A stretch of DNA of 53,217 nt from Bacillota bacterium (GTDB lineage: Bacteria > Bacillota > Clostridia > Peptostreptococcales > Anaerovoracaceae). The translations under genes were made by a program, and so were the position numbers. The notes under the pieces are model-generated. The model was not told where the DNA came from, searched no databases, and saw nothing but the letters and a program-made list of their open reading frames with translations. The stretch spans positions 1 through 53,217 of the forward strand of contig JAFRHG010000036.1 of the NCBI GenBank assembly GCA_017433375.1, read 5' to 3'. This document shows positions 1 through 53,217 of this stretch, piece after piece. Numbering within the stretch: the stretch's first letter is position 1; each line of letters opens with the position of its first letter.

Positions 1-148
1 GCACCCATGCTTTCATATTTCCGGCACCAACCTCTTATGGTTTCGCAATCGGCTCCTAATGAAGCTGCGATGGAACAATAGGATTCTCCCTTTTCAGTTC
101 TTCTTTGTACCGCCTCCATTTTTTCATCAGCAGTGAATCTACGCATTG
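1..148 (-). CDS. Transposase OrfA-type HTH protein, N-terminal part (partial)
   Basis: The reverse strand carries an open frame of 49 codons running off the window edge. The product starts MRRFTADEKMEAVQRR and continues through a helix-turn-helix-like stretch (SIAASLGADCETIRGW), as in the DNA-binding OrfA subunit of IS3-family transposases. A ribosome binding site (GGGAGG) lies 6 to 7 bases before the ATG at 148. This Shine-Dalgarno sequence forms one arm of the upstream inverted repeat. The C-terminus and any programmed frameshift into OrfB cannot be seen. Confidence 0.6.
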
Positions 149-154
149 AAAAAC

Positions 155-200
155 CTCCCAGATAAACAGTTTTATTATTTCAACTGTCTGCCTGGGAGGT
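155..200 (-). promoter_or_regulatory. Hairpin that can sequester the transposase ribosome binding site
   Basis: ACCTCCCAG (155-163) and CTGGGAGGT (192-200) are perfect 9-bp inverted repeats, and a nested ACAGTT/AACTGT pair sits at 168-173/182-187. In a reverse-strand transcript entering from outside the element, the first arm pairs with the GGGAGG ribosome binding site of the transposase. IS elements commonly use such a hairpin to block translation of read-through transcripts. Confidence 0.6.
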
Positions 201-244
201 AGCATATCACAGGGCCGGGGTCTGATGCTTTTTTCGGATAGTTC

Positions 245-1177
245 CTACTCCGTGAACAGGGGCGTGGAGTAGTAACGGTCGCCGGAATCCGGCAGGAGGA
301 CCACGATGGTCTTGTCTTTGTTTTCCGGCTTCTTCGCGTATTCGATCCCCGCGTGCAGGGCCGCGCCGGAGGAGATGCCCACAGAGATACCCTCCGTCTT
401 TGCCAGGTACTTCGCCGCGGCGAAGGCGTCCTCGCCCTCCGCCCGGAAGATCTCATCATAGACGCCTGTGTTCAGCACGTCAGGCACGAATCCCGCGCCG
501 ATGCCCTGGATCTTATGGGGACCGGCCTTGCCTTCGGAGAGCACGGGGGAGTCGCTGGGCTCCAGGGCGACGATCTTCACCTCCGGCTTCTTCTCCTTCA
601 GGAATTCGCCGGTTCCGGTGAGGGTCCCGCCGGTACCCACGCCGGCGATGAAGATGTCCACCGCGCCGTCGGTGTCCTTCCAGATTTCCGGACCCGTGGT
701 CGCCTTATGGACGGCCGGGTTGGCCGGGTTGACGAACTGTCCCGGAATGAAGCCGCCGGGGATCTCCTTCGCCAGTTCCTCCGCCTTATCGATGGCGCCC
801 TTCATGCCCTTGGCGCCCTCCGTCAGGACGATCTCCGCCCCGTAGGCCTTCAGGATGTTGCGCCGCTCCACGCTCATGGTTTCCGGCATGGTCAGGATGG
901 CCCGGTATCCCTTGGCCGCGGCCAGGACCGCCAGGCCGATGCCCGTATTTCCTGACGTGGGCTCGATGATGACGGAGCCCTCTTTCAGGACGCCCTTTGC
1001 CTCCGCGTCCTCGATCATGGATTTGGCGATCCTGTCCTTGACGCTGCCGGCAGGATTGAAGTATTCCACCTTCGCCAGAAGGGTCGCCTCCAGTCCCAGG
1101 TCCTTTTCCACGTTCACCAGCTCGACCAGCGGTGTGTTTCCGATCAGTCCAATGATTCCCTTGTAAATGTTAGCCAT
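245..1177 (-). CDS. cysK: Cysteine synthase A (O-acetylserine sulfhydrylase)
   Basis: This PLP enzyme condenses O-acetylserine with sulfide to give L-cysteine in the cytosol. The 310-residue length is normal for CysK. Visible motifs are the PLP lysine in NPAGSVKDR (K47), the substrate loop EPTSGNTGIGLA, the phosphate-binding GTGGTLTGTG, GIGAGFVP, and PDSGDRY near the C-terminus. The start has a strong ribosome binding site (GGAGGTACATACAAATG). It lies 39 bp downstream of metY on the same strand, so the two are probably one operon driven by the promoter at 2552-2580. The divergent Rrf2 regulator is a likely controller. A cystathionine beta-synthase is unlikely because there is no C-terminal CBS region. 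Confidence 0.95.
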   Translation of the reverse strand: MANIYKGIIGLIGNTPLVELVNVEKDLGLEATLLAKVEYFNPAGSVKDRIAKSMIEDAEAKGVLKEGSVIIEPTSGNTGIGLAVLAAAKGYRAILTMPETMSVERRNILKAYGAEIVLTEGAKGMKGAIDKAEELAKEIPGGFIPGQFVNPANPAVHKATTGPEIWKDTDGAVDIFIAGVGTGGTLTGTGEFLKEKKPEVKIVALEPSDSPVLSEGKAGPHKIQGIGAGFVPDVLNTGVYDEIFRAEGEDAFAAAKYLAKTEGISVGISSGAALHAGIEYAKKPENKDKTIVVLLPDSGDRYYSTPLFTE

Positions 1178-1216
1178 TTGTATGTACCTCCAAAATGTAC
1201 TGTTGCCTTTGTAAGA

Positions 1217-2500
1217 TTATTTCGCTGCCGCGAATCCCTTCTTCAGGTCTTCTATTATATCATCGATGTGCTCCGTGCCAATGGACAGGCGGATAGTTCC
1301 CGGGGAAATTCCCTGATCCGCCAGCTCCTCCTCCGTCAGCTGGGAGTGGGTCGTGGTCGCCGGATGGATCACCAGGCTCTTCACATCCGCCACGTTGGCC
1401 AGCAGGGAGAAGATCTCCAGGCCGTCGATGAACTTCCAGGCTGCCTCCTGCCCGCCTTTGATCTCAAAGGTGAAGATGGAGCCGCCGCCCTGGGGGAAGA
1501 ACCGCTCGTACACCCTGTGGTCCGGGTGGTCCGGCAGGGACGGATGGTTGACCTTCGCCACCTGGGGATGGCCGGCCAGGAACTCCAGCACCTTCTTCGT
1601 ATTCTCCACGTGCCGGTCCAGCCGCAGGGACAGGGTCTCCACGCCCTGGAGCAGCAGGAAGGCGCTGAAGGGCGAGATGGTGGCGCCCGTATCCCTCAGC
1701 AGGATGGCCCGGATGTAGGTCACGAAGGCCGCCGGTCCCACCGCGTCATAGAAGGATACACCGTGGTAGCTGGGGTTGGGGTCCGCGATGTTGCCGAATT
1801 TGCCGCTGGCCTTCCAGTCGAACTTCCCGGATTCCACGATGATCCCGCCCAGGGTCGTTCCGTGGCCGCCCAGGAACTTGGTCGCCGAATGGACCACGAT
1901 GTCCGCCCCGTGCTCGATGGGCCGGATCAGGTAAGGCGTCCCGAAGGTGTTGTCGATGACCAAAGGCAATCCGTGCCGGTGGGCGATCTCCGCGACGGCA
2001 TCGATGTCGGGGATGTCGCTGTTGGGGTTGCCCAGGGTCTCCAGGAAGATCGCCCGGGTGTTGTCCTGGATGGCCGCCTCCACTTCCTTCAGATCGTGGG
2101 CGTCCACGAAGCTGGTGGTGATTCCGTACTGGGGCAGGGTGTGCTCCAGCAGGTTGAAGGTCCCGCCGTAGATGGTTTTCTGGGCGACGATGTGGCCGCC
2201 GTTGGCCGCCAGGGCCTGGATGGCGTAGGTGATGGCCGCCGCGCCGGAGGCCAGGGCCAGTGCCGCACTGCCTCCCTCTAGGGCCGCCACCCTCTGTTCC
2301 AGGACATCCTGGGTGGAGTTGGTCAGCCTGCCGTAGATGTTGCCCGCGTCCGCCAGACCGAACCGGTCCGCCGCGTGCTGCGCGTTGTGGAATACATAGG
2401 CCGTCGTCGCGTAGATGGGGACGGCCCGGGCATCGGTAGCCGGATCCGGCTGTTCCTGTCCTACATGTAGCTGCAGGGTCTCAAATCTGTATCCGCTCAT
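1217..2500 (-). CDS. metY: O-acetylhomoserine sulfhydrylase (Cys/Met metabolism PLP enzyme)
   Basis: The product has 427 residues of the gamma-family of Cys/Met metabolism PLP enzymes, which make homocysteine from O-acetylhomoserine and sulfide. The Schiff-base lysine is in VVHSATKFLGGHGT (K208). The cofactor aspartate is in VIDNTFGTPY, and the intersubunit region is YGRLTNSTQDVLEQR. The length and the N-terminal RFETLQLHVGQEQPDPATDARA match O-acetylhomoserine sulfhydrylases better than cystathionine lyases, which are about 380 residues. The start follows AAAGGAGAACAGC. It is the first gene of the metY-cysK unit, so sulfide assimilation into cysteine and homocysteine is co-expressed. Confidence 0.92.
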   Translation of the reverse strand: MSGYRFETLQLHVGQEQPDPATDARAVPIYATTAYVFHNAQHAADRFGLADAGNIYGRLTNSTQDVLEQRVAALEGGSAALALASGAAAITYAIQALAANGGHIVAQKTIYGGTFNLLEHTLPQYGITTSFVDAHDLKEVEAAIQDNTRAIFLETLGNPNSDIPDIDAVAEIAHRHGLPLVIDNTFGTPYLIRPIEHGADIVVHSATKFLGGHGTTLGGIIVESGKFDWKASGKFGNIADPNPSYHGVSFYDAVGPAAFVTYIRAILLRDTGATISPFSAFLLLQGVETLSLRLDRHVENTKKVLEFLAGHPQVAKVNHPSLPDHPDHRVYERFFPQGGGSIFTFEIKGGQEAAWKFIDGLEIFSLLANVADVKSLVIHPATTTHSQLTEEELADQGISPGTIRLSIGTEHIDDIIEDLKKGFAAAK

Positions 2501-2551
2501 TGCTGTTCTCCTTTTCTTAATGGTTCATACCCCTTTCTTTCGGGCACGGCC

Positions 2552-2580
2552 ATATTAACACTATTTACCCAGTGTGTCAA
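2552..2580 (-). promoter_or_regulatory. metY-cysK promoter with inverted repeat in the spacer
   Basis: The reverse strand reads TTGACA (2580-2575), a 17-bp spacer, then TAATAT (2557-2552). An inverted repeat ACACT-N8-AGTGT (2558-2575) fills the spacer exactly. That position fits an operator that would block polymerase. The divergent Rrf2 protein is the obvious candidate binder, but this is inference. Confidence 0.7.
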
Positions 2581-2599
2581 TAGGTCTTTTGATTTTTTG

Positions 2600-2629
2600 T
2601 TGAAAAAAATATTCACCTTGTAGTACAAT
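2600..2629 (+). promoter_or_regulatory. Promoter of the Rrf2 regulator
   Basis: TTGAAA (2600-2605) and TACAAT (2624-2629) are separated by 18 bp, 48 bp before the Rrf2 start codon. It faces away from the metY promoter across a short shared intergenic region. Confidence 0.55.
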
Positions 2630-2677
2630 AGGCGATAAGCGGGAGGAAGGTCCCTTTTCCGCGGAACGGAGGCACGG

Positions 2678-3100
2678 ATGATTTCAACAAAAGGACGCTA
2701 CGCCCTGCGCATTATGATCGATCTGGCGCAGCATGAAGGCGAAGGCAACATTCCCCTCAGGGATATCGCCCAGAGACAGGAGATCTCCAAGAAGTACCTG
2801 GAGATCATCGTCAAGGATCTGGTGAAGAGCGGTTTCCTCCGCGGCGTTTCCGGAAAAGGCGGCGGCTACAGCCTCTGCCGGAAGGCGGAGGAATATACGG
2901 TGGGGGAGATCCTGGAGCTCATGGAGGGCAGCCTGGCCCCCGTCGCCTGCCTCATGGAAAACGCGGAGCCCTGCCCCCGGGCCGACACCTGCTCGACCCT
3001 GCCCATGTGGGAGGAGTATTACGAGATGATCCACAGCTTCTTCTACGGGAAAAAACTCAGCGATCTCATCGGCTCCCGGGATCCGGTGTATTATATTTAA
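2678..3100 (+). CDS. Rrf2-family transcriptional regulator (CymR/IscR-like)
   Basis: A 140-residue Rrf2-family winged-helix repressor. The N-terminus MISTKGRYALRIMIDLA, the recognition region (QEISKKYLEIIVKDL) and the wing GVSGKGGGYSL are typical. Three cysteines at about 91, 99 and 105 (CLMENAEPCPRADTC) sit where IscR-type members ligate an iron-sulfur cluster. The Firmicutes cysteine regulator CymR normally has no such set. Divergence from metY-cysK suggests control of cysteine synthesis. The sensed signal could be an Fe-S cluster, redox state or a CysK complex, and this cannot be settled here. The start follows ACGGAGGCACGG. Confidence 0.88.
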   Translation: MISTKGRYALRIMIDLAQHEGEGNIPLRDIAQRQEISKKYLEIIVKDLVKSGFLRGVSGKGGGYSLCRKAEEYTVGEILELMEGSLAPVACLMENAEPCPRADTCSTLPMWEEYYEMIHSFFYGKKLSDLIGSRDPVYYI

Positions 3101-3138
3101 GGCCGGATGAACTGATCAGTGATTTGTGGTGACACAGT

Positions 3139-3172
3139 GAGCCGCCTCGCGGACTTCTCCGCGGGGCGGCTC
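3139..3172 (+). terminator. Hairpin terminator after the Rrf2 gene
   Basis: GAGCCGCC-T-CGCGG (3139-3152) pairs with CCGCG-G-GGCGGCTC (3159-3172) around a 6-base loop. The stem is very stable and followed by TTCGGTGTT. The U-tract is weak, so termination is likely but not certain. Confidence 0.5.
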
Positions 3173-3215
3173 TTCGGTGTTCAGACTAACCGTTGCTTTT
3201 GCTTATGCTCCGGCC

Positions 3216-4109
3216 TCAGTCGCTTTGAAAGCTGAGGATGATCTCGCCGGTGTCCGTGCTGGCGATGATGGTGTGCGGTCCGCCTGCTTCCTTCACGATG
3301 GCCGGCGCCTCATCGATTTCCCGGTCATCCTGTCCCGGCTCGCTGATGGTGATCTCTCCGCTGTCCGCCTTTAGGTCCAGCCCGTACTCCGCCTTGGCGA
3401 GGGTGGTGTCGATCTCGATGTCGCCGGTATCCGTCTTTGCCTGGAGACGTTCCATGAACTTCCCCTGCAGGTTCGCGTCTCCCGTGTCCGTTTCCGCGAC
3501 CAGGCCGCCGCTGCGTACGCCTTCCATGTTGACGTTGCCGGTGTTCAGTTCGATCCTGGCGTTCTTCCAGGCGACGCCCAGGCAGTTGATGTCACCGATC
3601 TCGCTGCTGGCGGTCAGGGACTCCAGCACCTCGTCGGGGACGCAGATCAGGACTTCCGGATTCCAGGGCGCGTCGGACGTGCTGAAGCTGATTCCGCTGA
3701 CGTCCTTTGCCCCCGCATCTATGGTCAATACCCCTTTTTCCACTTTGATTTCCGGCTTGTCCGCGTTCTCCCCGCAGATTATGCTGACCTGGTTCGGCTC
3801 GATGAGGGCGGCTTCCTTCTCCGTCAGAAGATCCTGGTCCGCGAGCCATTTCTCGCTTTTGTAAAAGTCTCTTCCCACGATCCAGTAATCCGCGTATCCG
3901 GTCACGGCGACGGACTGAAAGTCCTCCACCGTCTGGCTGATCACCGTCCGCTCTCCCGGATCCCCCTGGATCCAGTCGTACTTTTCGGCTATCTTGTTTA
4001 TGCCCTCGAATCCGCCGGCGGCCACGCCGATGATGGTGCAGACGAGGCCGACGAAGAATACCGCCGCGCAGATGATGAAGAATTTGGCCAGGTTACTGAG
4101 CGTTCTCAT
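3216..4109 (-). CDS. DUF4097 family membrane-anchored beta-helix protein
   Basis: The 297-residue protein has an N-terminal membrane segment (about residues 8-31) followed by an extracytoplasmic region. The C-terminal half carries repeated turns of the type (D/N)TG(D/N/E) (NTGNVNMEG, DTGDANLQG, DTGDIEIDT, DSGEITISE, DTGEIILSF), the signature of DUF4097 beta-strand repeats. I chose the ATG at 4109, where AGAGGGGGTGCCGGAT gives a well-spaced ribosome binding site, over an in-frame GTG at 4118. The gene overlaps the end of the DUF1700 gene by 17 bp, so translation is probably coupled. PadR, DUF1700 and DUF4097 sets are common in Firmicutes and are thought to act in envelope homeostasis. No enzymatic role is visible. 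Confidence 0.85.
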   Translation of the reverse strand: MRTLSNLAKFFIICAAVFFVGLVCTIIGVAAGGFEGINKIAEKYDWIQGDPGERTVISQTVEDFQSVAVTGYADYWIVGRDFYKSEKWLADQDLLTEKEAALIEPNQVSIICGENADKPEIKVEKGVLTIDAGAKDVSGISFSTSDAPWNPEVLICVPDEVLESLTASSEIGDINCLGVAWKNARIELNTGNVNMEGVRSGGLVAETDTGDANLQGKFMERLQAKTDTGDIEIDTTLAKAEYGLDLKADSGEITISEPGQDDREIDEAPAIVKEAGGPHTIIASTDTGEIILSFQSD

Positions 4110-4791
4110 ATCCGGCACCCCCTCTCATGTTCTCATACTTTTTCATCTTCCGCTTTTCGTTGAGCCTGCGCGCTACCCTGGCCAGCCACCGGATCAGCTC
4201 CCTCGTTCCGATGAAGGCGCCGACCCCGGCCGCTGCCGCGACCGCGATGCTGATCAGGCCGAAGCCGATGAGCATCACCGCGGTGGTGCCCGCTGTGCCG
4301 ATGGCTGCGCATCCGGCAGCGATGAAGGCGATGCCGGCGACGGCCGCGGCGATAATGCCGCAGTAGACGCTGATCATGATGGACAGGGCGGATACGATGA
4401 TTCCGATGGCTGCGCATCCGATGGCGATGGCCAGCGGGATGGATACCGGCGCGCTGCAGATGCCGATGATCACCCACCAGACCGCGGAGATCTTATGCCC
4501 CACAGAGACCTTCTCTCCTCCGGCGGCCGGTTCTCCCTCGAGGATCCGCGTTGCGTATTCCGTGCGGATCTGCTTCGCCGCCGCCTTCGGGCTGCCGATC
4601 TCCTCAACGATCTTCTGTTCCGTTTCCTCCCGCAGCTGCTGCGCCTCTTCCTCGGTCATCCCCGATGCGTCCAGGGATTCCAGCACATCATCGAAGTATT
4701 CCTCATAAAACTGCGTGGCGGCTACGATCTCTTCCGGCGGAAGTTTCCGCAGTTCATTTCTCAGGTCCTGTATGAATTCGGATCTGGTCAT
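4093..4791 (-). CDS. DUF1700 (HAAS domain) integral membrane protein
   Basis: A 232-residue protein. An N-terminal helical HAAS-type domain (about 1-85, MTRSEFIQDLRNELRKLPPE and FYEEYFDDVLESL) is followed by three or more hydrophobic spans (about 103-125, 127-160, 165-195) rich in Ala, Gly and Ile. The tail is short and basic. HAAS/DUF1700 proteins are standard partners of PadR regulators and DUF4097 proteins. The start codon overlaps the PadR stop codon (ATGA), and AAGGGGGAACGGACAA provides the ribosome binding site. A longer in-frame upstream extension is only a shadow of the PadR gene. Confidence 0.88.
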   Translation of the reverse strand: MTRSEFIQDLRNELRKLPPEEIVAATQFYEEYFDDVLESLDASGMTEEEAQQLREETEQKIVEEIGSPKAAAKQIRTEYATRILEGEPAAGGEKVSVGHKISAVWWVIIGICSAPVSIPLAIAIGCAAIGIIVSALSIMISVYCGIIAAAVAGIAFIAAGCAAIGTAGTTAVMLIGFGLISIAVAAAAGVGAFIGTRELIRWLARVARRLNEKRKMKKYENMRGGAGYENAQ

Positions 4792-5135
4792 TTGTCCGTT
4801 CCCCCTTTCTCTTCTGTTGCCTTTGCACCATCTCCGTCGAGAAGTTTCTCGATGGCCAGCTTGTAGGCGATCCACTGGCTCCGGTATTCCGCGAGCTGCT
4901 TGCGGCCCTTTTCCGTGATGGTGTAGTACCGTCTGTTTCTGCCCTGATACGGCTGGTCGTAGGTCTGGCACAGCTCATCCTTTTGGAGCCGCCGCAGTAC
5001 CGGGTACAGGGTTGACTCGGATACAGTGATGGCGCTCTTCATCTGCTGTGTGATCTCATAGCCGTAGGTATCCCCTCGCGACAGTATGGCGAGGGCGCAG
5101 GCGTCGAGCAGACTTGATTCGATCTTGAATCCCAT
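4788..5135 (-). CDS. PadR family transcriptional regulator
   Basis: A 115-residue PadR-type winged helix protein. The N-terminal part (LLDACALAILSRGDTYGYEI), the recognition helix region (SESTLYPVLRRLQKDEL) and the wing GRNRRYYTITEKGRKQL are diagnostic. The short C-terminal helix matches PadR subfamily 2. It is the first gene of a three-gene operon with DUF1700 and DUF4097 and probably represses it: a near-perfect 25-bp palindrome overlaps its own -10 element. The start follows AAGGAGGTAAAC. The effector is unknown. Confidence 0.93.
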   Translation of the reverse strand: MGFKIESSLLDACALAILSRGDTYGYEITQQMKSAITVSESTLYPVLRRLQKDELCQTYDQPYQGRNRRYYTITEKGRKQLAEYRSQWIAYKLAIEKLLDGDGAKATEEKGGTDK

Positions 5136-5173
5136 GTTTACCTCCTTATTTCCTGCTATTGTTATCCCTCGTG

Positions 5174-5206
5174 CAATACTATACGCCGTATAATATTGTT
5201 TGTCAA
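5174..5206 (-). promoter_or_regulatory. padR operon promoter and palindromic operator
   Basis: The reverse strand has TTGACA (5206-5201), 17 bp, then TATAGT (5183-5178). A palindrome centred on 5186 covers 5174-5198 (CAATACTATACG, C, CGTATAATATTG) with a single mismatched pair. It includes the -10 element and is a strong candidate for autorepression by PadR. Confidence 0.7.
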
Positions 5207-5249
5207 CACATAATTGCGGAAAAAGTAAATATTTTTTCCCGGCCCTTTC

Positions 5250-5289
5250 TGCTATAATGGGAACAGAAGCGGATAATCATCAATATGAT
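5250..5289 (+). promoter_or_regulatory. Ferritin promoter (extended -10) and possible operator
   Basis: TGCTATAAT (5250-5258) is an extended -10 element with no good -35. Just downstream lies ATCAT-CAAT-ATGAT (5276-5289), a short inverted repeat in the leader that could bind an iron- or redox-responsive repressor. The operator part is speculative. Confidence 0.45.
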
Positions 5290-5317
5290 CATGCAATAAA
5301 TGAAAGGAGAACCGATT

Positions 5318-5833
5318 ATGTTATCAGCCAAAGTAAAGGATCTGCTGAACGCGCAGGTCAACGCGGAATTCTATTCCGCCTATCTCTATCTGGACTTTTC
5401 CAATTACTATAAGGACGAGGGTCTGGACGGCTACGCCAACTGGTACTACATTCAGGCGCAGGAGGAGCGGGATCACGCCATGCTCTTCATCCAGTACCTG
5501 CAGCAGAACGGCGAGCCCGTCGTTCTGGAAGCCATCGACAAGCCGGACATGAACTACGGCGGCTTCATCGATCCCCTGAAAGAAGGCGCCAAGCACGAGC
5601 GCCACGTGACGGATCTGATCAACACCATCTACGCCGCGGCCCATGAGGAGAAGGACTTCCGGACCATGCAGTTCCTCGACTGGTTCGTCAAGGAGCAGGC
5701 GGAAGAAGAAGACAACGCGGACAACAACGTACAGAAGTTCGAGCTCTTCGGCGGAGACGCCAAGGGCCTGTACATGCTGGACAACGAACTGAAGGCGCGT
5801 GTCTACGCGGCGCCTTCCCTGGTCCTCGACTAA
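5318..5833 (+). CDS. ftnA: Ferritin (non-heme)
   Basis: A 171-residue ferritin that oxidises and stores iron in a 24-mer cage. The four-helix bundle is evident. The ferroxidase-site residues lie in NAEFYSAYLYLDF (helix A), EERDHAMLF (helix B, Glu-Glu and His) and FVKEQAEEEDN (helices C/D). An earlier in-frame ATG exists at 5300, but AAAGGAGAACCGATT is placed correctly only for 5318. It diverges from the PadR operon. A non-terminator hairpin (5853-5872) follows the stop. The real terminator is probably at 6261-6293, which would give a long non-coding 3' region. Confidence 0.95.
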   Translation: MLSAKVKDLLNAQVNAEFYSAYLYLDFSNYYKDEGLDGYANWYYIQAQEERDHAMLFIQYLQQNGEPVVLEAIDKPDMNYGGFIDPLKEGAKHERHVTDLINTIYAAAHEEKDFRTMQFLDWFVKEQAEEEDNADNNVQKFELFGGDAKGLYMLDNELKARVYAAPSLVLD

Positions 5834-5889
5834 GAACGGACCTGGGGCCGGATGCCCGGAGCCCTTCGGGCAGCATCAATATGACGCAT

Positions 5890-5939
5890 TTCAGCGGCAG
5901 CTGATCGGGACACATTGAAATCCCGTCGCTGCCGCTGAA
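5890..5939. repeat. Long inverted repeat downstream of ferritin
   Basis: TTCAGCGGCAGC (5890-5901) and GCTGCCGCTGAA (5928-5939) are perfect 12-bp inverted repeats with an inner GGGA/TCCC pair. The loop contains ACATTGAAATCCC, which recurs at 9716-9728 in the gltX leader. No U-tract follows, so this is not a standard terminator. Confidence 0.6.
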
Positions 5940-6003
5940 CTATTATTGGCTCCGTGGCGCTCCCGACGGCCGGCAGGCCGTGCATGGCTTCCCCACCGGC
6001 CGA

Positions 6004-6260
6004 TTTGTTGTAAATCTTCTAATTGCTATCAACTTCAGTTCGATTTCCCTCTCTGGACGGCGCCTCCGAGCGCCGAAACTCAACTGCTTTCCCTCGTTAC
6101 GCGGAGATTTACAACAGATTTGATCAAAAGTGTTGTAAATCAACGCTTGTTTCTAAATGACAGTTGCATTTGCAACCGAAAACAGGTTCTCTGGCTGGTC
6201 TTTGTTGTTAATTCGATCTTAATTCCGAAAAACAGTTGCATTCGCGGGCCATCAGGACAG
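6004..6260. repeat. Dispersed intergenic repeat, copy 1 (possible ncRNA)
   Basis: This stretch aligns with 52829-53090 over roughly 230-260 bp. A 27-bp identical core lies at 6075-6101 (identical to 52899-52925). It is followed by ATTTACAACA, an arm separation, then TGTTGTAAA, and later GGTCTTTGTTGTT in both copies. Both copies end just before a terminator hairpin. That combination fits a small RNA gene or a small non-autonomous element. The transcribed strand is not certain. Confidence 0.6.
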
Positions 6261-6293
6261 AAAAAAACCGCTGCACGGAGCAGCGGTTTTTTT
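6261..6293. terminator. Bidirectional intrinsic terminator
   Basis: A7-CCGCTGC (to 6274), a 5-base loop, then GCAGCGG-T7 (6280-6293). A/T tracts on both sides let it stop ferritin-side transcription (plus) and the dihydropyrimidinase transcript (minus), whose stop codon is at 6312. Confidence 0.85.
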
Positions 6294-6311
6294 ACTGTTA
6301 CTGTGGTCGGT

Positions 6312-7739
6312 TTAGAGTTCCGGGCCCTTGAACTTGATCTTCTTCTGCTTGATGAACATGCCGTCGCCGGACTGCCCAACATAGTTCTCGCCGTCGAAGA
6401 GCAGCTTGCCGCGGTTGTAGACAGCCACGGGATATCCCTTGAACTTGGACTTCTCCCAAATGGTGTGATCCAGCGCGCCGTGCTGATTCTTCTTGTTGTT
6501 AACGATGAATTCCTTCTTGGGATCGTAGACGACGATGTCCGCATCCAGACCAACCTCGATGGCGCCCTTGCAGTAGTCGATACCGAAGAGCTTCGCCGGG
6601 TTCGTCGCGGAGATCTCGACCGCCTTATTGAAGGAGATCCTGCCCTTGTTGGCCTCGGACAGAATGTAGGGATACATGTTCTCGATTCCTGCGCAGCCGT
6701 TGGGGATGGTGGTGAAGTTGCCCTTCTTGCCATCCTTCGTCTTGATGCCCCAATCCTTTTCCTTCTTCAGGAACGGGCAGTGGTCGGTGGCCAGCGTGGA
6801 AACCGCGCCGGTCTTGATGCCGTTCCACAGCGCATCCTGTGACGGTTTGCCCTTCATCGGAGGCGAGCAGACGAAGTCGCGCGCTCTCAGCTTCAGTGCC
6901 GGAATGCCTTTCTTGTAGACATCCTTGGTGAAGTGCAGATACTGGGGGCAGGTCTCGGCGAAGATGGGATATCCTTCCGCTCTCGCCTGTGCTACTGCCT
7001 CGACGCCCTGCTTGTTGTCCAGGTGGACGATGTACAGCGGAGCACCGGCCATCTTGGCCAGGTTGATCGCTCTCACGTCAGCCTCACCGGCAACGTCTTC
7101 GTTCTTGGAGAGATAGTGATACCACGCATCGGTCTTGCCCTCTGCCAGGAACTTCTTGATCAGCGCGTTGTTCACGTCTCTGTTCTCCGCGTGTACGCCG
7201 ACCAGAGCGCCGATCTTCGCCGCATGCTGCAGCGTCTCGAAGAACTGGCCATCGTCTACGCCGAAGTCATAGACCATGAATACCTTGAATGTGGCAACGC
7301 CCATCTTCATGCACTCGTCCATGGAGGCGAGCATCTTCGGGGTGGTGACATCACCTACGCCGATGTGATAGGAGTAGTCGCACGCGGGGCCGTCCTTCTT
7401 GCAGATCTTGTCTCTTCTCTTCAGCGCCTTGTCCATCGTCTCGCCGACGCCCTGCAGGACGAAGTCGAATACGGTGGTGGTGCCGCCGCAGGCCGCCGCT
7501 CTGGTGCCTGTGAAGTAGTCATCCGTCGCGATGGTTCCGCCGAAAGGCATGGCCAGATGGGTATGTCCATCAATGGCGCCCGGCAGGATCATCTTGCCCT
7601 TGGCATCGATGACCTCAGTGTCCTTGTCCGGCTTCAGACCTGCGCCGATAGCGCTGATCTTACCTTTGGTCACAGCCACGTCAGCCTTGAAGGTGGATTT
7701 TGCTGTAACAACGGTTCCGCCTTTGAATAATAAATCCAT
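6312..7739 (-). CDS. hydA: Dihydropyrimidinase (D-hydantoinase family)
   Basis: A 475-residue cyclic amidohydrolase that opens dihydrouracil or dihydrothymine to the N-carbamoyl-beta-amino acid, step 2 of reductive pyrimidine degradation. The binuclear metal site is complete: GHTH (H59, H61), the carboxylated lysine in TFKVFMVY (K152), H183 in VHAEN, H239 in VHLDN, and D319 in TDHCPF. The ATG at 7739 follows AAAGGAGGAATGTATT; an in-frame extension to 7802 would read through the upstream hairpin. It shares a strand with the NCS1 permease but is separated from it by a terminator-like hairpin (7767-7799). preA, preT and the carbamoyl-amide hydrolase lie about 10-14 kb away on the same strand, which favours dihydropyrimidine over other hydantoins as substrate. 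Confidence 0.93.
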   Translation of the reverse strand: MDLLFKGGTVVTAKSTFKADVAVTKGKISAIGAGLKPDKDTEVIDAKGKMILPGAIDGHTHLAMPFGGTIATDDYFTGTRAAACGGTTTVFDFVLQGVGETMDKALKRRDKICKKDGPACDYSYHIGVGDVTTPKMLASMDECMKMGVATFKVFMVYDFGVDDGQFFETLQHAAKIGALVGVHAENRDVNNALIKKFLAEGKTDAWYHYLSKNEDVAGEADVRAINLAKMAGAPLYIVHLDNKQGVEAVAQARAEGYPIFAETCPQYLHFTKDVYKKGIPALKLRARDFVCSPPMKGKPSQDALWNGIKTGAVSTLATDHCPFLKKEKDWGIKTKDGKKGNFTTIPNGCAGIENMYPYILSEANKGRISFNKAVEISATNPAKLFGIDYCKGAIEVGLDADIVVYDPKKEFIVNNKKNQHGALDHTIWEKSKFKGYPVAVYNRGKLLFDGENYVGQSGDGMFIKQKKIKFKGPEL

Positions 7740-7762
7740 AATACATTCCTCCTTTTCACGGA

Positions 7763-7806
7763 TAGAAAACAGGAGCCCTGAAAACCAAGGCTCCTGTTTC
7801 ATTATA
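7763..7806 (-). promoter_or_regulatory. Hairpin (terminator/attenuator) overlapping a -10 element ahead of hydA
   Basis: AAACAGGAGCC (7767-7777) and GGCTCCTGTTT (7789-7799) form a perfect 11-bp stem. In the permease transcript a U-rich run (TTTTCTAT) follows, so it can terminate. A reverse-strand TATAAT lies at 7806-7801, so a start from that promoter would fall inside the hairpin arm and shorten it. The -35 (TATAAA, 17 bp away) is poor. Confidence 0.55.
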
Positions 7807-7904
7807 TAAAGTTATTGTTTGACTTTATACGGTTGTCTGAGCCTCACATATTTAGCTCTTGTGCCCGAAGGCACTCATTCACTTTCAAAGAGATCAGCCG
7901 GAGC

Positions 7905-9473
7905 TTACGCTCTCTGGGTGAACGCCTCGTGCTCTTCCTCAGTTACGAAGGAGTTGCCAGCCATGCTGGTCTTCATCAGGAAGATGTAGACAACGAAGCC
8001 GACGACGAAGGACCATACGTAGTTGATGGAATTGACGAAGGTGAAGAATCCGCCGGACGCACCGAAGTAGGTCAGCAGCGGCAGGATGAATGCTGCGAAC
8101 CATGCAATGACCGCAGCCCAGTTCCAGCCACCGGAGTACCAGTATCTTCCATCTTTGCCCTGGAACAGAGCCATGATGTCGATTCTCTTCTGCTTGACCA
8201 CGAAGTAGTCGGCGATGAAGATCGCGGCGATCGGAGCCAGGATGGTGCCGTAAGCGTTCATCCAGGTGAAGTACGCTGCGCCGGAACCATAGATCCACCA
8301 TGCCTGCAGAATGAAGAAGGCGAACAGTACGGTGACGATAACGCCGGTTCTGTAGCTGATCTTCTTCGGGTTGATGTTGGAGATTCCATTTGCCGGAGCA
8401 ACAACGTTCGCGGCTACGCAGGTCGTGATCGTTGCGCACACGGTACCAATAGCGGAAATCAGTACGACGATCGGGTTGCTGATGTGATACAGAACGCCGG
8501 TCGGGTCAAACATGGCCTCGCCGAATGCCATCTTAGTGGCCTGTGCATAGTACGCACCGACGAATGCGCAGAACGCCATCGGAAGAGGCATTCCGAGCAG
8601 CTGGCCCATGAACTGGTCTTTCTGGGATCTCGCATACCGGGAGAAGTCCGGAATATTCAGAGCCATCGTAGCCCAGAATGCGATGTTGCCCATCAGGCCG
8701 GAGAGATAGATCAGGGTGAATCCGCCGTTTGCCGCAATCAGCTCGGGGTCATTCTTCTGCTTCATGACATCCCAGAAGCCGGTGCCATCGGGAACGATGG
8801 AAGCGGACCAGATCAGCAGCGCGATCATGATGATGATAAGCAGCGGGCCGCCGACGTCCTGAACGATCTTGATTCTGTCCATGCCGTTGTAAGCAACCCA
8901 CGCGATGAACAGCACGAAGATAATGTAACCGATAAACTGTCCGACCTGTGCCGGCTGCATGCCGCCCCAGGAAGGAAGGCTCATCATCCAGTCAGGATCT
9001 GCGAACTTCTTCGCGAATACGCCGATGATGGCGCCTACCGCGCCGCCGCCGACCCATGCCTGTACAGAACACCATCCGCAGGCGGTCAGTGCCCTGAGCA
9101 GTGCCGGGATCTGTGCGCCGATGGTACCGAAGGTCAGTCTCGCAAAGAGCGGGAACGGGATACCATACTTGGTACCGATCTGAGAGTTCAGCTGGATCGG
9201 GATCAGGATGATCAAGTTGCCCAGCGCTACGTTGATAACCGACAGCCACGGGGATACGCCCATGCCGATCAGTCCGGATGCCAGCGACAGGGACGGAATA
9301 CAGATCGACATTCCGACCCACAGCATGCCGATGTTGTACGTGGTCCATTTACGTTCGGCTACCGTAGTAGGCTTCAGGTCTTCGTTGTAATAAGGCGAAG
9401 ACACAAGCTCTGCTCTGGCTTCTTCCGAAAGTTCAAACAGACCATTCCGTTCGACTTGTGAATACTTAGCCAT
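7905..9473 (-). CDS. NCS1 family nucleobase/allantoin-type permease
   Basis: A 522-residue polytopic membrane protein with about twelve hydrophobic spans. It is recognisable as nucleobase:cation symporter-1 by the N-terminal NEDLKPTTVAERKWTTYNI, by GLIGMGVSPWLSVINVALGN and by FPLFARLTFG. Members import uracil, cytosine, hydantoins or allantoin with H+ or Na+. Location directly upstream of dihydropyrimidinase points to uracil or thymine, or their dihydro forms, as cargo, but the sequence alone does not fix this. The start follows GGAGGTGTTTT. Its promoter is at 9516-9544, and the hairpin at 7767-7799 probably ends most transcripts. Confidence 0.9.
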   Translation of the reverse strand: MAKYSQVERNGLFELSEEARAELVSSPYYNEDLKPTTVAERKWTTYNIGMLWVGMSICIPSLSLASGLIGMGVSPWLSVINVALGNLIILIPIQLNSQIGTKYGIPFPLFARLTFGTIGAQIPALLRALTACGWCSVQAWVGGGAVGAIIGVFAKKFADPDWMMSLPSWGGMQPAQVGQFIGYIIFVLFIAWVAYNGMDRIKIVQDVGGPLLIIIMIALLIWSASIVPDGTGFWDVMKQKNDPELIAANGGFTLIYLSGLMGNIAFWATMALNIPDFSRYARSQKDQFMGQLLGMPLPMAFCAFVGAYYAQATKMAFGEAMFDPTGVLYHISNPIVVLISAIGTVCATITTCVAANVVAPANGISNINPKKISYRTGVIVTVLFAFFILQAWWIYGSGAAYFTWMNAYGTILAPIAAIFIADYFVVKQKRIDIMALFQGKDGRYWYSGGWNWAAVIAWFAAFILPLLTYFGASGGFFTFVNSINYVWSFVVGFVVYIFLMKTSMAGNSFVTEEEHEAFTQRA

Positions 9474-9515
9474 AAAACACCTCCATATTCAGAATAGATA
9501 TATAAGAACATCATA

Positions 9516-9544
9516 AGTATACACCAAAATGAAGATTCTGTGAA
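9516..9544 (-). promoter_or_regulatory. Promoter of the NCS1 permease
   Basis: The reverse strand reads TTCACA (9544-9539), a 17-bp spacer, then TATACT (9521-9516), about 43 bp upstream of the permease ATG. Confidence 0.7.
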
Positions 9545-9645
9545 TTTTTTTTGTTTATTTTTTCACTTTATTTTGGTTTTTTTCCTGCAAAACCGGCTCA
9601 AAATCGGCCCTTTTTCCGCCGGGGAAGGGCGCGGCGAGGACTGCA

Positions 9646-9809
9646 TATACACACCGGGGGGAGAATCTGTTATAATGTTGTCACCCATCTTTACGGCGTT
9701 GCCGCGAGGTGGACAACATTGAAATCCCCTCGGCCGAGCTCGGGGATTATAGTGCCGTCACCCATCTTTACGGCGTTGCCGCCGATTAATCAGGCAAGGA
9801 GGCTTCATC
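9646..9809 (+). promoter_or_regulatory. gltX promoter and structured leader
   Basis: The region 9474-9809 has no gene. A plus-strand promoter TACACA (9648-9653), 17 bp, TATAAT (9671-9676) would start an approximately 125-base leader. The leader contains two copies of a 26-bp direct repeat, each with a CGGC-GTT-GCCG hairpin, separated by a stem AATCCCC/GGGGATT (9723-9749). TGTTGTCACC and GGTGGACAACA also pair around the first repeat. No T-box landmarks are seen. Confidence 0.5.
9680..9782 (+). repeat. Two 26-bp direct repeats in the gltX leader
   Basis: The same 26 bases, beginning GTCACCCATCTTTACGG, occur at 9680-9705 and 9757-9782, 77 bp apart. Both copies are identical and lie between the gltX promoter and its ribosome binding site. 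Confidence 0.9.
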
Positions 9810-11480
9810 ATGGACAATCAGAAACTGGCACAGCTGCTCTTCCCGGCCATCACCGGAACGCCGGAGGATCTGCAAAGGCAATTCCCGCCCCGGGACCTCC
9901 CCGAGGGAGCAAAGGTCACCCGTATGGGACCCAGCCCCACGGGATTCATTCACCTGGGCAACCTTTACGGCGCCTTTGTGGATGAGCGGATGGCCCATCT
10001 TTCCGGCGGGACCTTCTACCTGCGGATCGAAGATACGGATGACAAGCGCTACGTGGAGGGCGCGGTGGAAACCATCACCTCCTCCCTGGCCTTTTTCGGC
10101 ATAGGTTTCGATGAGGGCGCCTGCTCAGACGGCGCTTACGGCCCCTACTTCCAGAGCCAGCGGGCGGAGATCTATCAGACCTTCGTCAAGGATCTGGTCC
10201 GCCGCGGCCTGGCCTACCCCTGCTTCCTGACGGAAGAGGACCTGGCCCGGATCCGGGCCGAGCAGGAAGCCAACAAGGAAACCACCGGCATTTACGGCCG
10301 ATACGCGGAAAAGAGCCGCAGCCTCACCCTGGAGGAAATCGAAGACAACCTGCGCCAGGGCAAGTCCTATGTGATCCGCCTGCGCTCATCGGGCAACACG
10401 GAGCCCGACGGCAGCGTCCGGTACATCCATGTGAAGGATGCCATCCGCGGCGACGTGTCCATGCCCGCCAACGATCAGGACGTGGTCATCCTCAAGGCGA
10501 CGGGCATCCCCACCTATCACTTCGCCCATGTGGTGGACGACTATCTGATGCGGACCACCCACGTGGTCCGGGGCGAGGAGTGGCTCATGTCCCTGCCCAT
10601 CCATATCGAGCTCTTCGAGAAGCTGGGCCTGGAGCCGCCGGTCTACTGCCACACGGCCGTGCTGATGAAGCTGGATGAAGAGACGGGCAACAAGCGCAAG
10701 CTGAGCAAGAGAAAGGATCCGGAGCTCTCCCTAGACTACTACCGCAGCGAGGGCTACCATCCCCAGGCGGTCAAGGAATACCTGATGACCATCCTCAACT
10801 CCGACTTCGAGGAGTGGCGGGCGGCGAATCCGGAGACCCCTCTGGAGGACTTCCCCTTCTCCACGGAAAAAATGAACAGCGCCGGCGCGCTGTTCGATCT
10901 GAATAAACTGAACGATATTTCCAAGGACGTTCTCCTGGGCATCCCCGCCCGGGAACTGGCCGGCTTCCTCACCGACTGGGCCGCCCTGGCCCGGCCGGAG
11001 CTGGTGCCCCTCTTCACCGATGCGGACACCGGATACGGGCCGGACTATCTGACGAAGATCCTGGACCTGGGCCGCAGCGGGAACAAGCCCCGCAAGGACC
11101 TGATCTACGGGCGCCAGATCTTCGACTTCATCGGCTACTTCTTCGACGAGTACTTCCGCGTCGAAGAAACTATTCCGGAAAACGTCTCCGACGAGGACGC
11201 CCGGGAGATCCTGCGCCGGTACCTGGACACCTACGATCACAGCGACGACCAGGGCCAGTGGTTCGACAAGATCCGGGCCATCGCCGTGGACATGGGCTAC
11301 GCCGCCAAGCCGAAGGACTATAAAAAACACCCGGAGGACTACAAGGGGCATGTGGGCCACGTGTCAACCGTTATCCGGCTGGCCGTTATGGGCCGCACCC
11401 AGTCTCCGGATGTCTGGGAAATCCAGCAGATCCTCGGGGAGGATCGGACAAAGGCAAGGCTCAGGGCCCTGCTCGTCTGA
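9810..11480 (+). CDS. gltX: Glutamate--tRNA ligase
   Basis: A class I aminoacyl-tRNA synthetase of 556 residues that charges tRNA with glutamate. The HIGH-type motif is in MGPSPTGFIHLGN (about residues 39-51) and the KMSKS-type motif is KLSKRKDPELSLDY (near 297-310). The catalytic domain also shows YLRIEDTDDKR. It is longer than the usual 460-490 residues because of an N-terminal extension (DNQKLAQLLFPAITGTPED) and a C-terminal anticodon-binding region; this long form occurs in some Clostridia. The start follows AAGGAGGCTTCATC. A glutaminyl-tRNA synthetase is less likely but belongs to the same superfamily. Codons 22-24 (CAA AGG CAA) are part of the repeated 10-mer GCAAAGGCAA. Confidence 0.92.
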   Translation: MDNQKLAQLLFPAITGTPEDLQRQFPPRDLPEGAKVTRMGPSPTGFIHLGNLYGAFVDERMAHLSGGTFYLRIEDTDDKRYVEGAVETITSSLAFFGIGFDEGACSDGAYGPYFQSQRAEIYQTFVKDLVRRGLAYPCFLTEEDLARIRAEQEANKETTGIYGRYAEKSRSLTLEEIEDNLRQGKSYVIRLRSSGNTEPDGSVRYIHVKDAIRGDVSMPANDQDVVILKATGIPTYHFAHVVDDYLMRTTHVVRGEEWLMSLPIHIELFEKLGLEPPVYCHTAVLMKLDEETGNKRKLSKRKDPELSLDYYRSEGYHPQAVKEYLMTILNSDFEEWRAANPETPLEDFPFSTEKMNSAGALFDLNKLNDISKDVLLGIPARELAGFLTDWAALARPELVPLFTDADTGYGPDYLTKILDLGRSGNKPRKDLIYGRQIFDFIGYFFDEYFRVEETIPENVSDEDAREILRRYLDTYDHSDDQGQWFDKIRAIAVDMGYAAKPKDYKKHPEDYKGHVGHVSTVIRLAVMGRTQSPDVWEIQQILGEDRTKARLRALLV

Positions 11481-11494
11481 TCTGAGATCGATCC

Positions 11495-12217
11495 TTATTT
11501 CATCTGATCAGCCGCTTCTTCGGAGGCGGCTTTTTTTCCGGCCTCTTCTCCGTCGGCCTCTTCTCCGCCGGCTTCCTCTTCATCCTGCCAGTCGGAGTCG
11601 CCGTCTTCCTCTTCATCCTCCCTGTCTTCGAAGACGATGGTCGGACGGTGGCCCATATCCCTGGCCCGCTCCTCCGCGTGGCTGCGTTTGCGCACCATGT
11701 GGCTCACCATGATCTCTTCCACGATGCCGGATACGCCGGCAGCCAGCATGCCGAAGCCGATGATCATGAACAGCATCTCTCCGCTCTCCAGGGGGAACAG
11801 CATGATAAACAGGCCGAAGGCCATGATGATCAGCCCCACGATCAGGGTCGGGCGCATGTTATAGCCCCGCCGCCGGATGTGAAGGGATGTCTGCAGCACG
11901 AAGAGGCCCCGGATCAGAACCATGACGCCGAAGAGGAAGGGAACCAGCGTGATGATCAGGTCCTGCTTGACCACGATGAAGATGGCCAGAAAGATCATCA
12001 GCACCCCGATGGCGAATCCGTTGCCGCGCCTCTCTCCGTTCTCCGCGGCAGGCATGATGATATAACCGAAGACGTACAGCAGCCCAAGCACCGCCACGGC
12101 GATGGCCAGGATGTAGCACAGCACGCTCTCCACACCATCGGGACGGACGATAAAGAGCAGTCCCACCGCGATGTAGATCAGCGCAACCAATATAAAGGTC
12201 CACTTTTGCTTTTGCAT
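11495..12217 (-). CDS. DUF308-like polytopic membrane protein
   Basis: A 240-residue protein with about six hydrophobic spans (for example FILVALIYIAVGLLFIV, VLCYILAIAVAVLGLLYVFGYI, GFAIGVLMIFLAIFIVV, LVPFLFGVMVLIRGLFVL) arranged as the two-span repeats typical of DUF308/HdeD-like proteins. A highly acidic cytoplasmic tail follows (EDREDEEEDGDSDWQDEEE). I chose the ATG at 12217 because GGAGGAGTGTGAAT spaces well to it; an in-frame GTG sits two codons earlier. It follows the ABC genes with a 55-bp gap that contains a GC-rich hairpin and no U-tract. The function is unknown. Confidence 0.75.
   Translation of the reverse strand: MQKQKWTFILVALIYIAVGLLFIVRPDGVESVLCYILAIAVAVLGLLYVFGYIIMPAAENGERRGNGFAIGVLMIFLAIFIVVKQDLIITLVPFLFGVMVLIRGLFVLQTSLHIRRRGYNMRPTLIVGLIIMAFGLFIMLFPLESGEMLFMIIGFGMLAAGVSGIVEEIMVSHMVRKRSHAEERARDMGHRPTIVFEDREDEEEDGDSDWQDEEEAGGEEADGEEAGKKAASEEAADQMK
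11510..11537 (+). terminator. gltX terminator inside the converging gene
   Basis: AGCCGC (11510-11515) and GCGGCT (11526-11531) form a stem followed by TTTTTTT. The hairpin lies within the last codons of the converging DUF308-like gene, so one DNA segment serves as coding tail and terminator. Confidence 0.7.
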
Positions 12218-12272
12218 ATTCACACTCCTCCTTCCGGAACCGGGCCCCGCGGGTCCGCGGCGCCGGCAGCGA

Positions 12273-14732
12273 TCAGTTCACGTCGGTCCGGGCCAGGATC
12301 TCCGCCGGTGTCTTGCGGATGGTCCGCCAGACCGGCATCAGGCCGAAGACGATGTTCAGTCCAAAGATAACGATCAGGCAGATCAGCAGCACGCCGGAAT
12401 TGATCAGGAACATATCCCTGAGATAGGAGACATGTATCAGGCGGCTGATGATAAAGGCCATGAACAGGAATCCGGGCAGACTGGCCAGTATGGAGATGGC
12501 CAGAATCTCTCCGGAGAACATTTTGTAGATGTCGCGCTTCTTCACGCCGATAGCCCGGTAGACGCCCACTTCCTTGATTCTGGACAGGAAGGACGCGCGG
12601 ATCATCAGGAAGATCTCGATGAAGGATATGCCCAGGATGACGCCGGCGAGCACCAGGATCGACAGCATGGAGCTGCGCTTTTCCTGCAGGTACTTGTTCT
12701 TGTTCTGGGTGTACACATCCCTGACGTTGACCCCGTTCTCCTTCAGCGTGCGCAGGGTGGCCGACTTGTCCTTCGGGCAGAGGGTCATGTTCTTCTTGTC
12801 CTTGATCAGCTTGTACTTGATCATGGTCTCATTGACCAGCAGGTAGTCGCTGTCCTTGGGGTCGGAATAGTATCCGGTGATGGTCAGCTTTTTGTCGTTG
12901 ATTTTGGTGCTGACCTGGCGTCCGATCTTGTAGGCCGGGTCGTCCTTGTTCTTGTCGTTGACCAGGACCTGATATTTGTCCTTGGGCCATTCCCCCTTCT
13001 TCAGGGTGACCTCGGACTTCATCAGCTCGTAGTCGATCAGGGAACCGCCCACCGCCGAACTGTCGTCGGTGACCGCCTCCATCACTTCGATGTCGGCATC
13101 GTCCACGCCCTCGCCCACGGCATTGGCGATCAGATTGATGAACACCGCCGGGTCCGTATAGATGCAGGGGGTCTCCTTGTTGGTGATGCCCACGATGGTG
13201 AACTCACCCATGTGGGGGATCTTCGCCCGCTGACCCAGGAAACTCTTCGTGGTGCCCAGCCCCAGCTCCTTGGTGTACTGGTCCTCGATGGTGCTCTTGA
13301 CCACCATCCGGTCCACCACGATTTCGTGGTCGTTCTGCGGCAGCCTGCCCGCGATGATATCCTGGCGGGTCACCCGGTCCTTGCTGGACAGGGAGCCGTT
13401 CAGGGACACCATGGCATCCTTGGTCTGGTAGTACTGGTCCATGGCCAGGGGCAGACTGATCTTCGAGTCTCCGGGCATGACGTACTCCAGGGTGCCGTCG
13501 CTCTGGTAATCCACGTAGGTGTCCACGCTGATGTTCTTGCCCACCAGGGTCAGGTAATCCTTATCCTCCGTGGTGAACTGGGAATCGGTGATGTGCAGCG
13601 TGCCGAAGGTCATACAGATGGCGTAGGTGATGAAGCCCGCGGAAATGCAGAAGCCCAGCAGCAGGACCTTCTTCAGGGTCGGGTAGTTGGATACGGTCTT
13701 GAAGCCCCGCTTCATCAGCGTGACCGGATTGAGGATGGAGGTGTACTTCCTCTTGGACAGGGTATCCAGCACCTTCGTGCTGAAGCTGTCCTCCTCCTCT
13801 CCGTGGGCCATCTTCCTGTAGTGGTCATCGATCAGCTCCACCGCCGAATGATCATCCACCACCTCGATGGAATCCATATCGTTCTTTGCCTGTATATAAA
13901 TGTTGCCGCCTCTGACGACGATGTTCAGATCGACCCGTCCGCCTTCACTGTAGAAGTCGACGTTGTACTTGTCGGTCTTCACTCTCTTGTGGTCCTGGAT
14001 GTCCTTCAGGTAGATCTTGTTGTCGATCCGGTAATCCAGGCCTTCGTTATGGGTATTGATCTCATCGGATTCGATCTTGCCGTCCTTGATCCGGATGATC
14101 CGGTCGGCATAGAACTCCGCCAGCTTCTCCTCGTGGGTGACCAGGATGACCAGCTTTTCCCGGGAGATGGCCTTGATGATGTTCATGACCTCCAGGGTGT
14201 TCTTGCTGTCCAGGTTTCCCGTAGGCTCGTCGGCGATGACGATGGTGGGGTTCTTCACCAGGGCCCGGGCGATGCCGACCCGCTGGCGCTCGCCGCCGGA
14301 CAGCATGTCCGCGTACCGGTTGCGGTAACGGTACATGCCCACCTTCTCCAGAACGTAGTTGACCTTCTCCTTGATCTCCGCCTTGTTCTTGATGCCGATC
14401 ATCCGCAGGGCGATGGCCACGTTGTCGAAAACCGTCATGTTCTCCACAAGGTTGTAGTTCTGGAAAATGTATCCGATGCTCAGGGTCCGGATCCGGTCAA
14501 CCGTGCCGGACATCCTGCGGGAGATCCGCTGCCCGTTGACGTAGATGGCTCCCTTGTTGACCTTATCCAGCCCGCCGATGGCGTTCAGCAGGGTGGTCTT
14601 GCCGCAGCCCGAGGGGCCCAGCAGAGCGACCAGTCCCCGGTCTTCCGTCTCCAGGGAGGTGTCGTTGATGGCGTGGATCTCGTTCCTTCTCCGCCGGAAA
14701 AAGTATTTGTGCACATGATCCAGTCTTACCAT
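12273..14732 (-). CDS. ABC transporter, ATPase fused to FtsX-like permease (second gene)
   Basis: An 819-residue protein. An N-terminal ATPase domain (about 1-220) has Walker A GPSGCGKTT (39-47), Q-loop Q91, signature LSGGE (144-148), Walker B IVIADEP and switch H200. A charged linker follows, then one membrane span (KKVLLLGFCISAGFITYAICM), a large extracytoplasmic domain and three C-terminal spans (LVLAGVILGISFIEIFLMI, ISILASLPGFLFMAFII, LLICLIVIFGLNIVFGLM) of the FtsX/MacB permease type. These systems export peptides or lipids, or transmit mechanical force, and many act in antimicrobial resistance or lipoprotein handling. The start follows GAGAGGAGGTGTGATC, inside the last codons of the preceding ABC gene, so the two are translationally coupled. 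It is probably a heterodimer partner of that gene. Confidence 0.9.
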   Translation of the reverse strand: MVRLDHVHKYFFRRRRNEIHAINDTSLETEDRGLVALLGPSGCGKTTLLNAIGGLDKVNKGAIYVNGQRISRRMSGTVDRIRTLSIGYIFQNYNLVENMTVFDNVAIALRMIGIKNKAEIKEKVNYVLEKVGMYRYRNRYADMLSGGERQRVGIARALVKNPTIVIADEPTGNLDSKNTLEVMNIIKAISREKLVILVTHEEKLAEFYADRIIRIKDGKIESDEINTHNEGLDYRIDNKIYLKDIQDHKRVKTDKYNVDFYSEGGRVDLNIVVRGGNIYIQAKNDMDSIEVVDDHSAVELIDDHYRKMAHGEEEDSFSTKVLDTLSKRKYTSILNPVTLMKRGFKTVSNYPTLKKVLLLGFCISAGFITYAICMTFGTLHITDSQFTTEDKDYLTLVGKNISVDTYVDYQSDGTLEYVMPGDSKISLPLAMDQYYQTKDAMVSLNGSLSSKDRVTRQDIIAGRLPQNDHEIVVDRMVVKSTIEDQYTKELGLGTTKSFLGQRAKIPHMGEFTIVGITNKETPCIYTDPAVFINLIANAVGEGVDDADIEVMEAVTDDSSAVGGSLIDYELMKSEVTLKKGEWPKDKYQVLVNDKNKDDPAYKIGRQVSTKINDKKLTITGYYSDPKDSDYLLVNETMIKYKLIKDKKNMTLCPKDKSATLRTLKENGVNVRDVYTQNKNKYLQEKRSSMLSILVLAGVILGISFIEIFLMIRASFLSRIKEVGVYRAIGVKKRDIYKMFSGEILAISILASLPGFLFMAFIISRLIHVSYLRDMFLINSGVLLICLIVIFGLNIVFGLMPVWRTIRKTPAEILARTDVN

Positions 14733-14734
14733 GA

Positions 14735-16966
14735 TCACACCTCCTCTCTGAATGATCCCATGGCCGTCTTCTTGAACAGACGCCTGGAGAACCATCCGGA
14801 AATCAGGAATGCCATGAAGCCGGTGAGGACGTACAGGATGATGTAGTCCCGTACGGTCATGTAGTCAACCAGCGTTTTCAGGTAGGGTATTTTCAGGTAC
14901 CCCTGCTGCACCACGTAGACGGTGGCCAGAAAAATGGCAAAGGCAATGTTCATGACCAGCAGGATCTCCACGTCGAGGATCCTGCGGATGTCCCTGCGGG
15001 CCATGCCCAGCATCCGCAGTATGCTGAAGTAGGTCGTCCGGGACCGCAGGATCAGCCCCGCCACCAGATAGGCGATGCAGAAGATGGCCAGGATGATCAG
15101 GATGGTGATGGGCACCCGGATCATATCCTGCACGTCCTGCCCCTCCACCACGATGGTGTCCTTCAGGGGCAGGGTCTTGTATCCCAGCGCCCGGATCGCC
15201 GCATTGGTCTCGTCCAGTTTCTTGGGTTCCTTGATGTAGACGGAGCACTGGTAGTTGCCCTTGGCAAAGAGCTGGTCGAAGTCCGCCTGGCTGATGAAGA
15301 TGGCGCCGGCGTAGGTGTCGAAGTCGTCCCTTCCCGTCAGTTTGCTGAAAGTCTTGTCGTCGTAGGTGTCGGCGATCTTCAGGTTGAGGCCGTCCTCGTA
15401 GAACATGTTCTTGACCTTGACGCTGATGTCGTGGCCCTTGGCCTTGATCTCCTTCTCGCTGTTGGGATCCACGTAGAAGTTGTCCACCTCCTCCGAAAGG
15501 ACGGCGTTGCCTTTGGCCACCTTGTCGGAAGGCATGAGCCGGTACAGGGGATCGCCCTGGGTGTACTCCACTTCCTTGCCGTTGATGGTGGTCGTCACGT
15601 TGCTGCCGTAACTGTAGGTCATGGTCAGGAGCTTGCGGATCATGTTGTCCGACATGAACAGGTTGCCGGAGTAGTTGGCCGTATTCAGGTCATTGTCGAA
15701 ACTGACGCCGACGACCCTGACCATGACTTCCCCGTCCTCGCCCACGTAGATCTTGAACTCCTGGTCCAGGACAACATCCATCATGTCCTCGGAGAAGGAG
15801 TACTCATCGCTCTCGCCGCTGATCACCACTTCGTTGTCCGCCTCAGGCAGGCGTCCCGCCGTCAGCTCGCCCCTGAACTCCCGGATATCCCGGGGGTAGG
15901 TCTCGTAGGAGAACAGTTCGTTTTCGATGTAGAGGCTGGTGTCCAGGAGAACGTCGTTCATGATCACGGACTGGACATTATCCAGATTGATCAGGGCCTT
16001 GTAATCCTCGTCGCCGAACTCGGCCTTCTCCTGTTTGGTCAGGACGATCCGCTTGTCGGAGTAGTTGGCGAAGTAGGAATTGTAGCCCAGGGAATCGCTT
16101 TCGTAGCGTTCATTGATGAAAGTGGTGTACTGGGACGCCACCGCAAAGACCAGGAACAGGAAAACGATCAGCAAAAGCAGGAACTTATAGAAGATGTTGA
16201 AGGTGTTGCGGATGCCCAGGCGCAGCTTGCTGAAGGCGGAGATCCTTCCCGCTTTCTGCAGGCCCCAGGTGGTATCCAATTGCTCTCTGATCCGCAGGTC
16301 CACATTCTCGATGACCTTGCCGTCGTGCATCTTGACCCGGCGGGTAGCGTAGTTGGCGAACTGGTCGTAGTTGTGGGTGACCACGATGACCAGCTTGTCC
16401 CGGGAGATCTCGCTGAGCAGCTGGCAGATGCCCTCCGCCGATTCGCTGTCCAGGTTGCCCGTGGGCTCGTCGGCTACGATGATGTCCGTGTCCTTGGCCA
16501 GGGCCCGGGCGATGGACACCCGCTGCCGCTGTCCGCCGGAAAGCTTGGACACCTTGGTATTGCGGAACTCGCTCAGGCCCACCCGGTCGATGATCTCCCT
16601 GACCCGGCTGCGGATCTCCTTGCCTTTGTAGCCGTTCACCAGCAGAATGAGTTCCACATTCTGATAGACCGTATAACTGTTGATCAGATTGAAATGCTGA
16701 AAGATGTTTCCGATGTACTTCTTCCGGTACTCCTCGAAGTCGGCGGCCAGGTAGTGGCTGGTCTCCTGCCCGTCGATGTACATCTCTCCTTCTTCATAGG
16801 AATCCAGGCCGGAAATCACGTTCAGCAGAGTGGTTTTGCCGCTTCCGGATTCTCCCGTAATAACGACAAACTCTCCAAGGTCAAACTCGAGGTTGACCTT
16901 GGAGATTCCGCTCGCAATTAATCCTTTGCTGTAATAGTATTTCGAGACGTTACGTAACTGAATCAT
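14735..16966 (-). CDS. ABC transporter, ATPase fused to FtsX-like permease (first gene)
   Basis: A 743-residue protein with the same architecture as its downstream partner. The ATPase domain (1-225) has Walker [10 protein letters not shown] (38-46), Q90, LSGGQ (142-146), Walker B IIVADEP (162-168) and H198. A membrane span lies at about 260-280, then a large extracytoplasmic domain and three C-terminal spans ([55 protein letters not shown]). In most MacB-type systems one dimer is built from a single gene; here two divergent copies are adjacent. The ribosome binding site at 16966 is weak (AAAGAAAACAGC). The upstream lipoprotein gene ends 60 bp away and probably belongs to the same transcript. 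The substrate is unknown. Confidence 0.9.
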
Positions 16967-17026
16967 GCTGTTTTCTTTTGGATGGTCCTCCCTGAATGGT
17001 TTCTGCCTTCCCGCGGTGTCTGTCCT

Positions 17027-17728
17027 CTACAGGGACGCCAGGATTTCATCCAGATCCGCCGGAGTCATGGGATTGATCGAATCCCCGCCTTCCGTCAGTC
17101 TGGTGTATTCGTTGTTGTAGTCGCTGGCGGAAACCGTCGCTCCGTTGATGGAGAAATTGACCAGTTCCTCTCTCGCCGGCGTATCGTTCTCTCCGTTGGT
17201 GGAGGCCTTCAGGCTCTCCGTGGAAGCCGCGCCGTCAACAATGGTTACCGCGGAAACGTTCTCATCCACCCACTCATCGCTGGAGTTGAACAGGACCACC
17301 GTGGTCGGGCTGATGCTCTCGTTGATGATGACCTCGTAGGCGGTATCCGTCTGTCCGTACTGGATGCCGCATTTGCCGCTGAACACGCTCTCCGCCTTGT
17401 CACCCTTGACCACGTAAATCTCCGTCGTCATGTCGTGGATGACGATCAGTTCCTTGTTGCCGTCGCCGTCCAGGTCCATGGCTCTGGCATAGGTTACGCC
17501 CTTGCCGTTGGCCTCTCCCCTGCCGTACTGGTCGATCAGGCCCTGCAGCGTTTTCTTCAGCACGCTGTCCGGCTTCGGCGCTTCCGTAGTGGTCGCCTCC
17601 GTGGTGGTCGCCTCCGTCGTCGGTTCCGTCGGTTCCGGATCGTCGGATCCGCAGGCGGTCACCGCCATGACCATGCCCAGCGCGAGCACGATTACCGCGC
17701 CAATGTACAGTACCCCGTTTTTTTTCAT
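17027..17728 (-). CDS. Lipoprotein with Thr-rich linker
   Basis: A 233-residue secreted lipoprotein. The signal peptide (MKKNGVLYIGAVIVLALGM) ends in the lipobox VTAC, with lipidated C26. A Thr/Glu/Pro-rich linker (TEPTTEATTTEATTTEAP) tethers a globular domain containing DLDGDGNKEL, a calcium-binding loop of the type seen in VCBS/FG-GAP-like secreted domains. The ATG at 17728 follows GGGAGGATAAAAGAG; an upstream in-frame extension lacks a ribosome binding site. It is the first gene of a unit with the two ABC proteins and may be their extracytoplasmic partner. I do not recognise a named family. Confidence 0.75.
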   Translation of the reverse strand: MKKNGVLYIGAVIVLALGMVMAVTACGSDDPEPTEPTTEATTTEATTTEAPKPDSVLKKTLQGLIDQYGRGEANGKGVTYARAMDLDGDGNKELIVIHDMTTEIYVVKGDKAESVFSGKCGIQYGQTDTAYEVIINESISPTTVVLFNSSDEWVDENVSAVTIVDGAASTESLKASTNGENDTPAREELVNFSINGATVSASDYNNEYTRLTEGGDSINPMTPADLDEILASL

Positions 17729-17865
17729 CTCTTTTATCCTCCCGTTGTCTGAACTGCCCGGGCCAGACCGCCCGGCATGTCTTCCGGTCTGTTTGCCTTC
17801 CGCGCGGCCGTGCCGCGCCTCTCTGTTTTTCACCGCGGGGACATCCCGCGCCTGTTACTGGCAAT

Positions 17866-17895
17866 ATTATACAATAAAATGGAAGGGATTGCCAA
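17866..17895 (-). promoter_or_regulatory. Promoter of the lipoprotein-ABC operon
   Basis: The reverse strand has TTGGCA (17895-17890), 18 bp, then TATAAT (17871-17866), about 138 bp ahead of the lipoprotein start. Confidence 0.6.
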
Positions 17896-17927
17896 TAGAA
17901 AATCCAATTCTTCACCAAGTCTTCATA

Positions 17928-17961
17928 TAAAAAGAAACGGCCGCGCCGGCGCGGCCGTTTC
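17928..17961 (-). terminator. Terminator of the preT-preA transcript
   Basis: GAAACGGCCGCGCC (17934-17947) and GGCGCGGCCGTTTC (17948-17961) are perfect inverted repeats. In reverse-strand sense they are followed by TTTTTATA, just downstream of the preA stop codon at 17990. Confidence 0.85.
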
Positions 17962-17989
17962 CTGATTATCGCTTTCCCTGGGGAGATTC

Positions 17990-19342
17990 TTATTCGTAGT
18001 GCTCCTTGAGGGACAGGCTCTTGTCCTTCTTGGCGTTCTTCTTGAACTTGATCTTCGCCGGATTCTTGGCCTCGCGAACGGCATTGCCGTCCTTGTCGCG
18101 GACCTTCCACTTGATCTCTCCCGGAGTGATGCACTCCTGTACCGGACAGACGTTCAGGCACAGGTGGCAGCCGACGCAGTTGTCGTTCAGTTCCGGACGG
18201 CGCTTCTTCTCGTTCCAGTCGATAGCCTGGTGCGCGGCGTCGTAGCAGGAGACGTAGCATCTTCCGCAGCCGATGCATTTCTTGTCATCGAACTTGGGCA
18301 GTACCTTGTACTCTCTGTTCAGCTCTTCCGCCGGAATCAGCTTCGGCAGAGCGCAGCCGATGAACTCATCCAGGCTGTTGTAGCCTCTCTCGTCCATGAA
18401 GTACTGCATGCCGGAGATCATATCCTCGACAATTCTGTAGCCGTACTGCATGATGGCCGTGGTGACCTGAATGTTTCTGCAGCCGACGGCCAGGAATTCC
18501 GCACAGTCTCTCCACGTCTCGATACCGCCGATACCGGACATCTCGTGACCATAGCCGAAGTCATACTTGCCGCCCTTGACCATCTTCTGCAGCTCTTCGC
18601 ACTGGTTGACCTGTGTGCAGAACCGCAGGGCGATGGGCTTGACCGCCGCGCCGGAGTAACCGGAGATGGAGGACTTGCCGTCGACCACCGGCATACCGGT
18701 CAGGTTCTCAAAGTCCACATTGGTGATGGACTTGATGGTGTTGATGGCGGAGACAGCCGCCGCGCCGCCTCTGATGGCCGCCATGGCGTGCTCTTCCATG
18801 TTCTTGCAGTTCGGTGTCATCTTCGCGATGAACGGAATGTCCGTAGTCTCGGCAACCGCTCTCGAATAGGACTCGACCAGCTCGTTGTTGGTACCGACAT
18901 CGGAACCCATGTCATGAGAGGTCATCTGCGGGCAGGAGAAGTTTCCTTCGATCAGCTTGACGCCCGCTTCATCACACATCTTGGCCAGCTGCTTCCATTC
19001 TGAAACGCTGGAGCCCATGATGGACGCTACCGTAATGTGTTCCGGATAATCTCTGACCAGTCTGTAGATGTACTCGAAGTTCACTTCCGTCGGTTTGTCG
19101 GAGATCTGCTCCATGTTCTTGAAGCCGACCCAGGGAAGACCTTCCTTGTTGGTCTGGTCAAATCTGGGGGAGCACTCGTCCGCGACGAAGATGCCGACGG
19201 TCTTGAAGAAGCAGCCGCCCCATCCTGTCTCGTAGCACTTGGCTACCATGTCGTAATTCCCGCCTACCGGTGAAGAAGAAAGGAAGAACGGATTCAGGCA
19301 ATCAACACCCAGATATTTAATGGATAAATCTTTCTTTGCCAT
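17990..19342 (-). CDS. preA: NAD-dependent dihydropyrimidine dehydrogenase subunit PreA
   Basis: A 450-residue catalytic subunit that reduces uracil or thymine to the dihydro form, the first step of reductive pyrimidine degradation. The N-terminal FMN barrel is of the dihydroorotate dehydrogenase type. The active-site cysteine is in EGNFSCPQM, and GGIETWRDCAEFLAVGC is in the phosphate-binding region. The C-terminus has two [4Fe-4S] motifs, CIGCGRCYVSC and CVGCHLCLNVCP, for electron transfer from PreT. It starts 1 bp after the preT stop codon, with AAAGGAGTGAAATAGA as ribosome binding site. The split PreA/PreT layout matches bacterial enzymes rather than the fused eukaryotic enzyme. Confidence 0.95.
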   Translation of the reverse strand: MAKKDLSIKYLGVDCLNPFFLSSSPVGGNYDMVAKCYETGWGGCFFKTVGIFVADECSPRFDQTNKEGLPWVGFKNMEQISDKPTEVNFEYIYRLVRDYPEHITVASIMGSSVSEWKQLAKMCDEAGVKLIEGNFSCPQMTSHDMGSDVGTNNELVESYSRAVAETTDIPFIAKMTPNCKNMEEHAMAAIRGGAAAVSAINTIKSITNVDFENLTGMPVVDGKSSISGYSGAAVKPIALRFCTQVNQCEELQKMVKGGKYDFGYGHEMSGIGGIETWRDCAEFLAVGCRNIQVTTAIMQYGYRIVEDMISGMQYFMDERGYNSLDEFIGCALPKLIPAEELNREYKVLPKFDDKKCIGCGRCYVSCYDAAHQAIDWNEKKRRPELNDNCVGCHLCLNVCPVQECITPGEIKWKVRDKDGNAVREAKNPAKIKFKKNAKKDKSLSLKEHYE

Positions 19343-19343
19343 T

Positions 19344-20615
19344 CTATTTCACTCCTTTCTTTTCAAGATAATCGATCATGGCAGCAGCGGCTTCCTTGCC
19401 CTCGGCAACCGCTTCAACAACGGTCTTGCCGCCGTTGACGATGTCGCCGCCGGCGAAGAACTTGTCGCCAGCCTTGCCTTTGCTTACCTTGATCAGGCCC
19501 TTCTTCGGATCCAGCTTGACCGGAGCGATCTTGCTCATATCCTCGGGCTGCTGTCCCGTTGCGAACACCAGGGTATCAGCGCTGAATTCCGCGCTTGCCG
19601 CCTTGTCATAGAAGCCCTTCGCCTTGACCGCTTTGAGCCTTGTCTTGGTGCCTTCCGCGGCTACCGGATAAAGACCCGTGGTGATGCCGATGCCCAGGGA
19701 CAGGGCATACTGGAATTCGTTGATGTTGGCCGGCGCCTCTTCGATGGTCCTTCTGTAGAGGATCCGGACATCTTCAGCGCCCAGCAGCTTCGCGGTGACC
19801 GCACTGTCAACGGCAACGTCGCCGCCGCCGATAACGATGACCCTCTTGCCGGGATCGAAATCCTTTTTCTTCGTTCTGGCTTCCTTCAGGAAGTCGATAG
19901 CGGTGTAGACACCCTTCAGGTGGGCACCCTTGAATCCGTGGTTGGACAGGGAGGGTTTCCAGAGACCGGCCCCGATGAATACGGCGTCGAAGTCCTCCAG
20001 ATCCGCAGCTTTAACTTCCTTGTTGTAGACGAACTTGACGCCCAGGCCTCTCACCTGCGCGATGTCGTGGTCTACGACCGCCTGAGGCAGTCTGGCCGGA
20101 GTGATGCCATAGGTCAGAACGCCGCCCGCCTTGGCTTCACGCTCGAAGATGGTTACGCGGTAACCGGCCTTGGCCAGCTCGGCCGCGCAGGCCAGGGACG
20201 CAGGACCGGCGCCTACGCAGGCAACCTTGCCCGGCTTCTTGGTCTTCGGCGCCTGCAGGGTCTTCATCTTGAAGAGCTTTTCCTGCTCGATGGCGTATCT
20301 CTGCAGCTTGCCGATCTCGATGGGACGGTCGATGCCGCATCTGCTGCATGCTTCCTCGCAGAGATTGTCATAGGGACATACTCTGGCGCAGCTTCCGCCG
20401 AGAACGTTGTTCTCTCTGATGGTCTCCGCGGCGCCCTTGACGTTTCTGAAACGGATGGACCGGATGAATTTTCCCGGGTCCGTTCCCGCCGGACAGCCCT
20501 GGCTGCAGGGGGCGTCATGACACAGCAGGCATCTTGCCGCTTCTTCCATAGCAGTTCTGTGCGTGAATCCTGCTACGGCGTCTGCAGTGTACTTTCCTTT
20601 CACGATTTTACTCAA
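19344..20615 (-). CDS. preT: NAD-dependent dihydropyrimidine dehydrogenase subunit PreT
   Basis: The electron-input subunit of dihydropyrimidine dehydrogenase, related to the small subunit of glutamate synthase. The N-terminus carries Fe-S cysteines (CLLCHDAPCSQGCPAG, CARVCPYDNLCEEAC). An FAD-binding VACVGAGPASLACA and a second nucleotide-binding VIVIGGGDVAVDSA follow, and TGQQPE and FFAGGDIVNGGKTVVEA close the flavoprotein fold. Start choice is unusual. AAGGAGG lies only 1 base from an ATG at 20621 but 7 bases from an in-frame TTG at 20615, so I favour the TTG. A longer in-frame ATG at 20654 has no ribosome binding site. preA follows after 1 bp. Confidence 0.92.
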   Translation of the reverse strand: MSKIVKGKYTADAVAGFTHRTAMEEAARCLLCHDAPCSQGCPAGTDPGKFIRSIRFRNVKGAAETIRENNVLGGSCARVCPYDNLCEEACSRCGIDRPIEIGKLQRYAIEQEKLFKMKTLQAPKTKKPGKVACVGAGPASLACAAELAKAGYRVTIFEREAKAGGVLTYGITPARLPQAVVDHDIAQVRGLGVKFVYNKEVKAADLEDFDAVFIGAGLWKPSLSNHGFKGAHLKGVYTAIDFLKEARTKKKDFDPGKRVIVIGGGDVAVDSAVTAKLLGAEDVRILYRRTIEEAPANINEFQYALSLGIGITTGLYPVAAEGTKTRLKAVKAKGFYDKAASAEFSADTLVFATGQQPEDMSKIAPVKLDPKKGLIKVSKGKAGDKFFAGGDIVNGGKTVVEAVAEGKEAAAAMIDYLEKKGVK

Positions 20616-20670
20616 TTTCATTCCTCCTTTTTTATCGTCCGCGATAACTCTCATTCATTATCGTAATCTG

Positions 20671-20707
20671 AGAGAAAAACCGGCGGAGCGGGTAACCGCC
20701 CCGTCGG
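20671..20707 (-). terminator. Terminator/attenuator between the hydrolase gene and preT
   Basis: In the reverse-strand transcript CCGACGGGGCGG and CCGCTCCGCCGG (20707-20680) form a 12-bp stem with one mismatch and one G-U pair around a TTAC loop, followed by TTTTTCTCTC. It would uncouple preT-preA from the upstream hydrolase gene unless read through. Confidence 0.65.
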
Positions 20708-20732
20708 TCTGTAGGCACTTGCTCAGATCGGA

Positions 20733-22034
20733 TTAAAACTCATCGGACGCGTCGCACTTCAGCACCGCGTTCAGCGTCGCCGTAGCAGCCGCCGTGCAGT
20801 CCTCGTCGGAGACGTGCTCCGGCTCGCAGTGGGACAGGCCGTCCTTGGTCCGTGAGAAGATCATGGTCGTCGGGATCATGTACGCGCAGAACTGTGCGTC
20901 GTGGCCGGCTCCGGACAGGATTCTCTGCCACTTGGCGCCCATCTCATCCATGGATTCCTCAACAAACTTGATCAGTCTGGCATCGAACGGTACCGGATCT
21001 CTCTTCCACTGTTCCTCGATGTCGCAGGTGCACTGCTGATACATCTCGCCAGCCATCTCCTTCAGGATCTCCATGCACTTGTCAAGGACGAACTGATCAG
21101 GATGTCTTACATCCAGGGAGAATTCCGCTTCGTCCGGAATGCAGGTGTGGATGCAGGGGTGGACATAGATCTCGCCGGTGGTGAATACGAATTCGTACTC
21201 GCTCTGGCCGCTCTCCAGCAGCTCCTTGTTGTAAGCGTCATATCTCTCATGCAGCTTGCAGAGGAAGTCCGCCGCAGCATGCAGAGCGTCGTGTCTCTTC
21301 GCCATCGGGAATGTGCCCGCGTGAGCCGTGAATCCGTGGAATCTGACTCTGTAGTTGAACATACCCATAACCTTCTGTACAGCGCCGATCTCGTTGCCGT
21401 TGTCCTCGAGGATCGGGCCCTGCTCCAGGTGGGTCTCAAACATGGCGCAGTACTTGTCCGGGCTGATTCTGTTGGCCTTGTCGCCTTTGTACTTGGAAGC
21501 CGCCAGAGCCTCGCCGAAGTTCGCGAACTCGGACTTGTCCATGGGCTTGGAAGCCATCATGTTCTCATACTTGAAGTTCGGCTTCAGGTAATCGGGCAGA
21601 TAGTCATAGCAGATGATGCCGGAGACCATCATTGCCGGCGGATACAGGGAACCTTCTTCGTTGGTCCAGATCATCGCCGTCAGAGGATGCTTGTGGGGGA
21701 TGTTCTCCGCCGCAACCGTCTCCAGTACTTCCATACCGGTCATTACGCCTTCAATACCGTCGTAGTTTCCGCCGTTCTTTACGGAGTCACAGTGGGAACC
21801 CATAACGATTCTCTTCGCGTTGGGATCGGAACCTTCCAGGGTAGCATACAGGCATGCGCAGTCGTCGCACTCGATCTTGGCGCCGATGGCCTCCATTCTT
21901 CTGACGAACTCATCTCTCGCCATATGCGCTTCCTTGGACAGAGAATATCTCGTGATTCCGCCATGTCCGGCATCTCCGAACTTCGCGAAGGTTCTGATCT
22001 TGTCAGACATTCTCTCTAAACTGCATTTGTACAT
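20733..22034 (-). CDS. Zn-dependent N-carbamoyl-beta-alanine amidohydrolase (M20 family)
   Basis: A 433-residue member of the hydantoinase/carbamoylase branch of M20 metallohydrolases. The metal-binding residues are in MGSHCDSVKNGGNYDG (His, Asp), WTNEEGS (Glu-Glu), FETHLEQGP (His) and SGAGHDAQF (His). The branch includes beta-ureidopropionase, N-carbamoyl-L-amino acid hydrolase and allantoate amidohydrolase. Location next to preT-preA, and dihydropyrimidinase elsewhere in the window, favour N-carbamoyl-beta-alanine as substrate, yielding beta-alanine, CO2 and ammonia. The ATG at 22034 follows AAAGGAGGACATTGTT; an upstream in-frame ATG at 22067 does not. It is transcribed from the promoter at 22108-22135. 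Confidence 0.9.
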   Translation of the reverse strand: MYKCSLERMSDKIRTFAKFGDAGHGGITRYSLSKEAHMARDEFVRRMEAIGAKIECDDCACLYATLEGSDPNAKRIVMGSHCDSVKNGGNYDGIEGVMTGMEVLETVAAENIPHKHPLTAMIWTNEEGSLYPPAMMVSGIICYDYLPDYLKPNFKYENMMASKPMDKSEFANFGEALAASKYKGDKANRISPDKYCAMFETHLEQGPILEDNGNEIGAVQKVMGMFNYRVRFHGFTAHAGTFPMAKRHDALHAAADFLCKLHERYDAYNKELLESGQSEYEFVFTTGEIYVHPCIHTCIPDEAEFSLDVRHPDQFVLDKCMEILKEMAGEMYQQCTCDIEEQWKRDPVPFDARLIKFVEESMDEMGAKWQRILSGAGHDAQFCAYMIPTTMIFSRTKDGLSHCEPEHVSDEDCTAAATATLNAVLKCDASDEF

Positions 22035-22107
22035 AACAATGTCCTCCTTTATCATTTGATTCATCAAATTCGTAATGGCTGTGAAACCAGTTACATACTA
22101 CAACAAC

Positions 22108-22135
22108 ATTATATTCTGATTTCTGATTATTTCAA
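22108..22135 (-). promoter_or_regulatory. Promoter of the hydrolase-preT-preA unit
   Basis: The reverse strand reads TTGAAA (22135-22130), 16 bp, then a consensus TATAAT (22113-22108). This is a sigma-70-type promoter, in contrast to the sigma-54 promoter of the aldehyde dehydrogenase operon. Confidence 0.75.
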
Positions 22136-22179
22136 GTGGTTTTGGACAAATTTCTGCCGTTTTTCGTGCAAAGGCAACG

Positions 22180-22207
22180 AAAAGGGCGGTAAATACCGCC
22201 CTTTTTT
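22180..22207. terminator. Terminator of the xpaC-telA operon
   Basis: GGGCGGTA (22184-22191) and TACCGCCC (22194-22201) form a perfect stem flanked by AAAA and TTTTTT, so it can work in both directions. It separates telA from the pyrimidine operon. A copy of GCAAAGGCAA lies just beside it at 22168-22177. Confidence 0.8.
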
Positions 22208-22254
22208 AGTCCACTAAACCGCAAGATTGTTTTTTTGTCCGCAAGTTCGGCTTG

Positions 22255-23475
22255 TTATTCTCCCGGATGCAGGCCGAAGGGATCCTCGCTGGCCGCGGTG
22301 ATCTTCGCGTCGGGAATGGCCTGGGTCTGGGCGGGCTGCCCGCTCTGGGCTCCCGCCGAAGCCGTAGCCGCCTCCATGACCTTCTGGCGCAGCTCGTCCT
22401 CCAGACGGCGCAGCTCGCCCTCCGCCTCCCGGCGCTGGGCCCTGCCCTCGTTCTGGATCTTCAGCACCTCGTCGATGGTGGTGATCAGGCTGGCCTGGGT
22501 CTTCTTCAGGGTATCCATGTCCACAATGCCTCTCTCGTATTCCTTTGCCGAGGTGATGGTGGCGTCCTTCAGGGTCTCCGCGTTCTGGATCAGCATCTGG
22601 TTCGTGGCGTCGGTGACCATCTGCTGCGCCTTGGCCGCCTCCTGGGAGTGGGCCAGGCCCAGGGCCAGAAGCATCTGGCTCTTCCACAGGGGCAGAGAAT
22701 TGACCAGGGTCGACTGGATCTTCTCGGACATCAGGGTATCGTTGTTCTGCACCATCCGGATCTGGGGCGCCATCTGCAGGGAGACGGTCCTGGTCAGCTC
22801 CAGGTCGTGGATCTTCTTTTCGAACCGCTCGCACTTGTTGTTGAGATCATCCAGGGCCTGCACATCCTCGGGCAGCTTGCTCTCCTCCGCCTTTTTCCGC
22901 AGCTCGGCCAGCTCGCCTTCACGGACCTGCTGGAGCTTGATCTTGCCGGCCTCGATGTACATGGACAGCTCCTTGAAGTAGATGTGGTTCTTCTCATAGA
23001 GCTTGTCCAGCAGGGCGATGTCCTTCATCAGGATCACCTGATGGTCCTGCAGGGCGTCGGCGATCTTGTCCACGTTCTTTTCGCTCTCCGCGTACTGGGC
23101 CTTCTTGTGCTCCAGCTTTTTCTCCGCGTTCTGGAACAGGCCGAAGATGCCCTTCTTCTCCTCGCCCGACGTCTTGATCTCCGTCACCAGGTCCGCCAGC
23201 AGATCGCCGACCTCACCCAGTTCCTTCGTCTTGACGGATGCCAGGGCGGTCTCGGAAAACTCCGCCAGCTTCTGCTGGGTACCTACGCCGTACTGGAGCA
23301 CTGTTCCCGTATCCTTCAGGTCGATGGTCTCCGCGTACTGGGCGATCTTTTCCCTTTCTTCGGGAGTGAACGCGTCGTTCGTCTCCTGCACCGCCTGCTG
23401 GGCCTGAGCCTGCAGCGGAGCCGCCGGTGTTTCCATGGTTTCCAGTTCTTCCGTCATTACCTTTTCTTCATCCAT
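22255..23475 (-). CDS. TelA-like toxic anion resistance family protein
   Basis: A 406-residue, mostly alpha-helical, soluble protein of the TelA family. This is seen from GTVLQYGVGTQQKLAEFSE, ELGEVGDLLADLV, GIFGLFQNAEKK and the long coiled-coil middle (residues about 130-250). The region SLPLWKSQMLLALGLAHSQEAAKAQ is typical, followed by an Ala/Gln-rich tail. TelA proteins were named for tellurite resistance. In Firmicutes they contribute to tolerance of cell-envelope stress, but the molecular role is not established. It follows the XpaC-like gene by 41 bp, a conserved pairing. The start follows GGGAGGGAACAACAA. Confidence 0.88.
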   Translation of the reverse strand: MDEEKVMTEELETMETPAAPLQAQAQQAVQETNDAFTPEEREKIAQYAETIDLKDTGTVLQYGVGTQQKLAEFSETALASVKTKELGEVGDLLADLVTEIKTSGEEKKGIFGLFQNAEKKLEHKKAQYAESEKNVDKIADALQDHQVILMKDIALLDKLYEKNHIYFKELSMYIEAGKIKLQQVREGELAELRKKAEESKLPEDVQALDDLNNKCERFEKKIHDLELTRTVSLQMAPQIRMVQNNDTLMSEKIQSTLVNSLPLWKSQMLLALGLAHSQEAAKAQQMVTDATNQMLIQNAETLKDATITSAKEYERGIVDMDTLKKTQASLITTIDEVLKIQNEGRAQRREAEGELRRLEDELRQKVMEAATASAGAQSGQPAQTQAIPDAKITAASEDPFGLHPGE

Positions 23476-23516
23476 TTGTTGTTCCCTCCCTGCCGCTTTG
23501 GGCGGCTAATTGTTTT

Positions 23517-24401
23517 CTATTCCTTCGGCAGGTCCGAGTCCAGGAGCCCGTCCTGCTTCAGCATCATTTTCAGCACGGTGATGTCCGTCGACGCGTCGAC
23601 GATACCGTCCTCGTACAGCCTGGTCAGCAGATTGCCGCAGGCCTCGTTCACCAGCTTAAGCCCGCTGATCACTTCCTCCTTCAGGTCATCCATATCCTCG
23701 CCGTCGATGTTCTTCTTCGTGTAGGACTGGTAGGATTCCGCCGAGTTGATGATCATGGGCAGATAGCGGTCCGTCAGCCGCTTGATTTCCGTCTCCGTTC
23801 CGGGCGCTTCCTCCACCCGGGCGAAGATCTGCTCGATCAGGGGGATCAGCTCCTCCAGGCCGGCGCGGATCTCCTCATCATCCGTCGCCTCCTTCAGCTC
23901 ACCCAGCCGGCGCAGGTATTCCTCCCGCTTCTCCCGCAGAAGGTCCGCCGTGCTCACCTGGAACTGGGGCGAGTTCTTCTTTTTCTTCCTCTTTTTAGGC
24001 AGCCGTCGCTCCTTTTCCTGGGTCGCCATCACCTTCCCCGGGATCCAGTCCGTCTTGTAGGTCACCGTTTCCGGCAGGACCTTCAGGGAGCTGAAATAGA
24101 TCTCCTTCGTGAAGAAGGCCAGCTGGCCCACCTCGCCGGACCTGATGCCGTTGGCCCCCGTCTTCGCCGTTACCGTCTCCGTCAGCACGCCGTCCTTGTA
24201 GATCTCCAGCTGCACGCGAAGCTCCCGCAGGTCCGCCTCCGTCCGGTTGCGGAGCTGCAGGTAATAGTCGCGGCTTCGGGTTTTGCCGCCCCGGTTCAGC
24301 AGGCGGTAGTCACCGGTCTCAAAGGATTCCCTGAGCCAGGCGATCACCATCCGCCGGATTGCCTTTTCCCGTTCCTGTTCCGGGTTTGTCTGCTCGCTCA
24401 T
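23517..24401 (-). CDS. XpaC-like protein (TelA partner)
   Basis: A 294-residue soluble protein. The C-terminal half is helical with an XpaC-like pattern (LTDRYLPMIINSAESYQSY, KEEVISGLKLVNEACGNLLTRLYEDG, DASTDITVLKMMLKQDGL), and a basic stretch LPKKRKKKKN lies mid-protein. The family is annotated as 5-bromo-4-chloroindolyl phosphate hydrolysis protein, but enzymatic activity has not been made clear and no catalytic motif is visible. Unlike many relatives, no membrane span is evident. Its N-terminal half (residues 1-130) is of unknown type. It is the first gene of the unit with telA. Confidence 0.7.
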   Translation of the reverse strand: MSEQTNPEQEREKAIRRMVIAWLRESFETGDYRLLNRGGKTRSRDYYLQLRNRTEADLRELRVQLEIYKDGVLTETVTAKTGANGIRSGEVGQLAFFTKEIYFSSLKVLPETVTYKTDWIPGKVMATQEKERRLPKKRKKKKNSPQFQVSTADLLREKREEYLRRLGELKEATDDEEIRAGLEELIPLIEQIFARVEEAPGTETEIKRLTDRYLPMIINSAESYQSYTKKNIDGEDMDDLKEEVISGLKLVNEACGNLLTRLYEDGIVDASTDITVLKMMLKQDGLLDSDLPKE

Positions 24402-24428
24402 CTTCCTGCTCCATTCTGTCTTTTCTTC

Positions 24429-24457
24429 ATTATATCTCAGCCGTCCCCTCCTGAAAA
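24429..24457 (-). promoter_or_regulatory. Promoter of the xpaC-telA operon
   Basis: The reverse strand has TTTTCA (24457-24452), 17 bp, then TATAAT (24434-24429), 28 bp ahead of the XpaC-like start. Confidence 0.55.
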
Positions 24458-24484
24458 GCGGTTTTCTCCGGCGCCATTTTTCAG

Positions 24485-24513
24485 TTGCAACCGCTGGGAA
24501 AACAGGCTAAACT
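24485..24513 (+). promoter_or_regulatory. Promoter of the small protein/sigma-54 activator operon
   Basis: TTGCAA (24485-24490), 17 bp, TAAACT (24508-24513), 46 bp before the ATG at 24560. Moderate match to sigma-70 consensus. Confidence 0.45.
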
Positions 24514-24559
24514 GTAACAGTAATCGTATATTGCCATATTTAAAGGAGGAAAAGCAAGT

Positions 24560-25036
24560 ATGAAACGTGAACCCTTAGATCTGAAAGACCTGACTCAGAA
24601 ATACGATAATTTTGCCGGAAAGATGAACAAGGAGAACGAGGGCATCCGTGCGAAAATCGCGGCAAGGATCGAAAACGGTCAGATGGATCCTGCGGAGATC
24701 CAGAAGATCTTTGAAGAGCATCCCGGCTTTGAGACGCTCTACCCCGAGCTGGCCGCTATCGACAAGATGTCGGCCGAGGAATACTCCGAACTGTATAAGA
24801 AGATGGCAGAGGGCATCAAGACCGATCCGGTCAGTTACCAGGCCCTCATCGAAGCCAGTGCCATGAGCCCGGAAAAACTGGCCGAACTCTTCGACCAGAT
24901 CGCCGGCGTGACCAAGGCCTATCCGGAGATCGCGGAAAGCAAGGAGACCGCCCAGCTGCTTCACCCGAAGAATCTGTCCATGCTGGCCAGAGCGCTGAAG
25001 GAAGACGCCGCTGAGGCATTCCGCTTCAACAAATAA
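24560..25036 (+). CDS. Small helical protein of unknown function
   Basis: A 158-residue hydrophilic protein, predicted mostly helical, with no signal peptide, membrane span or cysteine. I do not recognise the family. The sequence has repeated short helices rich in Glu, Lys and Ala (PAEIQKIFEEHPGFETLYPEL, then SAEEYSELYKKMAEGI, then SPEKLAELFDQIAGVTKAYPE). The start is secure (AAAGGAGGAAAAGCAAGT). It ends 21 bp before the PAS/sigma-54 activator and no terminator intervenes, so the two are almost surely co-transcribed. A role as partner or modulator of the activator is possible but unproven. Confidence 0.8.
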   Translation: MKREPLDLKDLTQKYDNFAGKMNKENEGIRAKIAARIENGQMDPAEIQKIFEEHPGFETLYPELAAIDKMSAEEYSELYKKMAEGIKTDPVSYQALIEASAMSPEKLAELFDQIAGVTKAYPEIAESKETAQLLHPKNLSMLARALKEDAAEAFRFNK

Positions 25037-25057
25037 CCGATCAGCCGGGAAATCCAT

Positions 25058-26455
25058 ATGACCATCGAGAATCGAGCTGCCCAGCACATCCGTGTCGGCG
25101 AGATCCTGCCGATCCTGGAGAGCATCAGTGACGCTGTCTTCATCGACAGCAGCGAAGGAACCTGCCTCTGGTGCAACAGCACCTGCGAGGAACTTTATGA
25201 TATCTCCAGCGAGGATATCGCGGGGCGGACCGTAGAGGAGCTGGAACAGGAGGGGATCTTTTCCCCTTCCGTCACCCGGCGCGTTCTCGACGAGAAACGG
25301 GAGCTGACCATCATCCATGAAAACAAGAAAGGCGTCCGCCTGCTGACCACCGGCACGCCGATCTTCGGGGATGACGGCCAGCTTCTTATGGTTATCACCA
25401 CCTCCCGGGACATCACCCGGATCACCCAGCGCCAGGGCGAGCACGCCCAGGCCGACCCGGACGACGTGGACAACATGGACGATTTCGCCGGCGCGGACTT
25501 CGTCCACCACGGCATCGTGGCCCGCAGCAAGCCCATGCGCAACGTCATGGCCCTGACCCGGCGACTGGCCTCCGTCAACTCCACCGTGCTGATCACCGGC
25601 GAATCCGGCGTGGGCAAGGGCCTGATCGCCCGCACCCTCCACGAGGAGGGTCCCCGCTGGAAAGCTCCCCTGGTCACGGTCAACTGTGGCGCCATCCCCG
25701 AAAACCTCATCGAATCCGAGCTCTTCGGCTACGTGGCCGGCGCCTTCACCGGCTCCCGGTCCGGCGGCAAGCGGGGCTACTTCGAGGCGGCCCAGGGCGG
25801 CACCATCTTTCTTGACGAGATCTCCGAACTGCCCCTGAACCTGCAGGTCAAACTCCTCCAGGTCATCCAGGAGCGGCAGATCACGCCGGTGGGCGCCGTG
25901 AAGGCGATCCCCATCGATGTGCGGATCATTTCCGCCACCAACCGGGACCTGGCGACCCTGGTGCAGAGCGGGAAGTTCCGGGAAGACCTCTACTACCGGC
26001 TCAACGTCGTTCCCATCGAGGTCCCCCCTCTCCGCGAACGGCCCGAGGACATCGTCCCCCTGATCCGGATGAACCTGGAAAAGTGCAACCGGGACCTCCA
26101 CGAACACAAGTCCATCAGCGCCGAGGCCATCTCCACCCTGCTCCAGTATCCCTGGCCGGGCAACATCCGGGAGCTGCAGAACATCGTGGAGCGCCTGGTC
26201 ATCACCACATCGGGCTCCGTCATCACCGACGAGGACATCTTCATCTTCATTAAGGAGGCCGCCGGCAAGAACACCCGCGCCGTCTCCGACTCCTCCCTGA
26301 CCGCCGCCCTCCAGCGGGCGGAAAAGGAGATCCTGGAGGAGGCCCTTTCCCGTTACGGCTCTACGCGGGCCATGGCCAGGGTCCTGCAGGTCAGCCAGCC
26401 CACCGTGGTGCGCAAACTGCAGAAATACGGGCTGAACCGCCCCTCTTCCGACTGA
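25058..26455 (+). CDS. PAS-domain sigma-54-dependent transcriptional activator
   Basis: A 465-residue bacterial enhancer-binding protein. An N-terminal PAS domain (about 12-120, ILESISDAVFIDSSEGTCLW) would sense a small molecule or redox signal. The AAA+ domain has Walker A GESGVGKG, a sigma-54 contact loop that reads GAFTGS instead of GAFTGA, Walker B GGTIFLDEIS, arginine-finger region FREDLYYRLNVVPIEVPPLRER and WPGNIRELQN. The C-terminal HTH (STRAMARVLQVSQPTVVRKLQKYGL) is of the TyrR type. The ribosome binding site is weak (GGGAAATCC). Three 16-bp palindromic sites start at its own stop codon, and a -24/-12 promoter lies 290 bp downstream, so its target is very likely the aldehyde dehydrogenase-aminotransferase operon. 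Confidence 0.93.
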   Translation: MTIENRAAQHIRVGEILPILESISDAVFIDSSEGTCLWCNSTCEELYDISSEDIAGRTVEELEQEGIFSPSVTRRVLDEKRELTIIHENKKGVRLLTTGTPIFGDDGQLLMVITTSRDITRITQRQGEHAQADPDDVDNMDDFAGADFVHHGIVARSKPMRNVMALTRRLASVNSTVLITGESGVGKGLIARTLHEEGPRWKAPLVTVNCGAIPENLIESELFGYVAGAFTGSRSGGKRGYFEAAQGGTIFLDEISELPLNLQVKLLQVIQERQITPVGAVKAIPIDVRIISATNRDLATLVQSGKFREDLYYRLNVVPIEVPPLRERPEDIVPLIRMNLEKCNRDLHEHKSISAEAISTLLQYPWPGNIRELQNIVERLVITTSGSVITDEDIFIFIKEAAGKNTRAVSDSSLTAALQRAEKEILEEALSRYGSTRAMARVLQVSQPTVVRKLQKYGLNRPSSD

Positions 26456-26569
26456 TTCATTTCTGTATCAGCGATTCATTATTGTATCACCCATCCCCTG
26501 TTCCGCATATTTCAACCGGTCCGCCGATTGTCTTTTTTTTGACTTGTGATTCCGATTCATTTCTGTATC
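26454..26569 (+). promoter_or_regulatory. Three upstream activator sites for the sigma-54 regulator
   Basis: GATTCATTTCTGTATC occurs at 26454-26469 and 26554-26569, and GATTCATTATTGTATC at 26473-26488. Each is an imperfect palindrome of the form GATWCA-N4-TGWATC. The first two are 19 bp apart (about two helical turns) and the third begins 100 bp after the first. Their position about 175-290 bp upstream of the -24/-12 promoter suits enhancer binding. Confidence 0.75.
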
Positions 26570-26621
26570 GCCCTATGGAGCCCGGCTTCGGCCACCGCCG
26601 CCTTTTCCCGGAGGTTTTCCG

Positions 26622-26639
26622 TTGCCTTTGCAAAGGCAA
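26622..26639. repeat. Perfect 18-bp palindrome built from the repeated 10-mer
   Basis: TTGCCTTTGCAAAGGCAA is a fully symmetric fusion of two copies of GCAAAGGCAA overlapping by two bases. It is one of twelve locations of this 10-mer (4817, 9872, 22168, 26622, 31912, 33506, 39067, 41623, 42874, 46634, 47315, 51290). Confidence 0.85.
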
Positions 26640-26742
26640 TCCCGGCATGTTCCCCCCGCCGGCGTTGATTTTCCGCGGTTTCCTTCGTATTGCTTAATGC
26701 CAATACGTTTTTCCCCTTCCCGGATCCCCTTATCTGCCCCTT

Positions 26743-26759
26743 TTGGCACGGTTGATGCT
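26743..26759 (+). promoter_or_regulatory. Sigma-54 (-24/-12) promoter
   Basis: TTGGCACGGTTGATGCT matches TTGGCACG-N4-TTGCT with one mismatch. The invariant GG and GC are exactly 10 bases apart. It lies about 98 bp ahead of the aldehyde dehydrogenase start codon. Confidence 0.85.
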
Positions 26760-26856
26760 TACAATAGTGTGCGGAAGGGAATCGGGCCTTTGGGTCCGGC
26801 TCATCCAATCCAAACAGTTCACAATTATTTTTTTAAGATTTAAGGAGGTCTTAAAC

Positions 26857-28311
26857 ATGGCATCTACACCTGAAGAAAGAGCTGCTCGCAGAGAAGAAGC
26901 AGCAAAGTACATCGCTGGACTGGTCGAAAAGGCAAAGGCTGCCCAGGCTGTCGCGGAGAACTTCACGCAGGAAGACGTTGATCTGATCACTGCTGCGGTT
27001 ACCTACAACCTGACCAAGCCCGAGAAGGCCAAGATGTTCGCGGAAATGCTGGTCGAAGAGTCCGGCATGGGTATTGCTGAGGACAAGGTCGGCAAGATCT
27101 ACGGCAAGGTCTGGGGTTCCTACATCAAGATGAAGGACAAGAAGTCGGTCGGACAGGTTGACGACGCTCCCTCCGGCGGCCCCGGAATCACCGCGTATGC
27201 GAAGCCCATGGGCGTTATCGCCGGCATCATGCCTGTAACCAACGGCGAAGCTACCCCCATCGTAAAATCCAACATGGCACTGAAGACGAGAAACGCCATC
27301 ATCCTGGCTCCCCACCCGAAGTGCAAGAAGCTGAACGTCGTCATCGTTGACGAGATCAGAGCCACCCTGAAGAAGCTGGGTTATCCCGAAGATCTGGTAC
27401 AGACCTGCGATGCTGAGCACGTCAACCTGGAAACCTCCCAGGAGCTGATGAAGCAGGCTGACTTCATCCTGGCCACCGGCGGCGAAGCGCTGGTCGAGAC
27501 GGCATACTCCTCCGGAACTCCGGCTATCGGCGTTGGCGTCGGCAACTGCTGCTCCATCGTAACGGGCAAGACCCCGATGGATAAGGTTGCGGATATGATC
27601 GTCACCTCCAAGAAGTATGACAACGCGACTTCCTGCTCCACCGAGAACAACATCATCGTTTACGAAGACTGCTTCGATGAGTTCGTCAAGGAAATGGAAG
27701 CTCACGGCGCTTACATGTGCACCGCGGAAGAAGGCGACAAGCTGAAGAAGTGCATGTGGCCGAACACCCCCAACGATCACGTTCTGAACAGAGCTATCGT
27801 TGCCCAGAATGCGGAGAAGATCGCGCAGCTGGCTGACATCAAGGTTCCCGCCGGCACCACCGTGCTGATGGCGATGGAAGAAGGCGCTGGCCTGGATCAC
27901 CCCTTCGCGGGCGAGAAGCTGTCCCCGGTCTCCGGCGTACAGAAGGTCAAGAATCTGGAAGAAGCCATCGCGCTCATCCAGGACATCCTGAACTATCAGG
28001 GCAAGGGCCACAGTGCCGGTATCCACACCAACGATCCTGCTGACGTCAAGGCCATCGCAGAGGTTCTGCCGGTCACCAAGATCGCGGTCAACCAGCCTCA
28101 GTGCCTGACCAACTCCGGCGGCTGGAACACCGGATTCCCGGTATCCATGACTCTGGGCTGCGGAACCTGGGGCGGCAACAGCGTATCCCACAACGCAACC
28201 TACAAGGATCTGCTGAACTACACCTACGTTTCCGAGGCGATTCCGAACTGGAAGCCGGAGAAGGTCGAAGACTTCATCGACGCTGCCGTCATCGCCAAGG
28301 TCGACGCGTAA
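26857..28311 (+). CDS. CoA-acylating aldehyde dehydrogenase (SauS-like)
   Basis: A 484-residue aldehyde dehydrogenase of the acylating AdhE/EutE/SauS kind. The catalytic cysteine is in NATSCSTEN, the coenzyme region in GVGVGNC, and the C-terminal block GFPVSMTLGCGTWGGNS resembles sulfoacetaldehyde dehydrogenase (acylating) as I recall it. The enzyme would oxidise an aldehyde to its acyl-CoA with NAD(P)+. Being the first gene of a sigma-54-controlled operon with an omega-aminotransferase, the aldehyde is probably the transamination product. Malonate semialdehyde from beta-alanine fits the pyrimidine genes in this window; sulfoacetaldehyde from taurine is the alternative. The ATG at 26857 follows AAGGAGGTCTTAAAC, and the upstream in-frame extension would begin at the sigma-54 promoter. 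Confidence 0.88.
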   Translation: MASTPEERAARREEAAKYIAGLVEKAKAAQAVAENFTQEDVDLITAAVTYNLTKPEKAKMFAEMLVEESGMGIAEDKVGKIYGKVWGSYIKMKDKKSVGQVDDAPSGGPGITAYAKPMGVIAGIMPVTNGEATPIVKSNMALKTRNAIILAPHPKCKKLNVVIVDEIRATLKKLGYPEDLVQTCDAEHVNLETSQELMKQADFILATGGEALVETAYSSGTPAIGVGVGNCCSIVTGKTPMDKVADMIVTSKKYDNATSCSTENNIIVYEDCFDEFVKEMEAHGAYMCTAEEGDKLKKCMWPNTPNDHVLNRAIVAQNAEKIAQLADIKVPAGTTVLMAMEEGAGLDHPFAGEKLSPVSGVQKVKNLEEAIALIQDILNYQGKGHSAGIHTNDPADVKAIAEVLPVTKIAVNQPQCLTNSGGWNTGFPVSMTLGCGTWGGNSVSHNATYKDLLNYTYVSEAIPNWKPEKVEDFIDAAVIAKVDA

Positions 28312-28349
28312 TCGGTATTTCATAGCGAGATAATCAAAGGAGATTCAAT

Positions 28350-29675
28350 ATGTCAGTTATTCAGGAAAAAGACAAGAAATATAACATCCACTCCTGGTCC
28401 GCGCAGGGCGCTCTGAACCCGATCGTGGTCACCAAGGCAGAAGGAATCTACTTCTGGGATGAGGATGGCAAGAAGTATGCCGACATGTCCGCTCAGCTGG
28501 TCAACTCCAACCTGGGCCACGGCAACAAGGCCATCATCGACGCCATCTGCGAGCAGGCGAACAAGATTCCCTTCATGGGACCCGCCTTCGCGATGGATTG
28601 CAGATCCGACGCCGCGGAAGCGGTTGTCAAGATCTCCGGATTCCCCGAGGGATCCAAGGTCTTCTTCACCAACGCCGGTGCGGAAGCTAACGAAAACGCC
28701 ATCAAGATCGCTCGCCAGTATACCGGCAAGCAGAAGATCTTCTCCCAGTACAGATGCTATCACGGCTCCTCCGCCGGTGCTGGCATGCTGACCGGTGAGC
28801 CGAGACACTTCTTCAACGAGCCGGGCGGCCCGGGATACGTCAAGTATGACGGCCCCTACGAGTACAGAGCTCCCAAGGCCTGCAAGTTCGAGAGCGAAGA
28901 CGATGTCGCTGATTTCTATCTGGAACTGCTGGAAAACCAGATCCTGTACGAGGGTCCGGAGCAGATCGCGGCGATCTGGCTCGAGTCCGTCGTCGGATCC
29001 AACGGCGTTCTGGTCGCTCCGGTCAAGTGGTACCAGGGCGTAAGAGCTCTCTGCGACAAGTACGACATTCTGATGGTCGCTGACGAAGTCATGGCCGGAT
29101 GGTTCAGAACGGGCAAGGCGTTCGCTTACATGAACTTCGGTTATCAGCCGGATATGATCACCTTCGCGAAGGGCGTCACCTGCGGATACATTCCCCTCGG
29201 CGGCGTTGTGGTCACTCCGGCCATCGCCAAGTTCTTCGACGACACCACCCTGGGCTGCGGCCTGACCTACTCCGCTCATCCCATGGGCTGCGCGGCTGCG
29301 GTTGCCACCATCAAGGAGTACCTGGACAGGAACATCGAAGAGACCATGAAGGCTCCGGCCAAGGTTCTGGCGGACACTCTGGACAGCTTTGTTGACAAGC
29401 ACGCCTGCGTCGGTCAGGTCAGACACATCGGCCTGTTCTCCGCTGTCGAGCTGGTCAAAGACAAGAAGACCAGAGAACCCATCGTTCCCTTCGGCAAGGA
29501 TCCGGAAGGCATCATGAAGAAGATCATCGGCATGCTGGTAGCAGACGGCTTCTGGACATACTCTCACGAGAACATGTTCGTGATCTGCCCGCCGCTGACG
29601 ATCACCGCGGAAGAAATGAAGGAACAGCTCGCCATCGTCGACAAGGTTCTGGATTCCGTAGACAAGATGATCTAA
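28350..29675 (+). CDS. Class III omega-aminotransferase (beta-alanine or taurine:pyruvate type)
   Basis: A 441-residue PLP-dependent fold-I aminotransferase of class III. The Schiff-base lysine is in DMITFAKGVTCGY (K274), the cofactor aspartate in LMVADEVMAGWFRTG (D245) and the phosphate region in FFTNAGAEANENAIK. The family includes beta-alanine:pyruvate, taurine:pyruvate and 4-aminobutyrate aminotransferases, and sequence alone does not pick one. It follows the acylating dehydrogenase by 38 bp with its own AAAGGAGATTCAAT. Together they would convert an omega-amino acid to an acyl-CoA. Given the upstream supply of beta-alanine from pyrimidines, I infer beta-alanine as the most likely substrate. 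Confidence 0.88.
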   Translation: MSVIQEKDKKYNIHSWSAQGALNPIVVTKAEGIYFWDEDGKKYADMSAQLVNSNLGHGNKAIIDAICEQANKIPFMGPAFAMDCRSDAAEAVVKISGFPEGSKVFFTNAGAEANENAIKIARQYTGKQKIFSQYRCYHGSSAGAGMLTGEPRHFFNEPGGPGYVKYDGPYEYRAPKACKFESEDDVADFYLELLENQILYEGPEQIAAIWLESVVGSNGVLVAPVKWYQGVRALCDKYDILMVADEVMAGWFRTGKAFAYMNFGYQPDMITFAKGVTCGYIPLGGVVVTPAIAKFFDDTTLGCGLTYSAHPMGCAAAVATIKEYLDRNIEETMKAPAKVLADTLDSFVDKHACVGQVRHIGLFSAVELVKDKKTREPIVPFGKDPEGIMKKIIGMLVADGFWTYSHENMFVICPPLTITAEEMKEQLAIVDKVLDSVDKMI

Positions 29676-29713
29676 GTCCAAAAGCAACCATTGCTTTTGC
29701 AGACAACACCAAG

Positions 29714-29744
29714 GACCGCTGCGCACCCGCGCGGCGGTCTTTTT
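29714..29744 (+). terminator. Terminator of the aldehyde dehydrogenase-aminotransferase operon
   Basis: GACCGCTGCGC (29714-29724) and GCGCGGCGGTC (29729-29739) form an 11-bp stem with one U-G pair, followed by TTTTT. Confidence 0.85.
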
Positions 29745-29771
29745 CATGCCCCGCGTTCCGAAAAAGAAGTA

Positions 29772-29800
29772 TTGGCAGTTTTCTCCATTTGTGGTATGAT
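29772..29800 (+). promoter_or_regulatory. Promoter of the L,D-transpeptidase gene
   Basis: TTGGCA (29772-29777), 17 bp, TATGAT (29795-29800), 32 bp upstream of the ATG. Confidence 0.6.
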
Positions 29801-29831
29801 GAGCCAAAAGGAGTATAAGGAGCGTGAAGTC

Positions 29832-30509
29832 ATGAAAAAACAACTGATCTGCGCACTGATCATTGCGGTATTCTGCGTGACCGCCCTCGCCGTTGTGCCC
29901 AACCTGGACCCGGCCTTCGCGGCAAAGCCCACTAAGTGGACGAACCTGCAGAAGAAGTATCAGAAGGATCCCAAGGTGAAGGAACTGGTCTTCGTGAAAT
30001 ACAACGGCCGCAACAAGACATATCTGTACATGTACAAGAAGAATAAGAAGAATCAGTGGAAGAAGGTGCTTTCCTGCAAGGCCTACGTCGGCCAGTACGG
30101 CATCAACAAGGTCCGCGAGGGAGACCGCCGGACGCCCACTGGAGACTTCCCCCTGGAGCAGCCCTTCGGCATTCTGAAGAATCCGGGCAGCATCATGCCC
30201 TATACCCAGGTCAACCAGTATCTCTACTGGTGCGGCGACCGGTCCCACTACAACAAGATGGTCGACATCCGCACCTATCCCCATAAGTGCCGGGGCGAAC
30301 ATCTCAAGGACTATCCCAAGCAGTACGCCTATGCCATGAACATCGGCTACAATCCCAAGGGAGAATGGGGCAAAGGTTCCGCCATCTTCCTTCACTGCTT
30401 CGGCTACGCCAGATACACCCTGGGCTGCGTCGCCGTATCCCAGAAGAATATGAAAAAGATCCTGAAAACCGTAGAACCGGGATCCAGGATCTGCATCTAC
30501 AAGAAATAG
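29832..30509 (+). CDS. L,D-transpeptidase (YkuD-like) with signal peptide
   Basis: A 225-residue exported protein. The signal sequence (MKKQLICALIIAVFCVTALA, cleavage probably near AFA-A) precedes a catalytic domain with VGQYGINKVREGDRRTPTGDFPL and IFLHCFGYARYTLGCVAVS, which contain the expected His (H188) and nucleophilic Cys (C199). Such enzymes form 3-3 cross-links in peptidoglycan or attach proteins to it. C189, directly after the histidine, is an extra cysteine. The start follows AAGGAGCGTGAAGTC; a longer open frame upstream reads through the terminator and promoter and is not used. A GC hairpin (30521-30542) follows the stop. Confidence 0.85.
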   Translation: MKKQLICALIIAVFCVTALAVVPNLDPAFAAKPTKWTNLQKKYQKDPKVKELVFVKYNGRNKTYLYMYKKNKKNQWKKVLSCKAYVGQYGINKVREGDRRTPTGDFPLEQPFGILKNPGSIMPYTQVNQYLYWCGDRSHYNKMVDIRTYPHKCRGEHLKDYPKQYAYAMNIGYNPKGEWGKGSAIFLHCFGYARYTLGCVAVSQKNMKKILKTVEPGSRICIYKK

Positions 30510-30520
30510 CAACGGCAACG

Positions 30521-30542
30521 CCGCCGCAGACACCCGCGGCGG
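30521..30542 (+). terminator. GC-rich hairpin between convergent genes
   Basis: CCGCCGC (30521-30527) and GCGGCGG (30536-30542) pair around an 8-base loop just after the L,D-transpeptidase stop. There is no U-tract, so termination efficiency is doubtful. Confidence 0.35.
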
Positions 30543-30554
30543 TCAGCCGGCCGA

Positions 30555-31640
30555 TCAGATGTATTCTTTCTCCACGTACTCGCTGGTGGCCAGCCGCAGC
30601 ACCGCGCCGTAGTCCAGCGTGAACCGGACGGTGTCGCCTATGGCGTACTTCTTATCGGACTTCGTTACATCAAGAATCAGGTGGTCGGAGCTGGCACCCA
30701 GCACGTCCACTTTTTCGTCCAGGGGATGCATGCCGTCCCTGTCCGTATCCTGCTGGCCGATCGCCAGAATGGCCCGGTCGATCCGGCCCCGGTCCTCATA
30801 GAACGGCTTCTGCCCGAAGGCGTCCACGCCCACCTCTCCGATGGGGAGGGAGGGCTTGTTTTTTAATTCGACGATCTGGGCCTCGCAGAGCAGGCCGTCA
30901 TTCACCGTTCCCTCCAGCCGGCTGCCGTAGGCGGTATCGTTGCCCAAAAGGAAGCTCTCGCCCAGGCGGAGGTTGTTGATCTTTTCCGGAAGCTCGCCCT
31001 TCCCCACCAGGTAGATGGAGCTGGAGTTTCCGCCGGAGATCATGGACAGCTTTATGCCCAGCCGATCCTCCACCAGGGAAGCGATCCGGCACAGCTGGGA
31101 CAGGTTGTCGTTCTTCGGAATGATGGCGCCGTAGCAGGTCAGGTTCGTTCCCATCCCGTAGAGTTCCACGTTATCCATGGCATGGATCTTCTCCGCCGTC
31201 TGAAGGATCTCTTCTTCATTCTCAAAGAAGATCCCTTCCCGCAGGTCACCCAGGTCCACCATGAGAACCACCTTGTGCGTCTTTCCCTGTTTCGCTGCCT
31301 CCGCGTTCAGCGCCTCGATGGTCCTCATCTCGGAGTTGAAGCTGATATCCGCGCAGCGGACCACATCCTCGATCTCGGACAGCATGGGCAGGCGCAGCAG
31401 CACGCTCTGCTTGCCGTTCGCCTCCACCAGATCCTGATACTTCATGATATTCTTTATCCGGGAGTCGGCCAGATAGTCCACCCGGGGATGGGCGGTGATC
31501 AGCTCCGCCACCCGGCGGTCCGCGCACAGGCACTTGGTGACGATCATCATGCTGCACCCTCCGTCGTCTTTGGTAATCTTCGCCACCGCGTCGATGTTGG
31601 CGTTGAGTTTCTTCAGGTCAATCAGCAGTTTCGGGTACAT
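30555..31640 (-). CDS. orr: Alanine/ornithine racemase family PLP enzyme
   Basis: A 361-residue fold-III (alanine racemase-type) enzyme. The PLP lysine is in MIVTKCLCAD (K36). MVDLGDLREGIFF and GGNSSSIYLV are features of the ornithine racemase-like branch found in amino-acid-fermenting Clostridia. Ornithine racemase makes D-ornithine for the oxidative ornithine pathway, although no other ornithine-pathway gene lies in the window. A broader amino acid racemase is an alternative. The start follows AAGGAGGAATGAC. The gene is the second of a two-gene unit, 21 bp after the membrane protein gene. Confidence 0.8.
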   Translation of the reverse strand: MYPKLLIDLKKLNANIDAVAKITKDDGGCSMMIVTKCLCADRRVAELITAHPRVDYLADSRIKNIMKYQDLVEANGKQSVLLRLPMLSEIEDVVRCADISFNSEMRTIEALNAEAAKQGKTHKVVLMVDLGDLREGIFFENEEEILQTAEKIHAMDNVELYGMGTNLTCYGAIIPKNDNLSQLCRIASLVEDRLGIKLSMISGGNSSSIYLVGKGELPEKINNLRLGESFLLGNDTAYGSRLEGTVNDGLLCEAQIVELKNKPSLPIGEVGVDAFGQKPFYEDRGRIDRAILAIGQQDTDRDGMHPLDEKVDVLGASSDHLILDVTKSDKKYAIGDTVRFTLDYGAVLRLATSEYVEKEYI

Positions 31641-31661
31641 GTCATTCCTCCTTAGTTTTGA

Positions 31662-32405
31662 CTAATGTTCAGTTCTCCCCTTTTCCGGTCGGACGGTGAA
31701 GGTCTGTCCAAGGGATGTGTAGACCAGTTCTTTAGGTTCTTCCTCTTCCTCCGCTTCCAGAAGGGCCTCCGCCTCCCTGGCGCGCCGCCGGTTTTCCCGC
31801 CGGACGAACCAGACGACCAGGGCGATCAGGACGAGGAGGATCAGCCCCGCGGTGACCATCGCCCGGAAGCTGGCGTAGTCGGCCCACGTCGCCTTCAGGA
31901 CCAGATCCGCCGCAAAGGCAACGGCCGTCCCGATGAGGATCCACTTGATGGAGTGTCTGTTCAGTATTTTCCGCAAAGGAAGATCCGGGAACAGGGCCTT
32001 GGCCGTAACCGTGAATGCCGCGGCGATGACCAGAGCCATAAGAAGAAAACTCAGGATGAGGTGCAGTACCGGAGACAGGGCGGTAAAGAGCAGATGTCCG
32101 CCGATCACGATCAGGGAACCCACTGCCCAGAGGGGCACCACAACCAGGGCGCGCACGGCCATGGGCAGTCCCAGGATCCATTCCCGGAATACCCCGCCGC
32201 CGGCCTTCGCCTGGGTCTTTGCCTTGTCTTCATCCTGCACAGCGGAATCCGGAGCCTGCCCGTCGTCCCCGATGTCCTGCACCTTGGGGTCCGGGGCGTT
32301 GGTCTGCAGAATATCCGCCGGGTTGTCAAAGGACGCCTCTACGGCTGTCCCGGACGCGGAGATCACCGCCGCCACAGCGGCGGCCGCTGCTTTCTTGTTA
32401 TCCAA
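31662..32405 (-). CDS. Membrane protein of unknown function
   Basis: A 247-residue protein. An Ala-rich N-terminus and an acidic linker (about 1-75) precede four hydrophobic spans (AVRALVVVPLWAVGSLIVIGG, LILSFLLMALVIAAAFTV, WILIGTAVAFAADLVL, MVTAGLILLVLIALVVWFV). An Arg-rich and then Glu-rich cytoplasmic tail follows (RRENRRRAREAEALLEAEEE). I do not recognise the family. It is co-transcribed with the racemase gene from the promoter at 32466-32494. One copy of the repeated 10-mer lies in its coding sequence (31912-31921). Confidence 0.7.
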   Translation of the reverse strand: MDNKKAAAAAVAAVISASGTAVEASFDNPADILQTNAPDPKVQDIGDDGQAPDSAVQDEDKAKTQAKAGGGVFREWILGLPMAVRALVVVPLWAVGSLIVIGGHLLFTALSPVLHLILSFLLMALVIAAAFTVTAKALFPDLPLRKILNRHSIKWILIGTAVAFAADLVLKATWADYASFRAMVTAGLILLVLIALVVWFVRRENRRRAREAEALLEAEEEEEPKELVYTSLGQTFTVRPEKGRTEH

Positions 32406-32465
32406 TCTCTTTCCTCCATTCTATCGCCCGCAGGCGCGAAACGGTTTCTTCCCATACCCGACTAT

Positions 32466-32494
32466 ATTATATCGCAGATCGGGGATTCGCTCAA
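32466..32494 (-). promoter_or_regulatory. Promoter of the membrane protein-racemase operon
   Basis: The reverse strand has TTGAGC (32494-32489), 17 bp, then TATAAT (32471-32466). Confidence 0.6.
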
Positions 32495-32509
32495 ATCTTT
32501 CTGTTTCCC

Positions 32510-32538
32510 TTGAATGATTCGGAAAATTGTTGTATTAT
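32510..32538 (+). promoter_or_regulatory. Promoter of the DUF3048 lipoprotein gene
   Basis: TTGAAT (32510-32515), 17 bp, TATTAT (32533-32538), 45 bp before the ATG at 32584. It diverges from the racemase operon promoter. Confidence 0.55.
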
Positions 32539-32583
32539 ACAAATGTTACAAATGTTGGAAATTACCGAAACGGGAGAAGACCA

Positions 32584-33837
32584 ATGAAAAAATCGATTAT
32601 CGCCATTTTCGTCGCGCTGACCTGCGTCATCGCTGCCGGTGTAGGCGTAGTCCTGATGACCGCCTGCTCCGATGACAGCGCCAAGCAGCCGGCCGCGGCC
32701 GAACCCGAGCCGGTCATCAACCCGCTGACCGGAGCCACGGTTGATCAGGGATTCGATGAGAGTGCCCTTACCCGCCGTGTGGTTGCCTTTGTCGTAGAGA
32801 ACACCCCGGACGCCAGACCCCAGTGGGGCATGGACGATCCGGAATACTCCCCGGACATCATTCTGGAGGGTGAAGTGGAAGGTGGCATTACCAGGACCCT
32901 CTGGCTCTATGCCGATATGAACAAACTGCCCAAGCAGATCGGGCCCATGCGGAGCGCGCGTCCGCCCTTCATCCGCTTCTCTGAATTCTGGGATGCCATC
33001 TTCATTCACTGGGGACAGAGCCATTCCAAGGGTGAGTATGTGGGAGCCAACGAAGTCTTCAAGACCGACATCGTCGACCACATCAACCAGATGCACTTCG
33101 AGGACAAGAGCGGCATGTACGGCAGAGACCGCAGCCGCGGCGTATCCAGCGAGCACACCGGCGTCGTCTACGGTGCCAAGGTGCCTGCCGCCATCGACGA
33201 ATACGGCTGCCGGAAAAAGCCCAAAGAGTATACCAAGCTCGAGTTCAACGAGAAGGTCGAGCCCATGAGCGACAAGCGTGCCGATGAAGTCAGCGTGAAC
33301 TTCTCCAAGCGCACCGACTGGGAGACCACCAAGTGGACCTATGATTCGGAAGACGGCCTCTATCACACGGACGCCTTCAAGAACAACCTGACCAGAGAGA
33401 ACCTGCTGATCCTCTACGATGACACCGAGTACATCACCAAGGAAAACTACGAGGGTCCCGGCGGAGCTTCCAGTGTCACCTACTGTGACTACGCCCTCGG
33501 CGGCGGCAAAGGCAAGCTCATCAGCGACGGCACCGTCAAGGATATCACCTGGAAGAAAAAGAACGGCAAGCTCGTCCTGATCGATACGGCGGCCACCGAA
33601 GCCGAGCAGGCGAAGGTCGACGCGGAGAACGAGGGCAAGGATCCTGAGGACCAGGTCAAGGCCAAGCCCGTCATCGCCAAGCTGAACCCAGGCAAGACCT
33701 GGATCGGCTGGATCTCCAACAACAACGGCGGCACCCTGGACATCGTCGCCAACGAACCGGAAGAGACCGGCTCCGATGAGGGCGGCGACTCCGGTGACTC
33801 CAGCGAGTCCGGCGATTCATCCGAATCCGACGAGTAA
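32584..33837 (+). CDS. DUF3048 (YerB-like) lipoprotein
   Basis: A 417-residue surface lipoprotein. The signal peptide ends in the lipobox LMTAC (lipidated C28). The body has the DUF3048 features NPLTGATVD, RRVVAFVVENTPDARPQWG, LEGEVEGGITRTLWLYAD, IGPMRSARPPFIRF and, near the C-terminus, GKTWIGWIS. An acidic Ser/Asp/Glu-rich tail (EETGSDEGGDSGDSSESGDS) is low complexity and probably disordered. YerB-type proteins are widespread in Firmicutes, but their role, perhaps in the envelope, is not established. The start at 32584 follows ACGGGAGAAGACCA; the longer frame from 32527 starts within the promoter. Confidence 0.88.
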   Translation: MKKSIIAIFVALTCVIAAGVGVVLMTACSDDSAKQPAAAEPEPVINPLTGATVDQGFDESALTRRVVAFVVENTPDARPQWGMDDPEYSPDIILEGEVEGGITRTLWLYADMNKLPKQIGPMRSARPPFIRFSEFWDAIFIHWGQSHSKGEYVGANEVFKTDIVDHINQMHFEDKSGMYGRDRSRGVSSEHTGVVYGAKVPAAIDEYGCRKKPKEYTKLEFNEKVEPMSDKRADEVSVNFSKRTDWETTKWTYDSEDGLYHTDAFKNNLTRENLLILYDDTEYITKENYEGPGGASSVTYCDYALGGGKGKLISDGTVKDITWKKKNGKLVLIDTAATEAEQAKVDAENEGKDPEDQVKAKPVIAKLNPGKTWIGWISNNNGGTLDIVANEPEETGSDEGGDSGDSSESGDSSESDE

Positions 33838-33895
33838 ACCAGCGAAGCGGTCCGCAGGAGCGCGCGGTCGCCAGCGCAGCGATCATAGAGCATAG

Positions 33896-33941
33896 AAAAA
33901 CCCCGGAGACTGTCTGAGCCGAAAGGCGAGATTCTCCGGGG
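33896..33941 (-). terminator. Terminator of the DUF2207 gene
   Basis: CCCCGGAGA (33901-33909) and TCTCCGGGG (33933-33941) form a 9-bp stem with an inner GCC-GAAA-GGC hairpin. In reverse-strand sense it is followed by TTTTT, which suits the DUF2207 gene ending at 33962. Confidence 0.75.
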
Positions 33942-33961
33942 TCCTGTTATCTGTGAGCAGG

Positions 33962-35887
33962 CTACCAGCTTCCGCCGCCGCCTCCGCCGGAGAAGGATCC
34001 CCCTCCCCCGCGTCCTCTGCCGGAGGGCGCGGAGGACATGGTGCGGCTCACACTGGACATCATGCTGTCCATGCTGCCCGTTACGGACGCGGCGTTGAAG
34101 ACGGAACCCGTCATGATGGCCGGGGAATCGTACCAGTCAGGCGCCTTGGTCGCCATGGACGCGAAGCGCTTGGCGTACACCGCGGTAACGCCCAGGGCGA
34201 AGGCGAAGGCCAGGTTCCTGTAAAAATAGTCCGGATCCTTTTCCGCCAGCATCTCCATCCGGTCCTTTTCCGCCACCTTCAGGAAGTTCTTGTATCCCCG
34301 GATCTTTCCCAGAAGCGCCGAGTATTCTTCCGACCTCTTTTCACAGAGGGCGGCCATCAGGTTCAGCAGGAACACCGCCGCCATACCGATCAGATAGGGA
34401 ACGATCTGATCATACATGCAGGTATCATAGAGCACCGCTATCCCGAAGCCGGCCCCGATCAGCAGGCCATTGCCGATGAGTCCGCCGATCAGGGATGTCA
34501 CCTTCTTTTTCGGCGAGTTGATCCAGTTGGACAGACCCCAGAATCCGGCGATGGGCAAGGCGATCTCCATAACATAGAACGCCAGATAGATCAGCGTATC
34601 CCCGTTGCCCACGATGAAGGGGCTGCCATTGAGCGCCTTGGAAATGATGAACAGGGCGATCATACCCAGGATTCCCAGCATGCGGAGAATGAGGGAAACC
34701 GTATTTGCCCTGTCGTCGTAGAGCCTTCCCTCGAACCGGCTTTGGATCCGGGTCTGGATATCATCCAGCGTCTCATAGAAGCTGTTTTTCAGCTCCTCCT
34801 CCTTCACGACGCCCGTGCTCTCCTCATCGAAGAGGCCTTCCATGAATAACCGTTCATCCTCCGAATCGCCGTCGTATTCCTTCAGCCGAACGATTTCATA
34901 CTCGGTTTTCGTCTTGTTCTTCCGCAGTCCCTGGACCGTCACCTTCTCGACGATCTTCAAGTACCCCTTGTCCGCCAGGGTCAGCAGGAGGCTGGCGATC
35001 TGGCCCCTTGTCACCACTCCCTCATCGAGGTAGGCCACCTCGGCCGGGGACAGGCCCTCCGGCGGATAGAACTCCTCCGTCTCCACGATCTGGGGATCCC
35101 GGCCGTATTTGCGCCAGAGCACAGCGCCGAATCCCGTCATCGCCAGAAGCACCGCGGCCAGAAGATAGAACAGAAGATGCGTTCCGGACGCCTGTTTGGT
35201 GAAGTATCCCTCCGGCAGCACAGCCCGGATCGTCAGGCCGCCCAGGACGTTCTCCGTCGTCTCGCCGGTGATCACCCGCTTGCCGTCGGACTGGAAGGGC
35301 ACGGGGACATCGTATCCGGTCTTGATGCCCACCCGGTCCATGTCGATGTCCTTGGGGAAGGCGATCCGGAAGGTCACATGCTCGATGGAGGGCGTCTCCC
35401 AGGAGGTTCCCACCATGTTGTAGTAGACCTCGTCAGCCCCCTTCAGGTGATCCCCGCCCATGTCGAAGATGTAGGAATACTGGTAGATCGTATCCTCCGC
35501 CTCATACCGGTCGGGATCGCCGATCTTGAAGTACCAGCCGTCCTCGCCCTTTGTCTCGTCCACGGGCTGGCCGGAGAGCATCTTAAAGTCTTTGACCTTC
35601 CCGTAGAAATAGGATTTCTGATCGTCCCGGAGCAGGACGGTCCGGGTGGGAATCACCCGGTAGATGCCGTGGCTGGGCGCCGTGAAATGGACATCCACCG
35701 TCTCCGTGATCTGGTAGGTATCATCCTCGTTGATCTGCATCTGGATGTCGTAGTCTTTGATGATGAAATCGCTGGCCGCATGGGCCGGCTGTCCCGCGAG
35801 CGCCCACCCCGCGATGACCATGACCGCGATGCAAAACGCCCGCTGCACTGCCCGGACGGCAGTGTTGTATGCTTGTCTTTTTACCAT
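33962..35887 (-). CDS. DUF2207 family membrane protein
   Basis: A 641-residue protein. A signal peptide (AVMVIAGWALAGQPAHA) is followed by an extracytoplasmic DUF2207 domain (DFIIKDYDIQMQINEDDTYQ through ITETVDVHFTAPSHGIYRVIP). A single span (LLFYLLAAVLLAMTGFGAVLW) leads to a cytoplasmic region, and two to three further spans lie near residues 400-520. The Gly/Ser-rich C-terminus (GRGRGGGGSFSGGGGGGSW) is a hallmark of the family. The function is unknown. The start follows AGAGGGTAATACCAA. The gene is 25 bp downstream of the surface-protein fragment on the same strand. Confidence 0.88.
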   Translation of the reverse strand: MVKRQAYNTAVRAVQRAFCIAVMVIAGWALAGQPAHAASDFIIKDYDIQMQINEDDTYQITETVDVHFTAPSHGIYRVIPTRTVLLRDDQKSYFYGKVKDFKMLSGQPVDETKGEDGWYFKIGDPDRYEAEDTIYQYSYIFDMGGDHLKGADEVYYNMVGTSWETPSIEHVTFRIAFPKDIDMDRVGIKTGYDVPVPFQSDGKRVITGETTENVLGGLTIRAVLPEGYFTKQASGTHLLFYLLAAVLLAMTGFGAVLWRKYGRDPQIVETEEFYPPEGLSPAEVAYLDEGVVTRGQIASLLLTLADKGYLKIVEKVTVQGLRKNKTKTEYEIVRLKEYDGDSEDERLFMEGLFDEESTGVVKEEELKNSFYETLDDIQTRIQSRFEGRLYDDRANTVSLILRMLGILGMIALFIISKALNGSPFIVGNGDTLIYLAFYVMEIALPIAGFWGLSNWINSPKKKVTSLIGGLIGNGLLIGAGFGIAVLYDTCMYDQIVPYLIGMAAVFLLNLMAALCEKRSEEYSALLGKIRGYKNFLKVAEKDRMEMLAEKDPDYFYRNLAFAFALGVTAVYAKRFASMATKAPDWYDSPAIMTGSVFNAASVTGSMDSMMSSVSRTMSSAPSGRGRGGGGSFSGGGGGGSW

Positions 35888-35912
35888 TTGGTATTACCCT
35901 CTGGACCGAAGA

Positions 35913-36220
35913 TCATTTTACTCTGACCTTGACGGTGACCGTCTTGGATCCCTGGTCATAGTTGGCGTCACCGGCGGCCGCCACGTTGATCTTCACCTTG
36001 TAAGTTCCCTTCTTTGTCTTTTTCTTGATGGTGATGTTGCCGGTGTTGGGGTCGACCTTGAATCTCTTGGCGTACTTCTTCTTGCTTACGCTGACCTTGG
36101 TGTAGGTGACCGCTCCCACCGGACTGCTGACCTTCATGGCCTTCGTTCCCTTGATGGTCCGGGCCTTCTTCTTCAGCTTGCTCCGCTTGACCTTCACGGT
36201 CTTGCCCTTGGCAATGATCT
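35913..36220 (-). pseudogene. C-terminal fragment of a clostridial surface protein (Ig-like repeat)
   Basis: The open frame encodes about 102 residues starting right after an in-frame TAG: IIAKGKTVKVKRSKLKKKAR, later VDPNTGNITIKKKTKKGTYK, ending GSKTVTVKVRVK. This basic Ig-like module normally closes large secreted clostridial proteins. Here there is no signal peptide, no ATG, and only a GTG (36197) with a poor ribosome binding site. I read it as the remnant of a deleted gene, though expression as a 94-residue cytosolic peptide cannot be excluded. Confidence 0.6.
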
Positions 36221-36353
36221 ATTTGTTTCACCGTTATTGCTATCATTGTTGTCGATTTAACCTCCATCATTTTACCACAGCCTGCCGAAACTGTCGAACC
36301 GTTCCCGCCGCCCGCTCGCCCGGCAAGCCGCTTATTTCACGAGCTTTCACGAA

Positions 36354-36610
36354 CTGGTGAATGACCGGCCCGTCCCCTTCATCCCATACACCAGAGGGGC
36401 GGATTTTCCCCCTGAACAATGCCTCTCCGGGCGCTCCCGTGAATAAAAAGGCAACTCCGCCGGAGCCATACACCACTTTCGGGAAAACTGGTGTATGGAT
36501 TGCCTTTCATGTTCGTTTTATTCACAAATTGGCAATATATGTCATTTTTTAAGCGCCTGATCGGGATTCTGGTGAATAACCCAGACCGCCAACGCGGTTT
36601 CATACACCAG
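36354..36610 (+). promoter_or_regulatory. Array of six CTGGTGTATG-type sites
   Basis: The sites are CTGGTGAATG (36354-36363) with CATACACCAG (36385-36394); CATACACCAC (36467-36476) with CTGGTGTATG (36488-36497); and CTGGTGAATA (36569-36578) with CATACACCAG (36601-36610). The outer pairs are convergent with 21-22 bp between arms, and the middle pair is divergent with perfect 10-bp arms (CCATACACCA/TGGTGTATGG). They lie directly upstream of the aminotransferase promoter and look like binding sites for a dimeric regulator, possibly of the MocR/GntR kind. Confidence 0.65.
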
Positions 36611-36634
36611 TGCCGGCTCACCCGCCCTCCCCGG

Positions 36635-36663
36635 TTGCCCGGAACGCACAATTGCATTATAAT
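36635..36663 (+). promoter_or_regulatory. Promoter of the double aminotransferase gene
   Basis: TTGCCC (36635-36640), 17 bp, TATAAT (36658-36663), 54 bp before the start codon at 36717. Confidence 0.65.
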
Positions 36664-36716
36664 GAGGGCGGTTTGGCCAACGAGTTTGACGAAGAACAAA
36701 TAAACGGAGCAAGAAG

Positions 36717-38582
36717 ATGAGAACCGATCCCGCATCCTTTGATTTTGCCAAGTGGAAAAAATGCATGACCGAGGTGCTGAATGAAACGCCGAAGCTCCTC
36801 CTTTCGGAGGCGGACCGGCAGGGAGAGCCGGCTCTGCGGACGCAGATCGCCGAATACCTCTACCAGTCCAGGGGCGTTGTCTGCGACCCGAAGCAGGTCG
36901 TCGTCAGCGCGGGCACCCAGCAGCTGGTCAATCATCTGGCGCGGATCCTCCGCCGCATGGACATCGAGCATGTCTGCACGGAGAACCCGGGGTATACACC
37001 GGTCCGGAGCATCTTCCGGGACTGGGGGTTCAGCATCAGCAGCATCCCGGTCAAAAGCAACGGCATCGAGATCGAAAAGCTGCCCACCAACATCCGGGCG
37101 GCGGCCTATGTCTGTCCCCAGAACCAGTTCCCCACCGGCGCGGAAATGCCCGCGGAACGCAAGCGCCTTCTGCTGGATTGGGCAGAGGCCAACGACAGCC
37201 TGATCATCGAGGATGATTACAACAGCGAACTGCGCTACGCCGGCGATCCCATCCCCGCCCTGCAGGGCCTGGACAAAGGACGCCGCGTCGTCTACATCGG
37301 CACATTCACGCCCACCCTCTTCCCCGCCGTGCGCATCAGCTATATGGTGCTGCCTCCGGCTATGGCGGAGATCTTCGACGCCTTCAAGGGGAAGTATGAC
37401 CAGACCTGTTCCAAAACCGAGCAGCTGACCCTGGCCCGCTTCATGGCGGAGGGCTGGTACCAGGATAACCTGCGGCGCGTCCGGGACCTGTACGGAAACA
37501 AGATCCGGGAGGCGCTGGCCGCCATTGAGGAGTACGGCAATCCCGGAAGCTTCATGACCGCGGAGACCACCCAGTCCGGCATCAGCATCATCCTGAAAAT
37601 CGACACCCACGCCCGCACCCTCAGCGAGGGCACCACCGGCGGCAAGCGGACCGACGAGATCCGCCAGGAAATGACCGGCCGGATGATCGAGGCCGCCGAA
37701 GCCCTGGGCATCAAGGTCAGGGGCATTTCCCAGCTGAGTCATGACGGGCAGATCTTCCTGATCTTCTACTACGATCAGATCCCCCTGGGGGAGATCCGGG
37801 ACGCGGTCCGGGATGTGATCGCCGACTTCAAATCGGTGGTCATGAAGGGCGGCCTGAACATGCCCTCCGTCTACGAGGTCATCCGGCTGACCGGAGGCAG
37901 GCCCCAGTTCCTGCCCGAGCATATCCAGCGCCTGGAGAACTCCCTGGGCAGCATCGGCATGGCCATCCCCTTCACCCGGGAGAAGCTGGAGGAAAGTATC
38001 CGCGAGCTGGCCGAGGAAGGCGGCGTCTCCGACCACAACCTGAAGCTGGAGGTAGATGTCAGCGGACATTCCCTCCTCTACCTGAACCCGACCCACTATC
38101 CTTCGGCGGAGCAGTACGCCAGGGGGGTGAAAACGGAACTCTTCCGGGGCGAGCGGAAAAACCCGAACATCAAGATGATGGACCAGGCCCTGCGGGACGC
38201 GACCGACGCGGCCATCCGGCAGCACAATCTCTATGAGGTCATCCTCGTCGACCGGGATGGCTGCATCACCGAGGGCAGCCGGTCCAACGTTTTCTTCATC
38301 AAAAAAGGAGAGGTCTGGACCTCTCCCCTTCATCAGGTTCTGCCCGGCGTTACCCGGGGCAAGATCATCGACATCATCCGCGAGCGGGGCATCGTCCTCC
38401 ACGAGGATCCCCTCCCCGCCTCGGACATCGGCACCTTCGACGCCGCCTTCATCAGCGGCACCTCACCGAAGGTCCTTCCCATCGCCTCCGTCGACGACGT
38501 CAGCTACGACGTGAACGATCCGCTCCTGCGGAACATCATGAGCTGGTACGACGAGGCCTTCACCGCCGACGCCAGGGGCTGA
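36717..38582 (+). CDS. Fusion of a degenerate MocR-type fold-I aminotransferase domain and a fold-IV aminotransferase
   Basis: A 621-residue two-domain protein. Residues 1-375 resemble the aminotransferase half of MocR/PdxR regulators (VVVSAGTQQLVNHLARIL, CPQNQFPTG, LIIEDDYNSELRY). However, the Schiff-base motif that normally reads GTFSKTLFP is GTFTPTLFP, so the lysine is Pro199. The winged-helix domain that precedes this half in MocR proteins is absent. Residues 380-621 are a class IV (branched-chain/D-amino acid/4-amino-4-deoxychorismate lyase-like) domain with the expected Lys486 (NPNIKMMDQ) and Glu519 (CITEGSRSN), although the first strand is short. The first half is probably a structural or ligand-sensing pseudoenzyme and the second half the active enzyme. 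The start has a weak AGCAAGAAG ribosome binding site. Confidence 0.85.
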   Translation: MRTDPASFDFAKWKKCMTEVLNETPKLLLSEADRQGEPALRTQIAEYLYQSRGVVCDPKQVVVSAGTQQLVNHLARILRRMDIEHVCTENPGYTPVRSIFRDWGFSISSIPVKSNGIEIEKLPTNIRAAAYVCPQNQFPTGAEMPAERKRLLLDWAEANDSLIIEDDYNSELRYAGDPIPALQGLDKGRRVVYIGTFTPTLFPAVRISYMVLPPAMAEIFDAFKGKYDQTCSKTEQLTLARFMAEGWYQDNLRRVRDLYGNKIREALAAIEEYGNPGSFMTAETTQSGISIILKIDTHARTLSEGTTGGKRTDEIRQEMTGRMIEAAEALGIKVRGISQLSHDGQIFLIFYYDQIPLGEIRDAVRDVIADFKSVVMKGGLNMPSVYEVIRLTGGRPQFLPEHIQRLENSLGSIGMAIPFTREKLEESIRELAEEGGVSDHNLKLEVDVSGHSLLYLNPTHYPSAEQYARGVKTELFRGERKNPNIKMMDQALRDATDAAIRQHNLYEVILVDRDGCITEGSRSNVFFIKKGEVWTSPLHQVLPGVTRGKIIDIIRERGIVLHEDPLPASDIGTFDAAFISGTSPKVLPIASVDDVSYDVNDPLLRNIMSWYDEAFTADARG

Positions 38583-38672
38583 CTTCGATCAGCGCGTCCG
38601 CGGCCAGAGGCTGACCCCGATCAGCGCGTCCGCGGCGATGGGCTGACCTCGATCAGCGTATCCTTGGCGATG
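38577..38672. repeat. Three tandem 32-bp repeats across convergent gene ends
   Basis: Units beginning GGCTGAC(Y)(Y)CGATCAGCG start at 38577, 38609 and 38641, a 32-bp period that is not a multiple of three. The first unit covers the stop codon of the aminotransferase fusion, and the third encodes the end of the asparaginase on the other strand. Each unit contains GCTGA-N6-TCAGC. The first two copies are nearly identical and the third has diverged. Confidence 0.8.
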
Positions 38673-39667
38673 GGCTCGTAGAACCGCCGCTGGATCTCCT
38701 CCCAGGAAAGGCTCCGGTCGGCCAGGATCCACATCAGCTTGGCCACGGCGGACTCCAGCGTCATATCCCGTGCCTCCAGAATGGAGAATGATCCGGCAAG
38801 CCGCCGCCCGACCTCATAGGTCTCCAGGTGGCTTCCCTCGTAGGTGACCTGTGTTGTCATGGCGAGGATCTTTTCTTCCGGCCGGTATCCGGAAAGCACT
38901 TCCGTCAGCGTCCCTTCCATCGACGCGGGGATCCCTCCCGCTCCGAAACTTTCGATCACCACCGCATCGTTCACCCGAAAGATCTCCGGCAGAAGTTCCG
39001 GCGACATGCTGGGCGTCAGCTTGAGCAGAAACACTTTGGGATCGATCTGGTCACTGAAGAGAGCCGTTGCCTTTGCATCCGACTCCCCCCGGCAGAAAGC
39101 CGGATCCGTCAGATACCGGATGATCCGCCCGTTGTTGATCTCCGCGATCTCCGGCAGGTTGATGCTGGCGAAGGCCGAAAAGCTCATGGACCGGACTTTG
39201 CGCGCCCGGGTGCCGGCGATGACCTTGCCCGCGAAGACGATCTGCACGCCCCTGGACCGGGGATCCGCCGCATAGAGAATGCTGTCCTGCAGGTTGGATT
39301 TCGCGTCGGTGATCTCGAAACCGATGGGCCGCTGGGCGCCGGTAAGGACGATGGGCTTGTCCGAATCCCGGATCATGTAGGAGAGCACCGCCGCCGTGTA
39401 GGCCATGGTGTCGGTCCCGTGGCAGACCACGAACCCGTCGTAGTCGTCGTAGCTTTCCCGGATCGCCCGGACGATGGCGACCCAGTGGTCCGCCGTCATA
39501 TCGGTGCTGTCCATCTGGAACAGTTCCCGGATATCGATGGCGATCCGGGCGCCGATCTGGGGCAGATGGCCGCGCAGCTGTTCGCTGCTCATTCCCGGCA
39601 CGAGCCCGTCGGGCGACTGGACGGAGGCGATGGTCCCCCCGGTGGTCAGTATCAGAATCTTTTTCAT
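38621..39667 (-). CDS. ansA: Type I L-asparaginase
   Basis: A 348-residue cytosolic asparaginase that hydrolyses L-asparagine to aspartate and ammonia. The two catalytic threonine motifs are ILTTGGTIAS at the N-terminus and VVCHGTDTMAYTA (about residues 81-93), the latter with the Thr-Asp pair. No signal peptide is seen, which favours the type I enzyme over the periplasmic type II. The promoter is at 39695-39722. The C-terminal residues (TLIEVSPSPRTR) are partly encoded by the tandem 32-bp repeat, so the tail may have been altered by repeat expansion. A copy of the repeated 10-mer falls in DAKATA codons (39067-39076). Confidence 0.93.
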   Translation of the reverse strand: MKKILILTTGGTIASVQSPDGLVPGMSSEQLRGHLPQIGARIAIDIRELFQMDSTDMTADHWVAIVRAIRESYDDYDGFVVCHGTDTMAYTAAVLSYMIRDSDKPIVLTGAQRPIGFEITDAKSNLQDSILYAADPRSRGVQIVFAGKVIAGTRARKVRSMSFSAFASINLPEIAEINNGRIIRYLTDPAFCRGESDAKATALFSDQIDPKVFLLKLTPSMSPELLPEIFRVNDAVVIESFGAGGIPASMEGTLTEVLSGYRPEEKILAMTTQVTYEGSHLETYEVGRRLAGSFSILEARDMTLESAVAKLMWILADRSLSWEEIQRRFYEPIAKDTLIEVSPSPRTR

Positions 39668-39694
39668 GTTTAAGCTCCTCTTCGATCTTCGACC

Positions 39695-39722
39695 ATTATA
39701 CCGCCCCTCTCCCCCATGTCAA
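39695..39722 (-). promoter_or_regulatory. Asparaginase promoter
   Basis: The reverse strand reads consensus TTGACA (39722-39717), 16 bp, then TATAAT (39700-39695), close to the asparaginase start at 39667. Confidence 0.75.
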
Positions 39723-39795
39723 CCGAGTGAAGCCCTTCGGCGCAGACCGCCGGGATCGGCCCGTGCCGCGGAAGAAGAAACTTCCCTCTTCCATC

Positions 39796-39825
39796 TTGAA
39801 AAGGCAACCCTCCCCGGGGTAGAAT
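39796..39825 (+). promoter_or_regulatory. Promoter of the dipeptidase gene
   Basis: TTGAAA (39796-39801), 18 bp, TAGAAT (39820-39825), 27 bp before the ATG. The -35 element runs into AAAGGCAAC, a near copy of the repeated 10-mer. Confidence 0.55.
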
Positions 39826-39851
39826 AAACCATCGACCACAGGAGGAGACTC

Positions 39852-40829
39852 ATGAAAATTTTTGACATGCACGCAGACACCATGATGGATATCGCCAACC
39901 GGATGGGCACCGGCCAGACCGATGTGCTGTCCCGCTATCACCTTCCCCAGTACCGCAGGGGTGAGGTCGGGGCCATGATCTACGCCCTCTGGATGACGGA
40001 GGAATTCCATGTGCTGGCGGAGTACTTTACCGAGCCGCCGGGCACCGGCCAGGAGACCCTGGTCCGTGTGCTGGGCAGATCCTTCCGGGAGTTCCGGGAC
40101 ACGGACGCCGTCCGGATCGCCCGCTGCGCCGATGACATCGAACGCATACAGGATGAGGGCCGGGTCGCCGTGCTTCTTGGCCTGGAGGGCTTTTACGGAT
40201 TCAACGGGGAGATCGGCATGATCGACGTGCTCTATGAACTGGGTTTCCGCCACGGCATGCTGACCTGGAACGACGACAACGCCTTCGCCTCCGGCGTGGA
40301 GTTCACCGGGGAGGACCGGGGCCTGAGCCCGCTGGGCATCGAGGCCGTCCGCCGCATGGAGGAACTGCACATGCTCATCGACGTCTCCCATGCCAGCGAA
40401 AAAACCTTCTGGGACATTCTGGAGCATACTTCCTGTCCCGTCATCGCGTCCCACTCCAACGCCCGCGCCCTCTGCGCCGCGCCCCGCAACCTGAGCGACG
40501 AGCAGATCCGCGCCATCGCGGACCGGGGCGGCGTCATCGGGATGAACACCTGGAAGGGGTTCCTGCGGGACGATATGGAAAAGGCAACCGTAGCCGATCT
40601 CGCCCGGCACGCCCGCCACATGGCGGACCTGGTCGGGCCGGAGCATATCGCCTGCGGATTCGATTTCTGCGATTACTTCGACGAAAGCGACGGCACGCCG
40701 GGCATCATGAACGCCGGCGAATCCCAGAACTTCATCGGGGCGCTGGAAGAAGAAGGCTTCACCGCGAAGGAACAGGAAGCCATCGCCTGGGACAACGCCA
40801 TGCGGGTCATCCGCGCCGTGCTGGGTTAA
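39852..40829 (+). CDS. Membrane dipeptidase family (M19) dipeptidase
   Basis: A 325-residue zinc dipeptidase of the renal dipeptidase family. The metal-binding residues are in the N-terminal FDMHADT (H7, D9), LLGLEGF (Glu), IDVSHAS and VIASHSNAR (His). The closing part has HIACGFDFCDYF and the C-terminal NAMRVIR. Bacterial members split dipeptides, often with D-residues at the second position, and act in peptide or cell-wall turnover. No signal peptide is present, so it is cytosolic. The start follows ACAGGAGGAGACTC. The PAP2 gene starts 19 bp downstream, so the two are probably co-transcribed. Confidence 0.9.
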   Translation: MKIFDMHADTMMDIANRMGTGQTDVLSRYHLPQYRRGEVGAMIYALWMTEEFHVLAEYFTEPPGTGQETLVRVLGRSFREFRDTDAVRIARCADDIERIQDEGRVAVLLGLEGFYGFNGEIGMIDVLYELGFRHGMLTWNDDNAFASGVEFTGEDRGLSPLGIEAVRRMEELHMLIDVSHASEKTFWDILEHTSCPVIASHSNARALCAAPRNLSDEQIRAIADRGGVIGMNTWKGFLRDDMEKATVADLARHARHMADLVGPEHIACGFDFCDYFDESDGTPGIMNAGESQNFIGALEEEGFTAKEQEAIAWDNAMRVIRAVLG

Positions 40830-40848
40830 GTATAGGAGAACACCACCC

Positions 40849-41517
40849 ATGGCTGAACAAAAGCCGGCAGCAGCAGTATATGTGCGGAGGATAATCGCCG
40901 CGGCGGCCCTGGCCGGATTCGCGGTGATCCTGATCTGCGTAGCGACGGGCCATACCGCCGGTTTTGACGACCCCGTGCGGAACTGGTTCTACAGCCTGCG
41001 CAGCGAGTCCCTGACCAAGGTAGTCATCGTGATCACGAACCTGGCCAGCAAATGGGTGATCATCGGCCTGTGCATTCTGCTCCTCATCATTCCCCGGACG
41101 AGGATCCCCTTCGGGCTCCCCCTTTCCGCCGGCGCCCTGGGGATGATCCTGCTGAACAGCCTGATCAAACACCTGGTGCAGCGTCCCCGTCCGGATGTCC
41201 CCCACCTGGCGGAGGAGGTCGGGTATTCCTTCCCCAGCGGCCACTCCATCACCAGCATGTTCTTTTACGGCCTGGCCATTTTCCTGGTCTGGCAGAACAG
41301 CAAAAACCGCCGGCTCAATATCGTGCTGACGGTTCTTCTCGCAATTCCTATGATACTGATCGGACCCACCCGGATCTATCTGGGGGTCCATTTCCCGACG
41401 GATGTGCTGGGCGCCTGGTGCCTCGCCATTGCGGGCATCGTCCTGGCCGTCGAGATCCTCGAGGCCCGCAGCCGGGCCGTCCAGGCCAGGCTCTCCGAAC
41501 CTCCCCGCCGGTCCTAA
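40849..41517 (+). CDS. PAP2-type membrane phosphatase
   Basis: A 222-residue polytopic membrane protein with the three-part PAP2 phosphatase motif: KHLVQRPRP, PSGHS and TRIYLGVHFPTDV. Five to six hydrophobic spans are apparent (for example IIAAAALAGFAVILICVA, WVIIGLCILLLIIP, IVLTVLLAIPMILIG, GAWCLAIAGIVLAVEIL). It may dephosphorylate undecaprenyl pyrophosphate or phosphatidic acid and related lipids. The start follows AGGAGAACACCACCC. The last four bases overlap the end of the converging hydG gene. Confidence 0.9.
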   Translation: MAEQKPAAAVYVRRIIAAAALAGFAVILICVATGHTAGFDDPVRNWFYSLRSESLTKVVIVITNLASKWVIIGLCILLLIIPRTRIPFGLPLSAGALGMILLNSLIKHLVQRPRPDVPHLAEEVGYSFPSGHSITSMFFYGLAIFLVWQNSKNRRLNIVLTVLLAIPMILIGPTRIYLGVHFPTDVLGAWCLAIAGIVLAVEILEARSRAVQARLSEPPRRS

Positions 41518-42953
41518 AACCGGAAATCCCGGTTGCCCTTCTCGATCTCCTCCAGATGCCGGCGGCAGATCTCCCGCACTTTTTCATTGGGGATCATCCC
41601 CAGCCGTTCCTCGATGAGGGCGTTGCCTTTGCTTCTCGTCTCTTCGGAGGCGTAGTCGATGAGGAACTCCTTCAGGGTCATCAGGGCGTTGGGCTGACAG
41701 ATGTTGGCGATCTGGCCCGCCTTCAGCAGGCTCATGAACCGGTCGCCGGTCCGCCCCTCCCGGTAGCAGGCCGTGCAGAAGCTGGGCACGTAGCCCATGT
41801 CGATGAGCCAGTCCACCACTTCGGCCAGGGTCCGCCGGTCTTCCACGTCGAACTGGGCCGTATCCTCGGAGTCGAATCCGCCTTCCTCGTCCAGCTCGTC
41901 ACCGTAGCCGCCCACGCTGGTCCGGCTGCCGCCGCTGATCTGGGTGATGCCGATCTCCAGGCACTCCCGGCGGGTCTTCGCGCTCTCCCGGGTGGACATG
42001 ATCATGCCCGTGTAGGGCACGGCGATCCGCAGCACCGCCACGATCCGCTTGAAGATGTCGTCGGGCACGCCGTTGCCCACGGCCTCCGGATCGATGTCGT
42101 CCGCCGGCCGCACCCGGGGCACGCTGATGGTGTGGGGGCCGCAGCCGTAGGTCTTCTCCAGATGATGGGCGTGCATCAGCATCCCCACCAGCTCGTACCG
42201 GTAACTGTCCAGACCGAAGAGCACGCCGCAGCCCACATCGTCGATGCCGGCCTCCATGGCCCGGTCCATGGCCTCCGTGTGCCAGGCGTAATCGCTTTTG
42301 GGTCCGGAGGGATGAAGCTGCTCGTAGGCTTCTTTATTGTAGGTCTCCTGGAACAGGATGTAGGTTCCGATCCCCGCCTCCTTCAGCTTCCGGTAGTTCT
42401 CCACCGTGGTCGCCGCGATGTTCACGTTGACCCGGCGGATGGCGCCGTTCTTGTGCCTGATGCTGTAGATGGTCCGGATACTGTCCAGGATGTACTCGAT
42501 GGGATTCTCCTTCGGATGCTCGCCGGCTTCGATGGCCAGACGCTTGTGGCCCATGTCCTGAAGGGCGATGACCTCCGCCCGGATCTCCTCCTGGGACAGC
42601 TTCTTGCGGGGGATGGTTTTGTTCTGCCCGTGATATGGACAGTAGACGCAGCCGTTGACGCAGTAGTTGGACAGATACAGGGGGGCGAACATGACGATGC
42701 GGTTGCCGTAAAAATGCTCCTTGATCTCCTTCCCCAGATCAAAGATCTGCCGGATGATCTCCGGATCCTCGCACTCCAGCAGAGTGGCGGCCTCCGTGTA
42801 GGACAGGCCGCCGTATTCTCTGCCTTTGTTCAGAATCTCCCGCATCAGATCCAGGTCGTCCTTATGGGCCTGTGCAAAGGCAAGGGTTTCCCTGATCTTC
42901 CCGTCGTGGATGAATTCTTCTGCTTTAGTTGACGTGCTGTTATACTCCGCCAT
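41514..42953 (-). CDS. hydG: [FeFe] hydrogenase maturase HydG (radical SAM)
   Basis: A 479-residue radical SAM tyrosine lyase that makes the CO and CN ligands of the H-cluster from tyrosine. The radical SAM cluster motif is CVNGCVYCPYHGQN (CX3CX2C). The second, C-terminal cluster site is FCTACYREGRTGD...ICQP (CX2CX22C), which separates HydG from ThiH. I chose the ATG at 42953 over a GTG at 42965 because GGTGAGGATACAC gives proper spacing. It starts 21 bp after the hydrogenase catalytic subunit and is the last gene of the operon. HydE and HydF, also required for maturation, are not in the window. Confidence 0.95.
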   Translation of the reverse strand: MAEYNSTSTKAEEFIHDGKIRETLAFAQAHKDDLDLMREILNKGREYGGLSYTEAATLLECEDPEIIRQIFDLGKEIKEHFYGNRIVMFAPLYLSNYCVNGCVYCPYHGQNKTIPRKKLSQEEIRAEVIALQDMGHKRLAIEAGEHPKENPIEYILDSIRTIYSIRHKNGAIRRVNVNIAATTVENYRKLKEAGIGTYILFQETYNKEAYEQLHPSGPKSDYAWHTEAMDRAMEAGIDDVGCGVLFGLDSYRYELVGMLMHAHHLEKTYGCGPHTISVPRVRPADDIDPEAVGNGVPDDIFKRIVAVLRIAVPYTGMIMSTRESAKTRRECLEIGITQISGGSRTSVGGYGDELDEEGGFDSEDTAQFDVEDRRTLAEVVDWLIDMGYVPSFCTACYREGRTGDRFMSLLKAGQIANICQPNALMTLKEFLIDYASEETRSKGNALIEERLGMIPNEKVREICRRHLEEIEKGNRDFRF

Positions 42954-42974
42954 GTGTATCCTCACCGTCCTGCG

Positions 42975-44771
42975 CTATACACGCTCCACCACGTCAGGCA
43001 TGTAGATGAACTGCTCCGCGTAATGGGTGTGCAGGTATTTGTGGGAAATCGGGCTGTTGGGCTCTTTGAAGAACTCCTTGTACAGCATCTTGATCTCCTC
43101 GTTTTCATGAGACTTCCGGTGGGGCAGCCGCTTGTCCTCGCTGTAGAGGGCCTTGGCCCGCTCGGCCCGGACGATCTTCTCCATCCGTTCCTTGGCGGAA
43201 ACGTGGGGCTGGCCGCCGCCGTGGACGCAGCCGCCGGGGCATGCCATGACCTCCAGGAAGTGGATCTGCAGCTCGCCCGCGGCGATGGCGTTGAGCACCT
43301 TCTCCGCCGCCGCAATACTGCTGACCACGCCCACTTTGACTTCCACATCCTTGCCGCCGATGGGCAGGGTCACGGAAGCCTGCTTGAAGTTTTCAATGCC
43401 TCTGACCGCTTTGTAATCCACGTCCTTCAGGTCCTTTCCGGTCAGCACGTCCGCCACCGTACGCAGGGCCGCCTCCATGACGCCGCCCGTTGCGCCGAAG
43501 ATGACACCGGCGCCGGTGTACTCGCCCATGATGGGATCGGGCTCCGCTTCGGGCAGCCGGTCAAAGATGATTCTCGCCTCGTTGATCATCTTCGCCAGTT
43601 CCCTGGTGGTCAGGACATAGTCCACGTCCCGGTTGCCGTCCACCTGCATTTCCGGACGGGCGCACTCGGCCTTCTTCGCCGTGCAGGGCATGACGGAAAC
43701 GCAGACCACATCCTTCGGGCTGATGCCTTCCTTTTTCGCGTAATAGGACTTGGCCACCGCGCCGAACATCTGCTGGGGAGACTTGCAGGTCGACAGGTTG
43801 TCGATGAACTCCGGATAGAACACTTCGCAGTACCGGATCCAGCCCGGTGAGCAGGAGGTGATCATGGGCAGGGTGCCGTTGTTTTTGACCCGGTTGATGA
43901 ACTCGTAGCCCTCTTCCATGATGGTCAGGTCCGCCGAGAAGTTGGTGTCGAAGACCTTGTCAAAGCCCAGCCGCTTCAGCGCGGAGACCATCTTGCCGGT
44001 GACCGCCTTGCCCATGGGCACGCCGAACTCTTCGCCGAGAGCCGCCCGTACCGCGGGAGCCGTCTGCACCACCACGTGCTTTTCCGGATCCTGGATGGCG
44101 CTCCAGACCTGCTTGATGTGCTCCTTCTCCTTGATCGCCGCCACGGGGCAGACGTTGATGCACTGACCGCAGTAGATGCAGTCCGTATCCTTGATGCTGT
44201 AGCCGAACCCCGGCGCCACCTTGGTGTTGACGCCCCGGTTGACGAATTCCAGAACGGAGATGTTCTGCAGCTTCGCGCAGGCGCTGACGCACCGTCCGCA
44301 GAGCACGCACTTGGTGGAATCCCGGATGATGGACGGGGACAGATCGTCGTAGCAGACGCTTCTGGTCTCGCCGTCGAACCGCTCCATGTCGATGCCCATC
44401 TCGTAGCACAGCTTCTGCAGTTCACAGGTCTGGTTCCTCGTGCAGGTGAGGCACTCCCGGTTATGGTTGGCCAGGATCAGCTCCAGATTCATCTTCACGG
44501 ACTTGCGCACGCGCTCAGTGTCCGTGCGGACGATCATGCCATCCTCCACCTTGAGGACGCACGCCGTGGGCAGATTCCGCATGGGCCGGCCGTTTACCTC
44601 GGCCTCGCACACGCAGAGCCGGCAGGCGGCTACTTCGTTGATATCTTTCAGATAGCACAGAGTAGGAATGTCAATCCCGGCTTCTCTGGCAGCCAGCAGT
44701 ACGGTGTAGTCTTCGGGGACCTGCACCTGTACGCCGTTGATGGTAACGTTTACTTTATTCTTCGCAGCCAT
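42975..44771 (-). CDS. [FeFe] hydrogenase catalytic subunit (HydA/HndD type)
   Basis: A 598-residue catalytic subunit of an NADH-linked, probably electron-bifurcating hydrogenase. In order it has a [2Fe-2S] domain (LCYL...ACRLCVCE...TAC), a His-ligated cluster (HNRECLTCTRNQTC), two [4Fe-4S] motifs (CVLCGRCVSAC, CIYCGQCINVC), and the H-cluster motifs TSCSPGW, MPCTAKKAE and EVMACPGGCVHGGGQP. A C-terminal small-subunit-like segment contains RKSHENEEIKMLYKEF. The TSCSPGW form of the first motif is, as I recall, usual in HndD-like proteins, where CpI has TSCCPGW. The start follows AAGGAGTGATCGACA. It is the third gene of the operon after the NuoE- and NuoF-like subunits. Confidence 0.95.
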   Translation of the reverse strand: MAAKNKVNVTINGVQVQVPEDYTVLLAAREAGIDIPTLCYLKDINEVAACRLCVCEAEVNGRPMRNLPTACVLKVEDGMIVRTDTERVRKSVKMNLELILANHNRECLTCTRNQTCELQKLCYEMGIDMERFDGETRSVCYDDLSPSIIRDSTKCVLCGRCVSACAKLQNISVLEFVNRGVNTKVAPGFGYSIKDTDCIYCGQCINVCPVAAIKEKEHIKQVWSAIQDPEKHVVVQTAPAVRAALGEEFGVPMGKAVTGKMVSALKRLGFDKVFDTNFSADLTIMEEGYEFINRVKNNGTLPMITSCSPGWIRYCEVFYPEFIDNLSTCKSPQQMFGAVAKSYYAKKEGISPKDVVCVSVMPCTAKKAECARPEMQVDGNRDVDYVLTTRELAKMINEARIIFDRLPEAEPDPIMGEYTGAGVIFGATGGVMEAALRTVADVLTGKDLKDVDYKAVRGIENFKQASVTLPIGGKDVEVKVGVVSSIAAAEKVLNAIAAGELQIHFLEVMACPGGCVHGGGQPHVSAKERMEKIVRAERAKALYSEDKRLPHRKSHENEEIKMLYKEFFKEPNSPISHKYLHTHYAEQFIYMPDVVERV

Positions 44772-44789
44772 TGTCGATCACTCCTTTCC

Positions 44790-46646
44790 CTAGTACTTGA
44801 TGATGGATCCGAACTTGCAGACCGTCAGGCAGGTACCGCACTTGGTACACTTCTCCTGATCGATGACGTGGACCTGCTTGGTCTCGCCGGTGATGGCCCT
44901 GACCGGACACATCCGGGAGCACAGGGTGCAGCCCCGGCAGTCGTCCTTGATCTCGAAGGTCAGCAGCGGTTTGCAGACCAGCGCCGGGCACTTCTTCTCC
45001 GTCACGTGGGCTTCGTACTCGTCGTGGAAATGCTTCAGGGTGGACAGCACCGGGTTGGGCGCCGTCTGGCCCAGGCCGCAGAGGGACGTGGCCTTGATGT
45101 TCTCTGCCAGATCCTCCAGCCTCTGCAGATCCTCCGGCTCACCCTCGCCTTCAGTGATCCTGTCCAGCACCTCATGGAGCCGCTTGGTGCCCTCCCGGCA
45201 GGGAACGCACTTGCCGCAGGACTCGTCCACGGTGAAGTCCAGGAAGAAGCGGGCGATGTCGACCATGCAGTTGTCCTCGTCCATGACGATCATTCCGCCG
45301 GAACCCATCATGGAGCCGATGGCGACCAGGTTATCGAAGTCGATGGGGATCTCCAGGTTCTCCTCGGTGATGCATCCGCCGGAAGGTCCGCCGGTCTGTA
45401 CCGCCTTGAAGGCCTTGCCGTCGGGGATGCCTTCGCCGATATCGTAGATGACCTCACGCAGGGTGATGCCCATGGGCACCTCCACCAGGCCGGTCTGATT
45501 GATCTTGCCGCCCAGGGCGAAGACCTTGGTGCCCGGGGACTTGTCCGTGCCGAAGCCCCGGAACCAGTCCGCCCCGTTGAGGATAATCTGGGGGATGTTG
45601 GCCAGGGTCTCCACGTTGTTGATGCAGGTCGGTTTGCCCCACAGGCCCTCTTTGGCCGGGAAGGGCGGCTTGTTTCTGGACATGCCCCGCTTGCCTTCGA
45701 TGGAGGCGATCAGCGCCGTCTCCTCACCGCAGACGAAGGCGCCGGCGCCCAGACGGATATCGATGTCGAAACTGAACTTCGATCCCAGGATGTTGTCACC
45801 CAGAAGGCCCAGTTCCCTGGCCTGGTGGATGGCGGTCTGCAGCCGCTGAACGGCTACGGGATACTCGGCCCGGACGTAAATGAAGCCCTTGCTGGCCCCG
45901 ATGGCATAGCCGCCGATGGCCATGGCCTCCAGGATCGCGTGGGGGTCTCCCTCCAGAACGGAACGGTCCATGAAGGCGCCCGGGTCACCCTCGTCGGCGT
46001 TGCAGATGATGTACTTCTGGTCCGCCTTGTTGGGCGCCGCGAAGCTCCACTTGACGCCGGTGGGGAATCCGCCGCCGCCGCGGCCCCGCAGGCCGGAATC
46101 CTTCATGATCTCGATCACGTCTTCCGGCTTCAGTTCCAGCACGGCCTTGGCCAGTCCCTGGTAACCGTCCCGGGAAATGTATTCGTTAATGTCTTCCGGA
46201 TTGATCTCGCCGCAGTTCTTCAGCACGACCCGCTTCTGCTTCTGGTAGAAGTTCTGCTCGTTGAGGGTCTTGAACTCGCCGTTGATGGTGTATTTGACCA
46301 CCGGGTCGCCGCCGAAAATATGCTTGTACATGATCTCCGAGGCCTTCTCCGGCGTAACATGCACGTAGGTCACCCTCTTCTTTCCCGGCTCCACCACTTC
46401 CACGATGGGCTCGTAGGTGCACATGCCCGCGCATCCGCAGGGGATGATCTGCACGTTCTCCACGTCCGATTTCTCGGCCAGCTCGGCCTCCAGGGCAGCC
46501 ATGACTTCCCTGGCGCCGGCGGAGATCCCGCAGGTTCCCATGCCGACCAGGATCCGGATGTTGTTTTCTTTTTCCTGCTGTGCCAGGACATCCGCCTGAA
46601 TGGACTTCAGCGTATCCAGCGTCATCTTAGCCTTTGCCTTTGCCAT
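44790..46646 (-). CDS. nuoF: NuoF-like NADH-binding subunit of the hydrogenase (HydB)
   Basis: A 618-residue subunit that binds FMN and NADH. An N-terminal thioredoxin-like [2Fe-2S] domain (about 20-125, CGISAGAREV...PCGCAGMCTYEP) precedes the 51-kDa-type core with the FMN loop SGLRGRGGGGFPTG, the NADH site CNADEGDPGAFMDR and the [4Fe-4S] motif ESCGKCVPCREG. Two C-terminal ferredoxin clusters follow (CRGCTLCSRMC, CTKCGTCLTVC). This extended form is characteristic of the HydB subunit of trimeric bifurcating hydrogenases rather than respiratory complex I. The start overlaps the NuoE-like stop by one base (TAATG). Confidence 0.94.
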   Translation of the reverse strand: MAKAKAKMTLDTLKSIQADVLAQQEKENNIRILVGMGTCGISAGAREVMAALEAELAEKSDVENVQIIPCGCAGMCTYEPIVEVVEPGKKRVTYVHVTPEKASEIMYKHIFGGDPVVKYTINGEFKTLNEQNFYQKQKRVVLKNCGEINPEDINEYISRDGYQGLAKAVLELKPEDVIEIMKDSGLRGRGGGGFPTGVKWSFAAPNKADQKYIICNADEGDPGAFMDRSVLEGDPHAILEAMAIGGYAIGASKGFIYVRAEYPVAVQRLQTAIHQARELGLLGDNILGSKFSFDIDIRLGAGAFVCGEETALIASIEGKRGMSRNKPPFPAKEGLWGKPTCINNVETLANIPQIILNGADWFRGFGTDKSPGTKVFALGGKINQTGLVEVPMGITLREVIYDIGEGIPDGKAFKAVQTGGPSGGCITEENLEIPIDFDNLVAIGSMMGSGGMIVMDEDNCMVDIARFFLDFTVDESCGKCVPCREGTKRLHEVLDRITEGEGEPEDLQRLEDLAENIKATSLCGLGQTAPNPVLSTLKHFHDEYEAHVTEKKCPALVCKPLLTFEIKDDCRGCTLCSRMCPVRAITGETKQVHVIDQEKCTKCGTCLTVCKFGSIIKY

Positions 46647-47200
46647 TACGCATCCACCTCGCTTTCCATTTCATGTTCCAGCTCCGACTCCAGATAGTAC
46701 TTATCCAGAATCTCGGGAATCTGCTTCGTGTCATAGAGCTTCGCGTAGACATCGTCGTCGATCATCATGACCGGCGCCAGGGAACAGCATCCCAGGCAGC
46801 GGGTCGCTTCCAAAGAGAACATCTCGTCCTCGCTGATGCCGCCGACTTCAATGTCCAGATGCTGCTGCAGCGCTTCCACGATGGCCTGCGCGCCCTTGAC
46901 GTAACAGGCGGTTCCCAGGCAGACGGAAATCTTGTGTTTGCCCTGCTTGGTCAGGTTGAACTGACTGTAGAAAGTACTGATCCCGTACAGTTCTCCCACG
47001 GATACGTCATCCAGCTCCAGCGAGATCCACTTCTGAACCTCCAGCGGGACATATCCGAACAGTCTCTGTGCCTCCTGCAGCACCATAATGTTGATGCCCT
47101 GCTGATCGCGGACGGAGTCAATGTATGCCTTGAGCTCTTTGTAGCGGGGGTCGTCCGGCCTGATGCAGCTTTCATTTCTGTTGTTGCATTCATTCGCCAT
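46646..47200 (-). CDS. nuoE: NuoE-like [2Fe-2S] subunit of the hydrogenase (HydC)
   Basis: A 184-residue thioredoxin-fold subunit. The four [2Fe-2S] cysteines lie in SVCLGTACYVKGA and ATRCLGCCSLAP, and FGYVPLEVQKWISLELDDVS and YGISTFYSQFNL are typical of the 24-kDa family. It relays electrons in the HydABC complex. It is the first gene of nuoE-nuoF-hydA-hydG, all transcribed leftwards with gaps of 21 bp or less. The start follows AAAGGAGAGGCGCACAAGT. Confidence 0.94.
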   Translation of the reverse strand: MANECNNRNESCIRPDDPRYKELKAYIDSVRDQQGINIMVLQEAQRLFGYVPLEVQKWISLELDDVSVGELYGISTFYSQFNLTKQGKHKISVCLGTACYVKGAQAIVEALQQHLDIEVGGISEDEMFSLEATRCLGCCSLAPVMMIDDDVYAKLYDTKQIPEILDKYYLESELEHEMESEVDA

Positions 47201-47265
47201 ACTTGTGCGCCTCTCCTTTCGTCAGTTAACGTAGTGACTGAGTACATTTTTTATGGAAGCATCAT

Positions 47266-47289
47266 ATTATATCTTTGCCCTCGGGGCAA
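47266..47289 (-). promoter_or_regulatory. Hydrogenase operon -10 element with palindromic operator
   Basis: A reverse-strand TATAAT lies at 47271-47266. Directly upstream is TTGCCC-TCG-GGGCAA (47275-47289), a perfect inverted repeat in the -35/-10 spacer, and no good -35 is present. Repression or activation at this palindrome is likely. It does not match the usual Rex consensus. Confidence 0.5.
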
Positions 47290-47415
47290 TATTATTTGCA
47301 CTTGAATTTTGTATGCAAAGGCAATTCTTTTCAAGTCGGCAACATTGTTCCCTTTCCTCTGTCTGCAACCGGTTTCAAGTCGTTGGGAAAATAACTAGTT
47401 TGCGGAGGGTTAGTA

Positions 47416-49032
47416 CTATCTTACTGTCCTCTCCTGTGACCGCGCCGCCGCCCGGATGAATTCCCGGAACAGGGGGTGGGCCTTGTTGGGCCGGCTTTTG
47501 AATTCGGGATGGTACTGCACGCCGACGAAAAAGTCGTTCCCCGGTATCGTCACCGACTCCACCAGCCGTCCGTCGGGGGATGTTCCGGCGATGACCATGC
47601 CCGCCTCTTCGAAGCTCTCCCTGTAGTCGTTGTTGAACTCGTAGCGGTGCCTGTGCCGCTCGGAGATCTCCCGCTGTCCGTAGATCTGCTCCAGCAGGCT
47701 GCCCTCCCGGATCACGCAGGGGTAAGCGCCCAGCCGCATGGTTCCTCCCTTGGGGATGTCCCCGTACTGGTCGGGCATGAAGTCGATGATCTTGTGGGGG
47801 CAGGCCTCACTGAACTCCCCGGAGTCCGCGTCGGCGATACCCAGGACGTTCCGCGCAAAGTCAATGGCGGCAACCTGCATCCCCAGGCAGATCCCCAGAT
47901 AGGGGATGTTGTGGGCCCTGGCATAGCCCGCCGCCCGGATCTTCCCTTCGATGCCCCGGTCGCCGAATCCGCCGGGCACCAGGATCCCGTCCACTCCGCC
48001 CAGGATCTCCTCTTCCGTCTCCGGGGTGATGTCCTCGGCTTCGATCCATTTGATCTCGATCTTCCGTCCGTTTTCATAGCCGCCGTGGCGCAGGGCCTCG
48101 GCCACGGACAGATAGGCGTCGTGCAGCTTGATGTACTTGCCCACCAGGGCGATCCGCACCGTCTCGCCCTCGGCCCGGATCCGTTCCACCATCTCCTTCC
48201 ATTCCTCCATATCGCAGGGCCCCGCGTCGATCCCCAGCTCCCGGCAGGCGATCCAGGAGAACCTGGCTTCCTCCAGCATCAGGGGCGCCTCGTAGAGGAT
48301 GGGCAGGGTGATGTTCTCGATGACGCAGTCCCGCTTCACGTTGCAGAACATGGCGATCTTGTCGTAGATGCTTTCGTCGATATGTTCGTCGGAGCGCATG
48401 ATGATCATGTTCGGGGAAATGCCCATGTTGCGCAGTTCTCTGACGGAGTGCTGGGTGGGCTTGGACTTGTGTTCTCCCGAGCTGCTGATGTATGGGACCA
48501 GGGTTACATGAATATACAGGCAGTTCTCTTTCCCCTGCTCCAGGCCGACCTGCCGGATCGCCTCCAGGAAGGGCTGGCTTTCGATGTCGCCCACCGTGCC
48601 GCCGATCTCCGTGATGATCACGTCGCAGTCATCCTCCCGGCCCACGCTGTAGATAAAGTCCTTGATCTCGTCGGTGATGTGGGGGATCACCTGCACGGTG
48701 CTGCCCAGATACTCCCCCTTCCTCTCCTTGTTGAGGACATTCCAGTATACCTTTCCCGTGGTCAGGTTGGAGAACCGGTTCAGGTTCACGTCGATGAACC
48801 GCTCATAGTGGCCCAGGTCCAGATCCGTCTCCGCCCCGTCCTCCGTCACGTAGACCTCTCCGTGCTGATAGGGGCTCATGGTCCCCGGATCCACGTTGAT
48901 ATAGGGGTCCAGCTTCTGGGCGATCACCTTCAGCCCCCGGGCCTTCAGCAGCCGCCCCAGGGACGCCGCGGTTATTCCTTTCCCCAGTCCGGACACCACG
49001 CCGCCGGTCACAAAGATATACTTCTTCTCCAT
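47416..49032 (-). CDS. pyrG: CTP synthase
   Basis: A 538-residue glutamine-dependent CTP synthetase converting UTP to CTP. The N-terminal synthetase domain has [20 protein letters not shown] and [20 protein letters not shown]. The C-terminal glutamine amidotransferase domain has the nucleophile in LGICLGMQ and the catalytic His-Glu in GVQYHPEF. The start follows GTTTGGAGGTGAATCGAG. A long leader (about 160 bases) separates it from the promoter at 49201-49229. The leader does not start with the GGGC run used for CTP-dependent attenuation in Bacillus. No clear terminator is visible after the stop. Confidence 0.96.
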
Positions 49033-49099
49033 CTCGATTCACCTCCAAACAAAAAGCACAAACACAGGATTCCCGGAACATCTCCAAAAAAGAAAAAGA

Positions 49100-49145
49100 A
49101 TAAGGTTCCCGGCGAATGGAGTGAGAATCAAACCTCCGACCCCAT
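49100..49145 (-). other. tRNA-like 3' fragment in the pyrG leader
   Basis: On the reverse strand, GGGGTCGGAGG, TTTGATT and CTCACTCC are arranged like the variable loop, T-stem and T-loop of a tRNA 3' half. No matching D-arm or anticodon arm is found upstream. It may be a tRNA remnant or an old integration scar. Weak evidence. Confidence 0.3.
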
Positions 49146-49200
49146 ATTCATGCCGTCTTCCTTATTTTCCTGTCTTTGTGCACAAATTTTTTACTTGAAT

Positions 49201-49229
49201 ATTATACATCGCCGCGCATGCTTTTTCAA
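49201..49229 (-). promoter_or_regulatory. pyrG promoter
   Basis: The reverse strand reads TTGAAA (49229-49224), 17 bp, then TATAAT (49206-49201). Confidence 0.7.
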
Positions 49230-49247
49230 GGAAAATATGCGCGGCGA
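49209..49247. repeat. 11-bp inverted repeat around the pyrG -35 element
   Basis: TCGCCGCGCAT (49209-49219) and ATGCGCGGCGA (49237-49247) are perfect inverted repeats. The -35 element of the pyrG promoter lies in the loop. It may also act as a hairpin after the phosphatase gene that ends at 49274. Confidence 0.7.
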
Positions 49248-49273
49248 CATGTATTATTTCTTCTTATCCTTTT

Positions 49274-49705
49274 TTATTCCTGTGAGGGATCCTCGATTCC
49301 CAGCTCGCTGCAGGCAAACATAAGTACCAGTTCGTTTGGTTCACACGAATGATCCGGCTTCTTGTACGTAACATCTCCCTTATACTCCAGATACTTAAAC
49401 ACCGCCTCAGCGACTGCCGGTGATCTGGACATTCCAGCGCCGCAGTGAACGATTATTTCTTCGGCATCAGCGCTGATATCGTCTATGAATTTTCTCAGTC
49501 CGTTGAAGTCACTTTGCTGAGGGCCATCGTTCTTTGATTCATACTCATCATTGAATTTCATCCGGTGTACTCCCAGAAGGTTTTCATTTGATGAGAATGG
49601 AACGTCCCCTTCGCCTTTGTCTGTTATCGAAATCACGGCTATCTTTTTCGAGCTTGCTGCAACTTCTTCTTCGACAGTATCCCTTGTCATTACTTTAATA
49701 ATCAT
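49274..49705 (-). CDS. Small dual-specificity/cysteine phosphatase-like protein
   Basis: A 143-residue protein with the phosphatase signature VHCGAGMSRSPAVAEAV (HCX5R), as in dual-specificity and tyrosine phosphatases. The likely general acid is upstream (Asp in SKNDGPQQSDFNG or nearby). It resembles small phosphatases found on mobile elements and in scattered bacterial genomes. Its DNA is visibly richer in A and T than the flanking guaA and pyrG, which suggests transfer. It starts 17 bp after guaA with AAGGAGGAGCT, so it is co-expressed with GMP synthase. The substrate is unknown. Confidence 0.75.
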   Translation of the reverse strand: MIIKVMTRDTVEEEVAASSKKIAVISITDKGEGDVPFSSNENLLGVHRMKFNDEYESKNDGPQQSDFNGLRKFIDDISADAEEIIVHCGAGMSRSPAVAEAVFKYLEYKGDVTYKKPDHSCEPNELVLMFACSELGIEDPSQE

Positions 49706-49722
49706 AGCTCCTCCTTACTGTG

Positions 49723-51267
49723 CTATTCCATCTCCACCGTTCCCGGGGGCTTGGACGTCAGGTCGTAGAAGACCCGGTTGACGTGATCCACTTCGTTTAC
49801 AATGCGGGTCATGACCCGCTGCAGAACATCCCAGGGGATCTCGGCCGCCTCGGCGGTCATGAAGTCGCTGGTGATCACCGCCCGCAGGGCGATGGCGTAG
49901 TCATAGGTCCGGAAGTCCCCCATGACACCCACGGTCTGCATATTGGTCAGGGCGGCGAAGTACTGGCTGATGGAGCCGGCCAGGCCGGCCACCGCGATCT
50001 CCTCCCGGTAGATGGCGTCCGCATCCTGCACGACGCGCACCTTCTCCTCCGTCACCTCGCCGATGATCCGCACGCCCAGGCCCGGTCCCGGGAAGGGCTG
50101 GCGGCTGACGATCTCTTCCGGCAGGCCCAGTTCCCTGCCCAGCTGGCGGACCTCATCCTTGAAAAGCATCCGCAGGGGTTCCAGGATCTCCCGGAACTCC
50201 ACGTGCTCCGGCAGCCCGCCCACATTGTGGTGGGACTTGATCACCGCCGAGCTGCCCAGGCCGCTTTCGATGAGATCCGGATAGATGGTTCCCTGAGCCA
50301 GATAGTCCACGGCGCCGATCTTTTTGGCTTCCTCCTCGAAGATCCGGATGAATTCCTCACCGATGACCTTGCGCTTGGCTTCCGGCTCCGTCACCCCGGC
50401 CAGCTTTTTATAGTACCGCTGCGCCGCGTCCACCATGACGAAACGCAGATCGAAGTGGCCACCTTCGCCGAAGACGGAGGCTACCTGGGCCGCTTCATCC
50501 TTTCTCAGCAGACCATGGTCAACGAACACGCAGGTAAGCTGGGGGCCGATGGCCTTCGCCAGGAGGGCGGCCACCACCGAGGAATCCACGCCGCCGGAAA
50601 GGGCCAGCAGAACCCGGCCGTTCCCTACCTTCTCCCGGATCTCCTCGATCTGGGTTCGGGCGAAAGACTCCATGTGCCAGTCCGGCGCGCAGCCGCAGAT
50701 CTCCAGGACGAAGCGTTTCAGAAAGGCAAATCCGTTGGCGGTATGATTGACCTCCGGATGAAACTGTACCGCGTAGAATCCACGCTCCCGGTTTTCTATG
50801 CCCGCCACCGGACAGTCCGCCGTGCGGGCCGTAATGACGAAGCCTTCCGGGGGCCGGCTGATGTAGTCCGTATGGCTCATCCAGCAGACGTTCACGTCAT
50901 CCGCCCCGACCAGAAGGCCGGTCTTGTCCGTCACGGTCACCTCCGTGCGGCCGTACTCGCTGGTGGGCGCGGAGGAGATCTCCCCGCCCAGCATATGAGC
51001 CATCAGCTGGGCACCGTAGCAGATTCCCAGGATGGGCACGCCCAGATCGAACACGCCTTTATCGATGGACGGCGCTCCCTCTCCGTAGGCGCTCTGGGGG
51101 CCGCCGGTGAAAATGATCCCCTTCGGATCAAACTGCCGGATGTCCTCCAGCGTCATCATTTCATATCCGCGGACCTCCGAGTACACGCCGCATTCCCGCA
51201 CACGGCGGGCGATCAGCTGATTGTACTGTCCGCCAAAATCCAGTATCAGGATCCGGTTCTCTGCCAT
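49723..51267 (-). CDS. guaA: GMP synthase (glutamine-hydrolysing)
   Basis: A 514-residue enzyme converting XMP to GMP. The N-terminal amidotransferase domain has [20 protein letters not shown], the nucleophile in LGICYGAQ and the catalytic His-Glu in QFHPEVNHT. The ATP pyrophosphatase domain has the P-loop LSGGVDSS, and the C-terminal dimerisation domain has [17 protein letters not shown]. The ATG at 51267 follows AGGGGAGTGATGATC; longer in-frame starts extend into the promoter. A copy of the repeated 10-mer lies in its leader at 51290-51299. Confidence 0.96.
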
Positions 51268-51316
51268 GATCATCACTCCCCTGGTTCCGTTGCCTTTGCA
51301 ATGAAATACCTCACCT

Positions 51317-51345
51317 ATTATAAAACCACTGTCTCCCCTCCGCAA
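51317..51345 (-). promoter_or_regulatory. guaA promoter
   Basis: The reverse strand has TTGCGG (51345-51340), 17 bp, then TATAAT (51322-51317). The expected leader contains GCAAAGGCAAC. Confidence 0.55.
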
Positions 51346-51366
51346 CCGTTCATTCCGTGAACAATC

Positions 51367-51395
51367 TTGTCATCACGGACCTTTTCCTGTAATAT
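51367..51395 (+). promoter_or_regulatory. Promoter of the diguanylate cyclase gene
   Basis: TTGTCA (51367-51372), 17 bp, TAATAT (51390-51395), 36 bp before the ATG. It faces away from the guaA promoter. Confidence 0.6.
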
Positions 51396-51431
51396 AGTAT
51401 GTGAGTTTTTACGAACAAAGGAGACCTTGAT

Positions 51432-52820
51432 ATGAATACCCCTTTGGCACAGAAGGACCAGAAGGTCGGAGGCATTACTGCGAATCGCCTTGCGATACCG
51501 ATCATCATCACCATCGCCATCCTTCTCCTTCTGATCGTCTTCCTGTTTATCTCCATCAGCAGAAGCAGCCAGCAGCTGTCCGCTGTCATGGAGAAGTACG
51601 GGGAATACACCGCCGATGTGAACGGTTTGGTGGCAGGATCCAGCAAGCTGTCCGAAACGGCGACCACATTCATTCTCATGCCCGTCGCCGAAAACGGTGA
51701 AGTCAATTCGGGCTCCCTCTTCGGCTACGCGGAAGAACTGAAGACCGACCGGCGCGGCCCCCAGGTGCTGAAGCGGTTTGAGGAATACGATGTCAGTAAG
51801 GAAGACCGGACCTACGTCGCCGAGGCGGCGAAGGCGGCGGACAATATGCTGACCTCCCAGCTTCATGCCCTGGCGCTGATGAACTCCGTCTATTCCTTCA
51901 CCAACACGCCCGCTCTGAAGGCGATCCCTCTGCCGGAACTCACCCCGGCGGAAAAGAAATACTCCAAGGAACGTAAGGAAACCGTAGCCCGGCAGCTGGT
52001 GCTGGGAACGGAATACGCCCTGAATAAACAGACGGTTTCCGTGGATGCGAACGCCTGCACGACCAACCTGCAGAAAGAGCGGACTGAGAAGATCGGGATC
52101 GCTCTGGGAACCGTCGAGAAATACCGGCTCATTATCTCCATCGTCACCATTCTGCTCATCCTTGTCCTGGCGCTCACCTTCGTGCTTATCTATCAGCAGG
52201 TGCTGATTCCCCTGCGTCGGATCACGCAGCAGATCCGCACCGATCAGCCTTTGGGCAGGATACAGGGACTGTGGGAGGTTCGTGAGATGGCCATTGCCTA
52301 CAACAACCTTCTCCACCGCCGGAACACCCTGGACAGCATCCTTCGTTCCGCCGCGGAGACCGATACCCTGACCAAGCTGCCCAACCGGTACGCCTTCCAG
52401 CAGTATCTGGTGGAATCCAACGAACAGGGCTTCTCCCTGGGCGTGTTGCTCTTTGACGTGAACTATCTGAAGAAAACCAACGATACCCACGGACACGCCG
52501 CCGGCGATGAACTGCTCAGGCAGTCCGCCGACTGCATCTCCTCATGCTTCGGTTCCGCCGGAGAGAGCAACTGCTTCCGTCTGGGCGGCGACGAGTTTGC
52601 CGTCGTGATCAAGAACCCGACCATGGAAGTGGTCAACCACGAAGTGCAGATGTTCATGATGGAACAGCAGCGCAGGCAGATCAGCATTTCCTGCGGCTAT
52701 GCCCTGGCCAGCGAGCTGTCCAATCCCTCACTCAACGAACTGATCGATACGGCCGACAAGCGCATGTACGCCCAGAAGCGGGCCATGCATGAGGGTGAGG
52801 CCGACGATTCCCGGCTGTAA
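51432..52820 (+). CDS. Membrane-bound diguanylate cyclase (GGDEF)
   Basis: A 462-residue sensor enzyme making cyclic di-GMP. A first span ([21 protein letters not shown]) and a second (LIISIVTILLILVLALTFVLIY, about 236-257) flank an extracytoplasmic sensing region of about 190 residues. A HAMP-like stretch (PLRRITQQIRTDQ) leads to a GGDEF domain with the start motif DTLTKLPNRYAF, substrate region FDVNYLKKTNDTHGHAAGDELL and active site RLGGDEF. No RXXD inhibitory site is seen five residues before GGDEF, so product inhibition may be absent. No EAL domain is present. The start follows AAAGGAGACCTTGAT. Confidence 0.93.
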   Translation: MNTPLAQKDQKVGGITANRLAIPIIITIAILLLLIVFLFISISRSSQQLSAVMEKYGEYTADVNGLVAGSSKLSETATTFILMPVAENGEVNSGSLFGYAEELKTDRRGPQVLKRFEEYDVSKEDRTYVAEAAKAADNMLTSQLHALALMNSVYSFTNTPALKAIPLPELTPAEKKYSKERKETVARQLVLGTEYALNKQTVSVDANACTTNLQKERTEKIGIALGTVEKYRLIISIVTILLILVLALTFVLIYQQVLIPLRRITQQIRTDQPLGRIQGLWEVREMAIAYNNLLHRRNTLDSILRSAAETDTLTKLPNRYAFQQYLVESNEQGFSLGVLLFDVNYLKKTNDTHGHAAGDELLRQSADCISSCFGSAGESNCFRLGGDEFAVVIKNPTMEVVNHEVQMFMMEQQRRQISISCGYALASELSNPSLNELIDTADKRMYAQKRAMHEGEADDSRL

Positions 52821-52828
52821 GCGGGGCC

Positions 52829-53090
52829 GTGTTGTCAATTTTCTTTTTCTTTTCGATTTCAGTTTGATTGTTCCCTCTGGCCGGCGTCTCCGACCGCTGA
52901 AACTCAACTGCTTTCCCTCGTTACGAGGATATTTACAACACTTTTCATGAAAAGTGTTGTAAAACTGATCCTAGTTCAGAAAAAGAGTTGAATTCGACCC
53001 TGAAAACAGGGCTGATGATCGGTCTTTGTTGTTTATTTTCGAAGAAGAGTCGGTTTTAGTTGATCAACTTTGGGCCAGGCTGTTCGACAA
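52829..53090. repeat. Dispersed intergenic repeat, copy 2 (possible ncRNA)
   Basis: Homologous to 6004-6260, with an identical 27-bp core (52899-52925). Directly after the core is a perfect 32-bp palindrome, TTTACAACACTTTTCA followed by its complement (52931-52962); copy 1 keeps the outer arms but not the centre. GGTCTTTGTTGTT recurs near the 3' part. As in copy 1, it follows a protein gene and precedes a terminator hairpin. Confidence 0.65.
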
Positions 53091-53098
53091 AAATAAAA

Positions 53099-53146
53099 GG
53101 GGCTGTCGCATCAGGGAAACAATCTGATGTGACAAGCTCCCTTTTT
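53099..53146 (+). terminator. Terminator-like hairpin
   Basis: GGGGCTGTCGCATCAG (53099-53114) pairs, with small bulges, with CTGATGTGACAAGCTCCC (53124-53141), followed by TTTTT. It would end the diguanylate cyclase transcript or the repeat-derived RNA. The GGGGCTGTCGCA sequence also resembles some IS ends, so an element boundary is an alternative. Confidence 0.55.
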
Positions 53147-53217
53147 CATATATATGGATAAGCCTTGGTATTACTGGATTCCTGTTTTTCATTTCGTTGT
53201 CTGTCAGCATACTAAAA

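Follow-up and report, generated by a model that had tools for sequence, protein, structure and literature searches.

Among the described systems closest to the locus considered here is the Pyd pathway of pyrimidine breakdown, in which the product of PydE is 3-hydroxypropionate. Known malonate-semialdehyde dehydrogenases decarboxylate their substrate and yield acetyl-CoA directly; malonate semialdehyde is also the compound in which inositol breakdown ends. To our knowledge, the known extensions of the reductive route end at 3-hydroxypropionate or forfeit the energy of decarboxylation. In the gut, preTA inactivates 5-fluorouracil. A paper cited by PMC7332683 deals with uracil conversion to acetyl-CoA in Bacillus megaterium.

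A stretch of 53,217 nucleotides (hereafter the window; positions 1-53,217 of contig JAFRHG010000036.1, assembly GCA_017433375.1) from a gut Bacillota bacterium of the Anaerovoracaceae was analyzed in this study. We estimate a probability of about 70% that it encodes the whole reductive route of pyrimidine breakdown, extended by a new terminal branch via malonyl-CoA. Such a branch of uracil or beta-alanine breakdown was not recognized in literature titles and abstract openings among the matches listed.

Putative genes for the conversion of uracil to beta-alanine

The window carries a complete gene set leading from uracil to beta-alanine, as predicted from the families of the encoded proteins:

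6312..7739, minus strand: dihydropyrimidinase, D-hydantoinase family (TIGR02033, 458.5 bits, above the cut-off of 393.25; motifs present)
7905..9473, minus strand: NCS1-type nucleobase permease (PF02133, 272 bits, E 1.2e-80; TIGR00800, 280.6 bits, below the cut-off of 353.1)
17990..19342, minus strand: PreA, FMN/FeS subunit of dihydropyrimidine dehydrogenase (NF006183, 549.6 bits, above the cut-off of 335)
19344..20654, minus strand: PreT, FAD/NAD(P)H subunit (Fer4_20 and Pyr_redox_2 domains; adjoins PreA)
20733..22067, minus strand: M20 N-carbamoyl-amide hydrolase, presumed beta-ureidopropionase (TIGR01879, 299 bits, above the cut-off of 204)

Uracil would be imported by the permease and reduced to dihydrouracil by PreT-PreA, after which dihydropyrimidinase and the M20 hydrolase would release beta-alanine, CO2, and ammonia. 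Both dihydropyrimidine dehydrogenase and dihydropyrimidinase of the Pyd pathway are represented, PreT by domains and adjacency only, with no NCBIfam model above its cut-off among the 25 matches listed. PreA contains two CxxCxxCxxxC motifs, and the dihydropyrimidinase contains GHTH, FKVF, HAEN, VHLDN, and TDHCP, which we take to be metal ligands. The M20 match is at the level of the hydantoinase/carbamoylase family, its carbamoyl substrate being presumed, and its start codon is uncertain (the reading frame begins with TTG and an internal ATG is a possible start). The order M20-PreT-PreA is conserved in seven loci of the same genus (L131-L136 and L141) and in L137.

All genes named in the initial annotation, including the aminotransferase and aldehyde dehydrogenase described below, lie at the positions claimed with intact reading frames. 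Their layout was correctly called scattered, since gltX, an HdeD-like gene, two ABC proteins, TelA, and others, most of them named by reading, separate the blocks. The NCS1 assignment of the permease holds for the family but not for the subfamily, whose cut-off it misses.

The aldehyde dehydrogenase-aminotransferase pair

On the opposite strand lies a putative unit that may extend the pathway beyond beta-alanine:

25058..26455, plus strand: PAS-AAA+-HTH sigma-54-dependent activator (nearest named model PrdR, 405.6 bits, cut-off 795)
26744..26759, plus strand: sigma-54 (-24/-12) promoter-like site TGGCACGGTTGATGCT (11 of 12 consensus positions; about 100 bp upstream of the dehydrogenase gene)
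26857..28311, plus strand: CoA-acylating aldehyde dehydrogenase (ALDH), proposed malonyl-CoA-forming malonate-semialdehyde dehydrogenase (Aldedh, AdhE/EutE/SauS type; context)
28350..29675, plus strand: class III aminotransferase (AT), proposed beta-alanine aminotransferase (Aminotran_3; TFAKG lysine motif)

Judging from gene context, the AT would convert beta-alanine to malonate semialdehyde, and the SauS-like ALDH may form malonyl-CoA from the latter in an oxidation that uses CoA and NAD(P)+. The initial annotation had proposed a neighborhood comparison for co-occurrence with preTA, and had named homologous operons with sulfonate genes and without preTA as evidence against its reading. The opposite was found: eight other genomes hold the ALDH in one cluster with PreT-PreA, dihydropyrimidinase, and permease (a pyd cluster), and an AT was seen in seven of them:

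L063 (G109): sigma-54 activator, ALDH, AT, M20, NCS1, dihydropyrimidinase, PreT, PreA, in this order on one strand
L126 (G544) and L127 (G536): ALDH, AT, M20, NCS1, dihydropyrimidinase, PreT, PreA
L122, L124, and L125 (G503, G569, G576): ALDH, sigma-54 activator, NCS1, YgeY-like M20, PreT, PreA, dihydropyrimidinase, carboxyltransferase, AT
L123 (G554): the same gene set without the AT, on an 11.6-kb contig
G155: TRAP, ALDH, AT, MmdA, biotin carrier, MmdB, PanB, M20, PanE, OPT, S58 peptidase, IclR, NCS1, dihydropyrimidinase, PreT, PreA, in this order in 23 kb on one strand

Sulfonate genes were not noticed among the recurrent neighbors of the activator-ALDH-AT triad in a partial reading of these neighbors. 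A point against the link is that, among the loci read from the same genus, the triad lies apart from preTA, except in the window and in separate PydCT clusters. A search of contigs with the window ALDH retrieved 20 loci, of which three are betaproteobacterial and the other 17 belong to uncultured Bacillota or Clostridia. In the ALDH tree (40 of 66 rows, chosen by us, two of them trimmed), pyd-linked ALDHs flank and nest among the clade of the window; in the AT tree (28 of 45 rows, likewise our choice), pyd-linked ATs have the same arrangement and are interspersed with the relatives of the window AT.

Across 349 genomes of the family, 71 encode both ALDH and PreA, 27 ALDH only, nine PreA only, and 242 neither; by genus the corresponding counts are 27, 6, 2, and 57 (92 genera). 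ALDH was counted in 98 of 123 genomes with a match at 1e-80 (25 dropped); a counted genome has either a best E of at most 1e-140 with an identity of about 48% or higher, or one of three fragments at a contig edge with 85% identity or above. PreA was counted in 80 of 112 genomes with a match at 1e-100 (at least 65% identity), the 32 dropped having 46-58%; retaining these 32 gives 72, 26, 40, and 211 for both, ALDH only, PreA only, and neither (added by hand). Counting against the link, genomes with ALDH and without close PreA (27 of 98) include G418, G420, and G421 (91-97% completeness), and those with PreA and without ALDH include G416 (98%), G597, and G573 (both 96%). As the 27 genomes indicate, the scope of the ALDH-AT module extends beyond uracil. 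In relatives it may serve additional beta-alanine sources; the DmpA-type peptidase and pantothenate genes of the G155 operon are possible examples.

The activator, overlooked in the initial annotation, adjoins the ALDH in most relatives read and may turn on the ALDH-AT pair. The site TGGCACGGTTGATGCT is the sole match in the window at no more than one mismatch, where 3.4 such matches are expected by chance. Sites of at least 10 of 12 positions occur upstream of the ALDH in 35 of the 41 rows where an activator is adjacent versus 3 of the 25 rows lacking one, and in four of the eight pyd clusters only (G109, G503, G569, and G576). At this threshold none is present at the NCS1-dihydropyrimidinase or M20-PreT-PreA block of the window.

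Substrate and product of the dehydrogenase

Malonyl-CoA would be decarboxylated to acetyl-CoA by a biotin-dependent, Na+-translocating complex of the Mmd type, whose genes lie outside the window; acetate kinase (gene on contig C38) would then convert the thioester to ATP. MmdA-, MmdD-, and MmdC-like genes lie together on contig C20 and MmdB on C30. The beta (carboxybiotin decarboxylase) subunit passes its model (TIGR01109, 469.3 over 190.6 bits), while the alpha subunit MmdA, whose best solved match is a PccB, misses its subfamily cut-off (TIGR01117, 852.8 vs. 998.8). The candidate delta (OadG-type) subunit scores 51.3 bits on TIGR01195 (cut-off 36.05), and the candidate gamma subunit (biotin carrier) scores 115.5 bits on the MmdC model (cut-off 200). 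It also speaks against the proposed step that MmdA-type genes are common across the family whether or not ALDH is present. Methylmalonyl-CoA mutase was found in none of 49 genomes of the genus, so the substrate of the decarboxylase must be supplied in another way. Carboxyltransferase and Na+-pump genes support malonyl-CoA as the probable product and a possible gain of ATP.

The ALDH could instead decarboxylate during oxidation and form acetyl-CoA directly, like MmsA/IolA and in the mode of the known malonate-semialdehyde dehydrogenases, leaving the carboxyltransferases to other reactions. Such a mode would suit the three of eight pyd clusters without carboxyltransferase (G109, G544, and G536), but we regard it as unlikely: the ALDH falls outside the MMSDH (MmsA/IolA) family (TIGR01722, 22.1 bits vs. 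a cut-off of 448.5), and a biotin-type acyl-CoA carboxyltransferase recurs in the other five clusters, once also with a Na+-pump subunit, and adjoins the ALDH in L164.

A taurine route, in which the AT forms sulfoacetaldehyde, the ALDH forms sulfoacetyl-CoA, and the proximity to preTA in the window is fortuitous, is suggested by automatic labels and appears very improbable. The best solved match of the AT is indeed taurine:2-oxoglutarate aminotransferase (6jix, 447.9 bits; next best 229.8), a likeness of sequence nearness only, and the best NCBIfam model of the ALDH is SauS (NF047625), although its 459.3 bits do not reach the equivalog cut-off of 600. A betaproteobacterial ALDH adjoining an acyl-CoA ligase scores 748 on this model and branches outside the clostridial rows, on a tree with long branches; no such ligase (a SauT-like partner) was seen beside the window ALDH by reading. 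The SauS label also does not indicate substrate, because an ALDH from an inositol cluster passes the cut-off (602.6 bits). ALDHs of 43-45% identity occur in three inositol clusters of other families, identified by IolD (cut-off 715) in L146 (996.2) and L150 (987.6) and by IolG in L147 (356.1 over 355). Xsc exceeds its cut-off in none of the 49 genus genomes, nor did any of 14 controls pass. The ALDH of G111, sister to the uracil-linked ALDHs of G109 and G155, lies next to a ThDP enzyme and a transporter of the TAXI-TRAP type, which might be taken for a sulfonate context; the ThDP enzyme, however, is acetolactate-synthase-like and obtains better scores with models of that synthase than with Xsc (345 bits, cut-off 676). 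This ALDH could have a function other than the uracil route. With the ALDH in eight pyd clusters, the taurine/SauS reading was set aside on gene context, cut-off, and tree.

Operation of the pair in reverse, with malonyl-CoA reduced and malonate semialdehyde aminated to beta-alanine for pantothenate, would account for PanB and PanE in the G155 operon and in four PreT-PreA clusters (G417, G697, G424, and G422). It is highly improbable, as PreT-PreA would already provide beta-alanine, no AccD- or AccC-type gene as a source of malonyl-CoA was seen in the host genus, and the linked genes point to degradation (permease, hydrolases, S58 peptidase, decarboxylase, C1 genes, and a formate channel). Conversion of another amine and acid, such as GABA to succinyl-CoA via succinate semialdehyde, alongside unconnected uracil genes, would fit the best solved relative of the ALDH (8cei, a CoA-acylating succinate-semialdehyde dehydrogenase whose catalytic Cys aligns with that of the window ALDH) and the ALDH-positive genomes lacking close PreA, but is hardly credible given that no 4-hydroxybutyrate or GABA genes were noticed next to the triad among the loci read and that malonate semialdehyde is common to the pyd and inositol contexts.

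Possible energy conservation and comparison with known systems

The interpretation of the initial annotation, from uracil via beta-alanine to an acyl-CoA, is supported by these predictions. The route would not be exactly redox-balanced, however, since a net surplus of one NADH per uracil results if glutamate is re-oxidized. A possible outlet is encoded in the window:

42975..47200, minus strand: NADH-dependent [FeFe] hydrogenase HydA with NuoF-like and NuoE-like partners (HydA, NF040763, 865.5 over 765 bits; NuoF-like, NF010120, 403.7 over 389; NuoE-like below cut-off)

If the malonyl-CoA branch operates, anaerobes could conserve energy from uracil, gaining one thioester and perhaps a single turnover of the Na+ pump from each molecule, preTA would be linked to complete catabolism in gut Clostridia, and the labels "sulfoacetaldehyde dehydrogenase" and "taurine aminotransferase" would be corrected for a clostridial group. 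More tentatively, malonyl-CoA may be a hub that these anaerobes form without acetyl-CoA carboxylase, to which uracil, pantothenate, beta-alanyl peptides, and, in other families, inositol lead via malonate semialdehyde and the SauS-like dehydrogenase without ATP, the biotin Na+ pump drawing on the decarboxylation energy. Malonyl-CoA of the host genus, in which a fab operon with FabD and FabF was seen, could also feed fatty acid synthesis. An obligatory role of the ALDH as this source is weakened by G597 and G573, in which the ketoacyl-synthase match is strong although no ALDH was counted; G561 and G585 have the ALDH and a weak ketoacyl-synthase match.

Several known systems resemble parts of the proposed route. 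SauS shares a branch of the ALDH superfamily with the window ALDH and acts on an isosteric acid semialdehyde, but the latter is under the equivalog cut-off, separate in the tree, and without a SauT-like ligase partner. Taurine:2-oxoglutarate aminotransferase is by far the closest solved AT, while relatives of the window AT are linked to uracil genes. Alpha-, beta-, gamma-, and delta-like subunits of Na+-translocating methylmalonyl-CoA decarboxylase all occur in the host; the mutase was found in none of the 49 genus genomes, and malonyl-CoA is the proposed substrate. The route of Bacillus megaterium from uracil to acetyl-CoA (beta-alanine aminotransferase and MSDH) likewise ends in a CoA thioester, but its MSDH is reportedly a decarboxylating member of the MmsA family, whereas the window ALDH belongs to the AdhE/SauS type, with 22 bits on the MMSDH model. 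Compared with the Pyd pathway with PydD-PydE, the window has a CoA-acylating dehydrogenase in place of the malonic semialdehyde reductase PydE, so that carbon would exit as a thioester and not as 3-hydroxypropionate.

Gene layout and uracil clusters

The host genome (1.95 Mb in 38 contigs, completeness estimate 89%), of which the window is contig C28, is taken as that of an uncultured gut clostridium because the close relatives of its CoA-acylating aldehyde dehydrogenase (ALDH), among the matches listed, belong to uncultured Clostridiales, Bacillota or Firmicutes (one titled UBA1191), with several records from animal gut (goat, roe deer, horse). We have identified the genes and gene clusters of a proposed route from uracil through beta-alanine to an acyl-CoA; every gene named for it in the initial annotation was found with its reading frame intact. 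Together with a sigma-54 activator that the annotation had missed, they make up four blocks with unrelated genes in between:

6312-9473, minus strand: NCS1 permease and dihydropyrimidinase (HYD)
17990-22067, minus strand: PreA-PreT-M20
25058-26455, plus strand: sigma-54 activator (S54)
26857-29675, plus strand: ALDH and class III aminotransferase (AT), 39 apart by coordinates

The M20-PreT-PreA unit also occurs in seven same-genus loci and in locus L137 (M20 identity 79-97%). An ornithine racemase gene, orr, lies near the ALDH-AT pair (30555-31640, minus strand; NF040742, 503.2 bits, cut-off 480), which may point to fermentation of ornithine or similar amino acids.

The S54/ALDH/AT triad recurs across the host genus and family. 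In the same-genus loci read, it is often near infC/rplT and lexA-like genes (named by reading) and distant from preTA, and no sulfonate genes were noticed among the neighbours common to at least two of these loci. Eight other genomes carry the ALDH inside a uracil cluster:

G109: S54-ALDH-AT-M20-NCS1-HYD-PreT-PreA, one strand
G544: M20, PreA, PreT, HYD, NCS1, ALDH, AT
G536: ALDH, AT, NCS1, PreT, PreA, HYD, M20
G503, G569, G576: ALDH, S54, NCS1, YgeY-like M20 (replacing the carbamoylase), PreT, PreA, HYD, carboxyltransferase, AT
G554: the same gene set, on a contig without AT
G155: TRAP transporter-ALDH-AT-MmdA-biotin carrier-MmdB-PanB-M20-PanE-OPT transporter-S58 (DmpA-type) peptidase-IclR-NCS1-HYD-PreT-PreA, 23 kb, one strand

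From these gene lists, a carboxyltransferase is present in five of the eight clusters, and three possible sources of beta-alanine (uracil, peptides, pantothenate) stand beside ALDH-AT in G155, where MmdB exceeds its cut-off (506.1 bits against 190.6) and MmdA (958.5 against 998.8) and the biotin carrier (143.9 against 200) fall below theirs. Beta-alanine is likely the amine donor. A second, near-identical ALDH-AT copy in G155 (L064 11690-19829) has its own activator upstream, a sodium:solute symporter-like gene downstream and adjoining carbamate-kinase-like and OTC-like genes (by reading).

The window ALDH is preceded, at a distance of about 100 bp, by a -24/-12 type site; matches in the window number one against 3.4 expected, not significant by itself. 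Where an activator is adjacent, sites of at least 10/12 precede the ALDH in 35 of 41 rows, against 3 of 25 where there is none (close relatives included). Among the uracil clusters, the site is present in G109, G503, G569 and G576 and was not found before the ALDH in G554, G544, G536 or the uracil-linked G155 copy.

A second PreT-PreA in G417, G697, G424 and G422 (L129, G417:C1:982000-1001900, 7879-19408; L173, L174, L175) is flanked by FTHFS, FchA-like, FolD-like, formate channel, IclR-like, PanB, PanE and M20 peptidase genes; model scores cover most of the G417 genes and none of the other three genomes. PanB, PanE and M20 also belong to the G155 uracil/ALDH operon (L118 7060-13626). This PanB/PanE/C1 gene set looks like anaerobic pantothenate breakdown, in which C1 units from retro-PanB would go to formate and ATP and beta-alanine would be set free.

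Product of the ALDH and redox balance

Malonyl-CoA is a plausible ALDH product, to be decarboxylated by a Na+ pump; the main rival is that acetyl-CoA is formed directly. The host encodes the following:

C20:11295-13734: MmdA-, MmdD- and MmdC-like genes, together
C30:4323-5489: MmdB
C38:20294-21460: acetate kinase

The beta and delta Mmd subunits exceed their family cut-offs, and MmdA and MmdC are below theirs. These genes agree with decarboxylation of malonyl-CoA and are not specific to it, because many genomes of the family carry MmdA-type genes, ALDH-free ones included. Among 49 genus genomes, carboxyltransferase matches (best matches MmdA-type) number exactly one in 36, two in nine and none in four, biotin carboxylase matches are mostly in pyruvate-carboxylase-size frames (42/49), and no acetyl-CoA carboxylase was seen. 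Methylmalonyl-CoA mutase was found in none of the 49 by a search positive in 8 of 14 control genomes.

A second host ALDH, 38% identical, lies about 2 kb past the mmdA-mmdD-mmdC-like genes (L144 11295-17351). In G417, a second ALDH of 59% identity (L130, G417:C1:527000-546900, 9394-18769) neighbours an AdhE-like protein, biotin carrier, biotin carboxylase, EtfBA-like proteins (by reading) and an MmdA-like carboxyltransferase. The G591 fab operon (L171 5165-11050) encodes FabK and FabD above cut-off, ACP, FabG and FabZ by reading, and two ketoacyl synthases; acc genes are absent beside it.

The overall reaction would be uracil + 4 H2O -> acetate + 2 CO2 + 2 NH3 + H2. PreT-PreA would consume one NADH, the ALDH would return one and glutamate re-oxidation would give one more. 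The surplus could exit via an NADH-dependent [FeFe] hydrogenase (42975-47200; HydA 865.5 bits, cut-off 765). On this stoichiometry, the growth on uracil initially proposed as redox-balanced would instead be self-sufficient and leave a small surplus.

Sulfonate-like matches and other contexts of the ALDH

The best solved match of the window ALDH is the CoA-acylating succinate-semialdehyde dehydrogenase 8cei, AdhE-type enzymes following. Taken without context, the two sequences would favour sulfonates, because the top NCBIfam model of the ALDH is SauS (459 bits, under the cut-off of 600) and the best solved match of the AT is taurine:2-oxoglutarate aminotransferase 6jix (448 bits; second best 230).

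Inositol clusters in G082, G110 and G179 contain ALDHs with 43-45% identity to that of the window (IolD above cut-off in L146 and L150, IolG barely above in L147; L146 IolB-like 113, below 205). Since inositol breakdown ends in malonate semialdehyde, this substrate is common to two unrelated routes linked to the ALDH group. At 602.6, the L146 ALDH (8948-10339) passes the SauS equivalog cut-off of 600 and would thus be named sulfoacetaldehyde dehydrogenase despite its iol neighbours.

Not every context agrees with this pattern. Neighbours are uninformative in G055 and at the second G179 place, and the G111 ALDH (44%; L148 3668-10684), in the ALDH tree sister of the uracil-linked G109 and G155 ALDHs, adjoins a TAXI-TRAP transporter and an acetolactate-synthase-like ThDP enzyme (345 bits on the Xsc model, below 676). 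In G617 and G647 the ALDH adjoins FAD-linked oxidase genes (Pfam basis for G647 only), and in G617 also MmdA and an OadG-like gene. Betaproteobacterial ALDHs fit SauS (748 bits in L085), with an acyl-CoA ligase alongside in two of three loci (L085, L086; the latter by reading). The ALDH tree, rooted at its midpoint, places them outside the rows of clostridial ALDHs with 96/89 support and a long-branch warning at that join. In the same tree, the four PydCT-linked ALDHs, from uracil clusters with a carboxyltransferase, are sister to the clade containing the window ALDH, within which G544 and G536 are nested; pyd-linked ATs are interspersed in their own tree as well, G569 and G576 adjoining the window's genus.

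Across 349 family genomes, 71 have ALDH and PreA, 27 ALDH alone, nine PreA alone and 242 neither (ALDH: best E at most 1e-140, identity ~48% or more, or one of three contig-edge fragments at >= 85%; PreA: >= 65% identity). By genus (n = 92) the counts are 27, 6, 2 and 57, and Fisher values on this co-occurrence ignore shared ancestry. The 27 ALDH-only genomes indicate that the module is not bound to uracil alone.

Comparison with known pathways

No description of a malonyl-CoA branch was recognised in the literature searched, most subscription papers falling outside its scope. Pyd clusters are reported to include PydD, PydE and MSDH, and the E. coli PreAT to use NADH (PMC7332683).
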